A stretch of DNA of 64,000 bases from Thuidium tamariscinum. Taxonomy: Eukaryota; Streptophyta; Bryopsida; Hypnales; Thuidiaceae. Each line of letters opens with the position of its first letter. Position 1 is the first letter of the stretch. The stretch lies in assembly GCA_947034885.2 (NCBI GenBank), contig OX344755.2, forward strand, positions 28,527,052-28,591,051, written 5' to 3'. Under the pieces are notes generated by a model. That model worked only from the letters and a program-made list of their open reading frames with translations, was not told the origin of the DNA and did no database searches. A program made the translations under genes and the position numbers. This document shows positions 1 to 64,000 of the stretch, in pieces.

Positions 1-1
1 A

Positions 2-364
2 CATGATCCACGAGGTGGGCAAAGTCGTTCTCAAATCCTAGGAGGAAGCTCCGGAACCGCGCACAATGCTCCTTCTACCCAAGAAGGCTCCCAATACCAT
101 TCGAGGTCTAGTGGAGGTGGTTCATATGGAAATTATGGGCATCATGGAGGGTCTTACCATGGCCGTTCAAATGAAGGAGGCTCCTACTATGGAGATTCAG
201 TTCCTCCTCCAACCTTTGGAGGGCCTCATTACGGGAACTATGGACAAGGAGGAGCGGGAAGCGGAGCAGGAGACGTGTACGGTGGAGGACCATATATGGG
301 GGTGTATGGATCTAGTTCTGTAGGCCATAGTCAGAGAGATGATACTGACTCAGATTCCGAGTGA
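2..364 (+). CDS. 3' end of a Gly/Tyr/Ser-rich protein (partial)
   Basis: The frame is open from the first bases of the window to a TGA at 362-364, about 120 codons, so the gene starts outside the window. The visible part is low complexity, rich in Gly, Ser, Tyr and His (GGSYGNYGHHGGSYHG-like repeats), and ends in an acidic tail, DDTDSDSE. Gly-rich tails with acidic ends occur on some plant hAT-type transposases and on RNA-binding proteins. No catalytic domain is visible, so I cannot name the family. Codon use and the absence of stops support real coding. In the other frames the same stretch gives only shadow peptides. Confidence 0.55.
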   Translation, partial: HDPRGGQSRSQILGGSSGTAHNAPSTQEGSQYHSRSSGGGSYGNYGHHGGSYHGRSNEGGSYYGDSVPPPTFGGPHYGNYGQGGAGSGAGDVYGGGPYMGVYGSSSVGHSQRDDTDSDSE

Positions 365-892
365 AGTACAACAAAAAGACTACACTCTTGTAGTGGTTAG
401 TCCGCACTACGGTGTAATGATTGTAATCCACTGCCATGTACTGTAGGTGGTGGCAAGTATGGTATTGTAATGTTGGTGAAGGGTACTCACGAACCTATAA
501 GTATTTATGAAAATACAAATTTTTGAAACGCGTGAGTACAATATTGGATCTATGGATGGGACCTTTGACCTGTAGTATTAAAATTAACTAATGTGTAGCT
601 ATTGTTATAATTTAAATATGAATATTGCATCGGAATGTTTTCCCCTCTTTTCTAGTACTCTGGTTACAATGCCTCCTCGAACATATATTTGAAACATAGT
701 TTTAACAACTTAGAATTGTGAAGTAGAATTTAATAAGCTAAAAACTTGATTGGGGTTATGCTTGTTATGCCTTTGAAACTAATATATTTCGATGACCCAT
801 TTTGAAAATTGTAAAAATTGTCAAGGCAATACTTGGTCATTTTGGGGTTAAAAGAAATAGAAGACTTACATGTTAGTTTATTTAAGTTTATG
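365..892. other. AT-rich 3' flank, no gene seen
   Basis: This AT-rich DNA has no convincing open frame. It probably holds the 3' untranslated and flanking sequence of the preceding partial gene. A start-free purine/thymine run precedes the repeat at 893. Confidence 0.5.
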
Positions 893-1048
893 AGAATAAA
901 ATAAGAGAGGCCCTAATTCCTCATCCGTAGTCTAAAGAGGTGGAATGAAACTTTCACGTGTTTTTTTTCCCTATGTGATCTCTAGCATGTACATTTAGAA
1001 TTTTTATAAGAATAAAATAAGAGAGGCCCTAATTTCTCATCCGTAGTC
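893..1048 (+). repeat. 40-bp direct repeat pair (893-932 and 1009-1048)
   Basis: Two 40-bp copies, both beginning AGAATAAAATAAGAGAGG and ending CATCCGTAGTC, differ at one base and are 116 bp apart. The second copy leads directly into the satellite 1 array. Their nature is unknown. They could be the ends of a small insertion or a duplicated edge of the satellite block. Confidence 0.75.
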
Positions 1049-1059
1049 AAAATTCAATG

Positions 1060-1858
1060 ACATTCTAATTTCTCCAATGGTTCTATGACATTCCAACCTC
1101 TCCATATTTTTCATTGGCCCATCTTCACGTGAAATTTGAAATGAATAGGCCATTTACAAAGTAGACCCAGAAATGGCTACGTGGTGTATTTTTTTAAATA
1201 AAATCAAAACTAGAGAATTTCAAATGTGGAATGGAAATTAGTCATAGAACACAAATGTCCTATGACATTCCAACCTTTCCATATTTTTTTTGGCCCCTTT
1301 TCACGTGAAATTTGAAATGAATAGGGCACTTAGCAAAAAACTCCAAATATCGCAATGTAGCCTATTTTTTGGAATCTCACAAAAAATAGGCAATTTCAAT
1401 TTCCAAATGGAAATTAGTCATAGAACACAAATGTTCTATGACATTCCAACCTCTCCATATTATTTTTGGCCCATCTTCACGTGAAATTTGAAATGAATAG
1501 GCCATTTACAAAGTAGACCCAGAAATGGCTACGTGGCGTATTTTTTTAAATAAAATCAAAACTAGAGAATTTCAAATGTGGAATGGAAATTAGTCATAGA
1601 ACACAAATGCTCTATGACATTCTAACCTCTCCATATTTTTTTTGGCCCCTTTTCACGTGAAATTTGAAATGAATAGGGCACTCAGTAAAAAACTCTAAAT
1701 ATTGCAATGTATCCTATTTTTTGGAATCTCACAAAAAATGGGCAATTTCAATTTCCAAATGGAAATTTGTCAAAGAACAGAAATGTTCTAAGAAATTTCA
1801 ACCTCTCCATATTTTTTTGGCCCCTCTTCACGTGAAATTTCAAATGAAGGCCTTCTAC
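1060..1858 (+). repeat. Satellite 1 array, about 176-bp period, 4-5 units
   Basis: The phrase TGACATTCCAACCTCTCC recurs with small changes at about 1087, 1264, 1440, 1616 and 1792, spacing 177/176/176/176 bp. Each unit also carries TTCACGTGAAATTTGAAATG followed by an A/T-rich half. Units 1 and 3 resemble each other more than 2 and 4, suggesting a higher-order dimer. Related units occur at 62885-63540. Confidence 0.85.
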
Positions 1859-1907
1859 AAAGTAGACCGTTGGATTAGGCGGACGGCACCCGCCCGATCA
1901 TGGTCGT

Positions 1908-2102
1908 CCGTCGGATCGATCGGACGGCGGACTTCCCGTCCGCGCGATCGGACGGCCGCGGACAGGCGGACGGACTGATGCCGTCCGACGAGGCAGACGC
2001 ATATCTGTCCGCCCGTCTGCGGCCGTTCGATCGCGCATCCGCCCGATCGCGCGGACGGGAAGTCCGCCGTCCGATCGTGCGCCGTCCGATCGATCGGACG
2101 GT
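1908..2102. repeat. GC-rich long inverted repeat (35-bp perfect arms)
   Basis: Arms 1917-1951 and 2043-2077 are exact reverse complements over 35 bp, separated by 91 bp. The spacer is itself an imperfect inverted repeat (GGCCGCGGACAGGCGGAC against GTCCGCCCGTCTGCGGCC), so most of 1908-2102 can fold into one hairpin. A separate perfect 20-bp palindrome, built on CCGTCCGATC, lies at 2082-2101. The base composition, rich in CGGAC/GTCCG, contrasts sharply with the AT-rich surroundings. It lies just upstream of a TATA box and the kinase-like gene. Confidence 0.85.
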
Positions 2103-2151
2103 GGACAGCGCCTCGTCGGCTCGTCCGCACAGGTGAGGGCGTCCGCCAGGG

Positions 2152-2158
2152 TATAAGA
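2152..2158 (+). promoter_or_regulatory. Candidate TATA box
   Basis: TATAAGA follows the GC-rich hairpin, about 190 bp upstream of the first kinase-like ATG at 2341, with a pyrimidine-rich stretch (CTCACTCTTGTTTTCTCC) 25-45 bp further on as a likely start region. This is an inference from sequence and position only. Confidence 0.4.
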
Positions 2159-2340
2159 GGGGCGGTCGGGGCCGTCCGCCCTCACTCTTGTTTTCTCCCT
2201 TGCATTTTGCAAGCGTGGAGTGGAAAGCTTGGTGGCTTAAGTTCTTAAGTCTCCATTGGTTCCCCTCCTAGGGAAAGCAAGGGTGACATTATTGGGGACC
2301 CCTTGTTGCTTTTTTTCGAAGTTTTGACGTGATTTTTATC

Positions 2341-3842
2341 ATGATGGGACGAACAAAGAAGGCGGGTAAAAGGAAACTGGAGGAGGTGGCAGGTCCATCT
2401 AAAGAGGAGGTAAAAGCAAACAAGTCCTCTGAAGCATTGAATAATATGCTGATTAAAGTGATCGTGGACTTCTACGAATCGGAGAGCACGATGTCCTTGC
2501 AGATGAAGTATGTTCGCTACAATGAGGACTGTCCTAAAAAATTCAAGGACGACATGTGGCGACGGCTTATGGATGCGGTTTCTGTTCCAGAATGGCACAG
2601 TGAGATGGATAAGACTGGCTTTGAGCCGTTTTTGAAAAATAAGGTGCATGACGCATTGTGGAATGCAAAGGACATCTTAACGAAGTATGGGAAGCATCAC
2701 CATGAACATGATGCTGCATTTCAGCAAGTCATTCTAAGGGCTGAATTGTTTGTTGGCCGATGTGCTCCATTTGCGTCTGCCAAGAACAGACGAGGATCTA
2801 TGGGTTGGTGGAAAACCAATGATGGAATGGTTGAATTGACGGAAGGCAGGAAGCATCTAATAGCACTTCCAGACACGGCGACCGTGATTAATTTTGATGA
2901 TGTCGTGACCAAAGGCGGGTACGCAACAATTCGGAGGGTGCAAATTCGGGGATGCCGTAAAATACCTGAGTATTGGGAGTTTGCAGCAAAGCTATCTAAT
3001 GTACAGCAGACGCTACCTCATCTTGCTAAGGCGGAACACCAAAACGAGTCCATGGCGGTGCGATTGGCCATCCTGGAGTGATACGGTTTCATGCAGTTAA
3101 TGCAAGGAGGAATGAAGGATATGCATATTGGTGGAATGGCGGGACCTTGCGGAAGATGATGCATTTGGATAGAACTTATCCAGACAACATACGTATGCAC
3201 TTGCAATATAGCTCGCCTACAGATGCAGATGTCATTGCCGCGGATCATCTTGCACGATTTTGGAAGAAACGTACGGAGCTAGCATGGGCGTTGTTGCATA
3301 TCATGCATGCGGTGCACGATGCAGGATATTTGCACAATGATATCTCACTGGACAACATTATGTTGCACTTCCCTGCGGACAAGTCGTGCGTGTACATTGG
3401 AGTGTGCGATTGGGGCATGACTTCGTACGTTACAGAACCACCGAAGTCATTGTACGTGTTTGCATCCAAAGAAGAGATGGATGCTGCTTTGCAAAACCGT
3501 TGGTGGGTGACCCCGAAGATTGCATATTTGCACGAAAAAGACAAAAATGTGCAAGTAATTCCAAGTTTATCCATTGCAACGGAGGAGTACGTAGTGTGCA
3601 AAATAGCCATGGCAATTAACAGGGATTGCATGTCTGAGGAGTACCACAAGTTGAATATGGAAACGCCAAGCATGAGCAAATTTGATCACCAAGCCTTGGC
3701 AATTTCATTTCGTGCGTACTTGGAGCGCCCTTGCAAAGACGGCCCGGAGAATGCAGGCGGTTTGGCACGCATCATCAATCGTTGGACCAGTACTTTCAAC
3801 TGGCCTATTCCCAATGAACACTTTCGGCGTTCGTATCAATAG
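2341..3842 (+). pseudogene. Protein-kinase-like gene (FunK1-like) with a frameshift
   Basis: Two overlapping frames make one protein of about 500 aa. The first runs from ATG 2341 (a basic N-terminus, GRTKKAGKRK) to a TGA at 3079-3081. The second carries on from about 3060 with HPGVIRFHAV and ends at TAG 3840-3842. The second part has a kinase catalytic loop, HNDISLDNIML (3333-3365, HxDxxxxN), and a DFG-like DWG (3408-3416). The two frames differ by one base, and no intron of normal size fits, so a 1-bp deletion or sequencing error near 3055-3075 is likely. The arrangement resembles the FunK1-like kinase-fold families found in fungi and some plants; the substrate is unknown. Without the frameshift the domain would be full length. 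Confidence 0.65.
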
Positions 3843-6481
3843 ATCGGCATAGTATAGTAGCATACGTAAGTATAGAATGATATGTAGTCTATGTTATAGA
3901 GAGAATGTACACGTGCGGCATATATAATATATAGTATATATACGGAGCACCAATGTATGGCAACCCAAATGAAATCTATTATATTTTTTGAATTACTCAA
4001 AGCATTTGAAAGTTTCAGCTATTAATGTTTATGATCTTTGATACTTGATAGGCAAACGTATTCATGGGGGGGGGAATGAGATCAATAGTATTTATTGTTG
4101 GTAGATGTTGTTGTGCACATAGATACTTGATAAGGTTGTGTAACAATTTGCATGATGTATAAGGTCTAAGTAGTAAGTAAGGTAGAAGCACCTATTAGCG
4201 TCCTCACTTGCAATCTGAGTATGTTAGGGTGAACTTCAAGAGAGTTTTATATTTTTCAGAGGTGTACAAACATTTCACAAATGAAATTCAAATGACAAAA
4301 TTCTTTTTGCGGAGCTCTGAGAAATTTATGGCAATTTTAACCCCTAAGTTCCCAAGGCATTTTCTGGCTCTGAAACCATTGAAAACTGCCATTTCTGCTG
4401 CAATCACTCAAGAAACCTAAAAAAACTTTTTCCTTAGAATCTAACCGTAGGATCTTGTAATTCACTTGTCTCAAATCATGTGGTAAGAATTTCATGAAGT
4501 TTAACCGTACGGATTGGAAGATATTAGCATTTGAAGTTGAAAAAGAAAGTTTTTTTCAACTGCGGCCTGCAATTTCAGGTGACTTTGATGGCCATTTGTG
4601 GATTTTCTTTGCACTACACACCATAAGGTTAAAATTTTTTATCTTGAACATTTGAGTTGAGAGTTGTGGAAAAAAATTTCAGAATGTCAAAACTTCATTT
4701 TCACATATAAAAAAATTGTTAAGTAGAAGTAGGTCCAAAGTTGAACAAAATACTAAATTGTTAATAGCCTTTAGATGGAATAAAAAAATCATAATCCCAA
4801 CGGTGGGATTGTTCTTGAAAACAAATTTAACCTTTTCAAAAAAAAAAAATTGAAAAAAATTGAAAATTGCATTCAAAAATGAATTCTATAAGTTGTTTTT
4901 TGAAGAAGATGCTGAAATTGCCCGAAAAACAAGATTGTCCATAACTTTTTCATTATTAGTCCAAATAGGATGAATCAAAGCTTCAAATGTAGACAAAAAC
5001 ATAATCTTTCAGAAAAAAAAATTGAAAAAAAAAAAAATTCATTTTTTTGTGTTTTTTTTTTTCTGCCCGCCGAACTGCTTTTTTGACTTAAGATGGCAAA
5101 ACTTCTGCTCCCGAGCACCGATTGAAAAAAAAATTATATTTTTAGAAAGCTGATGTGATTTTCTATCTTCAAAAAAAGTTTCAAAAAATTATGTCAAAAT
5201 TTCAGGTCAAACGAGCCTGCCCAAAATCCCAAGTGTCCCCCGAGGGGACTTTGGGCATTTAGGGGTTAAATAAAATCATGACATGGACAGATCATGATTC
5301 AAAATTCGAAAATGCCATTAACCCCAAAAGGACTGGTGCCCGAAATGCACTTTAAAATACTAAAACCTTGTCCCGAAAGGAATGTCAAAAATCAAAATCT
5401 TCATGATTAAATTTTTTTTAAGAAAACCAACTTGTTGATCTTTTTGTTAACTTGTTCAAGTAATAGGGTACATTGTTCCAAAATTTTATTGTGAATTTCC
5501 CCACCAATTAATATTTGCAACTAAAAAGATGACTAAAATTTCTCTCAAAATCATTTGAATTTCCTCATAGTGATATAAAATTCATAGTTTCAAGTAATAA
5601 AAATATAAGATTGATGTTTGAACAAAATAAGATATGCTTATTTTAGCTTAAGGATGATATTTGACCAAATGGAATAGAAACTATGAATTTTATCGATATA
5701 AAATTTATATTTTGGTTTCAATTGATTTTGTGCCGATTTTTAATTGAAACAAAAATAACCAAATCAATTGAAACAAAAATTTGATTGAAACAATAGTTGA
5801 TTATCAATTGAACCAAAAATGGGAGCAATTGATTTTGAGAAAAATTCTAATTGTTATCATTTTTTTACAAAAATTAAAAATAAATATAGGAAAACTAGCA
5901 GAAAAAATCCGAAATACTTTCAATTTCTTCCAAAGGTACAAGTATAAAAGGAGATCACTATATATAATTTTCAATTTGCCTTTAAGAAATTTTGAACCAA
6001 AAACTACAATAACAAAGACCTCAAAGTCAAATTTGGCTATTAAAGAAAATTAAACTTTTGATTTTATACATTATCAAGAGAAATTCTATTGTAAAATTCT
6101 ACTTTCTACATATTCTATTTTTCTACAAATTGCTTGATGAAAACTACATATTATTGTAATAATTTTAAAGTAAAAAGTTAAGAAAATTATATCAATTATA
6201 CTATATATTGGAATAGTTTGAAATTTTCACCATTAATGAATGTTAAATGGAAAACTGAATATTGCAATTGAAATTAAGGATTGATCTTAAAACGAATAAA
6301 TATGAATGAAAAAGACAATGTATTGTGTTTGACGGATTTCAACACATAGAACTTGCAATTGCAATAATTTTTTCAATTCTTGGAATTTTTCAAAATTTTA
6401 AGTTCAAATAAAAAGAAAAGTTTTCAACCTTCATTTTCTTATTTTAAGTTAAATACCAAAATGGCTATATTGAAAGTTAGA
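3843..6481. other. AT-rich spacer without genes
   Basis: Long poly-A/T tracts and short inverted A/T-rich stretches dominate, with a G-run at about 4066-4074. I see no open frame with coding character. The short frames present lack start context and known motifs. Confidence 0.55.
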
Positions 6482-6830
6482 ATCACGGACGCGTGGCGGA
6501 CGCGGTCAGTCGGAGCGGACGGGATCGCTTTTGTGGCGGACGCCGGCGGTCGGGGCGGACGCTGAGACGGGCGCAGCGGACGGGACCTCCAACGCCGGCG
6601 GTCGGGGCGGACAGGCCGTCGGATGGGACCTCCGACGCCGGCGGTCGGGGCGGACGGGCGGTCAGACAGGACCTCCGACGCCGGCTTCCGGGGCGGCCGT
6701 CCGCCTCTGTATTTTACCGGGCGCACTAAATTCGGAAATTCAAATGTCACAGGACGTCCGCGGGGTGCCGGACGCTGGACGTTGGACGTCCGGACACGGA
6801 CGCGGACGCCCGGACGTCCGCATAGCCCTG
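6482..6830. repeat. GC-rich tandem block (about 43-52-bp units)
   Basis: The phrase ACGCCGGCGGTCGGGGCGGAC recurs in altered forms near 6540, 6592, 6635 and 6678, then grades into GGACGTCCGGACACGGAC-type repeats to about 6830. Like the block at 1908-2102 it is rich in CGGAC/GTCCG. It abuts the 3' end of the gypsy gag-protease frame, whose last codons read into it. Open frames on both strands here are composition artefacts. Confidence 0.75.
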
Positions 6831-9604
6831 GTATGGGGATCTCGTGCCTTCAAGTCCGTTGGATCCTCCGGTCTCTCAACTTCTTGGACCGGATTTGGAA
6901 ATTCGAAGTCGACCTCAGTCATCCCCTCGAATTCCTCTACGAGGTAGGCGGTGGTGGCAGAAGAATCCTCGGCTTCCGTCCAATCCGTGGTGTATCCTTC
7001 TGATTCGCTGGTTTTGCCCATGTGTTCTTCTAAACTCCATGGAATCCGGATTCCAGGTTTTCCAACCACAAACTCCTTATGCCCCCAGTCTACAATGACT
7101 CTGGCGGCGTACAACCAAGGTCTCCCTAGCAACATTGGAAAAGGTCGTCCAATGTCTACATGAATGATAACAAAGTTTAGCAGGTACGTTGAGTCGCCAA
7201 TCCGGGTCGGAACTTGTGACAGTCGCCCGACCGGAATCACTCGAGACTGGTCTGCCATTCTCAGTACTTGAGTGGTGGTTTCAAACGTCGTGAAGCCCAA
7301 GTCAAAAGCTGTATCTTCCAACATTAGGTTCACTCTTGACCCTCCATCAACTAGAACTTTGGGGATGGTGCAGCCTTCGACTTCTACTGTGACTTCGGGT
7401 GGACCGAAATCTTCTACGTTGGCGAAGTTGACGGCTACAGCCGGGAGCTTGAATCTCCTCTTCCTTCTTTTGGTCCAGGCTTCCCGAATGAGTTTCTGAT
7501 AATTGGCATTATCATGGAGCAGTTGGCCAATGGTGACATTAGCTTTCTGGTCCTTGATATCCTGCAAAATGTTGTACTCATCCTCCTTTCTTTCTGGCGC
7601 GATGAAGACTGGTACATCATTGAACCTTACATGCCTCGGAGATGTTATCAGACCGGAAGTTGGAGTCGGGGCAGTCCCGGATTCAGGAACTGACCTGTCC
7701 AACTCCTTCCTTACCTGCTCGCTGATATCCTCTAGTATTCCCTTAGGTCCCTCCGCATTTTCTGAGTTTGCTAAGGGTGGTTCTAGGGTGGACTCATCAA
7801 AGTGATTAGAATCACTCGAATCCGGTCTCTGAGTCCGGATTGGCCTACTTTTGCGGTGGGCCTTCTTTCTATTCTTTCCAACCTTTCTTTTCTCGGTGGA
7901 GCTACGTGTTTCTACTCTCAAAACTGGCATCTCTGGGGCGCGTGGCAGCTCCACCTCCTGGCGTCAATTTTCCGGGTTCTCAATTCCGGTCTTAGATCCG
8001 TAATTGAGTCCCGTCTTTTCCCTAGGAGGGATCTCTACTTGTTTGTAAACTACCCTGGTCTGCTGAGGTTTTTGACATTGTACAGCTATATGACCATATT
8101 CCTGGCAGTTTTGACACGGCAACATCATAGGTGCCCCCTGACCGGGTCCTTTAAAAGAACAGACATTTGCATAATGGTCGGGGTTCCCACACATGAAGCA
8201 GAAACCATAATTCTTTAACTGAGAAGGGAGGTTAGGATTCATCCCTGTTGAGACAGGTCGAGGACCAACAGCTGCCCTCATTAGCTACTGCGGTGGTCTT
8301 CCTCTCCCGTAGGTTGACTGAATTTGGAAGAACGGATTCAATTCCTCTTCCTCTCCTTCTTCGGGAAAGGTGTAGTACACCTCTCCTTCCTGATTGATGT
8401 AGTTGATTCGGCGTCCATACTGTCAAGTGCATTCACTCGGGAAGTGTTCCACCTCCTGGCATCTTGGGCACCAAACATTCGCACGGTTGGTTGGAACGTT
8501 CCTTCTCGGGTTCCGGTTTACAGCCAAGTTCACTTTGATGGCCTCCAATGACTCCTGAACCTTCTTCATGAAATCCTTCGATTCGTTCTTTTCGACCTTG
8601 ACCTTGACAATTCCCTTACCCTTGTCAGCTCTTGAGTTCTTGCGGGGATGTCGGTTCCGGGATCCGGTCTTTGATCCCGACGCTTCGGTTGAATCCGAAC
8701 TTGAATCCTCAAACTGGGAGGTAGGTGTAGTACTGCCGCTGCTTGGGCTCGAGCTATCCGAGTACTTGCCTCTTCTCTTCCCTTTCCTTGAGGTCTTCTT
8801 GCCCTTCCGGTCCGACCTTTTGAGGGCGTTCCGGAGGGATTGGGCCGAATCTTCATAGTTTTGGGCTGCTTCCATAGCTTCGCGAAGCGTGGCTGGCCTG
8901 GTTTGCCGGATCTGGAATCCCATCTCCTCCGGGAATCCTACAACATACCATTCCACCTGTACACTTGGAGCTATGTCCGTGGTTAATTTTTGGATAAGGG
9001 ATTTAACCCTTTGTCCATACTTACGCACTGACTCCGATGGTTTCATTGTCATTCTGCTCAATCAACCTAGGGCTCTAGCCTCACCCCCTGCCTCTCTGAA
9101 CGTTCGGACAAATAATGAAGTCAGTTGGTCCCAATCGTTCCGGGTGTGAGCTGGAACATCTTGGTACCATTTCAGGGCTTCTCCCTTGAGTAGTCCCTGA
9201 AATATCCTTTGTTTGGCATCGAATTCCTCTTGGTTGGCCAAAACAATGGATTCGAATTCACACAACCAGTCATCGACATCCTGGTTCCCATCTCCTCTGA
9301 ACCTACTAAACTTCAGACGAGTAGATCCTACCATGGTTTCTGTTCTAGGTCCGGACCGTATAGATTCTGTTTCTTCGTCCGACTGGACCTGGACTTCTTC
9401 CACCACGACTGGAGCTGGTCTCCGAGGTGGTGAGAGTTCTACTTCCACTTCGAGTACCTCTACTTCGATACTGGGGTCAGTTTCTGGCGCTGGTTGGTTT
9501 CGGGGTTCTGTGCTAACACTAGGAAGTGCGTAGACCAAGACTTCTCCTCGGTTGAGCCGGGCAGACCTTCTCTCTGAAGTTCCTCCCTTTTCCGTCCTAT
9601 TCAT
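6740..9604 (-). pseudogene. Ty3/gypsy retrotransposon gag-protease, decayed and truncated
   Basis: One minus-strand frame runs from ATG 9604 to about 6835 with four in-frame stops and no frameshift: TGA 9062-9064, TGA 8423-8425, TAG near 8287-8289 and TGA 7964-7966. In order it shows a gag domain (DVDDWLCEFE, IFQGLLKGEALKWYQDVP, 9200-9320), a Ser/Lys-rich linker, three CCHC zinc knuckles (CPRCQEVEHFPSEC near 8450; CFMCGNPDHYANVC and CQNCQEYGHIAVQC, 8095-8205) and a retropepsin-like aspartic protease with VLVDGGSRVNLM (about 7310-7345). No reverse transcriptase, RNase H or integrase follows: the frame runs into the GC-rich tandem block, so the pol region is missing. The stops fit C-to-T decay (CGA to TGA, CAG to TAG), expected in methylated, silenced DNA. 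Confidence 0.85.
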
Positions 9605-9742
9605 GAGTGAGATTATTCTTTGTCTCTGGCGTTCCTAAATATTTTGATAGCTTACCAAATCAGGTTGATCTGTAACTAGTTTTAACTTTTTAAAGTGTAA
9701 TCGTCTATCGTGGACCGGATTCGAGAACTTAGCAGTTTCAAA

Positions 9743-9760
9743 TCCCTGGCAGTGGCGCCA
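9743..9760 (-). other. Primer binding site of the gypsy element
   Basis: On the minus strand this reads TGGCGCCACTGCCAGGGA, close to the plant gypsy PBS that pairs with the tRNA-Asp 3' end (TGGCGCCGTTGCCGGGGA type). It lies 8 bp inside the LTR end and about 140 bp upstream of the gag ATG, so it fixes the orientation of the element. Confidence 0.75.
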
Positions 9761-9768
9761 CTTTCTCG

Positions 9769-11053
9769 TGTCGTAGCACAGGAAAGCACAATTCCTTCTC
9801 TAAGGCGTTAGAATGTACTAAGTTAGCCTTAAAGTGACTCGTGTATCGTTCCCAAAGGATTTGGTCGAAAGTTGACGAAAGACCGGAACACGTTAGTGGT
9901 TATCGCAACAAAAACCCAAGCAAAAGACTAATCCGGTCTTGGTCTCAAGGGTTCCTGAGATATCCCTAGACCTGATTACCAGATCACTCCTTTATCTCTC
10001 CAATCTTAAATAGTATACTAGTATGTTTTATCAACCTTTATACCTATTCTTACTTAGATATGGGATAAGGACCGTATACTAAGAGTTGGTCTCGTCCCTA
10101 GATTTAGTAACCGAATGTAAGTTTTACCTCGATAACAAGAGGGATCTGCTTGTTTGGGTGTTCAGGAAGGAAGCTTATTCCTACCCTTCAAGTTTTAAAG
10201 TGTCAAAAGTTCCACTTACAAAGAAGAGAAATTACTACTACGACCAGACCGGATTTACCTCACAACTGGACCGGAACTAACCCGACCCAGCAGGTCACGC
10301 AAGTACTCCTGCCTAATCCTAACAAAGACTACAACGACAGATTACTCAGTTAGTCTAAACCCTGGTAGAATAAGGGCGGTAGCTTGCGCAAGAGAGCTGA
10401 ATTTCCTAACTAGTCCTTCTTTCTTCTACAGAGACCGGATCACCATTCAGTTGGCATTTGGCTGGGTCCTTCCCAATCTCAAACCCAGACTCTACAAGTG
10501 TCTGTCCCTATAGAATACTCCCTAGACCTGTTTCAGAAAACACTATGAGATCCTGCACAAATTCCCTATCAAAACCGAATTCACTTTAAGTCCAGAGACC
10601 GGATAAACTGAACATCCGGGCACACATCTATCCACACAAGGCTGCAATTCTAACCATCACCACAAGACTTCGACAGGGTCCAGTGCACATAGTCCACTCT
10701 AGAGTGAATCAGAAAGGTTCTGACTTGTATTTGCAACACAAAAACTTGCGAAAATAAGATAACATAATGTGCGCCCGGATTCAATTACGAACCGGGTTTA
10801 AATACTAAACTACCAGAAAACCTAAAAGTGCAAATGGAATCAACCTCAGCCGCCAAGAATGCCACGTAACATTCCTCTACAACTTGGGCGGGTTGACTTC
10901 CGCAAAACTTCAAAAATACCAACAAAATAGGATCTCAGATCCTATTAATCTGGATCAGGTCTAGGTTCAAAACTACCCATCCTAAATATATCCTGACTTA
11001 GCCGCCTTACTATCTACTTGGTGTTAATGCTTCCTGTGGGAACCTAGAATACA
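9769..11053 (-). mobile_element. 5' LTR of the minus-strand gypsy element (about 1.3 kb)
   Basis: The inner end is TGTGCTACGACA (minus strand, 9769-9780), next to the PBS. The same ending, with GGGAACGATA-CGAGTCA upstream, occurs in the LTR ending at 15029, and a TGTGCTGCGACA form ends the LTR at 27274. The outer end, TGTATTCTAGG at about 11053, is tentative. A TATA-like TATTTAAA lies on the minus strand near 10796-10806. No matching 3' LTR for this element is seen to its left. Confidence 0.6.
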
Positions 11054-11723
11054 GGTTTTTAATATTTAGTATAGAATTAGGAATAAGGAAGCTAATTTTA
11101 GATAAATTTTTCGATTCTTTGGTCAAGAATAGGGAAAAATTAGTAAGATTAGGAAGAGGTGGAAATTGGAGACATCCAATCGGGATAATTAGGTTAAGAA
11201 AGGGAAGTAGAAACCCTTACCTAACCGGAAAATCCGGAACCGGATTGAGGATCTGGGATTCAGCCCTAGGATCGTGGAAGGGTCCAGATGTCATCCTAAG
11301 GCCACCACCAGTTGTCCAGGAGCCAACGAAACCCTAACCGGCAAAGGCGGCGCCGCCGGGAGAAATTGGATGAAACCATAACGGTGGGACATCCGGAAAT
11401 CACGGAACTGCCAGTTAACGGCTAGTTCCGGGGTTCAAGGGGTCATGGCTGATGGCAGGGTCGTCACTTTCATTTGGTGGCGATTCGTCTTGGTGCTTCT
11501 TGAGTGTGTTTTTGAGAGCTCTTTTGTGTTGCAAGGGCGGGAGTTTGAGTCTTTGAGGGCTACAGAGTTTCCGGTTCCTGTATCGCGGAAGGGCGCGCGG
11601 CCGGCTTAAAGGAAGAGGGTTTTGAGTGAGCACCTCGTGGTTTCTTTGAGCGCTGGTTGTGTGTTGAGGGTTTTGTGGTGAGATAATCCGTCTTGAAACT
11701 TTGAGCGCCTGCCTGAGTGAGAG
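11054..11723. other. Leader region of the 638-aa ORF
   Basis: No gene is supported here. The stretch holds a GC-rich GGCGGCGCCGCCGGGAG motif at about 11347, also found as GGCGGCGCC in the equivalent position upstream of the related minus-strand ORF fragment (near 28115). It may be a diverged PBS, or simply a conserved leader. A 72-codon frame at 11119-11337 has no recognisable features. Confidence 0.4.
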
Positions 11724-13640
11724 ATGGGGAAGTCCAAGGAAGCGGAGGATCCGGTTTTCGTGAACCTAAAGTCCATAACTCCGGGAGTGCCCAAGGATGC
11801 CAAGGAGCGCGCTTATTTGGAGGAGGACCTGACCCAGATTGGCTGCCTAGGGTTGCTGCAGCGCCCATGGAACCTCAAAGACGAAGACATGGTTCGGGAG
11901 GTGATGGAGGATCAATCTAGTGAGTGGAGCCGGACTGTTAGGGCGCTTCCTAACCGGTGGACAGCGGAGCTGTGGAGGAAGGCGTATGGGTTTCCTAAGG
12001 AGGGAGAAGGAGGAGCCTCAAGGACGGACAAGTTCTTGAAGGGTAAGTTCTCCAAACCACCGCATCCTAAGGACGGGTATACGATCGCAGAATGTGCAAG
12101 CAAGAGGGATAGGAGAGTGCTAGAGTTCCTAACCCCGATTCTGTACCCGGAAAGGCCAACCCGGATTACAACCACGATAGCCAACACGATCTTCGGGGCA
12201 CTATCCGGGGAGCGGAAGGTTAGTTGGGGGAGGGTAATCCGGGATCATGTAGAAAAGTTGGTATCCTTGGCCGGAAAGTCTAAACCCACCATCCTCAGTC
12301 CTTTTCTCTTTCATCTGTATCACTCTCTTGATTTGCTGAGGGATAGAGAGGCCACTATGTACAAGTCCGCTTCAGTGATGCTGAAGTTTGACATCAGTCC
12401 TCCCCCGGAATCGGAAAGTGAGGAAGAGAGAGAGGGAAAGGAAGGTTCGAAAGGACCAGGATCTTCAGAGAAGGAGAGAAAGCAAGAGAAGGTTCCTGTT
12501 TCAAGGAAGGGAAAGGAGCCAGTGGTTGAGGAAGTGAAAGAGGATCCGGTCTGGCCGAGTGATAGGAAGGAGGATCCGTTAGGAATTGTTATTGCGGATT
12601 TGGAGAGGATCCGAAAGGATCAGAGTGGGGAAAGAGAGGAAGTCCGGAAGGCATGTAGATTGATGGGAAACATCAGTCCCTCTGTTTTGTGTGAGAGAAT
12701 AGAGGAACTTCTCAAAAATCAGGATATTGGGAAGTGGGAAAGCCAGATTGCGGAATTGTCCACTCAGGTTAGGGATCTCCAAGGTCAATTGGAGAAGAAG
12801 TCAGAAGAGTCTAGGAGGCTGTCGGGTGAGTCCCAAGCAATCCTCAAGCGGATCCGGGATTCTATTAAGATTCCGGGCGATGTACTTAACAAGGCCCAAT
12901 TATTTGATGAGGAAGTGCATAAGGCAGGGCCGGCAGTGGCTTCTAAGATGGTGAAGGTGTTAGTGGAGTTTGGTGAGAGGATGGAGAGAACTCTATTTGA
13001 GATCAGGGAGGCTTTGCAAGGGGCTGGGCTGTATCCGGATCCGGAAACGGGGAAGGAAGCCAGCCAGGGTAAGGAAAGTGTAATCCCGGTTCCTGAATTC
13101 AAAGTGGCTTCTCCACTTGACTCTGGGAAGTCCAAGGGCAAGGGTTTAGTGGAAGAGAAGACTCCACAAGCGCCGAAGGCAACTTCCCGACTTGATCTTG
13201 ATGTGGGAGAAGGGGCAACACCCGGATCCCAAATCCGGAAGCAAGTCCAAGCGGAAGACCAGGATCAAGAGACGCCTCCGAGCAAGGTATCCGAGAAGTC
13301 CCCCAAGGTTCCTAGCACAATGAAGAGGAAGGCTACAGCGAAGCGGGCGAGGGAGAGTCCCATTGAGCTGGAGTCAGACCAAGATGAGTCCCCAGAGCAG
13401 AGCGAGCACGAAGAAAAGGAGTCGGATTCGGAATCTGGATCAGGATCGGAACCGGAACCGGAACCGTCAGACCCGGCGAAAATCACGCCTCCAAAATCTA
13501 CGGGGAAGGGTAAGAATGTTGCCACGCCTTCCAAGGGCAAAGCAGCTGCGTCGGCAAAGGTTTCCTCCAGTAGGAAACAGCCAGCACGCAAGGGAGCCGC
13601 TAAGCATGCGGATTCCCCCAAAAAGCGGATGAAGAAGTAG
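11724..13640 (+). CDS. Retroelement-associated ORF, 638 aa, function unknown
   Basis: The frame is intact from ATG (context GAGATGGGG) to TAG. Residues about 1-230 form a globular domain (EEDLTQIGCLGLLQRPW, FLTPILYPERPTRI, LSPFLFHLYHSLDLL). The middle is charged and partly coiled-coil (about 290-440). The C-terminus is a very basic/acidic tail with KKRMKK. There is no zinc knuckle, protease or polymerase motif. A related fragment with the same EEDL-x-x-GCLG-x-L-x-RPW block lies on the minus strand at 27280-28017, and a C-terminal fragment lies at 25774-26042; both adjoin LTRs. This places it as an extra (env-position or gag-like) ORF of a gypsy-type element. The fold recalls the putative plant transposon protein domain near Athila-like env regions, but I cannot confirm that. 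Confidence 0.7.
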   Translation: MGKSKEAEDPVFVNLKSITPGVPKDAKERAYLEEDLTQIGCLGLLQRPWNLKDEDMVREVMEDQSSEWSRTVRALPNRWTAELWRKAYGFPKEGEGGASRTDKFLKGKFSKPPHPKDGYTIAECASKRDRRVLEFLTPILYPERPTRITTTIANTIFGALSGERKVSWGRVIRDHVEKLVSLAGKSKPTILSPFLFHLYHSLDLLRDREATMYKSASVMLKFDISPPPESESEEEREGKEGSKGPGSSEKERKQEKVPVSRKGKEPVVEEVKEDPVWPSDRKEDPLGIVIADLERIRKDQSGEREEVRKACRLMGNISPSVLCERIEELLKNQDIGKWESQIAELSTQVRDLQGQLEKKSEESRRLSGESQAILKRIRDSIKIPGDVLNKAQLFDEEVHKAGPAVASKMVKVLVEFGERMERTLFEIREALQGAGLYPDPETGKEASQGKESVIPVPEFKVASPLDSGKSKGKGLVEEKTPQAPKATSRLDLDVGEGATPGSQIRKQVQAEDQDQETPPSKVSEKSPKVPSTMKRKATAKRARESPIELESDQDESPEQSEHEEKESDSESGSGSEPEPEPSDPAKITPPKSTGKGKNVATPSKGKAAASAKVSSSRKQPARKGAAKHADSPKKRMKK

Positions 13641-13699
13641 TTAGGAATAGAAAGTAGAGTAGGTAGAGAATTTTGAGGAGCAGACTTAGTGGAAACGGT

Positions 13700-15029
13700 G
13701 GAAAGTTACCTTTCCAGTAGGTAGGAAGTAGTTAGCAAGGTGCTTTTGGCTTAGAATGCACCTGGTCAGTCAGATCCGGATTTTTCGGATCTGAGATCCA
13801 CTTTTTTCGGGTCCAGTTGGGTGGATAGGAAAGTGACTTTTGTGGATAAGGAATGCCACCTGGCATTCTCTTGTCCTCTGATTTTGTTCCCTTGGGGCTT
13901 TTAGGGTTCCCTTGGGTTGGTATTTAGGGGTGGCTGTTAGTTGGTTGCCCCGGGTGTTCCTACTTTTGTTTTTCCTTTCATTTGCAATCTGATTTCTAGA
14001 TTTCTACTTTCTAAGAGTTGGTCTGAACAAGTCTCGACTCTGGATTGGTATGCCGTGCAATGCTAGAACCATTGGATAGTGCGAGGTAGCTGGGTTTGCA
14101 GGTGTTTGGATGAGGTGTCTCCCCCAGACTTTGTCTGAATCCGGTTCTGGGAAATTGAAGTGATTTGGTTGAGGCTACTGGTGTATTAGGATTGAAGTCT
14201 AGCTGCTGCAGTCACTTGGAGGCTTCTGTGTGGGAAAGCCGCTCTTAGATTGGGTGTGTTCTGCTAGGAGAGTGGGCGCATGCCAATTGACGTGTTTGTT
14301 GAGGTCCTACTATAACCGGAAGTGAGGGATGTGCAGACAGTTAGGATCCCCTAGTTATCTGGCTCCTAGATTAAGCCTTAGGAACTGAGTTTGGGTGAGT
14401 CTGTCATTGTAGTAATGTAGGGTTTGTAGGGGTTTCCTGAGTGACCTACTAGTTGGGATTGCAATCCGGATTAGTTGTGAGGAGGAACTTGCAGCCTATT
14501 TCTTTTATGTCTTTTGTTATTTTTTCTCTTTTAGTGGAACTCCATTCACTATAATCCTCAGGAGGATAGGATTCAACGCATCCTTCCTAAATGCCAACCG
14601 CGGACCCCTCTAATATAGAGGCTAAACTTCATTTGTTACTTGAGTGATTGGATCCGGAAACCGGATCCGGAAGAGGTACAGAGTTTGGGCACTCCTTTCG
14701 GTTCCTAATCCGTCCAGTCGGATATTGTGAGTTCGGATAGGGGAAGGTACAAATTTTGGGCACTCCCCCCTGTTTGGAGGTTGTTGTGAGAGTTGTAAAG
14801 TATGTATGAATGGTGAGAAAGGCAATCTAAAGGAATGCGGATGTTGTGAGGAAGTTTTCGGTTAGGAATCCGGTTACTGTTGTCTTGGGGTTGTTTTCCG
14901 CATCCTGTTATTCCGGATATCTTGAGGAATCTACGTAAAATCCTGTGGGAACGATATACGAGTCATTTGAACGGTGTTAACGCCAAATTAACACCTACAG
15001 ACGGATTTGTGCTTCCTTGTGCTACGACA
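13700..15029 (+). mobile_element. LTR downstream of the 638-aa ORF
   Basis: The end, GTGCTACGACA at 15019-15029, with the preceding TGGGAACGATATACGAGTCA, matches the minus-strand LTR at 9769-11053. It also has GATCTGAGATCC in a similar position. The 5' edge is not certain; 13641-13700 is the tail of the ORF or the LTR start. There is no clear PBS after 15029, so I read it as the 3' LTR of a plus-strand element whose internal region has been lost except for the ORF. The flank begins ACGTGAGAGAG. Confidence 0.55.
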
Positions 15030-16459
15030 ACGTGAGAGAGTTCCCTAGGCTCGGTAGCCACTCATTGCCTATCCGGTCTCAGTCGCTAGGTGGGCGGAAT
15101 CTGAGTTTTCTTATGCTGTCCCTTAACGTAGTTTCTGGTTTACGGTCTGGGGTTTTCCGATTTCCGATCTTGGTCCTAATTGTGCGTAAAAACTAAGAAA
15201 GCAACAAAAAAAATGGGGATTGAATAGATCCCTCTTCCCGTATTCTGCTTAAGAACCTGCTTAGGTGAATTCTAGGTTGCCACAGACCATACACTGATAC
15301 ACCCCAACTAAACAAACAACAGATGGAAATCAAAAAAACTGTAAGCACCCGATCCCAAGTCCTGCACATATACCCAAAAAATTTGCCCTGCCTCGCGAGG
15401 GAAACACTGCCCCGCTTGACAAGGCAAAACAACAAACTCCCAACTCGTCAGCATGTAGATGTGATAACCCTAAACCTGTGATCAACAACAATAATGCACA
15501 ACACGCACAACAAGAATTTTCAAAAAACAGTCGCTCACAAGAAATGGCGCGGAGGTGACGACGCGCCGGAACCCCACCGAGCCCGCACTCAACCCTACCC
15601 CGAACCTACGCCGAGCCGCACAGCACACCCGAAGCACAGGTACGGTCACCCGAACCTACCCCGAGCTTGAGGCTGAATCTCCCCGAGCCGCCACGACACA
15701 TCCGAAGCAGAGGTCCTGTCACCCGAACCTGAAGCCAAACTTGAATCCATACCTACTCCAAAGCATAGCTCCTCTACATATCCTAAAACCGCTTAACGGC
15801 TCTATAACCGTGCACTCTAGGGGATACCACTCCTTTTTTACTTTTTTGAAAAGTGCCTACATGGTTAAGAATAAAAGGGCGTTTTGAATATAGAAAAAAA
15901 TAATAATAAAAAATAAATGTAAATTACTTTAATTAAGAATAGAATTGATATAAATATGGTAAATTAGGACCTTAAAGATGTATCACAATAAAAAAATTTA
16001 TACCATCATGATTTTAGTAACGGAAATAGTAGAAAACATCTTATTTTTTTGGTCACATGGGTGATCCTAGTCAAAAACATAAGAATTCCTCTTCATTAAA
16101 GCCGTAACATATAGTTCTTCTAGGAAAAAGAAGTTTGTAAGGCTTTTTCTAATTTTTCCATCTAAATATAAGTTTTACATAATTTTTATACATTCATATG
16201 TCTCTTGAATTTAAAATAACTTTTATCCTAAATCCTTAATCCTTTTTATTTCAAATTCGTTGACTGCATTGTTATTTTTAAGGAAATTCAATTTTTCTGG
16301 ACAAAACGAAATTAGTTTTCTTTGGCACCAAAAAAAAAAGAAAATTTAATATTGTGCAATTGGATCCCACAGAACCAGAAAATAAGGCTAGAATAGGAGT
16401 GAATATTGAAAAAGTGTGCAATTATATCATATTTAACCTCAAAATAATTTAGAATTACT
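15030..16459. other. Spacer, no supported gene
   Basis: This includes a Pro/Thr/Arg-coding-looking GC-richer patch (15540-15790, repeated GAACCTACCCCGAGC phrases) followed by AT-rich DNA. The 110-codon frame at 15555-15887 is made of those short repeats and is not convincing as a gene. Confidence 0.45.
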
Positions 16460-18060
16460 ACTTTTTAAAATTGAAATCCTCAAAGCCATCCAGTATATTG
16501 CACATGTACTCATGGATTGAAGGTTTAGGGTTCTTAACTATTCAAAAAAAGTATGTGAAAGTTAAAAGTCCTGTAACACTCATTTTAAATACTAATTTCA
16601 ATATCATGTCTTGTAATTGCCTAAATTTAATTTTACAATTGAAAATACAACACACGGCCGTTCTTTCTCTGGCAACAGAAATTTTTTGAAGGCCATAGAT
16701 TCCAGGTCAAATGAAGCCAAAAAACATGTGCAAAAGTCAAAAAGCCCTAGCACACTCATTTTCAAACACTAATTTCTAGATCTTGTCGTCGAATTGCCTA
16801 ATTTCAATGTAGGATAAAAAACGTGGACCACAATGCGATTTTGGTCTTTCAACCAAAATCCCTCAAATGTCATGTGTTTTATATCAATTGAAGTCCAAAA
16901 AAATAGGTGAAAGTTGAAAAGTACTAATAAACTATTTTTGTAGCACTAAATTTAATATCATGATTTTAAATTAACAAATTTTGATCTCGAAGAAAAACAT
17001 GGACCACGTTGTCATTTATCCTCTATAAACCAATACTCCTCGTATGTCGTAAACTCCACGTCAAATGAAGCCAAAGAAATTATTTAAAAAATGAGACCCT
17101 CTAAGACATTCATTTTTTATCAGTAATTTGAATATCATGTCTTCAAATCCACTAATTCCAACTCAAAATAAAAAAATCGACTACACAGCCATTTCCTCTC
17201 AAAAAAAAAATTCTACAAATGTCATGAATTCCATATCAGTTGAAGACTAAAAGATAATGGAAAAGTTGTGAAGTCCTAAGAAACTCATTTTCAAACACTA
17301 ATTTGAAGATACTTTCATGTAATTGCCTAAATTGCATTTGGAAAGAAGAATTGGACCACACTGCCATTTCTTCTCTTCGCACAAAAATCCCTACAATGTC
17401 AAATATTCCACGTCACATGAAGCCCGAAAGAATATGTAGAAGTTGCAAAGTCTTAGGACACTCATTTTGAAGCACTAATTTCAGTATCAGGTCATCGAAT
17501 TATATAAATTGAATTTGCAGAATAAAAATGGACCTTGTAGCCATTCTTCGTCTTATACCAAAATTCCAAAAATCTCATGAATTCCACGTCAATTGAATCC
17601 AAAAAAACTATGGAGAAGTTTGAAAGTCCTAGGACAAACTTTTCCAAACAGTAATTTCATTACCATGTCCTCGAAAAATGGCTTGCACTCCCCTTTTTAA
17701 AATAAGAAAGAAATCCCAAAAATGTCATGGAATTCATATCAAATGAAGTCCAAATTTTTTTTGAGAAGTTGTAAAGTCTTAACACACTCAATTTCAAATA
17801 ATAATTTCAATTTCAACGTTCTCTAATTGCCATATTTCTATATGCAAAAGAAAAATGGACCACACTGCCATTTTTAGTGCTAAAATCCAAATCCCTCCAA
17901 TGTCATGAAATCCACGTCAAATGAAGTGAAAAAAAGTATGAAGAAACTGTAAATTCCTAGGACACTCCATTTTGAACCCTAATTTGAATAGCATGTCCTC
18001 TAATTGAACAAATTCTATTTGGCAAAGAAAAAGTCCACAGACTCCTTTTCTCCTATTCTT
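16460..18060 (+). repeat. Satellite 2 array, about 177-bp period, about 8 units
   Basis: The phrase GTCATGAATTCCACGTCAAATGAAG recurs in varied forms with its ATG-proximal C at 16693, 16871, 17048, 17223, 17400, 17576, 17726 and 17904, spacing 178/177/175/177/176/150/178. Other landmarks repeat in register (GGACACTCATTTTCAAACACTAATTT; GGACCACACTGCCATTTTT). Units are well diverged, so the array is old. The unit length matches satellite 1, and both share a CACGTNAAAT phrase, but they are otherwise different. Confidence 0.85.
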
Positions 18061-18345
18061 TGCTCACAACTACCTCAGTAGTACTTTGTAGCACTCTCTA
18101 GTACTGCATAGTACTACATAGGACTAAATCAACGGCCAAGATTTGCAAGCACCCAAAATCAACGGCTGACATTGACAAGTGCAGTGCAGACGCGCAGGAC
18201 TGGTAGGATCGTGCAGGACTACTAGTCCTACACCAAGAAACTGCATTTTTGAGACAAAAATATGAAGTGTTTGTTGCAATGATCCATAAGACGAATTTTA
18301 TTTTGAAGAAAACGAGGCCATATTACCTTTTTATTTTTGTATGAA
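18061..18345. mobile_element. Probable short insertion in satellite 2
   Basis: The satellite 2 phrase resumes at 18363, 459 bp after the copy at 17904, about 282 bp more than one period. The extra DNA starts near a cluster of AGTACT/GTAGTACT repeats (18075-18130) and CAACGGC phrases. This suggests a small nonautonomous insertion, but no clear terminal inverted repeats or target duplication could be fixed. Confidence 0.4.
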
Positions 18346-18420
18346 TAAGAACCCATTAATGTCATGAAATTCATAGTAGTAGAAGTCAAATTCTTTTTAA
18401 CAGTTAGAATGTCCTACAAC

Positions 18421-20354
18421 AAGTCTTAGGTTATAGATAAGTTTATAAATTAATGCTGTTGTATTTAATTGTGTATTTTGTAATCATCCAAAACCTATTG
18501 AAATAGAAGAACAAAGGGGTTGATGTGTGCTTCAAAAAATTTTGAATATTGCTTACAATCATCATATTCACTTGAATGTGAAGAATATGGTATTGAATAA
18601 TGAGGAATACATGAAATTCAATACATAAAATACTACAATGACAAATTTTGAATTTTGAATTGTATCCATGCCCAAATCCATTTTCAATTGGGAAAAAACC
18701 TCAACCCTGCCATTTCCCTAAATTTTTGGGAAGTGCCTCATGGTGAAAACTTCACGTGCACAAAAGACCAAAAAAATAGGTAGAAGTTGGAATGGGCCTC
18801 TTCTATGAGGTTCTTCAATCCATTCTTTTGTAGAAGTTAGTAAATGCTAAGTCTATTTTACTTGAAGAATTCTGATCAAATGTTTTAGAATTAATTTGTT
18901 AGGTTTTAGGATATTTATAATGATGGAATGAAAAAGAATTCAAAAGTAATTGTTCTCATCTGAAATGTTTTTGACTTTTGTATAAGACCATCATACTACT
19001 TAAATCATAACTCCCTCTCTAATTTCACAAATGCTATCTTTACAACTAGGGGCTAGTGTTTGGTATGGTATGCATTTACTGTAACTATCACATATTAATA
19101 AATAAAAAGTATATATTTAAATAGAATGCATGATATTGATTTCAATAAGTGTTAAAAATAAAATATTTTGAATATTTTGTAAGAATGTTTTCAATCATGA
19201 ATACATGAAAATCTGAATATTGTCATACAATGTGATATCATGGACAAGGATTATGAATTTGCAATCACTTTTATAATATCAATTTTCAGAAAGAGGGTAA
19301 AAATGCACTAATAGGAATCACAAGAAGATATAATGCAGTTTTTGCAATGAAGGTGATATTAAAGAGTATCCACAAGAAGATATAATAGTGGTAGCAAATC
19401 CATAATTGGTTTTTTGGATTAACACTTCTTCGCACTTTCATGATTAATTTAGTGTTTCTGTGGAATATGAGCGTTCATGATATCTATTTTCTGAACTCTA
19501 ATCATGATTGCATAGCATAGCATGCACCACCAGCTAGTGGTAATGAAAATAATAAATTGACATAATTTTTTCATTTAAGGAGGAATACCTTCAATGCATT
19601 ATTATATAATTGAACAATTTTATTCCTATATATTATTAGATTTTGTATATTGGAGATGATGGGTAGAATAAAAAAGAAATAAAAAAGAAATAAAAAATTA
19701 ATAATTTCATGTAAAATGTTATAGCCTATAGTAACACAATAATTATGATAAAAATAAATTGATATAATTTTATTGTTTAAAAAAACTTAGGAGGAACACA
19801 TAAAGTATTTTTATATAGTGTAAGTGCACAGTTTTACTCTTATATAAAGTGTATTAATTTGTGTTGCTTCATAATCCGAAGATGTGGCTCATTCAGGGCA
19901 TTGATTTCAATTGGTACTTCTATTAATTGATAAAAGTCCAAAAGCCCTCATTATATCAAATAAAACTAGTTTAAGTAGTAATACAATTTAGTATGTCAAT
20001 GTAATAATGAGAATGATGTACATCCAAATCTGATACGGATTAAAGTTTCTGTGCCTTGAGTAAACAATGAAAATAAAGGTTGAGGTACAACAAATATGAA
20101 CATAGTAATTAGGATTAGCGACAATGTAGTCACTGCATTTGATGGTAGAAAATTTATCCACAATCATTAGGAACGGCACATTTTACAACAAAGATTTGAG
20201 AATTGAGAACTATAGAATTTACTTGTAGAAGCCTACAAACTCCAAAAAACCAGAAATTGAACCTTCACTCCCACAAATTGAATTGTTAAGCTGCAAAATG
20301 ATTCTTAAACCTTGAAAGTAAAATGTAGATCATTCTAAAATTGAATTCTGAATC
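18421..20354. other. AT-rich spacer, no gene seen
   Basis: No coding frame, RNA gene or clear repeat is visible. The DNA is AT-rich with simple A/T runs (for example the repeated AATAAAAAAGAA near 19670). Confidence 0.5.
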
Positions 20355-20605
20355 AAATCCCAAAACCCTAGACTTCACCCGTAAACCCTAGAAGTGAACC
20401 CTACACCCTAAACCAAAATCCTAGAAAACCAGAAATTGAACCTTTATTCTTAGAAATTGAATTTTTAACTTGGAAATGAATTCTTCAACCTTGAAAGTAT
20501 AATCAACATTCACAAATTGAATTCTAAACTCAAACCCCAAACCCTAGACCTCACTCCTAAACCCTAGAAGTGAACCCTGAACCCTAAAACCAAACCCTAA
20601 ACCCT
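20355..20605 (+). repeat. Degenerate interstitial telomere-like repeats
   Basis: CCCTAAA/AACCCTA units and derivatives (AAACCCTAGAC, CCCTAAACC, AAACCCTAAACCCTAG) occur many times, mixed with TAGAAGTGAACCCT. The plant telomere unit is TTTAGGG, so this is most simply an old telomere-type insertion or expansion. It lies just upstream of element A. Confidence 0.6.
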
Positions 20606-21297
20606 AGAACTAAACCATGAATCCAAAAGTTCGAAAATTGGGCCTTCAACGGTCAAGCCTAATACGAATTCCTAAAACCGTAATTTTTGAGAAGAGTCGC
20701 CTTGTTCACCCAACTTTGGTGCTCCTGCTTGGACACTAAGTATTCACGGCCGAATCTCTTACGATAGTTGCACTTCTAGGATTCCTGGAATCCTAAGGTA
20801 GGAGTCCCGAAGTCAACGGAGAATATCTATTCTCGACAATTCCAAAATGTCAAAAAAAAGTAAGCCCATAAAACCAGCCCAAAGCCCCAAACCTGTCAGC
20901 AGAAAAAGTGGATATTCGGTATTGGTGACTCTCGGCTGCATGTTGGTGTGCGGAAGTTGACAAAAAGCATCTCCGAAATGTTTGTGGAAGTTGTGTAGAA
21001 TGTTGGAGTCGGCGGCGTGTATTTGGCAGATTTAAATTACGTCTGAACCGCGCCTTTTTTTCCCGCCCATTGTATTTTGAAGCACCGGCGGCTCTTCTTG
21101 TGACCTCGGTAGATTCATCTTGCACAAACGATTACACTCTGTTGTTGCTCCGGCGCTCCGTTTCCTTTTTGTCAATCGTTCATTTGCTTTTGCAGTTTGC
21201 TTCAAGTCATTGGAGCTGTTTTTCTAGTGAATATCAAGTACGTATCCATCGGTGTGTATGTCCGCAGCATTTGGAGCCTCAACAATCTGCACAGTAG

Positions 21298-22335
21298 GTA
21301 ATGTATTCTGTGAATTGCATCTTTTGACTTCTTCTTTCAGCGTACCTCACTGTTTTCGAAGATCATGTAGTCATTCTTAGGCAATGTAATGCAAGTCATT
21401 GTCACTTCCACGCACTTGTTGATGGAGTTCTCATCTGTAGTTGCTTCCGAATAACACATCGGAATTCACGGGATATGTATAGGGTCGATATCATCGAGTC
21501 GATGATACGAATAATCAATATCATCGAGTCGATGATAATGTAGAGGAACATAGAAGTAATTGAGCACTCTGGTGTAGTAATCTTCACGACATGAAGCTGA
21601 TTCTTGGAATTGGAGAAGTGGATGGGTAGGTCTAGCTTTGTCAATGTTATGTATGTTTTTCCTAAAAATTATCCTCGATTCGAGGATATCTCCTTCATTT
21701 AGTAATAACTTAGTGATAGAGGGAATTCGAATTGGTAATTGTAAGATTCAGCCTTCTGATTTGACGCTAGGTGTGGTTTGATTGTTTGTACTGAGTGTCC
21801 ATATATTTGTGAGGTTTATCCTCGAGTCGAGGATGACTTTTGAAATTCTAAAAGTCATTGTAATCATTCACAGTGGCATTTGTAAAATTAGAAAGTGAAT
21901 GCTGATGTGAAGTAGTACACACATTATGCACGGGTGAGAGTTATCATTGAGTCGAGGATAACTGTTTTATCTAACTGAATACATACTGAGTGTTTGATCT
22001 TTCCATTGGGTTTTTCATGTTGAAATGTCAGTGTCGTCATGAGTGTGTGGTAGAACTAACAGTTTTTGGAGACGTTAATTTTTAAGGTTATCCTCGGGTC
22101 GAGGATAACAGTGAAGTAGGATTGTATACGACTTTTGTAGTTTGTGAAAATGAGTAGTCCCGGAAGGAATAACTGTTATTATTGGATGAGTCTTACTTTT
22201 CTTTGAAGCATGTATAATAATCTAGTTCGGCATCCATTTGTTATCTTTCGGTTCTTTTGCACCTAGTGAGATGTCGTACCTGTATTTTTTATCGTCCACC
22301 GTATGATACACTTTCTGATTGGTGATTTTTTGCAG
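21298..22335 (+). other. Inferred leader intron of element A
   Basis: A donor-like GTAATG after CACAGTAG (about 21298) and an acceptor TTTTTTGCAG immediately before the first ATG at 22337 suggest an untranslated leader exon and a leader intron of about 1 kb. All six palindromes of element A lie in this interval. There is no transcript evidence. Confidence 0.4.
21488..22108. repeat. Element A palindrome array (6 copies of a 21-bp site)
   Basis: Copies start at 21488, 21518, 21669, 21816, 21941 and 22088. The consensus is the hexamer TTATCC, then TCGA-N-TCGA, then the inverted hexamer. The first two copies have ATATCA with a matching change in the other half (TGATA), so dyad symmetry is kept while the sequence changes. 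Spacing is 30, 151, 147, 125 and 147 bp. The same design with other hexamers occurs in elements B and C. Confidence 0.85.
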
Positions 22336-22336
22336 A

Positions 22337-25190
22337 ATGAATTACCATGGACCTGAGGACTTCGCTAATCCAGTTCCAGTACTTCCATTGGATGTTCGTT
22401 TATGTGAGGGAATCCCTCGTGCAAAGTGGGTCGCGCTGCCCGTCACTCTCCGAAACGAAGATGGGGTAGATGTTGCAAGGGGTGTTTGCCAAGACGTTGA
22501 CCCGGAGCTGGTCATTGATCAGAATGGAAAGTCCCTTGGTGATGACCGAGTTGCCATTCATATTGCTGAGTCTTTGGACGAGGATTTGTTCCCCTTTGCA
22601 AATATGTGGTCACTACGTTCTTGGCCAATTAGGAGAGTGTTTCTTTATGCTGGTGCTTCTCTATATGACCATGATGAAACACAGAAGTACAACGCGGCCT
22701 TGAACCTGAAAAGAATTCGAAAGGGGATTCGATCGTACAAAACCACTCGTATAAGAGTTGATGCAGAGGTCCCTCCGAAGAGAGAACTTCTCTTAACTAT
22801 GGAATCTATCACTGCAGTTTCTACAAAAAAATGTTGCGAGATGAATTGTGTGCAACCTTTTCCACGTGCACAAATTCAAGCGATACGAACAGATTTGTAT
22901 GGAGGGAATGACTACAAGGCTCGCAACAAGACACTTTTGGAGGTACATAGGCAAATCCACAAAGACTCTAGCGGAAAAGAGTGGATCACCTTGAAGAGAG
23001 AGAAGTGTGTCCTACTGCGTGGTGGATCATTCATGGGATTGCAAAATGTACATACTATAGATACAAAGACAAAGCCAAAACTGGAAAACAAGCGGATGTG
23101 CATGGAAATTTGGGAAGCAAAAAGCCCCGTATCCAAACCCTTCAAGCTACTGCCACACTTCGAAAGTTAATTGAGTCAGATGCTGATAAAATGCCCCACA
23201 AGACAAGAACACTGGAGTCTGGGGAGAAGGTCACAGCCATGGTTCTTCCGTCTTCATTTTGTTGGAGTGATCAGTTGAAAACAATCAATGAAACAAATGC
23301 GAGCTTCAATTTGCCACCCATTTCTTCTAGTGGTTTGAGCAATATTCGTCGTGATTCTTTTCCAGAGTTTGCTGCGAAGGCATGTGGAGATTCATTTGCT
23401 AGATGTGGATTGTGTGACAAATACAACCAATTAAAAAGTGCTTGTGTAGGTGAGGAGGCAAAATCTAAATGGGAGAAATTGAAAGAAACCCATAATCAAG
23501 GGCAATTGGCTCGTAGGAAATACTACTACGGAAATTGGGACGAATCCGTAAGAGCGCCCGATAAGATGTTGTGCATCATTCATGATAAGATGGATCACTC
23601 GAAGACCGCTTCTCTACACTTCTCCCATAAGACCAAGGTGACAGAATCCTTCATGAAAATGCCTGTTGCAGTTACAGATATGATTGCTCATGGCCATGGT
23701 GATGTGCGATATGCACACTATGGTTTGGGCATTTATCCAACCGATTCAAATCATACTATTGGATCAATTGCAAGGTTGTTGCGTGATTTAGAAGGAGCGC
23801 CAAAGAATTCATCGCGCATGTTATTTTCAGTTGAAGATAACCAATCTACTTTAACGAAGGCGCTTTTAAATGGAGCTGAAACTTGTTTGGACTCTCTTCT
23901 TCCACCTCCAAATGACCCTCTTCCAGCTAAACCTCTTCCCCCTGTATTAATATTGCAGTTGGACAATTGTTCAGGGGACAACAAGAACCGTTATGTTTTT
24001 GGGTTTTGTTCCATGCTTGTATGTAAAGGCATTTTTCGTGAAGTGTACATTAACTTCCTCATTGTAGGACACACTCATGAAGACATTGATGCTCTTTTTG
24101 GTCGATGGAGCTCGAAATTGAAGACAAATAACTACCCAACGTTACCGAGGCTCATGAAGTCCTTTATGGATTGTGAAGAGTATCCAGTGATTCCTCATCT
24201 CATCGAGGAAGTTCCTGACTTCAAGGCGTTTGTACACGGATACCTCGGCACGGGTGGGGACTTCTTAGAGGGTCATTCTAGATCTCAACAATTCAAGTTT
24301 TTCAAGGATTCTAATGGATGGCCTTTGATGGAATATAAACATTTGTGTACGGATGATATGTGGTTGCCCGAGGGGGGCAAGGGAATCAAATTGTGGTCCG
24401 AGACAGTAGATGGGCTTCCTAAAGTGCCAATAGGTTGTCCTCCACCTCTAGTTCTTGAACCAATGAAGGCTCTTCTAGACGTAAAGAAGGGTTTGAGCGG
24501 TTTTTTGAGTATTGGAAGAAAATGGCAAATGACGATTACACAGGAGAGTTCAGGCGAAAAAATGGCGCATTGGAAGATTATTGGAAAGGCGTTCGTACGG
24601 CTCTCGATGCACCTCTTCAAGTACGTGAGGCATTATTTGATGGATTTTGGCCGGCATCCAGGGTTGCCCTTGATGAGACAGACCGAATGCAAAGAGATGG
24701 CACATTGCATGAGGACGACGCAGAAGATGCACTGTTTGTTGGACGTAGACGTGATTGTCCACATCCTTCATTCCGTGTTAATGTCGATACGCACGAAGGT
24801 TCTTTTATAGCAGTGCGTCCAGCTGATGGTGATCCTAAACCATTTTGGCTTGCTAGAGCCATAACGGCTCCAAGTCCAGATCCAGGGCATATACATATGA
24901 TCAAAATTCAATATTGGACGCCTGCGTCGAATCGGCACATTAATATGGATACATACGAAGGATGGGACATGAAACAAGGGAATGTATGGCGTGAAGACAC
25001 TGCAATCAAGCCAACATAGTCAAGCATGGGCTGCATTCTTACGGCTTGGAAGCCACGTTTCCGAGAAAACACTAAGAAACCGAAAGTGTTGATTCCAAAT
25101 TCGCAAATTGGCATCATTAAAGCACCATTGATGGCCTTCACAATCAATGAACGCAATGATGAAGAGAATGACTCTATGGAAGAAGAATGA
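22337..25190 (+). pseudogene. DUF7869-like transposase of element A (two frameshifts, one stop)
   Basis: This aligns along its length with the intact 945-aa protein of element B (40172-43009). The first frame starts at ATG 22337 (acceptor-like TTTTGCAG just before it). A shift near 22985-23000 moves to the frame carrying MIAHGHGDVRYAHYGL, LQLDNCSGDNKNRY and VGHTHEDIDALFGRW. A second shift near 24495-24505 moves to the frame with FEYWKKMAND and VRPADGDPKPFW. A TAG at 25017-25019 stands exactly where element B has Trp (PPIWEH), and the homologous frame continues to TGA 25188-25190. The acidic motifs suggest an RNase H-like (DDE/D) transposase with a C-terminal Tudor/BAH-like part. It is inactive as written. 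Confidence 0.8.
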
Positions 25191-25773
25191 ATATTTTATA
25201 GCTATAGTAGTAGACATTAGTTCTCTTATTGTATTTGAAATACTAGATTACATTTCTTACTGTAGTTACAAATAATGATAATGATATTTGCATGCATATA
25301 TAGGTCAAGATATGGATATGTCATTCAGCACAATATTATGACCATGTTTTAGATATTTTCTATTAATAGTGTATATATTTTTCACAATTGCATTTAAAAA
25401 ATGAGTGTAGAGAATATTTTCTTGCACAGAAGAGTAGATGACATGTTCATGAAGACAAAGCGTAATATCATGAAGTTCATATGTGTGTTGTAAGAAGTAG
25501 AAGTCTCCATTTTAAAAAAATTTAAAACTTAAAAATGTTTTGAGGTATTTTGTTTACTTATAAAATAATTGAAAGATGAAATTTGGATGTTGATAGTGAA
25601 TATTTGCCATTTATATAAGTAAAAAAATAATTATAAAGTATTATTCTTGACATTTTTGAGTCTCAATTTAATAAGAAGTCTCAATTTAATGAAAGCTTTT
25701 TTGGCCCAAAAATAGGAAGCCATTAAAATGAGACGACGATTTGTCTCATTTTAACGAATAAGGCCTTGTAAAC
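25191..25773. other. AT-rich 3' flank of element A
   Basis: No gene is seen. Two imperfect copies of TCTCAATTTAATAAGAAG/TCTCAATTTAATGAAAG lie near 25661-25695. The right end of element A must lie in or near this interval, but no terminal repeat was recognised. Confidence 0.4.
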
Positions 25774-26042
25774 GGCTCCATCTGGATCACCTAATATCCC
25801 TATCCGGATTATCGGTTCCGAGCCCAAGTCAGATTGGGGATTCGGATGTTCAGGAGATTCCAAGCTCTCAGTTTGGATCTCCTGTTAAGAATGAGGGAGT
25901 ACCTGCCGTTCTAGCTGACGAGAAAACAGATCCTGGAACTATGGAGACTCCAGTCCCCATTCCGGAGCGAGTTCCGGAAGGTGGAAACAAAGAGGGAAGT
26001 CTCGAGGAGATTTCTGGTGCTCCTGTCAATGGTGGGCCTTAG
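25774..26042 (+). pseudogene. C-terminal fragment of a 638-aa-family ORF
   Basis: About 89 codons are open to TAG 26040-26042, rich in Pro, Ser and Glu (PVPIPERVPEGG, SGAPVNGGP), like the tail of the 11724-13640 protein in composition and in lying directly before a plus-strand LTR. There is no upstream continuation, so only the 3' end of the element remains. The assignment rests mainly on this context. Confidence 0.45.
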
Positions 26043-26063
26043 GAATCTAGAAAGTAGATAGGA

Positions 26064-27274
26064 TGTATATTATTAGGAAAATTTTGCTAGGTACAGAATT
26101 GTAGCGAGATATCCGGGAGGATTAGATCCTACAATCTCGGCCGGATCCAGTGCCAGATTTTCAGGGTGTTTCCCCCCTTTGTTTTGAAAACTAAATTTTG
26201 TGTATATAAACAGAGTCTCACGACTGAGACGAGGAGAATTTTCATTGCAATCTTCTGTGTACTTTGTGTTTTCTATTGTTTGTTCTGCCTTCCCATGCTT
26301 TGGCCGGGTGTGCAAGTGAGAGATTGAGTGTTGGTAGACGGAATTGTGAAGTGAAGTTTTCCCCTTGGTGTTTTCTTGTGGTTGTCATGTGCATGTGAGA
26401 GGGTTCTAAGTGCTAGGAGTGAGTCATTGCACCTCAATAGGGTTTGGATTCTAAGTATTCCGGATGAGATAGCCATTGTGAAGCTGGGCAGTTGGGAAGG
26501 GAGTTCCTGATTGGGCTAGAGCAACCGGATGGGAGATTTGGTTAGCGTTTGATCATTTGAGAGGTCTCATCAACTGAACAAGCAAACGGAAGGAATCTGG
26601 AGTTTATTGGAACGGGCGGTCACACTTGTAGTCACCATATCTTCGCACGGATTACGAGAATTACTAAGGTCATTGTAGTATTGAGAAGGTCGTACGGGGG
26701 GTCTTCGTGTGACCTGCATCCGGATTCGTGTCTAGGGTGTTGTGGGAGATCAAACCGGATCCTAGTAAGTTAGGGGATAGTAGAACATAGTGAAGTCTTC
26801 CGTCACTCTAAGATCCGGAAGGTGTGGTAAGCCAGCCACTCTCAAAACTAAGTGGTAGATCCCTCTGATGAGACAACAGAGGTAAAACTAAACCAGAGAA
26901 TAGTTTTATGTGGATTAGGGAGGGAAATAGAAATGAGAAGTTTCCGCTCCTAGGTAGTGAAATCCGGAAGATCTCAGGAACGTTCGGATGGTAGTGTAAG
27001 TCAAAAACAGCAAACATCCGCATTGAGCAGAAAAAGGAGGGAATAAGTGCCTCCGAATGTCCTAAGTTTTTGAGTAAGAGGGAAATCCGTACGGAAAAGG
27101 AGCTGGAGCGGAGTGAAAGAATCCTTCTAAAGAACTGACCATAGAATTGAAAGATACTAATAAGACTAAACACTTCACAAAATCTCGTGGGTTCGATCTT
27201 TAGAGTCACTTTGTTATGCTTTAAAGAGGTTTTTGTAAGCATAATAGGGAATTTTACTTCTCTGTGCTGCGACA
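26064..27274 (+). mobile_element. LTR of the same gypsy-like family (about 1.2 kb)
   Basis: It ends TGTGCTGCGACA (27263-27274), the counterpart of TGTGCTACGACA in the other two LTRs. A good TATA box, TATATAAA, lies at 26203-26210. The proposed start, TGTATATTATT at 26064, resembles the outer end of the 9769-11053 LTR. The C-terminal ORF fragment lies on its left and an inverted N-terminal fragment on its right. Confidence 0.6.
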
Positions 27275-27279
27275 GTCCA

Positions 27280-28017
27280 CCACCACCATAACAACTCTTG
27301 ACCCGGCAATGTGTCCCTCACTTACCAGCTGAGTGTTGTATAAATTCGCCTTCACTGCTGCGTTAGCCGGTTGACTCAATAGGCTGTTGAGATTCCGCAC
27401 GAGTCGTATTGCATCCTTCTCCCGTTGGTGGGAGGCGCGTCCTTCTGCTTCGGCCCAATCCACCTGCGCTTGTAGGTTGTTCCGGAGCTTCTCCAACCCG
27501 GATCTCTTCTTCTTTGGCGGCTAAGTCTTCCGGTCTCACGAGCTTCCGGATTGCCTCCTTCAGTTCCATTGGTGCCACCCGGAGTTCCACTACTAACTCC
27601 TCCACATACCCCACCACATTCTGATGATGCCATCTTAGTCGCTGCAGCCATCGAGCACCTTCCGGAAAATCCTAACCCGGTAGTCGGACAACCATACACT
27701 TTGGCCCACAAGTCATCCGACCATGCTCCCGGCCTTGCTCTCACCATCAGCTGGAACTGGTTGGATGGGCCCTCCTTAACTTCCTGCACCATTTCTTCAC
27801 TCTTAACTGTCCAAGGGCGGTCTAGAAATCCTAAACAGCCCATCTATCGTAAGTCTTCCTCCAACATCCGGCAATGCTCCAGGTCTACCGGATTCAGGGC
27901 GGAAACTACTACCGCCTTGGGTAATAGAACCCGGGGTACTATCTCTCCCGTCTCCTCCATCAAGTACCGACACAAGAAAACTAGCGCCGCCCCTATCTTG
28001 ACGATCTGCCCTAACAT
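27280..28017 (-). pseudogene. N-terminal fragment of a 638-aa-family ORF, inverted
   Basis: On the minus strand ATG 28015-28017 opens a frame that reaches MLEEDLR, then a TAG, then MGCLGFLDRPWTVK (from 27843). This matches the block YLEEDLTQIGCLGLLQRPWNLK of the intact protein at 11724, with the stop in place of Gln. Further frameshifts follow at about 27600 and 27490. It stops at the LTR boundary near 27275, so its remaining part was cut off or displaced by that element. The leader carries GGCGGCGCC at about 28110-28120, as in the intact copy. Confidence 0.7.
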
Positions 28018-28386
28018 GATCTCTAACTCACCACTCTTTCTCTCAGCTAACAGTGCTTAGAAACGAGACAAATGCACAAATGATGACGAAAGAGGTAGGA
28101 GTTGACTTAAGTATCCTTTAGGGCGCCGCCAGTTCCCATTGGGAACGTGTTAGGGTTTCCGTTCTATAAGCCGGAACCCTAATTCTGTCTATTCCAGAAG
28201 AGAGTTTCCGGATTTGGAGTTCCGTCTGCCACCCGGATTCCGTTTCCGTTTCTTTTAACGGACCAATGACGCTCTAAGTCCTAACTTAGTCTAATCTACT
28301 CGGAATGTATCTAGCTTACCATAATTTTTGAAAAATCTATCCTGCTAATGGACTATAATACTATTACTTACTTCAAATCCGGATTC
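28018..28386. other. Leader of the inverted ORF fragment; boundary with element C
   Basis: There is no gene. It carries the GGCGGCGCC motif and CCGGAT-rich sequence typical of the gypsy family. The switch to element C falls near 28380, where CCGGATTCTCATG meets the stop codon of the FCP1-like gene. Confidence 0.4.
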
Positions 28387-29370
28387 TCATGCTCCCACAC
28401 ACGGGAGAAGTTCAGTCATGAGGTAGTCGTCCATGACCCCATTTCCATTGTAGGACCATGTGTCAAGTAGGACGACTTGGCTGGACAAGTTCATGAAGTG
28501 CTTCACGGGACTATCATCCACAATAATTGTATTTTGATCTGTGAAGTTCCAGGATTCCACCAATTTCAACTTGTCCAAGGGCTTGAGAAGCAGGTCCTTG
28601 TTCGTGCTCTTGACCTTGTAGGGAACTACCTTACCGCGAATGTTCCTACACATCATGACTCCGCATTGCTCTTGCCCCAGGACATACAACGGCTGCTCTA
28701 TGCCTTGGAACAGGTGCTCTATGATGGGCTGAACATTGGCCCTCTTCATGGAACTCCAAATGTGGACATGGGCAATGAGGGTCAACTCGCAAAGGAACGC
28801 AAGACATTTGGGTCGTAGGGCAACCCTCTTCAATCTGATGTACTCCACGTTGATTCTTGATGGAACCTCGTGGATTTTTCCCTCTCTAGCAAGAGATTTT
28901 CTATCCTCACTGACGTAGAGCACTCCATTCAGATCTAGAATGACATTGAGCCACCTCTTCGTCACCCCAGATGTGGATGGGACAGCGACTTGGGCCGCCG
29001 CGTCATCTACCCAAATAGGATCCTCACATCTAGTACCCTGCCCACGAACGTACACGAAAATGTCCAGACAGATAAGCCGTTGCGCCTAGCCTTCCAATTT
29101 GCAAAAAGAGCACGCCGAAGCACAGCAAACAAATTCAGGCACCACAAGAAATCAATCAAGACAAATATATAGAATTAGGCCTAGAACTTACAGGCCGGCA
29201 TCTTCACTTTGCGGAGACGTCAAGGTTGTTTCAGTTGCTGGCCCATCCAATTGAGGTGGTTCAATGTAAAGTGACAATAAAGCCATGCCATCGCTTTGTT
29301 GGCGGATTGCAGAAGAAGACAATGGAGCATTAGTGGAATTTGGTGGGGGGATATCATTGCAAGGAGTCAT
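28387..29370 (-). CDS. FCP1/NIF-like HAD phosphatase-fold protein of element C
   Basis: Two exons are inferred on the minus strand: 29370-29192 and 29029-28387, joined by a GT-AG intron (donor CCT|GTAAGT; acceptor TACTAG|A) that keeps the frame, giving about 273 aa. The protein has the HAD motif I variant VILDLNGVLYV (DxD-type Asp kept, second Asp replaced by Asn, as in several plant FCP1-like proteins) and motif III/IV NTIIVDDSPVKHF. The fold is that of FCP1/NLI-interacting-factor phosphatases acting on phospho-Ser/Thr. Activity is uncertain because of the Asn. It lies downstream of the main element C gene on the same strand and is flanked by a C-type palindrome, so it probably belongs to the element. 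A related domain is fused into the CACTA TNPA-like protein. Confidence 0.7.
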
Positions 29371-29577
29371 TTTTGTGTCTGCTTGAATGGAAACACAAAA
29401 ATAATTGTAAGAAAGACGTTTTACTATATGATCTCATATCGAGAAGTTTATTACAATTTTTACATTTTCACTGTCTTCACCTCTAGCTATCCAACTACCT
29501 AGCTCAGGGACGTTGAACAAAATCAATTAAAATTGTGCAGCGGATTCAAGTCGCAGCAACTTGAATCAAAAAGGAAG
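29371..29577. other. Spacer between the two element C genes, with one palindrome
   Basis: This short noncoding interval holds a C-type 21-bp palindrome at 29545-29565 (TTCAAG hexamer at both ends). Confidence 0.6.
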
Positions 29578-30512
29578 TCACTCATCACAACCTGCTCCTG
29601 CATCTGGCGTCACATCTAAGTCCACATCCCCAATCCCGCCTTGGTCCTCTGCCCTCTCCACCACATCATCCACTCTGTCAGGCGCAAAGTCAGGTGTCTC
29701 CGTAGCAGCGGTTCCGCCATCTCCATGTGCGTCCCCCTGAGAAGGATGTCCTGAGACTGGCACCCCTGCCTCAGGCTGTCGGAGGAGCCATGCGCTTGGG
29801 CAACAAGAAGTAGCTTCTGGGACTACGTTGGCGAGGGCAACATCATGGCAAGGAGAACGGTGTTCTCGGCAGTGTAAGCCCTTGAAACGCTATTTACAAG
29901 ATCCGGCACAACATTGTTTATCCAGTCCTTCATCTCCTGCTTGTCCTCCTTCCGAACCCTTTTATTTTCTCTCTTGTCCTCAAGGCGTTCCTTCCTCAGT
30001 AGCTTCCTATCCTCCACTAGGTAATTGAGAAGTTTCTGCATCTCATAGATGTCTTGGGAGGTTTCCACCTTGCTCTTCTTCTTTCGAGGTGCTGAACTTG
30101 GTGTCGCAGAGGCTCGGGGTGTGGCCGATGCAGTGGACACCGGAATGGCACTCGCATCCGCTATGTCGTCGAGGTGAACATCTTCTCCCTCCAGCATCTG
30201 AGAGACCTCGGGCATTTGAGAGTCCTTGGGCATCTGAGAGTCATCGGGCTCTTCCTCCTCCTCCGCTTCCACCTCTTCTTCTTCTTGCTCCTCTTCCATT
30301 GCTGGCTCGGAAGCCTTCCTCTTGCCCCTCCTTGAGCTTGACTCGGCTTCCTTCCTCATTGGCGCTCTGTCCATGGGATGGCATGACTCATCGACGAAAT
30401 AGCTTCCGTCTATGAAATCTTTCTTGTCCATGTTCTCGGCCAGCTCTGCGAACTTCCTGAACATCTCCATATCACTGTTGCTAGCAATGGCAAAGTGATC
30501 CATTCCAGTTAT
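29578..30512 (-). pseudogene. Element C main gene, 3' exon(s): acidic/coiled-coil C-terminus
   Basis: The exon begins at 30512 after an acceptor (AACTACAG) and reads ITGMDHFAIASNSDMEMF, an NLS-like RRGKRKASEP, a long Glu-rich tract (about 30230-30300), three QMP/QML repeats, and a Lys/Arg/Glu coiled-coil-like stretch before WINNVVPDLV. Near 29835 the frame shifts and continues as LANVVPEATSCC to the stop at about 29578. It looks like a DNA-binding or chromatin-associated tail. It is joined in phase 0 to the upstream exon ending CAAW at 30677. Confidence 0.5.
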
Positions 30513-30676
30513 CTGTAGTTCAACAAGCAAGAGTCAGCGCTAGTGTGTAGACAATTCAAGTCACCTCGACTTAAACAGCACAAACTATATGAAATTCTAT
30601 TAGTAGGAAAGTGAGAAAAAATGTGAAAAAAAGTCTAAGAGCAAGTTCAAGTCGAACCTACTTGAATGAAACATAC
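30513..30676 (-). other. Inferred intron of element C with two palindromes
   Basis: Donor TTGG|GTATGT (30676) and acceptor CTACAG|ATA (30513) join reading frames in phase 0. Inside lie two C-type palindromes, 30555-30575 and 30646-30666. Confidence 0.6.
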
Positions 30677-31976
30677 CCAAGCGGCGCATACAAGTTTGCT
30701 TCCAGCGAATACAGGGAACACCGTTGCCCTCGAGTTGTAGAAGAGGTCTAGCACTTGTAAATAGAACTCCATCCTCAACTCAGTGTTGTAGATTCAAAAT
30801 TCTAGCTCGTTGTACAATCCCATTTTTTGCCACTTTGGCAACGGAGCCACCTCGAACCTCTTCAGAATGACTTGAGTTCGCGGACGCATCTTCGAACCTC
30901 TCCACCAAGGCCGGGCAGTACTCGGAGTAATGGGTCAAGTAGTGCTCGCCTAATTTCCCTCTTCTGACCTCCACTTTGATGTCGTTGTCGACATCGTGAT
31001 CTCCCGTAATCAGTAGCCAGACGTTAGGATCGAATGGAGCTGGATCATCAAGATTCATCAGAGTCTTCAAGAATTCGCGGTGAAATGGAGAGTCCGGAGG
31101 CGCGGTCTTCTTGTTGATGACTCCTGGAATGTTCCGAAAGTCTGTAACAGCAAAGGCCAAGCTTGTATTCAGGTTGTTACTCCACCTGTTGTCGATCCAA
31201 GATAAAAGATGGTCGTCTACCAATCATATCGTAGGGCCTCAGAAACAACTTTGCTAGGGGCATTTTATACTTTCCCTTGGTTCTGAGAAACACCCTAATG
31301 AATTCGGCGGCATACTGCGACATTTCCCTGGCCCTCTTGTTCTTGCTGGAAGGCAACTTCGTCTTCGAGAAGAAGATCTCACCAAGTCCAATGAAAAGCA
31401 GATTCTTCGTAGGCGGGGTTACGTTGTATTTCTTCTTGAAGTCCTTCCACGCGCTGACCTTGTAGTTGCCCTGACTGTCGTAGAAGCCAAGGCTGCGTTT
31501 CTCCAAAAAAATGTACTTTCTCACGGCCTGCTTCCGCTTGTTTCTCTCGAGCCAATCCTTGGAGCTATAAGTCTATAACAGTCCACCTTCACGCCTGAGA
31601 TCTTCTTCAGCGTCACCTTCGGATGCGGATGCGTCCGATTAGGAGTTCGATTGAGAAGGTACAGCGCCAACTTCTTGAGGTCTAGCTCCATCAGATTTCC
31701 CAGCCACCTAAAAAACTCGTGGGTAAGGACACCATCTTTCAATTGATCCCAATTCTTAGTGCTCTTCATGGGCAGCAAGGTCTCTAGATCAATGAGGAGC
31801 CCATGGAAAGTACTTGATATGACCTCCTTCCAAAGTGCAAAAACCTCATCCAAGGTGGTGATCAGCTTGATCTCGTTTTGAATGCTGATGTTGTTGATCC
31901 GTTTTTTCGTCAAAGCTCCCTGGTGCTTTTTCACATCGAGCATAGCAAAACGCAGTTTCATCGCATCATGAAACCC
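30677..31976 (-). pseudogene. Element C main gene, middle exon (frameshifted)
   Basis: The exon starts at 31976 after the acceptor TTGGAACAG with GFHDAMKLRFAML. Homologous-looking sequence is spread over three frames: to about 31560, then DWLERNKRKQAVRKYIFLEKR to about 31210, then DDHLLSWIDNRW to about 30785, then TELRMEFYLQVLDLF to the donor at 30677. At least three single-base shifts are needed, so it is not translatable as written. I do not recognise the family; the sequence has the mixed charge of a soluble protein and no membrane segment. Confidence 0.55.
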
Positions 31977-32145
31977 CTGTTCCAAGAACATAAAGAACAA
32001 TTAGATTCATGTATACCCGACTTAAACTATCGAAACAGGGAAATGCAAATAGAGAAATTCAAGTCGACCCGACTTGAACTATCGAAACAGGGAGAAACCA
32101 ATAAAAAAATTTCAAGTCAACCCAACTTGAAGCTGTCTCTTTCCG
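31977..32145 (-). other. Inferred intron of element C with three palindromes
   Basis: The interval ends at the acceptor TTGGAACAG. It contains C-type palindromes at 32006-32026, 32058-32078 and 32111-32131, spaced 52 and 53 bp. The first two are followed by the same phrase ACTATCGAAACAGGGA, so they arose by tandem duplication. The donor on the upstream side is not clear. Confidence 0.5.
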
Positions 32146-33625
32146 GCCACTTGGGTGCGGCTATAGGGTCTTTCTAGGCTTTCTTCTTTGGAGTCACAGA
32201 CTTCCCGAGCTCTCTTGGCTCCTTAGACGGAGGCGGATGACTCAGGCTCAGCCAGACATTTCTGGCGCTAATGATGTTGGTTCCCCACATAGGCTTCTAT
32301 GTCTGCAGGTGATTCGTTTTGTTGTAGAACGCAGAAATTTTTCTGATGACAGAATGCTTTGGATTCCAAACGATGAAGCATTCCTATGTCTCAAATTTCT
32401 TGCTTTTCACCTCTGCGCCCTCAAGGGTTCTCATCTGCTTGGAGGCCTCCACATTGTGCTTCCCGTTTACCATCCAAAACTTGCCATCCTTGATGTCCTC
32501 CCATCTCGCTGGATTTTCCGTCAAGTTTTGGGGCATGGCACAAAGGGTCATCTTCTTATTTGGATCAGGCATCTTCAAATAAAATTGGAGCGCAGACTTC
32601 ACACCATTTTCCTTGAGTGCTCTGACGTTGATTGTCTCTGGTGGAGTTTCTAGATTATCAATATGGATCGTGTGTGTCTTGCCCTGGCCAAAAATATATG
32701 ATGTCTCGTAGTGCTCCCAATGATCTTCATAAATTTTTTTGGATTCGAGGTAATTAAACTCCTCCTCTTCGTCAGCCACGTCTCTTGGTACTCTTGTAAG
32801 GACTGAGGCCATGCTGTCGTCTGCAAGGGCCTTGCCCTTCGCAGCTACATCAGACTTAGCACTAGTCTTGGTCTGAGCGAGCGGGCTAGCACTGAGGATC
32901 CCCTTGCTGTCCTTGGCAGTGGTCTTTTTCTTTGTCTTGCTCCGCTGAGTACCCGCAGTCTCCACAACCAGAGACCCGTCGCTCCCTCCGACCTCTTTCA
33001 GGTTCTTTGTGATAGAGAGGGGCCTCATCTCTTTTGCTTTGCTCTTCGCTTTTATTACATATGTGTCGAAACACCGAACGACATCGCGAAGCCTTGATGC
33101 AAGTGTCTTGGCCTTCAGAGGCCCATCGTCCTTTCCTCTGTAACGTCCCGCGTCAATGTGATCAACCATTGACTTGTGCAGCTCTGTGAATTGAGAGTCC
33201 TCTAGACTCCTACAGGTTGTTGCAATAGAGAATGTGGTACCCTTGCTGAGGACAATGTATGAAAAAACATACTCCTCCTCTTGATTAGGGAAGTTTATTG
33301 TACATGATATTACGAGCTCTTCATTCGGCCCGTCTGTCACCTCTCTGACACTTTCGTGCAATGAATTTGGAAGGCACGTGTCTTGGTTCTTCCACTTCGT
33401 CTGGAAGCTGAGATGACCTGAGGCCGGAGCGAGGACGATAGTCCAGTAGTCTACATCTTGGGGGTCTTTCCAGGTCGAACAGTCCCCCAACAGAAGCTCG
33501 TCTCCATATTCCTCGATGTCTTCATTTTCTTTCATTTCAAACCTTTTGAAGTACGGGAGAAGTCGCTTTGTCTGCTCCTCCATCTGTGTGAGCCCTCGAG
33601 ATGGCACTCAGGACTCTGGGTCCAT
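32146..33625 (-). pseudogene. Element C main gene, 5' exon (several stop codons)
   Basis: A minus-strand frame from ATG 33625 (MDPES) meets TGA 33608-33610. It then stays open for 407 codons (33607-32387), and continues in the same frame through TAG at 32384-32386 and two more TAGs to about 32146. It contains a Lys/Ser-rich linker and, near its end, GKFWMVNGKHNVEASKQM followed by ECFIVWNPKHS and AFYNKTNH. That end resembles a ParB-like substrate motif (GGxH..A) found in some uncharacterised plant and algal proteins; this is a weak assignment. The three late TAGs stand where Trp would fit the local pattern. It is a transposon-encoded protein of unknown function. Confidence 0.55.
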
Positions 33626-36600
33626 TTTTCGCGATTAAATGGCGAAAATTAGTCAAAATATTCAAGGAAAAGACATAAAAAGAGCGTTAAGGGAGTTTTG
33701 GTGTTAGTCTATGCCAAAATGGTGGAAAACCAACTTAGATGGTGGAAAATTCCTAATACTAGAAATTGGAATCATTCTAAGTCTCCAAAGCAAGTATATG
33801 TGAAGAATTAGTAATTCCGAGAGAAATAAGGAATAGAGAGTTAGTCAGTCCTAGCAAATGTTTGTGCAAAGTCAACCTTTTAAGGATGCATAAGACATAC
33901 TGACTAAGCTAGAAGAGTCTACTACGAGCGTGGGAGAGTTACCAAGGCTTAAGTTCAATTTTGGAAATAAATTGGATTTAAAGGTAAAACCACTACAATG
34001 GATTTGGAGAATTCGAATTTCACAAGACAAAAGATGGAGGATTGGAGATTGAAAACTACAGAGAGGTGTTCCAAGGGTAGGAGCATGCCAGGAGCGAATG
34101 AGAATCAAACAATTGTCCAAGATTCCCGGGCATCGGGAATTAAATTGTCCAATTGGGCAAAGTAATTCCAAATTACTAAAATTAGAAAGGTGCAAGGTTG
34201 CGTGGGACTTACACCAAGAATCTAGGAGTGCCCTAGATGTTACCCAATTTATTTCGGATTTTTCCGAAATTCCACGTTGACTCCATGGGAAGTCAACCGC
34301 ACATAGAAATGTTCGTAAAATCATAGAAATTACGTATGATGCGGTAAAATCTCACTAAAAATTAGGATAGGTTTTTGTGTGCTTAATAAGCGCCCAGTCA
34401 AGTTTGAAGACATTCCGACAATCCGACATTCCCAACTACCAAAACCGACATCGACATCGAAATTCACTGGAAGTTACAAGTTGGCGGCAGGTTGACCGGC
34501 GTATCAGGAGCGAATGATGTCCGATTGTCGCAAATAAGGAGTCATTCCTTACTCTCACGGACATTCCTAACGACCCTAGCCTGACAGATTCATCAAATTG
34601 CGCAAATCCTAAAAGTTAGATTTTTGACTTTTAATTGGAGTTACCGTAATTCCAATTTGGGGGCGCAAATGGCCTAGGAGTGAGGGGTAAGGGGTCCCTT
34701 AAGCTAATTGGGGTCTTCTGAAGACAATGACGCAGACGGTTTTCCGTTTCGAGTTGTTCCCTAAAAGATAGAGAGGGTCAGCTCTTAATTTGACTTTTTA
34801 ATTGTTAATTGCAGTTAATTAGAAGTGATTTTGGAAATATCTCTTGGAAAATCAAAGATTGGATTTGGTCAAGATCTCTTTCTTGCGTAAAAAGCCATCT
34901 TTGGGCTAAAGAAAGACAATTTTCGAAATGACTTTGGATTAATTCGCAAAATATCTAGGTAGATTAGGGTTAATTCCAAAATATTTTGGGTTAAGATCTT
35001 GGATTTGATTTGGCCAAGATTTCTTTGACAAAATGGGGATGTTTTTAGAAATTTCCACCATTAAACAACTAATATTTTGGAATTACATTAGGGTAGTTTA
35101 GGGTAGGAAGTAACAAAGTGTTTTCACTGGCAATTACCGAGAGGGGCCCGGCCACGGGTATATAAGGGCCCCCCTTGAGGTTGCCAGTACCCTTATTTCT
35201 CACACCGACACTTTGTTATTCTTCCGTGCTACCGGCGTGGTCGGAGCACCGCTTGGACCAAAGATTTTGGCCAAGTCTTGTTTTGTGTTTAGTTTTTTTT
35301 CAATATTTGAAGGCTTAGGGCCCCTTCATTTGTCATTTCTTTCTCACATACTCTCTGGAGGTAAAGCCTCAACACTTCTTTTGCCACTCATTCACGTAAA
35401 TTTTGAGCATTGAGCGCCAAAGTTCGGTTTAAACACTGTCATGTGTACCTCCTTTGGTTGCAAAATCTCAAAATACTAAGAAATTTTAAGAATTTAAAGT
35501 GAAAGTCCGGTTTAAACACTGTCATGTGTACCTCGTTTTGCGAATAAAACTCTCAAAATACTAAAATTCTCAAGACACGGCGGAGCTTTGCACCCGTAAC
35601 ATTTACTGAAACCTTGGGAGAATTTCACTCTCAACGGTTAGAAACCACGCAAGCCTTGGAATGAAATTAATTAGAACCAAACTTCTCGGTTTCCATTATT
35701 AAACCATTCCAAAGTAAAAACCCCAAATTATTAGTTTTAAACTTGGAGAGGATTCTCAAATTCCACATAGTGGAGAATCCCAAAATTCCCAAATTATAAA
35801 CATAAAAAGGGTGGACCAGTACACCAGACCACCCCAAGGGCGGACCAGACCACCCAGGCGGACAGCCCCAAGCGGCAGCCACCCAAGCAGCCAGGTACAA
35901 AGGCCGGGCCGGGTATCAGAGGCGGGCCGGTGGGGGGAGTCGGGCGCTGGGAGGGGAGTCCAGGTCGCTGGGAGGGGAGTCGGGCGCTGGAGGGGAGTCC
36001 AGGGACTCACTTTGGGAGTCTAGGAGCTCAAGTTACACAACTAAGACTAGAACTCAAAAGGAAACCACAACTCACGCTTTACAAGTAAGTTCAACTATTA
36101 CAAAATATCTTTTGACGTTGCAAACATTGAAATTTTTGACCAAAGTAAAAGGATTTGGAAAGGAAATTCCCCACATCTCCCTTCAATTTTCCATCAAAAA
36201 ACTCAAAATTTGCAAAATCTCAAGAGGGTCTTCAATCATTAACAACTCTACCGCCATAGCCATCCTCTAACTCTCAAAATTGCAACAACTCTTGCAAAAC
36301 AAGAATGAGAAAGGAAGAGAACTAGGGGGGAGATTAAGGTGAGGAGATTCCTAACCGTGACAAATTAGATTAAAAAACTAATTTCTTTGGAATAACACTA
36401 TAGATTGGGATTCTTTATTCTTGGGGGTTGACTTTTGGGAATAAAAAATCCATTTATTTGGAATAACACTATTGAAATTGTTCTCGGTCTTTTGGAATGT
36501 TCTACATTCTTTGGCTATTAGATTCTTAGAAGGTTTGGATTTTGCTAGTTTTGTTTTATTAGGCCTAATAAGCCAAAAGGAAAACAACAAATTGACAACC

Positions 36601-37660
36601 AATTTCTTTAAGAATTTTAAGGAAATTAAAATTAATTGGATTATAAAAGATTTGGTTGCAATTCTTTATTCAAATTAATCCTAATAAGCCAAATTAAAAA
36701 AGACAAATTGACAACCAATTTCTTAAGGATTTAAAAGAAATTAAAATTAATTAGATTATAAAAGATTTGGTTGCAATTCTTCATTTAAATTAATTCTAAA
36801 AAGCCAAACTAATTGACAACCAATTTCGTTAGGAATTACCAAGAAATTGAATTAGTTGGGATTGGCGATGACATTTTAATTCTAAGAAAGAAGAACAACT
36901 CATTACGTCGAAATTAGGTGAAATTTAATTCTTAAAATTAGATAAATTTGTAATTCAATTAATCAAAGAATAATAATACTAACAATTAGATAGGATTTTC
37001 ATTGATCATTCGAACTATTTAGTAGATTCAAAATATTGTGACATTTTCCAATTACCAATAAATTAGGAATTGAAGAGAAAATGTGCAATTAATTCGAACC
37101 TACGTAACTTTCAGTGGCTTATTTTAATTAGGAGAAAATTTACTAACAATTGTGGAAAATTACTATGGATTAGATGGAGAACCGGGATGATTTCGATGGC
37201 GAGGTCGTAGGGGAATATTTACACATGATGATGTTTGACGACGGGACCATGGAGATTTACGCAGAGGAGGTAAACCGCTCACATTTGATTTTCATTCTAA
37301 TTGTTTTACTGTTAAGTTTCTTTTTACCAAACGCTTGGAATTAGATTTAGGCAAAACTATAGAATAGAGTAGGGTCACTTGGTTGCATTTTAGAATAGAA
37401 TAGATAGAATTATAACCACGAAATTAGATTAGAAACACCCAAAACGCGTGACTAAAAGAGTTCATTGCTAGGAAGGCTTTCTTTTTCACCCAATTAGAAA
37501 GAAAACTCAATTAGACACAGGACCCGTGTGAAAAACTCTTAGCTCGAGGGTGGAGTTAGGAGCGCTCACAATCTGCAATTCGAATGTATTGATAAAAACA
37601 CAAGCAATCAGGCCTAATCTGATAATACAATGTCAGATGTTTGTTTGAATCTTATATTTC
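33626..37660. other. Repeat-rich insertion-like region upstream of element C gene
   Basis: This stretch separates the element C gene from its upstream palindromes. It is mostly AT-rich without genes. It contains an LTR-like promoter region: TATA box GTATATAAGG at about 35158 followed by a short GC-rich leader. After that come two copies of CGGTTTAAACACTGTCATG-type sequence, 83 bp apart (35425 and 35508). A GGAGTCGGGCGCTGGGAGGG tandem patch lies at 35925-36005. There is also a roughly 110-bp tandem repeat (36591, 36707, 36812; phrase ATTGACAACCAATTTC). It may be an LTR retrotransposon remnant inserted into element C. Confidence 0.45.
37174..37344 (+). CDS. Small ORF, 56 aa, unknown
   Basis: ATG 37174 opens a 56-codon frame starting MENRDDFDGEVVGEYLHMMM, with an acidic, coding-like first half and a splice-donor-like GAG|GTAAAC at about 37270. 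It may be a first exon of a plus-strand gene or chance. It has no recognisable domain. Confidence 0.2.
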   Translation: MENRDDFDGEVVGEYLHMMMFDDGTMEIYAEEVNRSHLIFILIVLLLSFFLPNAWN

Positions 37661-37669
37661 TAGATTATT

Positions 37670-38208
37670 TTTAACTCGATCCGACTTGAATGGATGGAAG
37701 TGATATCCTATATAAGTTATTTTGAATTTTTATATTATCAATTCATGTCGTATCGACTTGAATGGGAGGGGAAGAATAGTATTGAACGCGAATGGAGTAT
37801 GGACTGGACTGGCTTGATCTGCGGGAGAGGAGATTACAGGCAGTTCATGTCGCCTCGACTTGAATCAGTTAGCAGGTTGGGTACCGGCGATTTGGATTTC
37901 ATGTTAAGAAATAGAGGTTCTAATGAATTCATGTCGTATTGACTTGAATTAGTGGTGGATGATTCAAGGCTATTGGTCTAAAGCGGAGAGATTGCAGTGA
38001 AGGCTTTGGTATTTTTCATGGCGTCTTGACTGGACTTGCGAAAGGAAGCGAATTCAAGTCGTATCAACTTGAATGTTCTGAGGGAAGGGAATCTAAGTTG
38101 AATATGAAGAAGGACGGAATTCAAGTTGTTTCGACTTGAATGTTTTGAGGGGAGGGAATTTAAGTTGAATAAGAAGGGGGGAGGGAATTCAAGTCATTTC
38201 GACTTGAA
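37670..38208. repeat. Element C palindrome array, 5' cluster
   Basis: Seven well-formed 21-bp sites start at 37670, 37742, 37844, 37928, 38053, 38120 and 38188, with a degraded one near 38014. The consensus is TTCAAG or TTCATG, then TCGN-N-TCGA, then CTTGAA. With six more at 29545, 30555, 30646, 32006, 32058 and 32111 the element holds 13. The spacing here is 67-125 bp. The cluster lies upstream of the minus-strand element C genes. Confidence 0.85.
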
Positions 38209-38229
38209 TAGAAAGGAGGGAGAGTATTG

Positions 38230-39656
38230 AACTTATAACATCATATTCATTAATTTGGTAGATTGAGGACCTCCCAAATAATATTATCCATTCGCAGGGC
38301 CAAAAAACCATCTATAATTGTATTTAATTTAGTTCGAAAGGATCTCATTTCATTAGTTAGAAATTGTAATTTCCATTAAAATGATAGGTTAAAGTCGTGG
38401 AAATATAGCATCTCTAATCTTAATTTCGTGTTTCTATTCAAAGTTACAATATTTCATACAAACTGGTACCTAGTGAATGTTGCACTTTACCTATTCATAT
38501 GTGAATCTTTCCTTTTGGTAGTCACCCTATTCAGTTAGGGTATATTGCGGGAAGCGATGCAAGAGACTGATTGTTGTGTGATTGGAGGTCCGGATTCGAA
38601 TCCTGTTGACCTCCATTTAATTAAGCCGTAGGCGCTATCCTGATATTGAGCTAGAGTAAGGTTGTATTTAGAACTCAAACACAATTTTTTGTAATTTTTT
38701 AATGACCTAATTGAATATATGTAGACCTGACAATTGAATTCTACATATTACAATTGACACTAATACAGTAACACTTTATAAAATAAGACTTATAAGATTT
38801 TACAAATAGAAAGTGGAAATTATATTACTATATAGAGTGAAAATAGAATTCTTTTCTAAAATTCTAAAACTATACTCCAGAACCTGTGTTAATAGCACAA
38901 AAAACACTTTTCAGCATTATTTGAAAATAAATGAAATAATTATCTCAAGAATTCAAAAATGATAAATCAATATTAAAAAAGGATAAGCTCATAAAAGAAA
39001 GCTCATTCAAGATCCAAACTTGATATTAATGAAATTCAAAGCGTTTTCAGAGAATCATAGAATACCTAAAACTATTATAATTCTTTGTCAAAGCTAATTA
39101 CAACAAAATCAATTTGAGCCAACGGCTTCATTCACTAAAACATATTTAACAAAGATCATATACCATTTTGACTTCCATACTACAGAATATCCATTAGAAC
39201 AGCTTCACTAGAATAAAATGTATTTCAAATACAACATTTTTGATAGAATGGAATTCAATCGTTCTTCTAATTTAGTCATTTTTTAAAGAAGTAGTTATAT
39301 AAATAATAATAAAAACCTAATTTTTTTTACTGTGAACATAGTAAAACTGTCATCATCTTCATATTTGAAAATAAAAATTGTATGAGTGGATGCAACCAAA
39401 CTACATTTCCTTGATTAAATATGAAGCCCCAAAGTGAAAAGTGAACACATTATCCTGTGATAGGGGCTGCAAATCTTCGTTTCATTAATGAAGAGCTTAA
39501 TTGCTCACAATGATCGAACCTAAATTGCAAAGATGAAGAAACACATTCCATTCAATTTGAATGAACTCAAAAAAATAAAAAAATCTCCCATCAATCAATA
39601 ATCGTAGACAACATGATGGCGGCTCCATGAAACCAAAACTAGAACTGAACTAACAC
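38230..39656. other. AT-rich spacer between elements C and B
   Basis: No gene is supported. A small hairpin with a tRNA B-box-like loop occurs at 38584-38614 but no cloverleaf can be built. The element ends of C (right) and B (left) should lie here; no terminal repeats were recognised. Confidence 0.45.
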
Positions 39657-39800
39657 TTTAGGTCGACTCAACCTAAATAGCATCCTATGCCAAAAGTTAA
39701 TCCACAAATGCACTGTTGTTTAGTTTGAATCAACCTAATTTGATTGCACCTCTAAAAAACAACTACGAAGAAAATGCAATTTAGGTCGACTCAACCTAAA
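39657..39800. repeat. Element B palindromes, 3' side (2 copies)
   Basis: Two 21-bp sites lie at 39657-39677 and 39780-39800: hexamer TTTAGG, TCGA-C-TCAA, inverted hexamer. They are 3' of the minus-strand transposase gene. Seven more are on its 5' side at 59287-59941. A half-site remnant is visible near 39725. Confidence 0.8.
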
Positions 39801-40171
39801 ACGTAACTCTTCACCAAATACATCTATAAATCCATTAATTTATGGATTTATTCAACCTCCACATCAGGCATTCATACATTGAATGCAAAAATACGCTGAA
39901 GGTACCTAGTACTCAATGATAACTTGCAGTAACAATTCCATTCGCTATAAAAATAGTTTTTATTAAAAGTACTTGGAAAATCAAAACAATTAAACTAACA
40001 CCTAATGCAATGGTTTGTTAGAAACCGATATGCAACGTAAGACAATTAACAGCAGAGACAAATCAAAACCAAATCCAATCCAAACCAACTGCTGCAATAA
40101 AAACACTCGAGGACATATGTGATGCAACCTCGACACTACCATATGAAGTAGGTCTTCATAACTATAACCCC
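39801..40171. other. 3' flank of the element B gene
   Basis: The interval is noncoding and AT-rich, between the 3' palindromes and the stop codon of the transposase gene. No terminator signal of note was identified. Confidence 0.4.
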
Positions 40172-43009
40172 TCAAGTAAACATTTCAAGGCTCCGGTTTA
40201 TCACTTCAATTTGAGTAGGTGGAATCTTCAACAAGCACTGTCGAGTATCTTTCTTGATTTGAGACTTCCATGCTGTCATCAAAGCATTAGTATGCTCCCA
40301 AATTGGAGGATCATTTATGTCCACCTTCCAACGCAGACCTCTTGCACTATCCCAACCAGTATAGTAGTCTCGCACATCCTGGTCTCTTGATGTCGGACGG
40401 AAGTATTGGATGAGCACACAATTCGGGTGCTCCGGATTGCAATCCGGATTAGACAATGCCCTTGCAATCCAAACTGGCCGTGTATCACCATCTGCTGGAC
40501 GAACTGCTACAAAATAACCTTCAAAGAGATCACGACCAACCCTGAAAGATGGTTGCGGACGACCACGCAAAGGCCCAACATAAGCATCGTCCTCCCCAAA
40601 CTCCTCAAGTTCATCCCCATCTTCTCCTAATTGATCGGCTTCAATGGCTTCAACTCTAGTACTTGGCCAGAAACCGTCCTTCAAAACCATGCATGGAAGT
40701 AGTGGTTCTTGCAAAGCATTCTTCACATCACGCCAATAGTGTACCACATGCTCGTAACGCCTTCGACACTCTCCTGTGACATCTGCATTACACAAGTTCT
40801 CCCAATACTTCACAAAGCCTCCAATGCCTTTTTCAATGTCTTCCAATCCTCTCATTGGTTTGGGGGAAACAGGCAATGGCACTCCACGAGGCCACAGACT
40901 ACGTCCCTCAGAATCTTCCTTCCACAACTTGATACCTCTACCATCCTCCCCTAACCATTCAAGATCAGTACAAAGCAATTTGTACTTCATGACTGGAACT
41001 CCATTTGAATCCAAGTAGAACTTCACTTGTTGTGGCTTTGTATGTCCAACAAGGATCTCATCACCATCAACAAATGAACCTGCTATAAATCCCTTGAAGT
41101 CCGGCACCTCCTCAATGAGGTGGGGAATAGTTGGAATAGATTCCACGTCCATGAACGATTTCATGAGTGCTGGAACTGTTGGGAAATTCTCCTTCTTCAA
41201 TAGCATACTCCATCTCCCAAACAACGCATGGATGTCATCGTGTGTGTGCCCAACAATCATGAAGTTCACGTAAACTTCTCGAAAAATCTTGTTGGCGACA
41301 AGAAGAGACCAGAAACAAAAAACATACCGATTCTTGTTGTCACCTGTGGCATTGTCCATCTGTACATTAAGAATCGGAGGCAATGGTGTTCCAAAAACAA
41401 AGGTTTGTGGTGGCTGCGGTAGTGATGCTTCACACATTTCTGCACCCTTCAAAACCCTTTGAAATAAGTTGGTGGACCCTGACCCCACAAACAACATTCT
41501 TGAAGAAGACTTTGGCGGTTCCTCCAAATCTCGTAACAACCTCGCCATGGAGCCGATAGTGTAGTTTGAATCATGGGGGAAGATATCCAAGCCATAATGG
41601 GCATACCGGACGTCACCATGTCCGTGGGCAATCATGCCCGTGACAAAAATTGGCAACTTCACCAAGCCATCGGTATCCTTACTCTTGTGTGAGAATGCTG
41701 GGCAAGCCGTCTTGGCATGATCCAGCTTGTCGTGCATGATCGTGAGGCACTCATGCGGAGAATTGAAAGAGCGGTATCGATTGGCGTAGTAGTACTCTCT
41801 GTGGGCACGTGCGATAGCCAGATGTTTGTCCAACCTACGTGACCACTTCAATGCGCTGACAGATCCAGCCAAAGCGCTCTTCCTCAACTCCTGCAACTGA
41901 TCACAAGTGGCACATCTAGCAAAATTGTCCCCTGGCTTTTTCACTTCAAATTCAGAGAATTTCTTGGACCTTATTTTACTCAGATTGGAGAGCGAGATAT
42001 CTCTCAAGCCGAAGGCAGCGTTTGTTTCATTGATTGTTTTCATCTGCCCCTTCCATTGAAAGGTTGATGGCAAAATCATAGAGACCACCTTCTCTCCAGA
42101 CTTCATACTCCGTGTTTTATGTGGCATGTGGTCTGCCTCGTTTTCGAGGATGCACTTTAGCGTAGCGGCTGCTTGTTCAGTGTGTTGCCTTGGCTTCAGC
42201 AAACCGAAGTTGCCATGGTCCCTTGCTTCTCGATTGTTGTTTGCATATCTTTGGTAGCGGTAGAATGTAGCCTCTGGGACTCCAGAAATGAGCATCCACG
42301 CCCGCATGCACACACTGATCCCCTCCACGACAACCATCTTCCTCCCACTTGGATCACGGTGCACGGACCTATGAACTTCCGTCTTCATATGGGCCCTAAA
42401 CTTGAACGTCGAATGCTGGTACATGCGTTCCCGAAATGATTTTATCTTCTCCCTCAGAAACGGTTGAATGCAATTTTTGGCGCAGCAGATTTTGCTGGAG
42501 ACAGCGTTGATGGACTCCTGTGTGAGAAGTTCCTTCGCCCTCAATCCAACTTCACGTGGAGGATTTCGAACAACACTTGTGTAAGGTCGAGAAGATGTAA
42601 GTGATGGAGGATTCAAAATACTTGCTTGGAGGCGGTTGAAATTATCCCGAGCTTCGTGGTCGCGAAGACTAGCCCCTCGACAGTGCACGTAATCAATTGG
42701 CCAGGCCATCAATGAATAGACCCGCTCCCGGGGGATGTCTTCCTCAGAGTGCGTCTTTGAGATGTGAATTGCAACATGTGTGTCTCCAAGAGGACCATTT
42801 GCACCCAGGACAAGGTCTGAGGATACGCTATGACAAGTTCCCTCCCCAACGAGCGTTCCCTGAATGTTGTAGAGCGTAACACACATTGTATTCCAAAGTC
42901 GGCGCGGCAGCCCTTTGCACTCAGGAATGCCGATATTCATTCCCTCGAGAACCTGAAACTCGTCGTCTGAAGAGTCCATAGAACCCCCTGGAATGATCGA
43001 GGAAGACAT
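40172..43009 (-). CDS. DUF7869-like putative transposase of element B (945 aa, intact)
   Basis: This is a single long frame from ATG 43007-43009; the open frame extends 18 nt further only through non-ATG codons and an acceptor-like TTGATTCAG. Features in order: a Ser-rich N-terminus; a Cys cluster ICCAKNC (174-180); a CATC zinc-binding-like site (366-369); MHDKLDHAK (425-433); MIAHGHGDVRYAHYGL (459-474); VQMDNATGDNKNRY (549-562); VGHTHDDIHALFGRW (586-600); and a C-terminal Tudor/BAH-like block, VAVRPADGDTRPVWIAR (834-850). The acidic motifs fit an RNase H-like transposase. The motif HTHDDIH has His where element A has Asp (HTHEDID), which might cost a catalytic residue. A CACTA element sits 43 bp upstream of the ATG, in what looks like the leader intron. 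Confidence 0.75.
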   Translation of the reverse strand: MSSSIIPGGSMDSSDDEFQVLEGMNIGIPECKGLPRRLWNTMCVTLYNIQGTLVGEGTCHSVSSDLVLGANGPLGDTHVAIHISKTHSEEDIPRERVYSLMAWPIDYVHCRGASLRDHEARDNFNRLQASILNPPSLTSSRPYTSVVRNPPREVGLRAKELLTQESINAVSSKICCAKNCIQPFLREKIKSFRERMYQHSTFKFRAHMKTEVHRSVHRDPSGRKMVVVEGISVCMRAWMLISGVPEATFYRYQRYANNNREARDHGNFGLLKPRQHTEQAAATLKCILENEADHMPHKTRSMKSGEKVVSMILPSTFQWKGQMKTINETNAAFGLRDISLSNLSKIRSKKFSEFEVKKPGDNFARCATCDQLQELRKSALAGSVSALKWSRRLDKHLAIARAHREYYYANRYRSFNSPHECLTIMHDKLDHAKTACPAFSHKSKDTDGLVKLPIFVTGMIAHGHGDVRYAHYGLDIFPHDSNYTIGSMARLLRDLEEPPKSSSRMLFVGSGSTNLFQRVLKGAEMCEASLPQPPQTFVFGTPLPPILNVQMDNATGDNKNRYVFCFWSLLVANKIFREVYVNFMIVGHTHDDIHALFGRWSMLLKKENFPTVPALMKSFMDVESIPTIPHLIEEVPDFKGFIAGSFVDGDEILVGHTKPQQVKFYLDSNGVPVMKYKLLCTDLEWLGEDGRGIKLWKEDSEGRSLWPRGVPLPVSPKPMRGLEDIEKGIGGFVKYWENLCNADVTGECRRRYEHVVHYWRDVKNALQEPLLPCMVLKDGFWPSTRVEAIEADQLGEDGDELEEFGEDDAYVGPLRGRPQPSFRVGRDLFEGYFVAVRPADGDTRPVWIARALSNPDCNPEHPNCVLIQYFRPTSRDQDVRDYYTGWDSARGLRWKVDINDPPIWEHTNALMTAWKSQIKKDTRQCLLKIPPTQIEVINRSLEMFT

Positions 43010-43051
43010 GATATCTGAATCAAACAATCAGACTCACAAATTAGCTACAAT

Positions 43052-43083
43052 CACTACAAAAAAACTGGGGTATAAATGACTGC
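43052..43083 (+). repeat. Left terminal inverted repeat of the CACTA element
   Basis: It begins CACTACAAAAAA and ends GGGGTATAAATGACTGC. It pairs with 59207-59238 with two mismatches. Confidence 0.9.
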
Positions 43084-44270
43084 GAAAAATGACTAAAAAT
43101 GAGTCATTTCGGACCGAAATGACTGGAAAACGACTTCCGCACTTGCAGTCATTGTGGACAAGTCATTCTTAGAATGACTGTGGGTGTATTATCACCATCC
43201 CTTTGAGAAGTGGATGAATCTGTGAAAGGGGCAGTTCGGTTTCAGAGTATTTTTTTTGGGAAAAACTTGGGCAGCTGACCGTTTCCATCTGAATTTCACC
43301 TACGTGGCTGCCCACGTCACTGTTTTCAGTAGTCATTCGTTAGTGGCGACCAAGTAAAAGTTTCGGTGAGGTGGCGGTCCACGTAGGTCAATTGTGCAGT
43401 CATTTTGTAGTTGACTTATGGGCCGATTTCTGCTGACGTGGACATTGATGTGGATAACGTTTCAAGTCATGCTAAAGTTGCATTACAGTTGCGTGTCAGT
43501 GGACGAGCAGTGAATTGTTGTACCTCATTATGAGGGCATTTCGGAATTGCATCTCAGTCATTGAAGAGACATTTTTAGGGTCCACGGTTAGTCATTCATT
43601 AGTCACATTTGTGCTTCAATGACTGTTTGCTACAAGCATACGTCATTTGCATTGGGGCCATTCTAGTCATTCTGAAGTCCTACAAAATTGCTTCTGCAGT
43701 GGGTGCTCAGTCACGAACTCAGCCTCATTTCTCTAGGTCGTTGTACAAGTCACCACATAGAAAAGAAAGTCACTTCTGGCAGGTGAGGCTTAGACATGGA
43801 CATTTCTGGAGTTCGTTCCCATGACTACATTGTAGCTCCTGACTACGGCATTCACAACACCAAAACTGATTTAGTCCAACGTTAGTCATATATTCTAGAA
43901 GTGCAAGGCATTCACATTCATGATCAAGTAATGTGACCACCATATTCCTACAATACACCAGCAATGCACTCGGCCAAGAATGTAAAAGAATCCTCAAAGT
44001 CATGCTACCTATATAGTCACAAGACATGGAAAATTGCTTGCAAAAATGTATAGTTTCAATTGAAACAAACACTATTGAATGTGGCCATGAGGTGGGAAAA
44101 GGCAGGGGTCCAATTGAACTAACATATTTACAATACCATTGTCATTAGAAAATGGTCAGAAAAATGTCAAAAGTCCCCCCTAGTACAAAAGTCTGTACCG
44201 CCATCTCATACTGTAATCTTTAGGTACTTCTGATCCCATAGTGTATTGCTGCCCTTCACATCTTCAACCT
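43084..44270. repeat. Left subterminal repeat region of the CACTA element
   Basis: The motif AGTCATTTTNNAGTTG and shorter AGTCATT/AATGACT pieces occur in both orientations; a clear copy is at 43398-43413. Such repeats are the TNPA binding sites in En/Spm. No gene is seen. Confidence 0.65.
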
Positions 44271-44274
44271 TCGA

Positions 44275-47200
44275 CTAATCACCTGCTGCATTTGGAAACA
44301 TCAGTGCCACATTAGGCTGCAGAACCTCCTTAATATCAACCTTGAACCATGTCTCTGGGATTTCGGAACAATGGAACTTGTGCTTCCCTGGAATACCACT
44401 AATCTTCCCGACTGCCACTCTTTGCCTTCTTGCCCGTGGGTTGATGAGAAACACTTCGTCTCCGATCAGATACTACAGGCATGGCAACAAATTAGTTGAA
44501 GGGTCAGTAGGTTGCAATGATTGAGAGACTTCTACAAAACTGTAACTCGATAGCCACTTCTCCATGACTAGGACGTGACTTCTACTTAACATCCATTTCA
44601 CTAGTTAATGACTGAGACACTTCTACTAAAATGTAACTCCATACCTACTTCACCATGACTAGGACGTGACTGAGACTTAACTTCCATTTCACTAGTTAAT
44701 GACTGGAACACGTTCTATAACTCCTATTTCATGAACAATGCTCGTGCATCGACTAATGTGCTAGAATTCACTCCCAAAACTTCAGCATTACTTGATTCTA
44801 TATATTCAGCTTCAAACAAGGTCTTCTTGGGATACTGTACACTACATCAGCACATACACGAACCTGCTATAGCAACCAAGTATGGCATCGGGATCTAAAA
44901 AAGAATTTGGATCCACTCATGATAAGCCTATGTCGTTCAAGCCCAACAATTTTCAGTTTAACGCTCTCTCAGTTGGACACTGCCTTCCACTCAATCTATG
45001 TATGGAAAAACAAGGCCTCATGCTAATTCCCCCACGCACAAGAAGGGTATACAGGAGAAGAACATCATGAATTCTTGGACCTCCCACCCTTCTAGGTGCG
45101 GTCATTGCCTTATGCCAAATCGGGGGAAAATGTAGAGGGCTACTGAATTGTAACTTTGGAAAGACTATGAAATGACTTCCATTGACTGCTACGTGACTCA
45201 TTACAGTTGTGACAAACCCCTACTTCACTCTCTCTTAACTAAAACCACACTACAGAATGACTGAGAGAAATGGCATAGCGGTTTTGGCTTCAGAATTGCG
45301 GTGAACGCACCTGCTTCGTGGATGGTGTGGTAACTTTTTTCTCTGGAGCGGATGCAGTCCGCGACTTTGCCTCCTGCTTCTGCCCCTTTCCCTACACACA
45401 TATAAACACATGATCAGATACGAAGACCAAAGAAAGGTGAGGGGACGTTTTCACGTCTGGTTTGCGTGTCCCCTCACCTTCCACAATGTCCAAGAACTCA
45501 TATGCATGTCCATTTCGTCGTCTTTCCAACATTTGTGGCATTGATTCGTTGACAATTTCATGATATTGGGACCGAAAAGCAGCAACATCCACGCATTGGT
45601 GTAAAGCCTCCAGGAGCGGCCACAAGTACCGTTTTAAGTACTCTTTGTCATCTGCCAATGCACACATCCACTTCACGTAGAAAGGGGTACTGATGATGAC
45701 ATTAGCATCTGGATTGCACTCTACCCTACTTGCCTTACTATCCACTATGATAGTATTGGCTGCACAGAAATCTGGCCAGGTTGCATATACTGCCTCCAAC
45801 TGTTTTCCCCACTCACCCGAGCTACCCTCTTCCACATGGCCACTTCCAGATTGTTGACCTGACCACGTGAATAGAGGGGTTTCTGTGACACCCTTTAGCC
45901 CCCCCAAAATTGTAGGTAGCACGTCATCCATGTGTTCCCTACTACCACTGCCCCAGAATGCCACAATAAAACTATCAAAGCAACGGGAGAGGAATGGTCT
46001 TAGCCAAGGACGAAAGACTACTCTTCTGCAGGCAGTTCTAGTGGTACTACGGATTCGTGGGTTCGGGTTCCCCTCACAAAGCATATTGCAGTCTACCAAG
46101 GTCCCATGGACATTGAAAATAATTAATTTCTTATGTCCCCATGCACGCAATCCAGTTAAGTGGCGAGAAGCACCAGAAGGTCTTACCTCACTCGACGTAT
46201 ATTGCCAAACGCCGGGTGGGGAAAATACCTTCTGGGGTGACTTCGGGGGTTTCGTGCTTTTCTTCGGCGATGGCTCCTGTACAACTGCTACCGGATCTTT
46301 GGACTTCGGCTCTTCAGGTAGTGTTTGGAGATCAGGTGCCGACTCTACTGACTTCTTCTCCGCAGGTTTTACTCCTTGTCCCCGTTCATTTCCTGGAAGG
46401 CTACCTTCACCATCACTGCTTGACGGTGAAGGACCACCGCTGCTTGGCGTGAAGTGGCCGTCATCAGAGCCGAATCCATCTTCCTCCTCTACGTCTGAGA
46501 GCGCTATAGTCGCGTCTTCAAGCTCTGTAGTGGGCTGTTCTTTTATAGGGAGCTCTTTTGGGATCTTCAATGCAGTCGTCTCTTTTGTAGCCGCTTGAAT
46601 AATGGCAGGGGTCGGGGCTGATTCAGGGACTGACACCTTCGCCAAAGACTCTCTCTCCACCGCCACAACAGACTCCTTGGTAGCGCAAGGGATGGACTCC
46701 CTTGGCACTTCAGTCCTTAGCACCACTGCAAACTGCGGTTTCGGGTCTTTAGGTAGCGGCTCCTTCATAGTCTGAACCGTGGTTTTTGAGGCAATGGGTG
46801 CACGTACTTCCCGCTCAATCAAAGGAGCAGCTGCAGTGGGGCTCACACCCGTGAGAGGGGTCATTTCACAGTCGGATTCGTCCAACGTGATGTCCATGTC
46901 CTTCACTAGGAATTGGGCATCACGCTTCTTCACTGCTCCACCACCGACAGTCTTTTTCGCTTTTGCAGAAGGAGCAACAGTTCCTTCTCCGATCTTCTTT
47001 GACCTTGGTACATGCTTTGATGTACTCATGTAGGAAGCAAACATGGAGCGAATCTCTTCAAGAGCTGCCGCCTATACTTTGGAATTCGCGGTTAACTCGC
47101 CGAACTTCACATCTACGTCCTGCTTCCACGATTCTATAGCTGCCCACTGAGAACCGTCACCTGTCCCCACCATCTGTTCATTTTCATACGTAAAAGATAA

Positions 47201-49463
47201 TTCCCACAGTCATTTAGGAATTAAAAAGAAGTTCCCTACTTCACAATTAATCCATGACATCTTAAGACGGCAGGAGTCTACATTTCATACGGCCTATATA
47301 TCTTTAAGAAAAAAAATTCAGCGACTTAGGAATCAAACATGACACAAGGTGAGAAAATGGGATTACCTTTATCAAATTTGCTTTGGTTCTAAGAGCAGAA
47401 CTAAATGATAGCAAATTCAAAAACTCGAAACGAATAGGGGCTCTTCATATTTCTCCGTAGTAATTCGGTCATTCTTACTTTAAAACACCTGTCGTATAAA
47501 ATGTGACTACAAAGAGACTTAAATTTCACTATATAATGACGACAACTAGACTTATTTATGACTTAAAATTCACTAATTAATGACTTCAGTGTCATTAGAG
47601 AATGACTAAATGTTAACTTCATTGTCACTACATTTCTTGAAGAACAACTACAACTTGACTGTAGAATCACTACAAAATAACTTAGTGCAATTGGAGTCCC
47701 ACTACCTACAATTCTGCACCAAACCTCCCTTTCTAAACATTATAACTAATAAAATTCCTGAAACCACAACCACTGCCAATGAACATTCATGTGGCACATG
47801 CAAGACCCATTGTACGCTCCCTTCCTGAGCAACAGCAAACTTCCACGCCCTACATTGACTACAAACCATACTAACAACATAGAAGTGACTACACTCTTAG
47901 AGTCTTAGCATGACAAAACCAAGAGATAAATACTGTAGGTTTTGTAGCTTTTCTCATTCATCACAACCTAAATCCGATAATGCATAGCAATTCAATTATG
48001 GCAACAGAAAAAGAAGTTAGGCTTGAAATTTACATTGCCCCTGAATTCGGAAGATCCACTTCGACGCCTAGCCTCCGCAAGTTCTGTAATGCCCGCACTT
48101 GTTTCCCCTCCCTGCACACGTTACAAAACAAATGGCAAACCTTAGTTCATATATAGAATATGAACCCTTCACTAGAAAATAAGCTTACTGCTCCCTAAGG
48201 TAGTATAAGACTCTCTCTAGTGCGCTCAGCTGAACATACGTACATCTCCAAAACAAGCACTTACCAGGAGAACTTCCTTTCCTACCTTCCCTTTTCGCCC
48301 CACCAACGTATAATTTTTCACGCTCTTCCGTGCCTTGGCCATTTTTTGCGCCTTGAGCTTCTGAGCATCAGTATTCCAATAGTCTTTCAGTCGATCCCAC
48401 TCTGGTCCGTCAATGTGAAGGGGAGCTTTATCAATGCCTTTCAAGTAACGAGCTTTCAAGCGACATCTCTCGGATTTCATATACCTCATGACAGAAGTTC
48501 GAAAGCCTAACATACTCAACGGATTCCCAAGGTACTCAAATTCATTATCAAGGGCAGCTCTGAGTTTCTTGATTGTATGTGGCTGGTGTTTTTTCCAAGA
48601 CACCACACTCATGTCGAGGCATTTTGGAACCAAATCGCGTAGGGCTTCGTCCCAAGCGTTTTTCCCCTCGCAACCACCGTCCACTTCCCCGCCCTCCATT
48701 ACAAACACACGGTTTGGCTTCGTTCCGGATGTAGCACGGAGACGAGTACCTAAATCGTACTCAGTTTTCCTCTTCCGCCGAGAGAAACGATCTTCACTGT
48801 CTTGAGATCCAGTACCTGTAGAGTTGAAAATCGTACCTGAACTCTGCAAAGGCCATGCTCCTGCCAATGGTGGTGGAGGGTTAACGGTCCAAGGGACTAC
48901 TGCCTGCTGGTTTTGACTAGAGACATAGTGCCCTGGAATCCAATGCAATGCGGGTTGCCCATAGGCACCATCAGTTTGGGCAGGAGGTGGGGGAGGGGGA
49001 GGCGGTTTTGTTGTAGCCTTTGCTGGCGATTCCTCCACCACGATAGTCTTCTTCCGCTTAGGCCTGCGATCTATGAGAGGTTCCTCTGGTTCAAGGGACA
49101 CCTCCTCCTCCGACGAATCAAATGCCGCTTGCTCTAAGTCTGCACATGCAGCATTGCATGCATGCGACCAATCATGTACTTTGTGTTAGGAGAGTGCTGT
49201 ACTCGCAAGGATTCAATTAGAAAAACACGGTCACTTGACAAATTTATAACAAAGGCATTAGGAGAGCAAAGACCTGGAAGGCTAGAAACCCTAAGCTGAA
49301 CACAAGATCAAAGCGCGTGATGCCAATTACCTGCGGCAGGTGCCTCCGAGCTGCATTGCCGCGCAAGATGGTTACAAGCTATTGCTAAATTCATCATACC
49401 TGTGGCGATGGCCTCGTCATCGGACTTCGTCGCCTCCGACGATGAGTCGTGCGCGCTGCTCAT
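44275..49463 (-). CDS. TNPA-like (Ptta/Transposase_24) protein fused to a FCP1-like domain
   Basis: Six exons fit on the minus strand with GT-AG junctions in consistent phase: 49463-49400, 49139-48265, 48111-48034, 47173-45455, 45391-45311 and 44472-44275, 1,004 codons plus stop. Exon 2 has a Pro-rich stretch and a Transposase_24-type block (GPEWDRLKDYWNTDAQK). Exon 4 is Pro/Glu/Ser-rich, then FCP1/HAD-like: LIIFNVHGTLVD (about 46085-46130), FWGSGSREHMDDV, NTIIVDSKASR. The catalytic DxD is replaced by NxH and DDSP is lost, so phosphatase activity is unlikely. The last exon (GDEVFLINPRARRQRVAVGKI) resembles the C-terminal domain of plant En/Spm-type proteins. One TAG at 47072-47074 interrupts exon 4. 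An in-frame ATG at 49637 could add 58 basic residues. Expected role: binding of subterminal repeats; the HAD part is unusual. Confidence 0.7.
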
Positions 49464-49639
49464 TTCGTGCTCTTCTTGTTTGTCTCCACGCTCCACTTCT
49501 CCTTCCTTGCTCACGATCCGTCCTCGAAGGCCTCGCCTCCTCGAGCTCCTCCGCAGCGGTCCACGATCCTTTAGCGCGCGATCGGCAGTCTTCGGGGGGT
49601 TTTCCTCCGCGAGTTTTTTGTCCCTGCGCCGCCACACTC

Positions 49640-52600
49640 GAACTTGGGGTTCACAAATTGGGAGCTCTCACGCTAAGAACATGAAGACAAGGTGGTTTGA
49701 AATGAAGAAGCCAATGGACAGGGTGCACAAGGATACACAAAAAATGCTACGTCTGCGAACAAAGAAAGAAACAATGCCTAGGGTTTTCCTGACAAAGGAG
49801 ACAAAGCAGTCGCGTATGCACACTCAGCCTACGTGGCCGACAGTAATTATTGCTCATTTCTCATCCGGCACTTTCACGCGACTTGTGCTCGACTCAAGAA
49901 CGACTTCCTCATGACTTAGAACTAGTTGGTCAGAAGATTGGAGAAATTCTATATGACTCCATTGTAACTCAAAAACAACTACTGAAAGTTGTGGCAACAA
50001 ATGAGGCCCATGGCAATACGAGAAACGCTGGAAACCCTAGGATAGCGCCGCCTGTGTGCCTTGGGATTTGTGCCTGACAGTGTAGAGTTCAGCAACGGTT
50101 GAATAAGCAAGCGCTTCAAAGTCAGAACACTATTTCATGACTTCCGCTGCTTTCTCGACATGAGGAGCGGCCGTCGCGCGTGGACACTAAGCTACGACAT
50201 TGGGAGGATCACTGATGCTCTACGACTTCGATATGAGCTTCACTTCAAGGCGATAGATTGGAGAACTTACAGGACCGCTCGCGCCGCCAAAGAGGGCTCC
50301 AACGCCTTCTGCACTTCAGCGACATTCTTGTCCCTCCACAACTCGTACGCACCTTTCTCAGCAGGCGGACTCTCCATCGCCTCCTCCGTCGTGCTTAGTA
50401 AGTACACTCTCCACCCACACAGTCTTTCTCTCTTGCTAACCGTAACACACCTCCGTCAAATTACTGCTTCAAAACAAAGCGTGGCGACTCTCAATTCACC
50501 AGCAACATGCGTTGAGTCGGCAGTTTAGGCAGGAAGGTCTGCGAGCGGACCTCCAGCGCTCTCTCCACGCCGTGTGATGAAAATGAGAGAGGTGCAAGCC
50601 TGGAAGATGTTCAAGTTAGGTGCACGAAGCTAGTCCATGACATGATGAGGGACTACGAATTTGGCGGCTAGCATTAAATTCTAGGATTTCGCAATTACTA
50701 TGAGACATCTCAGTGAGTAGACAATGTGGGGTAGGCAAGATCTTTTGTTGATTTCTGTTTGAGTGCCAGAACTGCAGCCCAAATGATTGTAAATATTTGA
50801 CTTGATTATGTAGTAATTACCCTACCTAAGCCCCTAATACGATTTTTAGACTCTAAACTGCAATGGAAACGCAGTGTTTTTGGTTGGCATGAAAGCAGAA
50901 GGGGTCTTCAGGCACTGCATGTTACCTATTAACTATTGAAGTCATTTCAAAGTTGGTAGTTGTTATATATGACTACAAAATCACTACTACTAGTCATTTA
51001 GTAGTTGTAGTATCAAGGAATGACTTGAAAAAGATTTCACCCAATCGCTGAGTACTTCAAAAATAGGTGGGTGCAGGGTCAAAGTCCACGTCTTGTTGGT
51101 GGCCACACTGATACATACACCTTGGAATTCAGATTAGAAATTTGTCAAATTTTATTATTCGTGGTTGACTTAGAAATTCTAGCATATGTAGCATTCCATT
51201 TTGTAATGTATGGCAGGCCTCATTCAGTCATCCACCCTAAGACCCTAAACACCACCAATACTATAAGGTTTGCACATTGAATGATGTAGAAGCACATGTT
51301 CACCCGTCGAAGTTCATCTTCAGTCATTTCTGTCTTAGAATGATAGGGAAGTTCACAGAGACGGTAAGTCTTGTCACTGCAATTGTATTGCCATGTCATC
51401 TACAAACGCAAAAATATTAAACCCAGAGTTTATCCTCATGATACCGGATAGTGAATGCCTATTCATGGTTCTAATGCATGTCTAGATTGAATTCCCTTTT
51501 TTTTTTTGGCGCTTTGAGATCAAAGCGCACATTAGAGCCTTATGCATAATCTGCCTTATATACAGTTAGTCTTCATAATCAGGGGTTGTGAATAGACTTG
51601 AAAGATCTAATGCATGTCTAGATTGAATTCCCTTTTTTTTTTGGCGCTTTGAGATCAAAGCGCACATTACAGCCTTATGCATAATCTGCCTTATATACAG
51701 TTAGTCTTCATAATCAGGGCCTGTGAATATAAAGCCAGTTGTAATGCATGTCATCATTAAATTCCCTTTTTTTTTTTGCGCTTTGATCTCAAAGCGCACG
51801 TCAAAGCCATATTCATTATTGGTTCATTATTTTGGTGAGTCGGCTAAGTCCATTTGTTACCACGTTAGTGGCCTCAGTGAACTATGTTTGTAGTCCTGTA
51901 GTCATTTTAAAGTTGCATTAAATGACTTCATAGTGACTGTATACAGTCATTTAGAAGTAATCCTACATTGAAAATGACTCCATCTTAACTGTTCTTTGTC
52001 TCAAAGTGATCCGGAAGACATTTCCATTGTTGGGAATTTGCGACAATACATTAGAACTTGCACTTAGGCAACATAGTGGGGAAAGAAATTCTCCGTGGAA
52101 AAATGTAAGCATATACAAACGCAGGGTGCATCATGCATGTGTGGTCATATGTATTAAACCCTATGAATGCTCGTAATGCTTTTGTGGACTTAATTGTACT
52201 GTTTCGTTCATGTAGTGCAATGGTATGTACTGGAAATTTGGAGAGCAAGTGCTGTCAGAAGAGACACACATGCTCCACTAGCAGGTTAGTGCCAGACTCC
52301 TTGGCTCATTTCTTCAATTCTCTCTTTGAGCTTCTTGTAGTCCAAATGTTTCCTCAATATCTGTAGGTGAACTTCATTGCATACAAAACACGAAAGTAAG
52401 TGTACTCTCCTTTATAGAGTGCAAGCATGTGATTCCATATTGTACAGGAGTTACCCTAAAAGAAGAGAGACCTTCCATTGTATACCATTTTTAGTGGTGC
52501 ATTCAGAACATTTTGGAAGTGGCAAGCAGGTACAAGTGAATTCGAAAGTTTACCGACTTGGCACTGAGATTGTGTCTAAGTCCCACATTTATTTTTATTT

Positions 52601-53324
52601 TTATTTATTTTTATTTTTTGTCACTGCCTTTCTTGTTGAGGAGCATGTCTACCAGAGATTCCTTGGATCCATGTTCTAGATATTATACATTTCTACATAG
52701 GTATTATTTCTGTCATGATTGTTTTCGTAAGTCCCGATATGTTAAGCAATAGCAAATGAAGAAGTTTCTTAAATGACAAGAACATGAATATGACTAAAGA
52801 ATGACTTCAGTGAAGTCATTTTAAATCCTTTTAAAATGACTATTAAAAGACTCCAATGAAGTCACGTTGGTAAATTCATGACTGTAGAATGACTTCTCTG
52901 AAGTCATCTCTGGTTTTCAGTTATAATAAATGACTCTATAATAACTTTCTCATAGTTGTACTCACTAAATAAATGAGTCTTGCAATTAATCACGGATACT
53001 CTTTCCACTTCTGCCGTATCTTGTAGTGCAGGAATTCTATCTTGATTATGAACGTCAGGCATGCAATAGCACCAAAACACTCAGATTTAAAGTGCTTTGT
53101 ATTGCAGATAACGGAGGAGCAGGGTCATCATTCACCCTCAAGCCGAAGAAGGAGAAGACCACCTCAAAGTGTTTGCCACTAAGCGCATTGAGGTATTCCA
53201 CACGCCTGCTTAGCAACTTCCGACTGCTACGTGACATGCATGGAAGACGCTGCATTGTAGCCTGAAACCAGCGAACCTCTTCCATTTCGAAATGCCTAAG
53301 TAAAGAGTTCTAAAAGCCGCACCA
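49640..53324. other. CACTA internal region between the two main genes
   Basis: There is no strongly supported gene. Open frames at 50160-50528 (122 codons) and 53026-53265 (79 codons, with an acceptor-like TTGCAG near 53107) could be exons of a minor plus-strand gene. Dispersed AGTCATTT-type motifs continue through it. It also carries the three 135-bp repeats described separately. Confidence 0.4.
51473..51800 (+). repeat. Three tandem 135-bp repeats, each with a GCGCTTTGA hairpin
   Basis: Units start at about 51473, 51608 and 51742 (the third shortened). Each has a T-run followed by a palindrome with arms GCGCTTTGA and TCAAAGCGC, at 51509-51528, 51644-51663 and 51778-51797. The two-base centre is GA in the first two and TC in the third. 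Confidence 0.85.
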
Positions 53325-53753
53325 TTGGTTCGTCGTAAGAGGCGTAGAATTGTGGAGTCTGATTCTGACAAAGAAATAGATAAGCGTGACAGAAGTTCGA
53401 AAGCACATGGAACGTGTATTCGAACGAAGATGTCCACGCCGTTGCTCCAAACCGATAATTCTGCAGATACAGGAAAAGAGACGTCTATACTGCCAGGACT
53501 CCCAAGCTCCACTGAACACCATGTGTCACCTCCTAATTCTTCCCCTATGAACCCAGAGCTGGAACGGCGCTTTGAAGCGTGGCTAGCATTGGCATTAGGG
53601 CATAGTTCCCCGTTAGTAGGAGTTCATGGGAATACATCCATTGAGGCAGTAGTCATAGTACCTCCCACCAGTCCCATGGTTCTGTGTTCAAATGCTATAA
53701 CTGTGTCTACTAGTTCTAGAGGAGCTAGTACCTCTAAATCGCCAGGAACTTGA
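53325..53753 (+). CDS. Small CACTA-internal ORF, 142 aa, unknown
   Basis: Starts MVRRKRRRIVESDSDKEID, a strongly basic then acidic N-terminus that could be a nuclear localisation signal. The rest is Ser/Thr/Pro-rich. It is on the same strand as, and upstream of, the TNPD gene. It may be a real minor protein or a first exon; there are no homologous motifs I recognise. Confidence 0.35.
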   Translation: MVRRKRRRIVESDSDKEIDKRDRSSKAHGTCIRTKMSTPLLQTDNSADTGKETSILPGLPSSTEHHVSPPNSSPMNPELERRFEAWLALALGHSSPLVGVHGNTSIEAVVIVPPTSPMVLCSNAITVSTSSRGASTSKSPGT

Positions 53754-54270
53754 GTATTGGACTTGTTTGAAGAATGAGAAAAAGAATTTTAAGTTGTGTT
53801 CCATGTTGTAGTAAGATTACAGATACCATTCATATGTATGGATTGTTTTTGAATTAGTAGTTCCAATTTATGATTTTTTTCGAACTACTGGACATGACCC
53901 TCTTCCGATTGAGGCTAGAATTTTATTTATGTAGCAATTGTCGTGGCAACCCTATCCCCCCTCCCAAAAAAATAAAGATAAATTAAATGGAGGATTTGAA
54001 TACCAGTCTATGGATTCAATGTGATTTTGAAGATCAGGTGCATGTCTTAAATGTTGTGTACAATGCCAGCATTTTTTGTGTCATAGTCAGTCATTAACCC
54101 GTGGAGAATTGTCGTGCTGCAGTCATTTTCAAGTGGTTATACAGTAACGCAAGACATTTATCAGTCACCTGTCTCTTCAGTGAAGAGACGAACACCTGTG
54201 CATTCTTGAAGAGCCCCCAAGTTCTAGGCAGACCCAACTCCATCCACGAGAATCTATAATTTCTACAGAG
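53754..54270. other. Gap before the TNPD gene
   Basis: The interval is noncoding and AT-rich, with one AGTCATTTTCAAGTGG-type motif at about 54121 and an acceptor-like TTCTACAG just before the ATG at 54271. An untranslated leader exon further upstream is possible. Confidence 0.4.
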
Positions 54271-57200
54271 ATGATATCGGGTAGACTCCCCCTCTTGAAT
54301 AGTGAAAGGCAACGGCTACGGGACGATCGCTTGTGGACAAGAGAGTTGCAGAGGGCTACGGAATTGAATGTCAGAAAATTGCATTGCCCATGCACCAACT
54401 GTCGAGGTCGGAAAAAGTTGTTTTTGCGCAACGTTCGGGAGCACCTGATCCGCAATGGGAGACATCCAGATTGTAGAATGTGGAGAGGTCCGGGTGCACG
54501 GGACTCCTCAGATGAGGAGTGGGAGCAACAATTTTGGAGATCGGGGGGACTAGAACCAGGGGATTTGGATGCTACAGTTGACACTCGGGGCATGGTTGAC
54601 CAAGTGTTGCAACCACCGGAAGATCCAACATCTACAGCGGAGCGAGTGCAAGAAGAAGTCGGGGCTGCTTTTGCCACATCAGATTCTATCCACGAGGAGT
54701 TCATGGAGGCGGGCCAAGGTGACACTGCAGAGGAAGTTGAATGTCGCGATGACCAGCATGCTCCCGACATGAACGCAAGCAATGGTGACGGTGACCCCAA
54801 TTTTGATGCTCGAGTATTGGAGGAGTCATTAGGCCATTTGTACGATGGTGCTAGGAGCAGCAAGCTAGCCGCGACAATATTATTGATGAACTTGTGCACT
54901 GTGCACGGCGTTAGCAACCAATGTGCCAATGAACTCTTCAGCATATTGCATTCCCATCTCTTACCACAGAACAATACCTTACCAAGAACCTACCACGCAG
55001 CGAAATCCCTTACTGGGAAGTTGGGGTTGACATATAACACCATCCATGCATGTGAGCATGGGTGTGTCCTTTTTCGTGGACCCCATGAAGATGCCCTACG
55101 CTGCCCTAAGTGTGGTGGTCGAAGATACCGAGATGAGGAGCGGAAGTGTTTCCCATTGAAAGTGCTTCGTCACTTTCCGATCATTCCACGACTCCAGAGG
55201 ATGTTCATGAGTCCTAATATCTCTAAGTTGATGGTATGGCATGCAGATAATCGAAGCAACCGTGAGGGTGGGGATGGCCTAGTGAGACACCCATGTGACT
55301 CGAAAGCGTGGCAACATTTTGAGGAGAACGTGGATCCTTCTTTTGCAAGAGAAGCCCGCAATGTTCACTTTGCCTTGGCAGCAAATGGAGTCAATCCTTA
55401 CAAGCAAAACCGGTCCTCATGGTCAACATGGCCTGTAGTGTTGTTGAATTACAACTTGCCTCCATGGTTGAGCACTAAGAAGTTTTTTATTATGTTGGCT
55501 CTCTTGATTCCAGGGAGAGAATCAGTGACATCTGATGTCTTTGACGTGTACCTTGAGCCTCTCGTGGAAGAATTGCTGGAGTTGTGGGAAGGTGTTTCAG
55601 CACATGATGTGTCTAAGGATGTTGGCTCCAGGGCTTTCCAATTGCGGGCCATGTTGTTGTGGACTATCCACGACTTCCTCGGTTATGGCACCGTAGGAGG
55701 TTTTTCACATCAAGGATATGCAGCATGTCCATGGTGTGGTGAGGACTTAGGTGCTGAGCATTCAACGGAGTTGGGGAAGCAAACATACGGTGGAACTAGG
55801 CGTTGGCTGCCTGAAGATCATCCTTACAGGTCTGAGCACATGAAGGACCACTTTGACGGGAAGATGGAAAACCGTCCAAAACCACGCACAGTGACAGTGG
55901 AGGAACAAATACGGCATGCATTGGAGTGTGAGGCGTGGAAGGCAGCTGGAAACAGAGATGGTTCAACAAGGGACCCTTCAAAAATATATGGCCTGAAACG
56001 TCTGAGCATACTTTTTCGATTGCCGTATTAGAAGGTGAGTGTAACTTGTTTCAGTCATAGTTATAAAGTATGATTGGTTTATGACTAGAATGTGACTTTG
56101 AAGCCATTCAGGAGTGTAAGTGTAGTCATAATGTAGAAGGAGTCAAGACTAAGTCATAAGAGACAACTACGTAATGAGTAGTTTATGACTTCCTGTCCGT
56201 AAGAATGTTGTATTAATCCCGTCAATGATGTCTACATTTTCAGGCCCTGCTTATTCGCTACACGTTGGATGTAATGCACTATGAACTAAATCTGGCGAAA
56301 AACTTCCTCAAAACCATAACAGGCAAGAAGGATACTGTGAAAGTGAGAAGGGACTTACAGAGGCGGAATATGAGGCGACACTTGTGGCTGACTCCACATC
56401 CACGTAGAGCAGGGAAGATGGTGAAGCCTCGTGCATCCTATGTGCTGGCGGATGATGAGTTCGAGAAGTTCGCCAAGTGCATTGAGGTGTTAAAGACACC
56501 AAGTGGGTATTCATCTGACCTCGCCAAGTGCATTCGCAAGAAAAACTTTGGCGGCTTGAAGTCCCATGATTATCACGTGCTAATGCAGCAGGTAATGCCA
56601 CTAGCTCTCCGTGGGTTGATGCAACCTGGACCTCGTATGGCTGTCATGAGAATGTGCAAGGTTTTCCGCCGCCTTTGCACAAAGGTATACAACCCCGCAG
56701 ACTTTCCCTCACTTGAAGCTGATGTGGCTGAAAGCATGGCATTATTGGAAATTGAATTCCCACCCTCCTTCTTTGATGTTATGACACATCTTCCCTACCA
56801 TCTTGCGAAGGAGTTGGACTTGTGTGGACCTGTGAGTGCAAGGTAGATGTATCCGGTGGAACGGTACATGAAGGTACTCAAGAATCATGTGCGTAACATG
56901 GCACGACCAGAGGCTTGCATGGCAGAGGGCTACCTGAAAGACGAGTGCATTGGATTTATTACAGAGTACCTGAAAAAATTTGAAGCCACTCAAAGACGTG
57001 TATGGGATGAAGATGAAGAATATGGAGATGCTGAGGAAGTTTTGCAAGGGGCAGGGAGGTCGTATGTAATGAGTCCAGAACTAAGAGACATAGCCCACCA
57101 GTATGTGCTATCCAATACGTCTGCAATGCAGAATTTGGTTGCGTAAGTGCTTTCTTTACCCATCTGTGTTTGAAGAGCCTAAAATTATATAAAAAGTAGA

Positions 57201-58198
57201 CACATCCTCATTGTCTTCATGGATATTGTACTCCCTGAGACCTGTACAGTCGTTCAAAAGACACCATAAAGTCATTTTACAGTTGTGTCACGAAAGAGTA
57301 AGTGTAAAATGACTTCTTTGTCACTAAGAGAAGTAACACGGCAGTCACAATTCTGTGTCCACCGATTGAATTCTGCTTCTAAAGCCAAAACGAGGACTCT
57401 GTTTAGGAAATGGTGAGTAGAAATTGATCCACACATTTCTCATCAGTTTGTCGAATTTGTACTTTCAGGCAGTGGACGACAGAAACTGAAGCGAATCCAA
57501 ATACTCCAACATTGGCAGATTGGATTCAAAGGACTGTACAGGATTCAGATATGGATTTGGGTAACCCGGAGCACATGGACCTGTTCCTATTAAGCAAGCG
57601 CCCAAATCAAAGAGCTACTCGCTATGCACGCATTATTGCTTTTGGTAACCACTTCCGAGTGGAAGATGAGAGTACCATACATTTGGTGAGTTACAACAGT
57701 GGTGTAGCTTCAGTTTTCCGACAACGGATAGGAGTCGCTGAGGAAACAAATGTCAACTACGTGGGAGTCTTGAGGGACATACTGGAGTTGGATTACGGTG
57801 CACTCACTACCAAGATCATTTTGTTGCGATGCGAGTGGGTGAAAAGCCAAGACAATCGAGGTAATGAAACGTATACCAGAGACGAGTCGGGATTTCTTGT
57901 GGTAAACTTCCGTCACAAGCTGCCCCGCATGGCTGAGCCATTCATTTTTCCAAGTCAAGCCACCCAAGTATTCTTCTCGGATGTCATAGGTCGGCCAGGA
58001 TGGAAAGTGGTATTACATAAAGAAGCTAGAGCAAGACGGGAGGTTGTAGAGACGGCAGATGCATTCATTAGCACAACAGTTGAGAGTGCAGGACTAAGAG
58101 CTCCGCTAAGGATGCCAAATCCTCCACCCACAGCAAACCTAATAGGAGCCATAGAGTTATCTGAGGAAGATAACTTGTTAGCACAGGAAGGCTACTAA
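54271..58198 (+). pseudogene. CACTA TNPD-type transposase (Transposase_21, DUF4218, DUF4216)
   Basis: Three exons: 54271-56034, 56244-57142 and 57469-58198, with GT-AG introns 56035-56243 and 57143-57468. Exon 1 has a transposase-associated zinc-type motif CPCTNC (residues 39-44) with a following His, a CEHGCVLF...CPKCGG region and the Transposase_21 core (WSTWPVVLLNYNLPPW, LLWTIHDFLGYGTVGG, ACPWCGEDLG). Exon 2 begins ALLIRYTLDVMHYELN and carries DUF4218 (PVERYMKVLKNHVRN). Exon 3 carries DUF4216 (YGALTTKIILLRCEWV; FPSQATQVFFSDV). Two TAG codons, at 56029-56031 (after LPY) and 56844-56846 (before MYPVERY), each replace a Trp that is highly conserved in this family. Otherwise all exons are open, so the copy is recently inactivated or its stops are suppressed. 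Confidence 0.9.
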
Positions 58199-59206
58199 TG
58201 TAGTCATTTTGCAGTTATCATCTGACATGCCAATATAATCTATTGCATCATTTTCAGTTTTGTTTCACAATTGTGTAGCCCTGTGCGTGCAAAATATATT
58301 CTGTAAATGGATGAGAGGACCTCATAATATTTGAACAGCAGAATCATAATTCAAGTCATTCCACAGTGCGAGTGTAGTCATTATATAGTTGCCCTGTAGT
58401 CAATTTTAGTCACTTTTTAGTTCCGATGTAGTCGGGATTGAGTCACAATCTATTAGTGTCGGCCATTTCTTTCGCAATGATGTGAGGAGACTTGAAAGTG
58501 TATAACTATCCACTGAAATATACTCTCTTTCAGACTTTGATATGTTCTACTTGTACAGAGCATACTACTGCCTACATTTCAGTCGTGTCATGAGCATGCA
58601 GTCATTTATCTTTAATTTATTCTATTTTTTGTAAGAGGCGCAGCATGTAGAGTACCGCGATCCTATGTACAATAAATGCTCACAAAATACTTTGGAATCC
58701 TATCTAATGAGCACTATGCACCCAAAATAGATGACCATTCATTGCAGCTAGCAGGGGTTCCATATTTGCAGTGTTCAAATGTGATTAATCACATCAAGAA
58801 GTTGTAACGGAGGGCGCAGTCTCATTTTAGTCATGCTGAAGTCACTATCTTCCACGTCATCGTGCTGCCCGGCCAGTTCCCTGCCCGCAAAATGTGGACC
58901 TAGCAAATTTTTCATGTACAGTCAATTAGAAGTCATTACTAAGTACCGATAAGACATAGTTAATAACTAATACGCACTCATAAATGACTCGATGAGGCCC
59001 CTTGGATGTACCCTTGTCCTTGTACTGTAGTCAAACACAGTACTAACAGAGAAACATAGGCTGTTCTCCTACATCCGTCATGTCTTCATCCGCAAGTCGC
59101 AGTGACGACTAAAAAATGACTCAGAGACTGCTATTCCCGCAAGGCTGGTGCAATTACAGAGGTACTAGTCACGCTGCAGTCAAACCGGACATAGAGTCAT
59201 TTCCTT
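58199..59206. repeat. Right subterminal repeat region of the CACTA element
   Basis: AGTCATTTTGCAGTTATC at 58202 and many AGTCATT/AATGACT copies lie in both orientations. There is no gene. It mirrors 43084-44270. Confidence 0.65.
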
Positions 59207-59238
59207 GCAGTCATTTATACCCCTGATTTTTTGTAGTG
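59207..59238 (-). repeat. Right terminal inverted repeat of the CACTA element
   Basis: It ends ...TTTTTTGTAGTG, complementary to the left end; it is followed by the AAT target duplication at 59239-59241. Confidence 0.9.
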
Positions 59239-59286
59239 AATTGGAAGGTAATAGAAACACAGAAGAAAGTCTTCTTCTATGTACCA

Positions 59287-59941
59287 TTTAGGTCAACTCG
59301 ACCTAAAACATCCATCGTACGCTAGAATCTGAAGTATCTTTCCAAGACAGTAGCAAGTGGATATTAAATGAATTGTCAATAGAAACAACAATTGTATCTC
59401 GGAAGACAAACATAATATAGTTTCTAATCAGAGTAACTGTAGAATGTAAATTAGGTCGAGTCGACCTAAAAAGATCAAATCTAAGGATAAGGCATTATTA
59501 TATAGTCATCACATGATTGTTCTTGTATTGAGTAAAGATAATCACCGTATATAAAGTAACATTCTGTTCATTTCAATAACACAAAACAGTGAACCGGACA
59601 TTGTGATATATTCACCATTTAGGTCGATTCAACCTAAACTGTTCAGTCTCTATTCATTGTAATTAATTTTTATAACATGAAAAATCATGGTGTACTTCAT
59701 CATAGATGGTGATAATTTCTGGATTTCATCTGATATCTAGTTTAGGTCGAGTCGACCTAAACAGTAGTAATATAAGATATATTCTTAATGAGTGGTTTAT
59801 TTAGGTCGAGTCGAGCTAAAAGGGTCCCAACATGAACTTGGAAGTGACAATCGGCTACATTTAGGTTGAGTCGAGCTAAAAGGGTCCCCAACATGAACTT
59901 GGGCGTGACAATCGGTTACATTTAGGTCGAGTCGAGCTAAA
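59287..59941. repeat. Element B palindrome array, 5' side (7 copies)
   Basis: The 21-bp sites start at 59287, 59450, 59618, 59741, 59800, 59860 and 59921: hexamer TTTAGG, TCGA-G-TCGA, inverted hexamer. The last three have GAGCTAAA, a one-base change in the right half, and share a flanking phrase (AGGGTCCC...ACATGAACTTGG), spaced 60-61 bp, so they arose by tandem duplication. With the CACTA element removed they lie upstream of the element B gene. Confidence 0.9.
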
Positions 59942-60640
59942 CAGCTCCGGATTTCATGGAAGTTATTCTGTACAATCGAACACTTCTATGTTCCGGGTTC
60001 TGCGGCGCGAAAATAGGAGTCCTCTTGCATTCCCTGAGATCATCGAAAGCACAATCGTAGCACACAACAATGTATCGCAATTTCCACCACTGGGGTTCGT
60101 GAAACTAGCATATACAATCAACAAGCAAATACATCTGTCGACGAGGACTGCTGACAGACTCCAGTATCCGACAACAGAAATGTTCAGAGCGAATTCAGAA
60201 AACCCTGCGGAGACTACAAGAAAGTGTATGCCATACCCAAGTCACCGAAGCTTTCCACCACAGCCTTCGACACCGCGGAACTCTACGACGTACTACAAAC
60301 AACCTTCGAAATGCACACAACACCTAACGTTCGCAGAACACGCCGCGCGCAAACGGAAGAGCAGCAAGAGACCTCAAGAATGTGTTAACGAAAATGAGAG
60401 AACGCTCACCCTCCGAAAGGAGTTGGAATATAGGTTGAATGATGATAATTTCTTGGCGGGAGGGACGAAGGCGGCAAGTACAATTGAGATGTTTGAATTA
60501 GGAAGGAACCCATGCAATTTCTTGGTTGCTGATTGGAACTTGTTGGCTTCCTTTTTCTGTTATTGGAAAAGGGCAGGCGCGGGATACTGGCATTGAATGA
60601 TTCCGGTCCGTTTCTAAAGCTGTAAGACACTTCATGGCTA
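59942..60640 (-). promoter_or_regulatory. Putative promoter/leader region of element B
   Basis: This stretch is GC-richer than its flanks and lies just beyond the palindromes, as the 20640-21300 stretch does in element A. The 202-codon plus-strand frame here (59988-60596) runs antisense to the element and is likely a shadow. No TATA box is clear. Confidence 0.3.
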
Positions 60641-62884
60641 GACTCAACATAAATAGTATTCCGTTTCATTTGTATCCGGAAAAACATTGATAGTATCTCA
60701 AAGTTTACAGTATATTTTTGAACAAGTACTTCTAAAACTACATTCTATTGTTAAAAAAGGGCACAGGTCCAGTTTGCCGCATGTAGCCAAGGTCAAAATT
60801 CCAATCTTTTTTTGGCCATTATATGAGGTTATGGAGGATCATTGACCTCAGCTTGTATCCAAATTCTTATCTTCCCTTTATTCCCTGCTTTTTGACAGGC
60901 TTTTCCTTTTCTCCGTTGTCATTATGGCATAAAATTCTCTCAAGAATTTCAATTCACGTTCCGTACTATGATTGGAATAAAGCACAGTTATTCTTTCTAC
61001 TGTATATTGCCTTGCCACTCAATTCAGGAAATAATCTACAATCCCAAATTTTGAAATAAACAATACTTTAAGTTTAGGAAAAAATCTTCTAAGTAAATTT
61101 TGAGGTTCCACATTGTTTGTGAATTGAAAGGGATATTTCGAATCCTTTTGCTTCGGAGTAAGTATTATAGTTTTTGCGTGGTAATGGTGAATAATAAGGG
61201 GAAATACGACTCCTCTTTCTATGAAACTATTGGATTTCAAAATCAAAATTTAAGATTTCTTCTTCTAGGATTTTAGGGTCCAGTGTCTAGGATTCAAGAT
61301 TCAAAAGTTAGAGTTTTAGGGTTAAAATTATTGAGATTTTTAGATTCTACATAATAACTACATTCTCCTACAATTGTATGGTCTAGAACTAGTCCCCTTT
61401 AAGGCATAGAATTTCATAAGGAGAAAACTTTTCACGCATAGAATGTAGACGTTCTTTCAAATTTCATTTTGCCACGGAATTTTAAAGTTCTCAATTCAAA
61501 GTCTTCCGACCTTTGTTGAAAAAGAATATGAAACCAAGTGAAGAAAAATTGTAGGGTTCATTATTTTCTTCTACTCCGACATTTATATCATCCTAAATGA
61601 ATGGGACATTGTACTCTATGAACAAAAATCTAGTAAAGGACATTTTTGTCAATGTCAAAGCATAGGGGAAAAAACGTACAATTTAAAAATATTTGTATAC
61701 GTCCTACAAGAAGCACAAAGAAATTACAATTTGTACATCATGCCCTTTGAAAATTATTCATGAACAATTGAAATAAAACTTGAAGTGGTTTTTCATTAGT
61801 AAAACTTGGTTGTTCAAGTCCTTAAGTTTGACTAGTTTGACTAATATGCTTAAAATAATTATAGACGTTGCTAATGTTTAATGGAATTCAAAAACATAGG
61901 AAATTCAAAATTGTAGCCTCCTAAACTTTTGAGCTCTTAAAGCTCATTCAATTTCCCTAAACATCCTAAACATTAAGACAAAATTAAATTATAATTATTT
62001 GATTGGAACAATATAACATGCAATTTGCATGAAGTATTCTTATACACACATAATTTCTACAAGTTGATTTTTTATTGAATTTAATCTTATTATAATGTAC
62101 AATAAGAATGAAGACCAAACTCCATTACTCTTTTTAAGCCACTAGTACTTTTTTAGTTCATTGGATTATCTTAAAAACAATGAGAATGAAGATGAAAGTC
62201 TCATTTATTTCTAAATACCTTACTAACTTTGCTATGACAATAAAAGTAAGTAATTTTTATGTAACTTTTTTACATTCAAATAAAGACAATTACTATCTAT
62301 TTTTTAGACATGACTCAATTCAAATCCTGCAAGAAATAAGATCACACTCATGGGTTCCTATTTAAAAGAATCCAACACACTTGAACAAGTTTCAAAAGTA
62401 GGCAATTGAATAATAATGGGAGAAAAAAATAAAACTCAAATTCTATATAATTTTTACTCCTATTAGTACACTATTACTAATTACTTACACTACGACCATG
62501 ATTTCCTTAAGTCCAAAAACAATACAAAGTTACAAACGAATCATTCATTATCTTCTTGAACCTATAATATGATTCAATAAATTCAAAGAACATTGCAATG
62601 GGAAATTCGGCATAGGAGAAAATAGTAGAATCTGTATATACAGTTCGGGATTGTAAATAGTGTCCATTAGTTCTTTGTAATTAAACAATAAAGTCCTGTC
62701 GGAATTTAATTTGAATATAAAACATTCCTATTATAACATTCGTCAGCTACATTTCTTTTGTCTTCATGCAAGTACATTTGAAAATAATTATATGCCATCC
62801 CAATTTCGAAGAAGTTTGCCAAAGCAACTGAATTTGAAATATTCAATAGTCCTGAATGAGGCACAAGTTAGAAAGTATAAAATT
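60641..62884. other. AT-rich spacer, no gene seen
   Basis: Long AT-rich stretch with no coding frame of note. Short TTAGGGTT-like phrases near 61270-61330 (TTTTAGGGTCC, TTTAGGGTTAAAA) may be a small telomere-like remnant. Confidence 0.5.
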
Positions 62885-63540
62885 CCAAATGGGTCATAGA
62901 ACACAAACGTTCAATGGCATTCGAACTTACACAATTTTGTTTTTGGCTTCCATGCACGTGAATTTTAAAACATTTGCATGCTTTTGTGGTTTCTTAAAAA
63001 AATGGCAAGGCTGCCCTTTTAGTTGCATTAAATGAGAATGGAGCAATAAGATTAAAAAAAATGTAAATGGGTTTTAGAAGACAAATGTTCAATGGCATTC
63101 CAACTTACACATTTTGTTTTTTGGTTTCCATGCACGTGAATTTTAAAACATTTGCATGCTTTTGTGGTTTCCTAAAGAAATGGTAGAGCTGCCCTTTGTA
63201 TTGCATTAAATGAGAATGGAGCAATAAGATCAAAAAAAATTCAAATGGGTTTTAGAAAATAAAAGTTCAATGGCATTTCAACTTACACATTTTATTTTTT
63301 GGCTTTCATGCACGTCAATTTTAAAACATTTGCATGCTTCTGTGGTTTCCTACCGAACAGTGGCAAAAAAGTGCATACTTCTGGATCAAATACAGCTTAA
63401 GCAATTAGATTGCATGAAGACAACATTTGTCATAGAATATGAATGTTTCATAGCATTGTCACTTCAATATTTTTGTTGTTGACTTTCTTGCATGCAAATT
63501 TCAAAACATTAACAAGCCTTTGAAATTATCTACTATACGA
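62885..63540 (+). repeat. Satellite 1-related array, 178-bp period, 4 units
   Basis: The phrase GTTCAATGGCATTCCAACTTACAC recurs with its first base at 62909, 63087, 63265 and 63445 (178/178/180 bp). Units carry TGCACGTGAATTTTAAAACATTTGCATGC. The first half is recognisably the same as satellite 1 at 1060-1858 (AACACAAATGTTCTATGACATTCCAACCT and TTCACGTGAAATTTGAAATG forms). Confidence 0.8.
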
Positions 63541-64000
63541 AGAGAGTGTTCTATGTTACATAGGAATTATTTTGGAAATTAAATACCAATGTTAGAATTC
63601 TAAAAAAGTCATTCAACATGAGTTCACTCTTTCATTCTTTGTTTCTAATTATTTCTGAACTTCTATACAAATTCATTTGAAAGCATAGTAGCAATGCGAT
63701 TCTTTATTTTGAATTAGGCAGAGATTATAAATTAGTTGTCATTATATTGACATTGATTACAGAATCTTATTCTTCATAGAGAATGGACATTGTAATTTGT
63801 TTATTTATTTATTTGGTTTTATTGGTGGTTAAAACAAGAGCAATTGTACATTTGCAATTAATGAAACTGATTTTGTGAGATTGCACGCCTTCTTCGTATG
63901 ACCCACAAATAATGATTTTAAGAAAGGTTGTTATTTTCTTCAAAGAAGTAGCTCCAAGAGGTTCAAAATTGTTTATGAAGAAGCTTCTTACATAAGAACA
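63541..64000. other. AT-rich end of window
   Basis: No gene or repeat could be identified. Confidence 0.5.

Follow-up and report, generated by a model that had tools for sequence, protein, structure and literature searches.

How can recognition specificity change when a recogniser and some twenty of its sites must shift together? The question is raised by a stretch of Thuidium tamariscinum DNA of 64,000 nucleotides (the window), which together with its flanking DNA (310 kb in all) contains nested DNA transposons. The initial annotation had described three element families in the window, each with arrays of 21-bp palindromes of one design and with an outer hexamer of its own (TTATCC in A, TTTAGG in B, TTCAAG in C). 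All coordinates below are window-based.

Palindrome classes and their design

21488-22108, class A array of 6 palindromes, immediately 5' of the class A DUF7869 gene
29545-29565, single class C palindrome separating gene 3 from the NIF gene
30555-30666, intron or gap separating genes 2 and 3, with 2 class C palindromes
32006-32131, 3 class C palindromes separating the C407 ORF from gene 2, in part arranged in tandem with a period of 52
37670-38208, class C array of 7 palindromes, lying some 4 kb 5' of C407
39657-39800, 3 class B palindromes, 3' of B's DUF7869 gene
59287-59941, class B array of 7 palindromes, just upstream of B's DUF7869 gene if the CACTA insertion is set aside

As annotated, class A has 6 sites in the window (21488-22108) and class C has 13 (29545-38208), while class B has 10 and not 9 (3 at 39657-39800 and 7 at 59287-59941). 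The B site at 39719 is weak, with 4 mismatches; among the class C sites, that at 32006 has 5 mismatches and the other 12 have at most 3. When matches with up to 4 mismatches were counted, the window gave 6 for A, 10 for B, and 13 for C, against means of 0.02, 0, and 0.03 in the same search of 60 first-order Markov sequences. Of the 13 C matches, 12 are C sites; the other is the B site at 59741, picked up because just 2 of the 6 hexamer positions distinguish B from C. The window has 13 palindromes that combine a TCG..CGA core with at most one arm mismatch, where 0.075 would be expected from 40 simulations.

The core proposed for all three families, N6-TCGA-N-TCGA-N6', fits classes A (consensus nTATC[C/A]TCGANTCGA[G/T]GATAn) and B but not C, whose position 10 is nearly uninformative (0.15 bits), so that class C is described as TTCAAGTCG-NNN-CGACTTGAA, two 9-bp half-sites 3 bp apart. 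A fourth class, outside classes A to C, has GCG/CGC where the others have TCG/CGA. Given this class and the free centre in C, the constant core contact that had been suggested is not supported.

The sequence next to class A sites is unconserved (about 0.1 bit per position), conservation ending at the 21-bp edge. The flanks of class B, C, and E sites are partly conserved, up to 1.1-1.3 bits, which points to a contribution from duplication or from a longer site in these classes; true tandem duplicates are present among the arrays (59799-59941, 38042-38209, and 32015-32131). Within the sites, class A position 6 varies symmetrically between the arms in 30 of 50 sites against a permutation mean of 20.1, and class B position 2 does so in 23 of 23 against 19.3, some sites being duplicates. 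Independent half-site contacts would not predict such variation. Changes from C to T at position 8 (29 times) were commoner than changes from G to A at position 9 (11 times; p=0.006, with sites that are not fully independent).

Structure and nesting of the elements

25743-25767, right terminal inverted repeat (TIR) of element A, GTCTCATTTTAACGAATAAGGCCTT
38233-38236, target-site duplication (TSD) TTAT at the left end of B, with its second copy at window+102364
38237-38261, left TIR of element B
43052-59238, + strand, CACTA (En/Spm) element with a tnp2 transposase, TIR CACTACAAAAAA, and TSD AAT

Both ends were defined in two elements, B and D, by inverted termini and 4-bp target duplications (TTAT/TTAT in B, ATAA/ATAA in D). 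Element B spans 38237-102363, which shrinks to 24,983 bp once the CACTA and D insertions are subtracted; over the first 17 positions its TIRs agree at 15, and beyond these they diverge (termini AACAT/AACAC). Element D (window+72897-95846) has 25-bp TIRs differing at 2 of 25 positions, with the terminus AAGGCC, and its flanks join into one C407 reading frame across the junction. A single two-hexamer element made of D and the neighbouring TTTAGG array was considered and rejected, since the TIRs show D interrupting B's C407 gene. The class C array resumes past the B insertion, at window+102395 and +102472. A, C, E, A', and A'' lack a second defined end; for A, it is the left end that was sought and not found.

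The element at 43052-59238 sits between B's array and B's DUF7869 gene. Its CACTAC/GTAGTG termini, its AAT/AAT duplication, and a Transposase_21 match (E=1.3e-64) identify it as CACTA (En/Spm). B's two palindrome arrays belong to one element that this insertion has split, which the initial annotation had not recognised, any more than it had recognised DUF7869 transposons with a cassette. A reading of B as a 20-kb CACTA element with subterminal arrays was discarded, since the CACTA termini (43052 and 59238, TSD AAT) lie inside B's arrays. Neither B nor D is a CACTA element: their termini are different, their TSD is 4 bp, and the tnp2 detected belongs to the nested element.

Coding blocks

22319-25187, + strand, DUF7869 gene of element A, fragmented into several ORFs
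28390-29085, - strand, NIF-type (CTD-like) phosphatase gene of element C (PF03031, E=3.9e-12)
29826-30533, - strand, gene 3 ORF of element C, acidic, charged, and helix-rich by eye, 26% identical to gene 3 of B
30783-32000, - strand, gene 2 of element C, divided among three ORFs
32387-33607, - strand, C407 ORF of element C, NGQHS-motif family, weakly ParB-like
40175-43027, - strand, DUF7869 gene of element B, a single open frame of 951 aa

Elements B and D each encode a DUF7869 protein and a cassette of four blocks: an NGQHS-motif protein (C407), gene 2, gene 3, and a NIF-type phosphatase. They are the only elements seen to hold both; within the 310 kb, DUF7869 was detected in A, B, D, and A'' and nowhere else, and the cassette in B, C, D, and A' and, in part, in E. 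The stretch 22972-24807 of A's DUF7869 gene is 90% identical over 523 aa to the copy in D outside the window, and the ATG of this class A gene is immediately preceded by a 3' splice-site-like TTTTTTGCAG. Elements of the same class are 73-79% identical in C407, 64-77% in gene 2, and 90% in DUF7869, whereas identity between classes is 21-39%, 25-50%, and 47-54% (main blocks), respectively. The DUF7869 gene called L001, 52% identical and located on an independent contig from another source, shows the design with another hexamer: palindromes of the TTTAGC type flank it on either side and are weaker past its end.

The DUF7869 protein is possibly a DDD transposase. Its Asp and His residues are invariant or nearly so in HDKxDH, QxDN, and GHTHxDID, where model confidence is mostly below 50, and its structure model (mean pLDDT 61) gave no fold match at E<=0.001. 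The AlphaFold model of the C407 ORF was unusable (mean pLDDT 38). Two of six C407 proteins matched PHROG ParB-like profiles weakly (E 0.04 and 0.27), and Pfam ParB matched none of 6 family members. Among the cassette ORFs scanned, no Pfam DNA-binding domain was significant, the nearest being the HTH-type DUF2089 (E 0.13), and the likeness of the gene 2 C-terminus to methyltransferases was dropped as not significant (PDB profile matches at E 0.24 and 0.29). The NIF gene of D was named from its similarity to that of B (41% over 59 aa), its first ORF having no Pfam match. Scans of viral_contigs found no relative.

One palindrome class per element across 310 kb

We looked at the distribution of the classes in the window and its flanking DNA, 310,282 bp in total. 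At a threshold of at most 2 mismatches over both half-sites, under which weaker sites such as 32006 drop out, and with class consensuses drawn from the same data as were counted, 97 sites were detected (A 50, B 23, C 14, and E 10). Each element or block contained a single class, without mixing, even where D (class A) lies within B (class B), itself within C (class C). Scored by best class, no array held a foreign hexamer in the window or in the surrounding 310 kb, as the initial annotation had noted for the window, and no element with unrelated hexamers occurred in the DNA examined. No random scatter of the palindromes was seen in the DNA examined: none was found in two 10-kb stretches of other contigs or in the remaining 194,172 bp outside the three blocks, a remainder picked after the clusters had been seen. 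The idea that each class marks its own element is well supported. Class A blocks are related to one another, so that only about four independent classes were seen, all of them from one 310-kb region except for L001 and database peptides.

Sites occurred in arrays upstream of the two transcription units and in the gaps that separate coding blocks; some fell within ORFs (class A sites 92516, 92684, -53483, -53315, and -48899). Equivalent places between coding blocks hold each element's own class. At the boundary between C407 and gene 2, class A sites are found at 85693/85806 in D and -50524/-50410 in A', class B sites at 96935/96999, and class C sites at 32006-32131.

Proposed reading and alternatives

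We consider it likely that the palindromes are element-specific operator sites, read by the element's own protein and keeping the element transcribed or unmethylated. The hosts of these sites would be 23-25 kb moss DNA transposons with DUF7869 and the C407/gene 2/gene 3/NIF cassette. Inverted 9-bp half-sites 3 bp apart have a geometry that would suit a homodimeric protein, and the reader, encoded by the element, would recognise its own class only. The fast-diverging C407-gene 2 product is the most likely candidate for this role, with gene 3 as a further one. By covering the non-coding parts of the element, the reader would keep them transcribed or unmethylated, and the NIF-type phosphatase might act on RNA polymerase II at the covered parts. 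Protein binding, the identity of the binder, and its anti-silencing or activating effect are what we infer from this arrangement.

Other explanations have to be weighed against element-specific operators. That the palindromes bind the transposase (DUF7869, or in the manner of CACTA subterminal repeats) for a transposition complex, the class deciding which ends can be cut, seems to us rather improbable. Sites do flank or precede the DUF7869 genes of A, B, D, A'', and L001, in B and L001 on either side of the gene; CACTA subterminal repeats are family-specific and TNPA-bound, and weak sites lie near the ends at 38328 (91 bp from B's left end) and at 94873 and 95299 (0.5-1 kb from D's right end). 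However, the strong sites are not at the termini: they start 3.5 kb (left) and 3.1 kb (right) from the ends of D and 1.4 and 1.1 kb from those of B, and they spread through the interior, some within ORFs. Binding by a host transcription factor family, the elements having diverged toward different host factors, would agree with the location of most sites upstream of genes or between coding blocks, and host factors often bind palindromes. We hold this to be quite unlikely, since a joint switch of all sites, some in ORFs, and their exclusivity per element are hard to explain in this way, and both the 194 kb of remaining DNA and the two stretches of other contigs were free of sites.

Passive repeats spread by duplication and gene conversion within the element, with no reader protein, are less probable again. 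Some copies are true tandem duplicates and the flanks in B, C, and E are partly conserved, but in A, which has the most sites, conservation does not extend past the 21 bp; at equivalent places each element has its own class, and dyad symmetry is maintained. To the reading as RNA or DNA hairpins in transcripts, with a 9-bp stem and a 3-nt loop, we give the least credit of all. Such a stem-loop is geometrically possible and class A position 6 covaries between the arms, but within a class the sequence itself is conserved beyond pairing, and there was no G-U-compatible excess on the assumed sense strand, assigned from the nearest genes (34 wobble and 31 C-A mismatches; p=0.80). For this test 95 sites were supplied, 91 of them distinct, namely the 97 minus 38328 and two B' sites, plus 32006.

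A more elaborate form of the operator reading is speculative and, in our opinion, doubtful as a whole. It would be a self-address system of moss Sola-like giant transposons, in which a dimeric element-encoded reader of a private 9-3-9 palindrome tolerates a methyl-like group at CpG, and so could act on silenced copies, bringing the element's polymerase-II-type phosphatase to keep them transcribed. The excess of C to T at position 8 would, within this scheme, reflect such tolerance. New classes would arise by coordinated change of the reader and all sites, separating element lineages.

Comparison with known systems

Self/non-self DNA recognition by transposons is best known from the VANDALs of Arabidopsis, which are Mutator-like. 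The initial annotation knew of no element description with this feature, yet the general idea has a precedent there: VANC proteins are described in PMC5735166 as binding family-specific short motifs in VANDAL non-coding regions. The VANC21 and VANC6 motifs given in that source have 8-9 bases, and its main text does not use the word 'palindrome'. As in the moss elements, the motifs are short, non-coding, and often tandem and differ between related families, whose target spectra also differ, according to PMC5735166 and PMC10398659; binding by a TE-encoded protein has been demonstrated in that system and is presumed in ours. The moss elements share the concentration of family-specific short motifs in non-coding parts, with some class A sites in ORFs. 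Unlike VANDALs, they have 21-bp dyads in a DUF7869 element with a NIF-phosphatase cassette. Their 4-bp TSD in B and D is not of the Mutator type, for which PMC10741241 gives 7-12 bp, and no MULE domain was found among the subset of ORFs scanned.

The Sola superfamily, as summarised in PMC10741241, has TIRs and 4-bp target duplications, with some elements over 15 kb, and a table of PMC9033089 includes a Physcomitrella Sola1. B and D resemble it in TIRs, TSD, large size, and moss host, and a DDD transposase is possible in them; the 23-25 kb length, the multi-gene cassette, and the element-specific palindromes set them apart. Our best model, by analogy, would be a VANC/VANDAL-like self-recognition that is dimeric and resides in an unrelated, Sola-like transposon, apparently a second case beside the VANDALs and independent of them.

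In CACTA (En/Spm) elements, the element protein TNPA binds a short motif that is repeated in subterminal arrays and differs from family to family. The palindrome-bearing moss elements also have family-specific short-motif arrays, binding by an element protein being known for CACTA. Unlike B and D, CACTA elements have CACTA termini, a 3-bp TSD, tnp2, and subterminal arrays, and only 43052-59238 fits this description.

Occurrence in other DNA

The sites are long, symmetric, and easily scored, with four classes in one region and one elsewhere, so mosses, some good genetic models among them, would allow a direct test of how recogniser and sites co-evolve. Sequence-specific activators or anti-silencers that can be programmed are a possible yield. 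In some database proteins the gene 2 ORF continues into peptides that the palindromes could encode, such as YPRLED. Among 154 proteins, 8 matches to such peptides were found in 7, against 0.08 expected; the third TATCN frame, with 7 matches against 0.71 expected, was little informative, and the TTCAAG and CTTAGG classes gave zero matches in these proteins. Separately, DUF7869 and cassette genes were met on contigs of equal length (46,150; 313,938; 460,842), an indirect sign that they share contigs elsewhere.

One hexamer class per element

Consensus scans of the window detected 6 sites of class A, 10 of class B and 13 of class C, a site being one 21-bp palindrome and a class being a palindrome type with its own hexamer. 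Their positions agreed with the initial annotation, as did the counts for A and C, while the nine sites counted for B became ten with a weak one at 39719. Class C site 32006 has 5 mismatches to the consensus. At <=4 mismatches, Markov simulations gave 0-0.03 matches, compared with 6 (A), 10 (B) and 13 (C, including one class B site that resembles C) observed in the window. The core TCGANTCGA, proposed as common to the three classes, was found in A and B but not in C, which consists of two 9-bp half-sites, TTCAAGTCG, flanking three free bases. A fourth class, E, has the form TTTAGCGCG-N3-CGCGCTAAA.

The window maps to C7:28527052-28591051, C7 being one of the 19 contigs that make up a 363-Mb genome. 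We then joined flanking DNA to it, giving a region of 310 kb (C7:28457052-28767333) in which coordinates below 1 or above 64000 continue the window numbering. When the four classes were scanned at <=2 mismatches summed over both half-sites, 97 sites were detected: 50 A, 23 B, 14 C and 10 E. Class A sites were located in four elements or blocks, with 12 in A' (-53483 to -48053), 6 in A, 23 in D and 9 in A'' (229538-230422). For class B, 21 sites lay within element B and 2 within a copy of its right end, and for class C, 12 lay left of B and 2 right of it. No element or block held a second class, as the initial annotation had claimed for the window. The leftover 194,172 bp, in intervals picked afterwards, contained 0 sites. 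Three runs of Markov sequence as long as the joined region gave 1, 1 and 0 matches to classes A-C, and two 10-kb stretches of contigs C3 and C11 gave 0.

Nested elements

The DUF7869 protein is a possible DDD transposase; those of its relatives that carry a name belong to Physcomitrium and Ceratodon, which makes this a moss or moss-like genome. The cassette comprises C407 (an NGQHS-motif protein), gene 2, gene 3 and a NIF-type phosphatase. The features were arranged as follows:

38237-102363: element B, TSD TTAT, 24,983 bp once both insertions are subtracted
43052-59238: CACTA element, tnp2 transposase, TSD AAT; parts B's two arrays
72897-95846: element D, 22,950 bp, TIRs AAGGCCTTATTCATTAAA..., TSD ATAA
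73474-76344, minus: D DUF7869 ORF
84238-85679, opposite strand to D DUF7869: D C407
85868-87292, opposite strand to D DUF7869: D gene 2
91395-92957, opposite strand to D DUF7869: D gene 3
93337-94263, opposite strand to D DUF7869: D NIF, named by similarity to B's NIF
106636-116799: the 10 class E sites of block E, near C407 relatives; TIR-like sequence at 104994

D interrupts the C407 gene of B. When the B flanks of D were joined with one ATAA, the frame ...IDSLKIPFYI-THFIDSLEDTEY... was continuous across the junction, with one stop elsewhere in frame. B itself is inserted in element C and splits its array, which resumes with sites at 102395 and 102472. Neither end of C was found when looked for, and a single TIR of A, the right one, was found at 25743-25767. 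A'' is a decayed DUF7869 element (229538-232940), and its class A sites are rich in CG-to-CA/TG changes. The segment at 11034-15030 is retroelement-like, has a 639-aa ORF and probably moved recently, since two copies, at 87317-91318 within D and at 111958-115954, are 96-97% identical. Two overlapping ORFs lie at 2287-3839 (+), the second of which matches protein kinases weakly, under Pfam's cut-off.

Position and conservation of the sites

Own-class sites were found upstream of DUF7869 in A, B, D and A''. In B, C, D and A', they were located upstream of C407, at the C407/gene 2 boundary and at or past the end of gene 2. They also lay past gene 3 in B and C, and instead within the gene 3 ORF in D and A'; site 92516 translates as YPRVEDT inside a gene 3 ORF. 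C407 and gene 2 are probably one gene, since they share one open frame in the database proteins P0140 and P0144. When the CACTA element is disregarded, the array at 59287-59941 is directly upstream of B's DUF7869 gene (43027-40175), and the A array is placed likewise. Since a 3' splice-like sequence can be read before the start codon of both genes, these arrays may belong to a 5' intron or to a promoter.

In the joined region, class A flanks were unconserved. Those of classes B, C and E were partly conserved, indicating that duplication contributed as well. The two arms were symmetric at position 6 in 30/50 class A sites (permutation mean 20.1), which independent half-sites do not explain, and at position 2 in 23/23 class B sites (permutation mean 19.3), as if symmetry itself were kept. 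At the half-site CpG of all classes, C to T at position 8 outnumbered G to A at position 9 (29 vs 11, p=0.006, the sites not being fully independent); position 8 seems tolerant of a methyl group.

The design was also found in another source, a 4,327-bp contig (CADCWO010000071.1) assigned to a cyanobacterial genome bin, whose DUF7869 protein shares 52% identity with that of B. Sites of the TTTAGCTCGANTCGAGCTAAA type occur on this contig 5' of the gene at 34, 114 and 489 (0-1 mismatch), and weaker ones 3' of it at 3573, 3750, 3821 and 4071 (3-5 mismatches); site 489 is the same 21-mer as B site 59800. The filing of the contig in a Synechococcales genome bin is a contamination of the public assembly, the source being apparently a moss. 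Among 154 database relatives, in which peptides rather than DNA were searched, TATCN-palindrome peptides numbered 8 in frame 0 against 0.08 expected and 5 in frame 1 against 0.09 expected, with 10 of these 13 lying near gene 2 ORF ends. TTTAGN peptides numbered 2 (0.3 expected), one early in a DUF7869 ORF and one late in a gene 2 ORF.

A putative reader of the palindromes

The dyad symmetry of the sites, their restriction to one class per element, the concerted change at equivalent positions and the unconserved class A flanks point to a putative sequence-specific dimeric reader, an element-encoded DNA-binding protein that would change along with its element. A role of the palindromes in transpososome assembly is argued against by the strong sites being internal, not terminal, and an RNA hairpin is not supported by the changes observed (34 wobble vs 31 C-A). 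As candidate for the dimeric reader, a cassette protein appears likelier than DUF7869, because likeness is higher within than between classes both for C407 (73-79% vs 21-39%) and for gene 3 (46% within class A vs 26-32%).

By analogy, we infer that the sites would have an anti-silencing or activating effect on the element. The precedent (PMC5735166, PMC10398659) is VANC, the motif-binding anti-silencing proteins of the Arabidopsis VANDAL transposons; the NIF-type phosphatase domain (PF03031), present in C and B, is a further ground. According to PMC10741241 and PMC9033089, Sola transposons have a DDD transposase and a 4-bp TSD, are mostly 2-9 kb with some >15 kb, and are found in Physcomitrella. 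B and D resemble them in TSD and TIRs. The open papers searched included none on DUF7869, and these elements or sites were undescribed in the titles and abstract starts of the matches listed on moss transposons and their palindromes, moss DNA transposons, NIF/ParB transposons and palindromic anti-silencing motifs. A NIF-type phosphatase domain is also present in the CACTA element (45395-47071, minus, E=2.7e-9), and such phosphatases seem recurrent in unrelated moss transposons.
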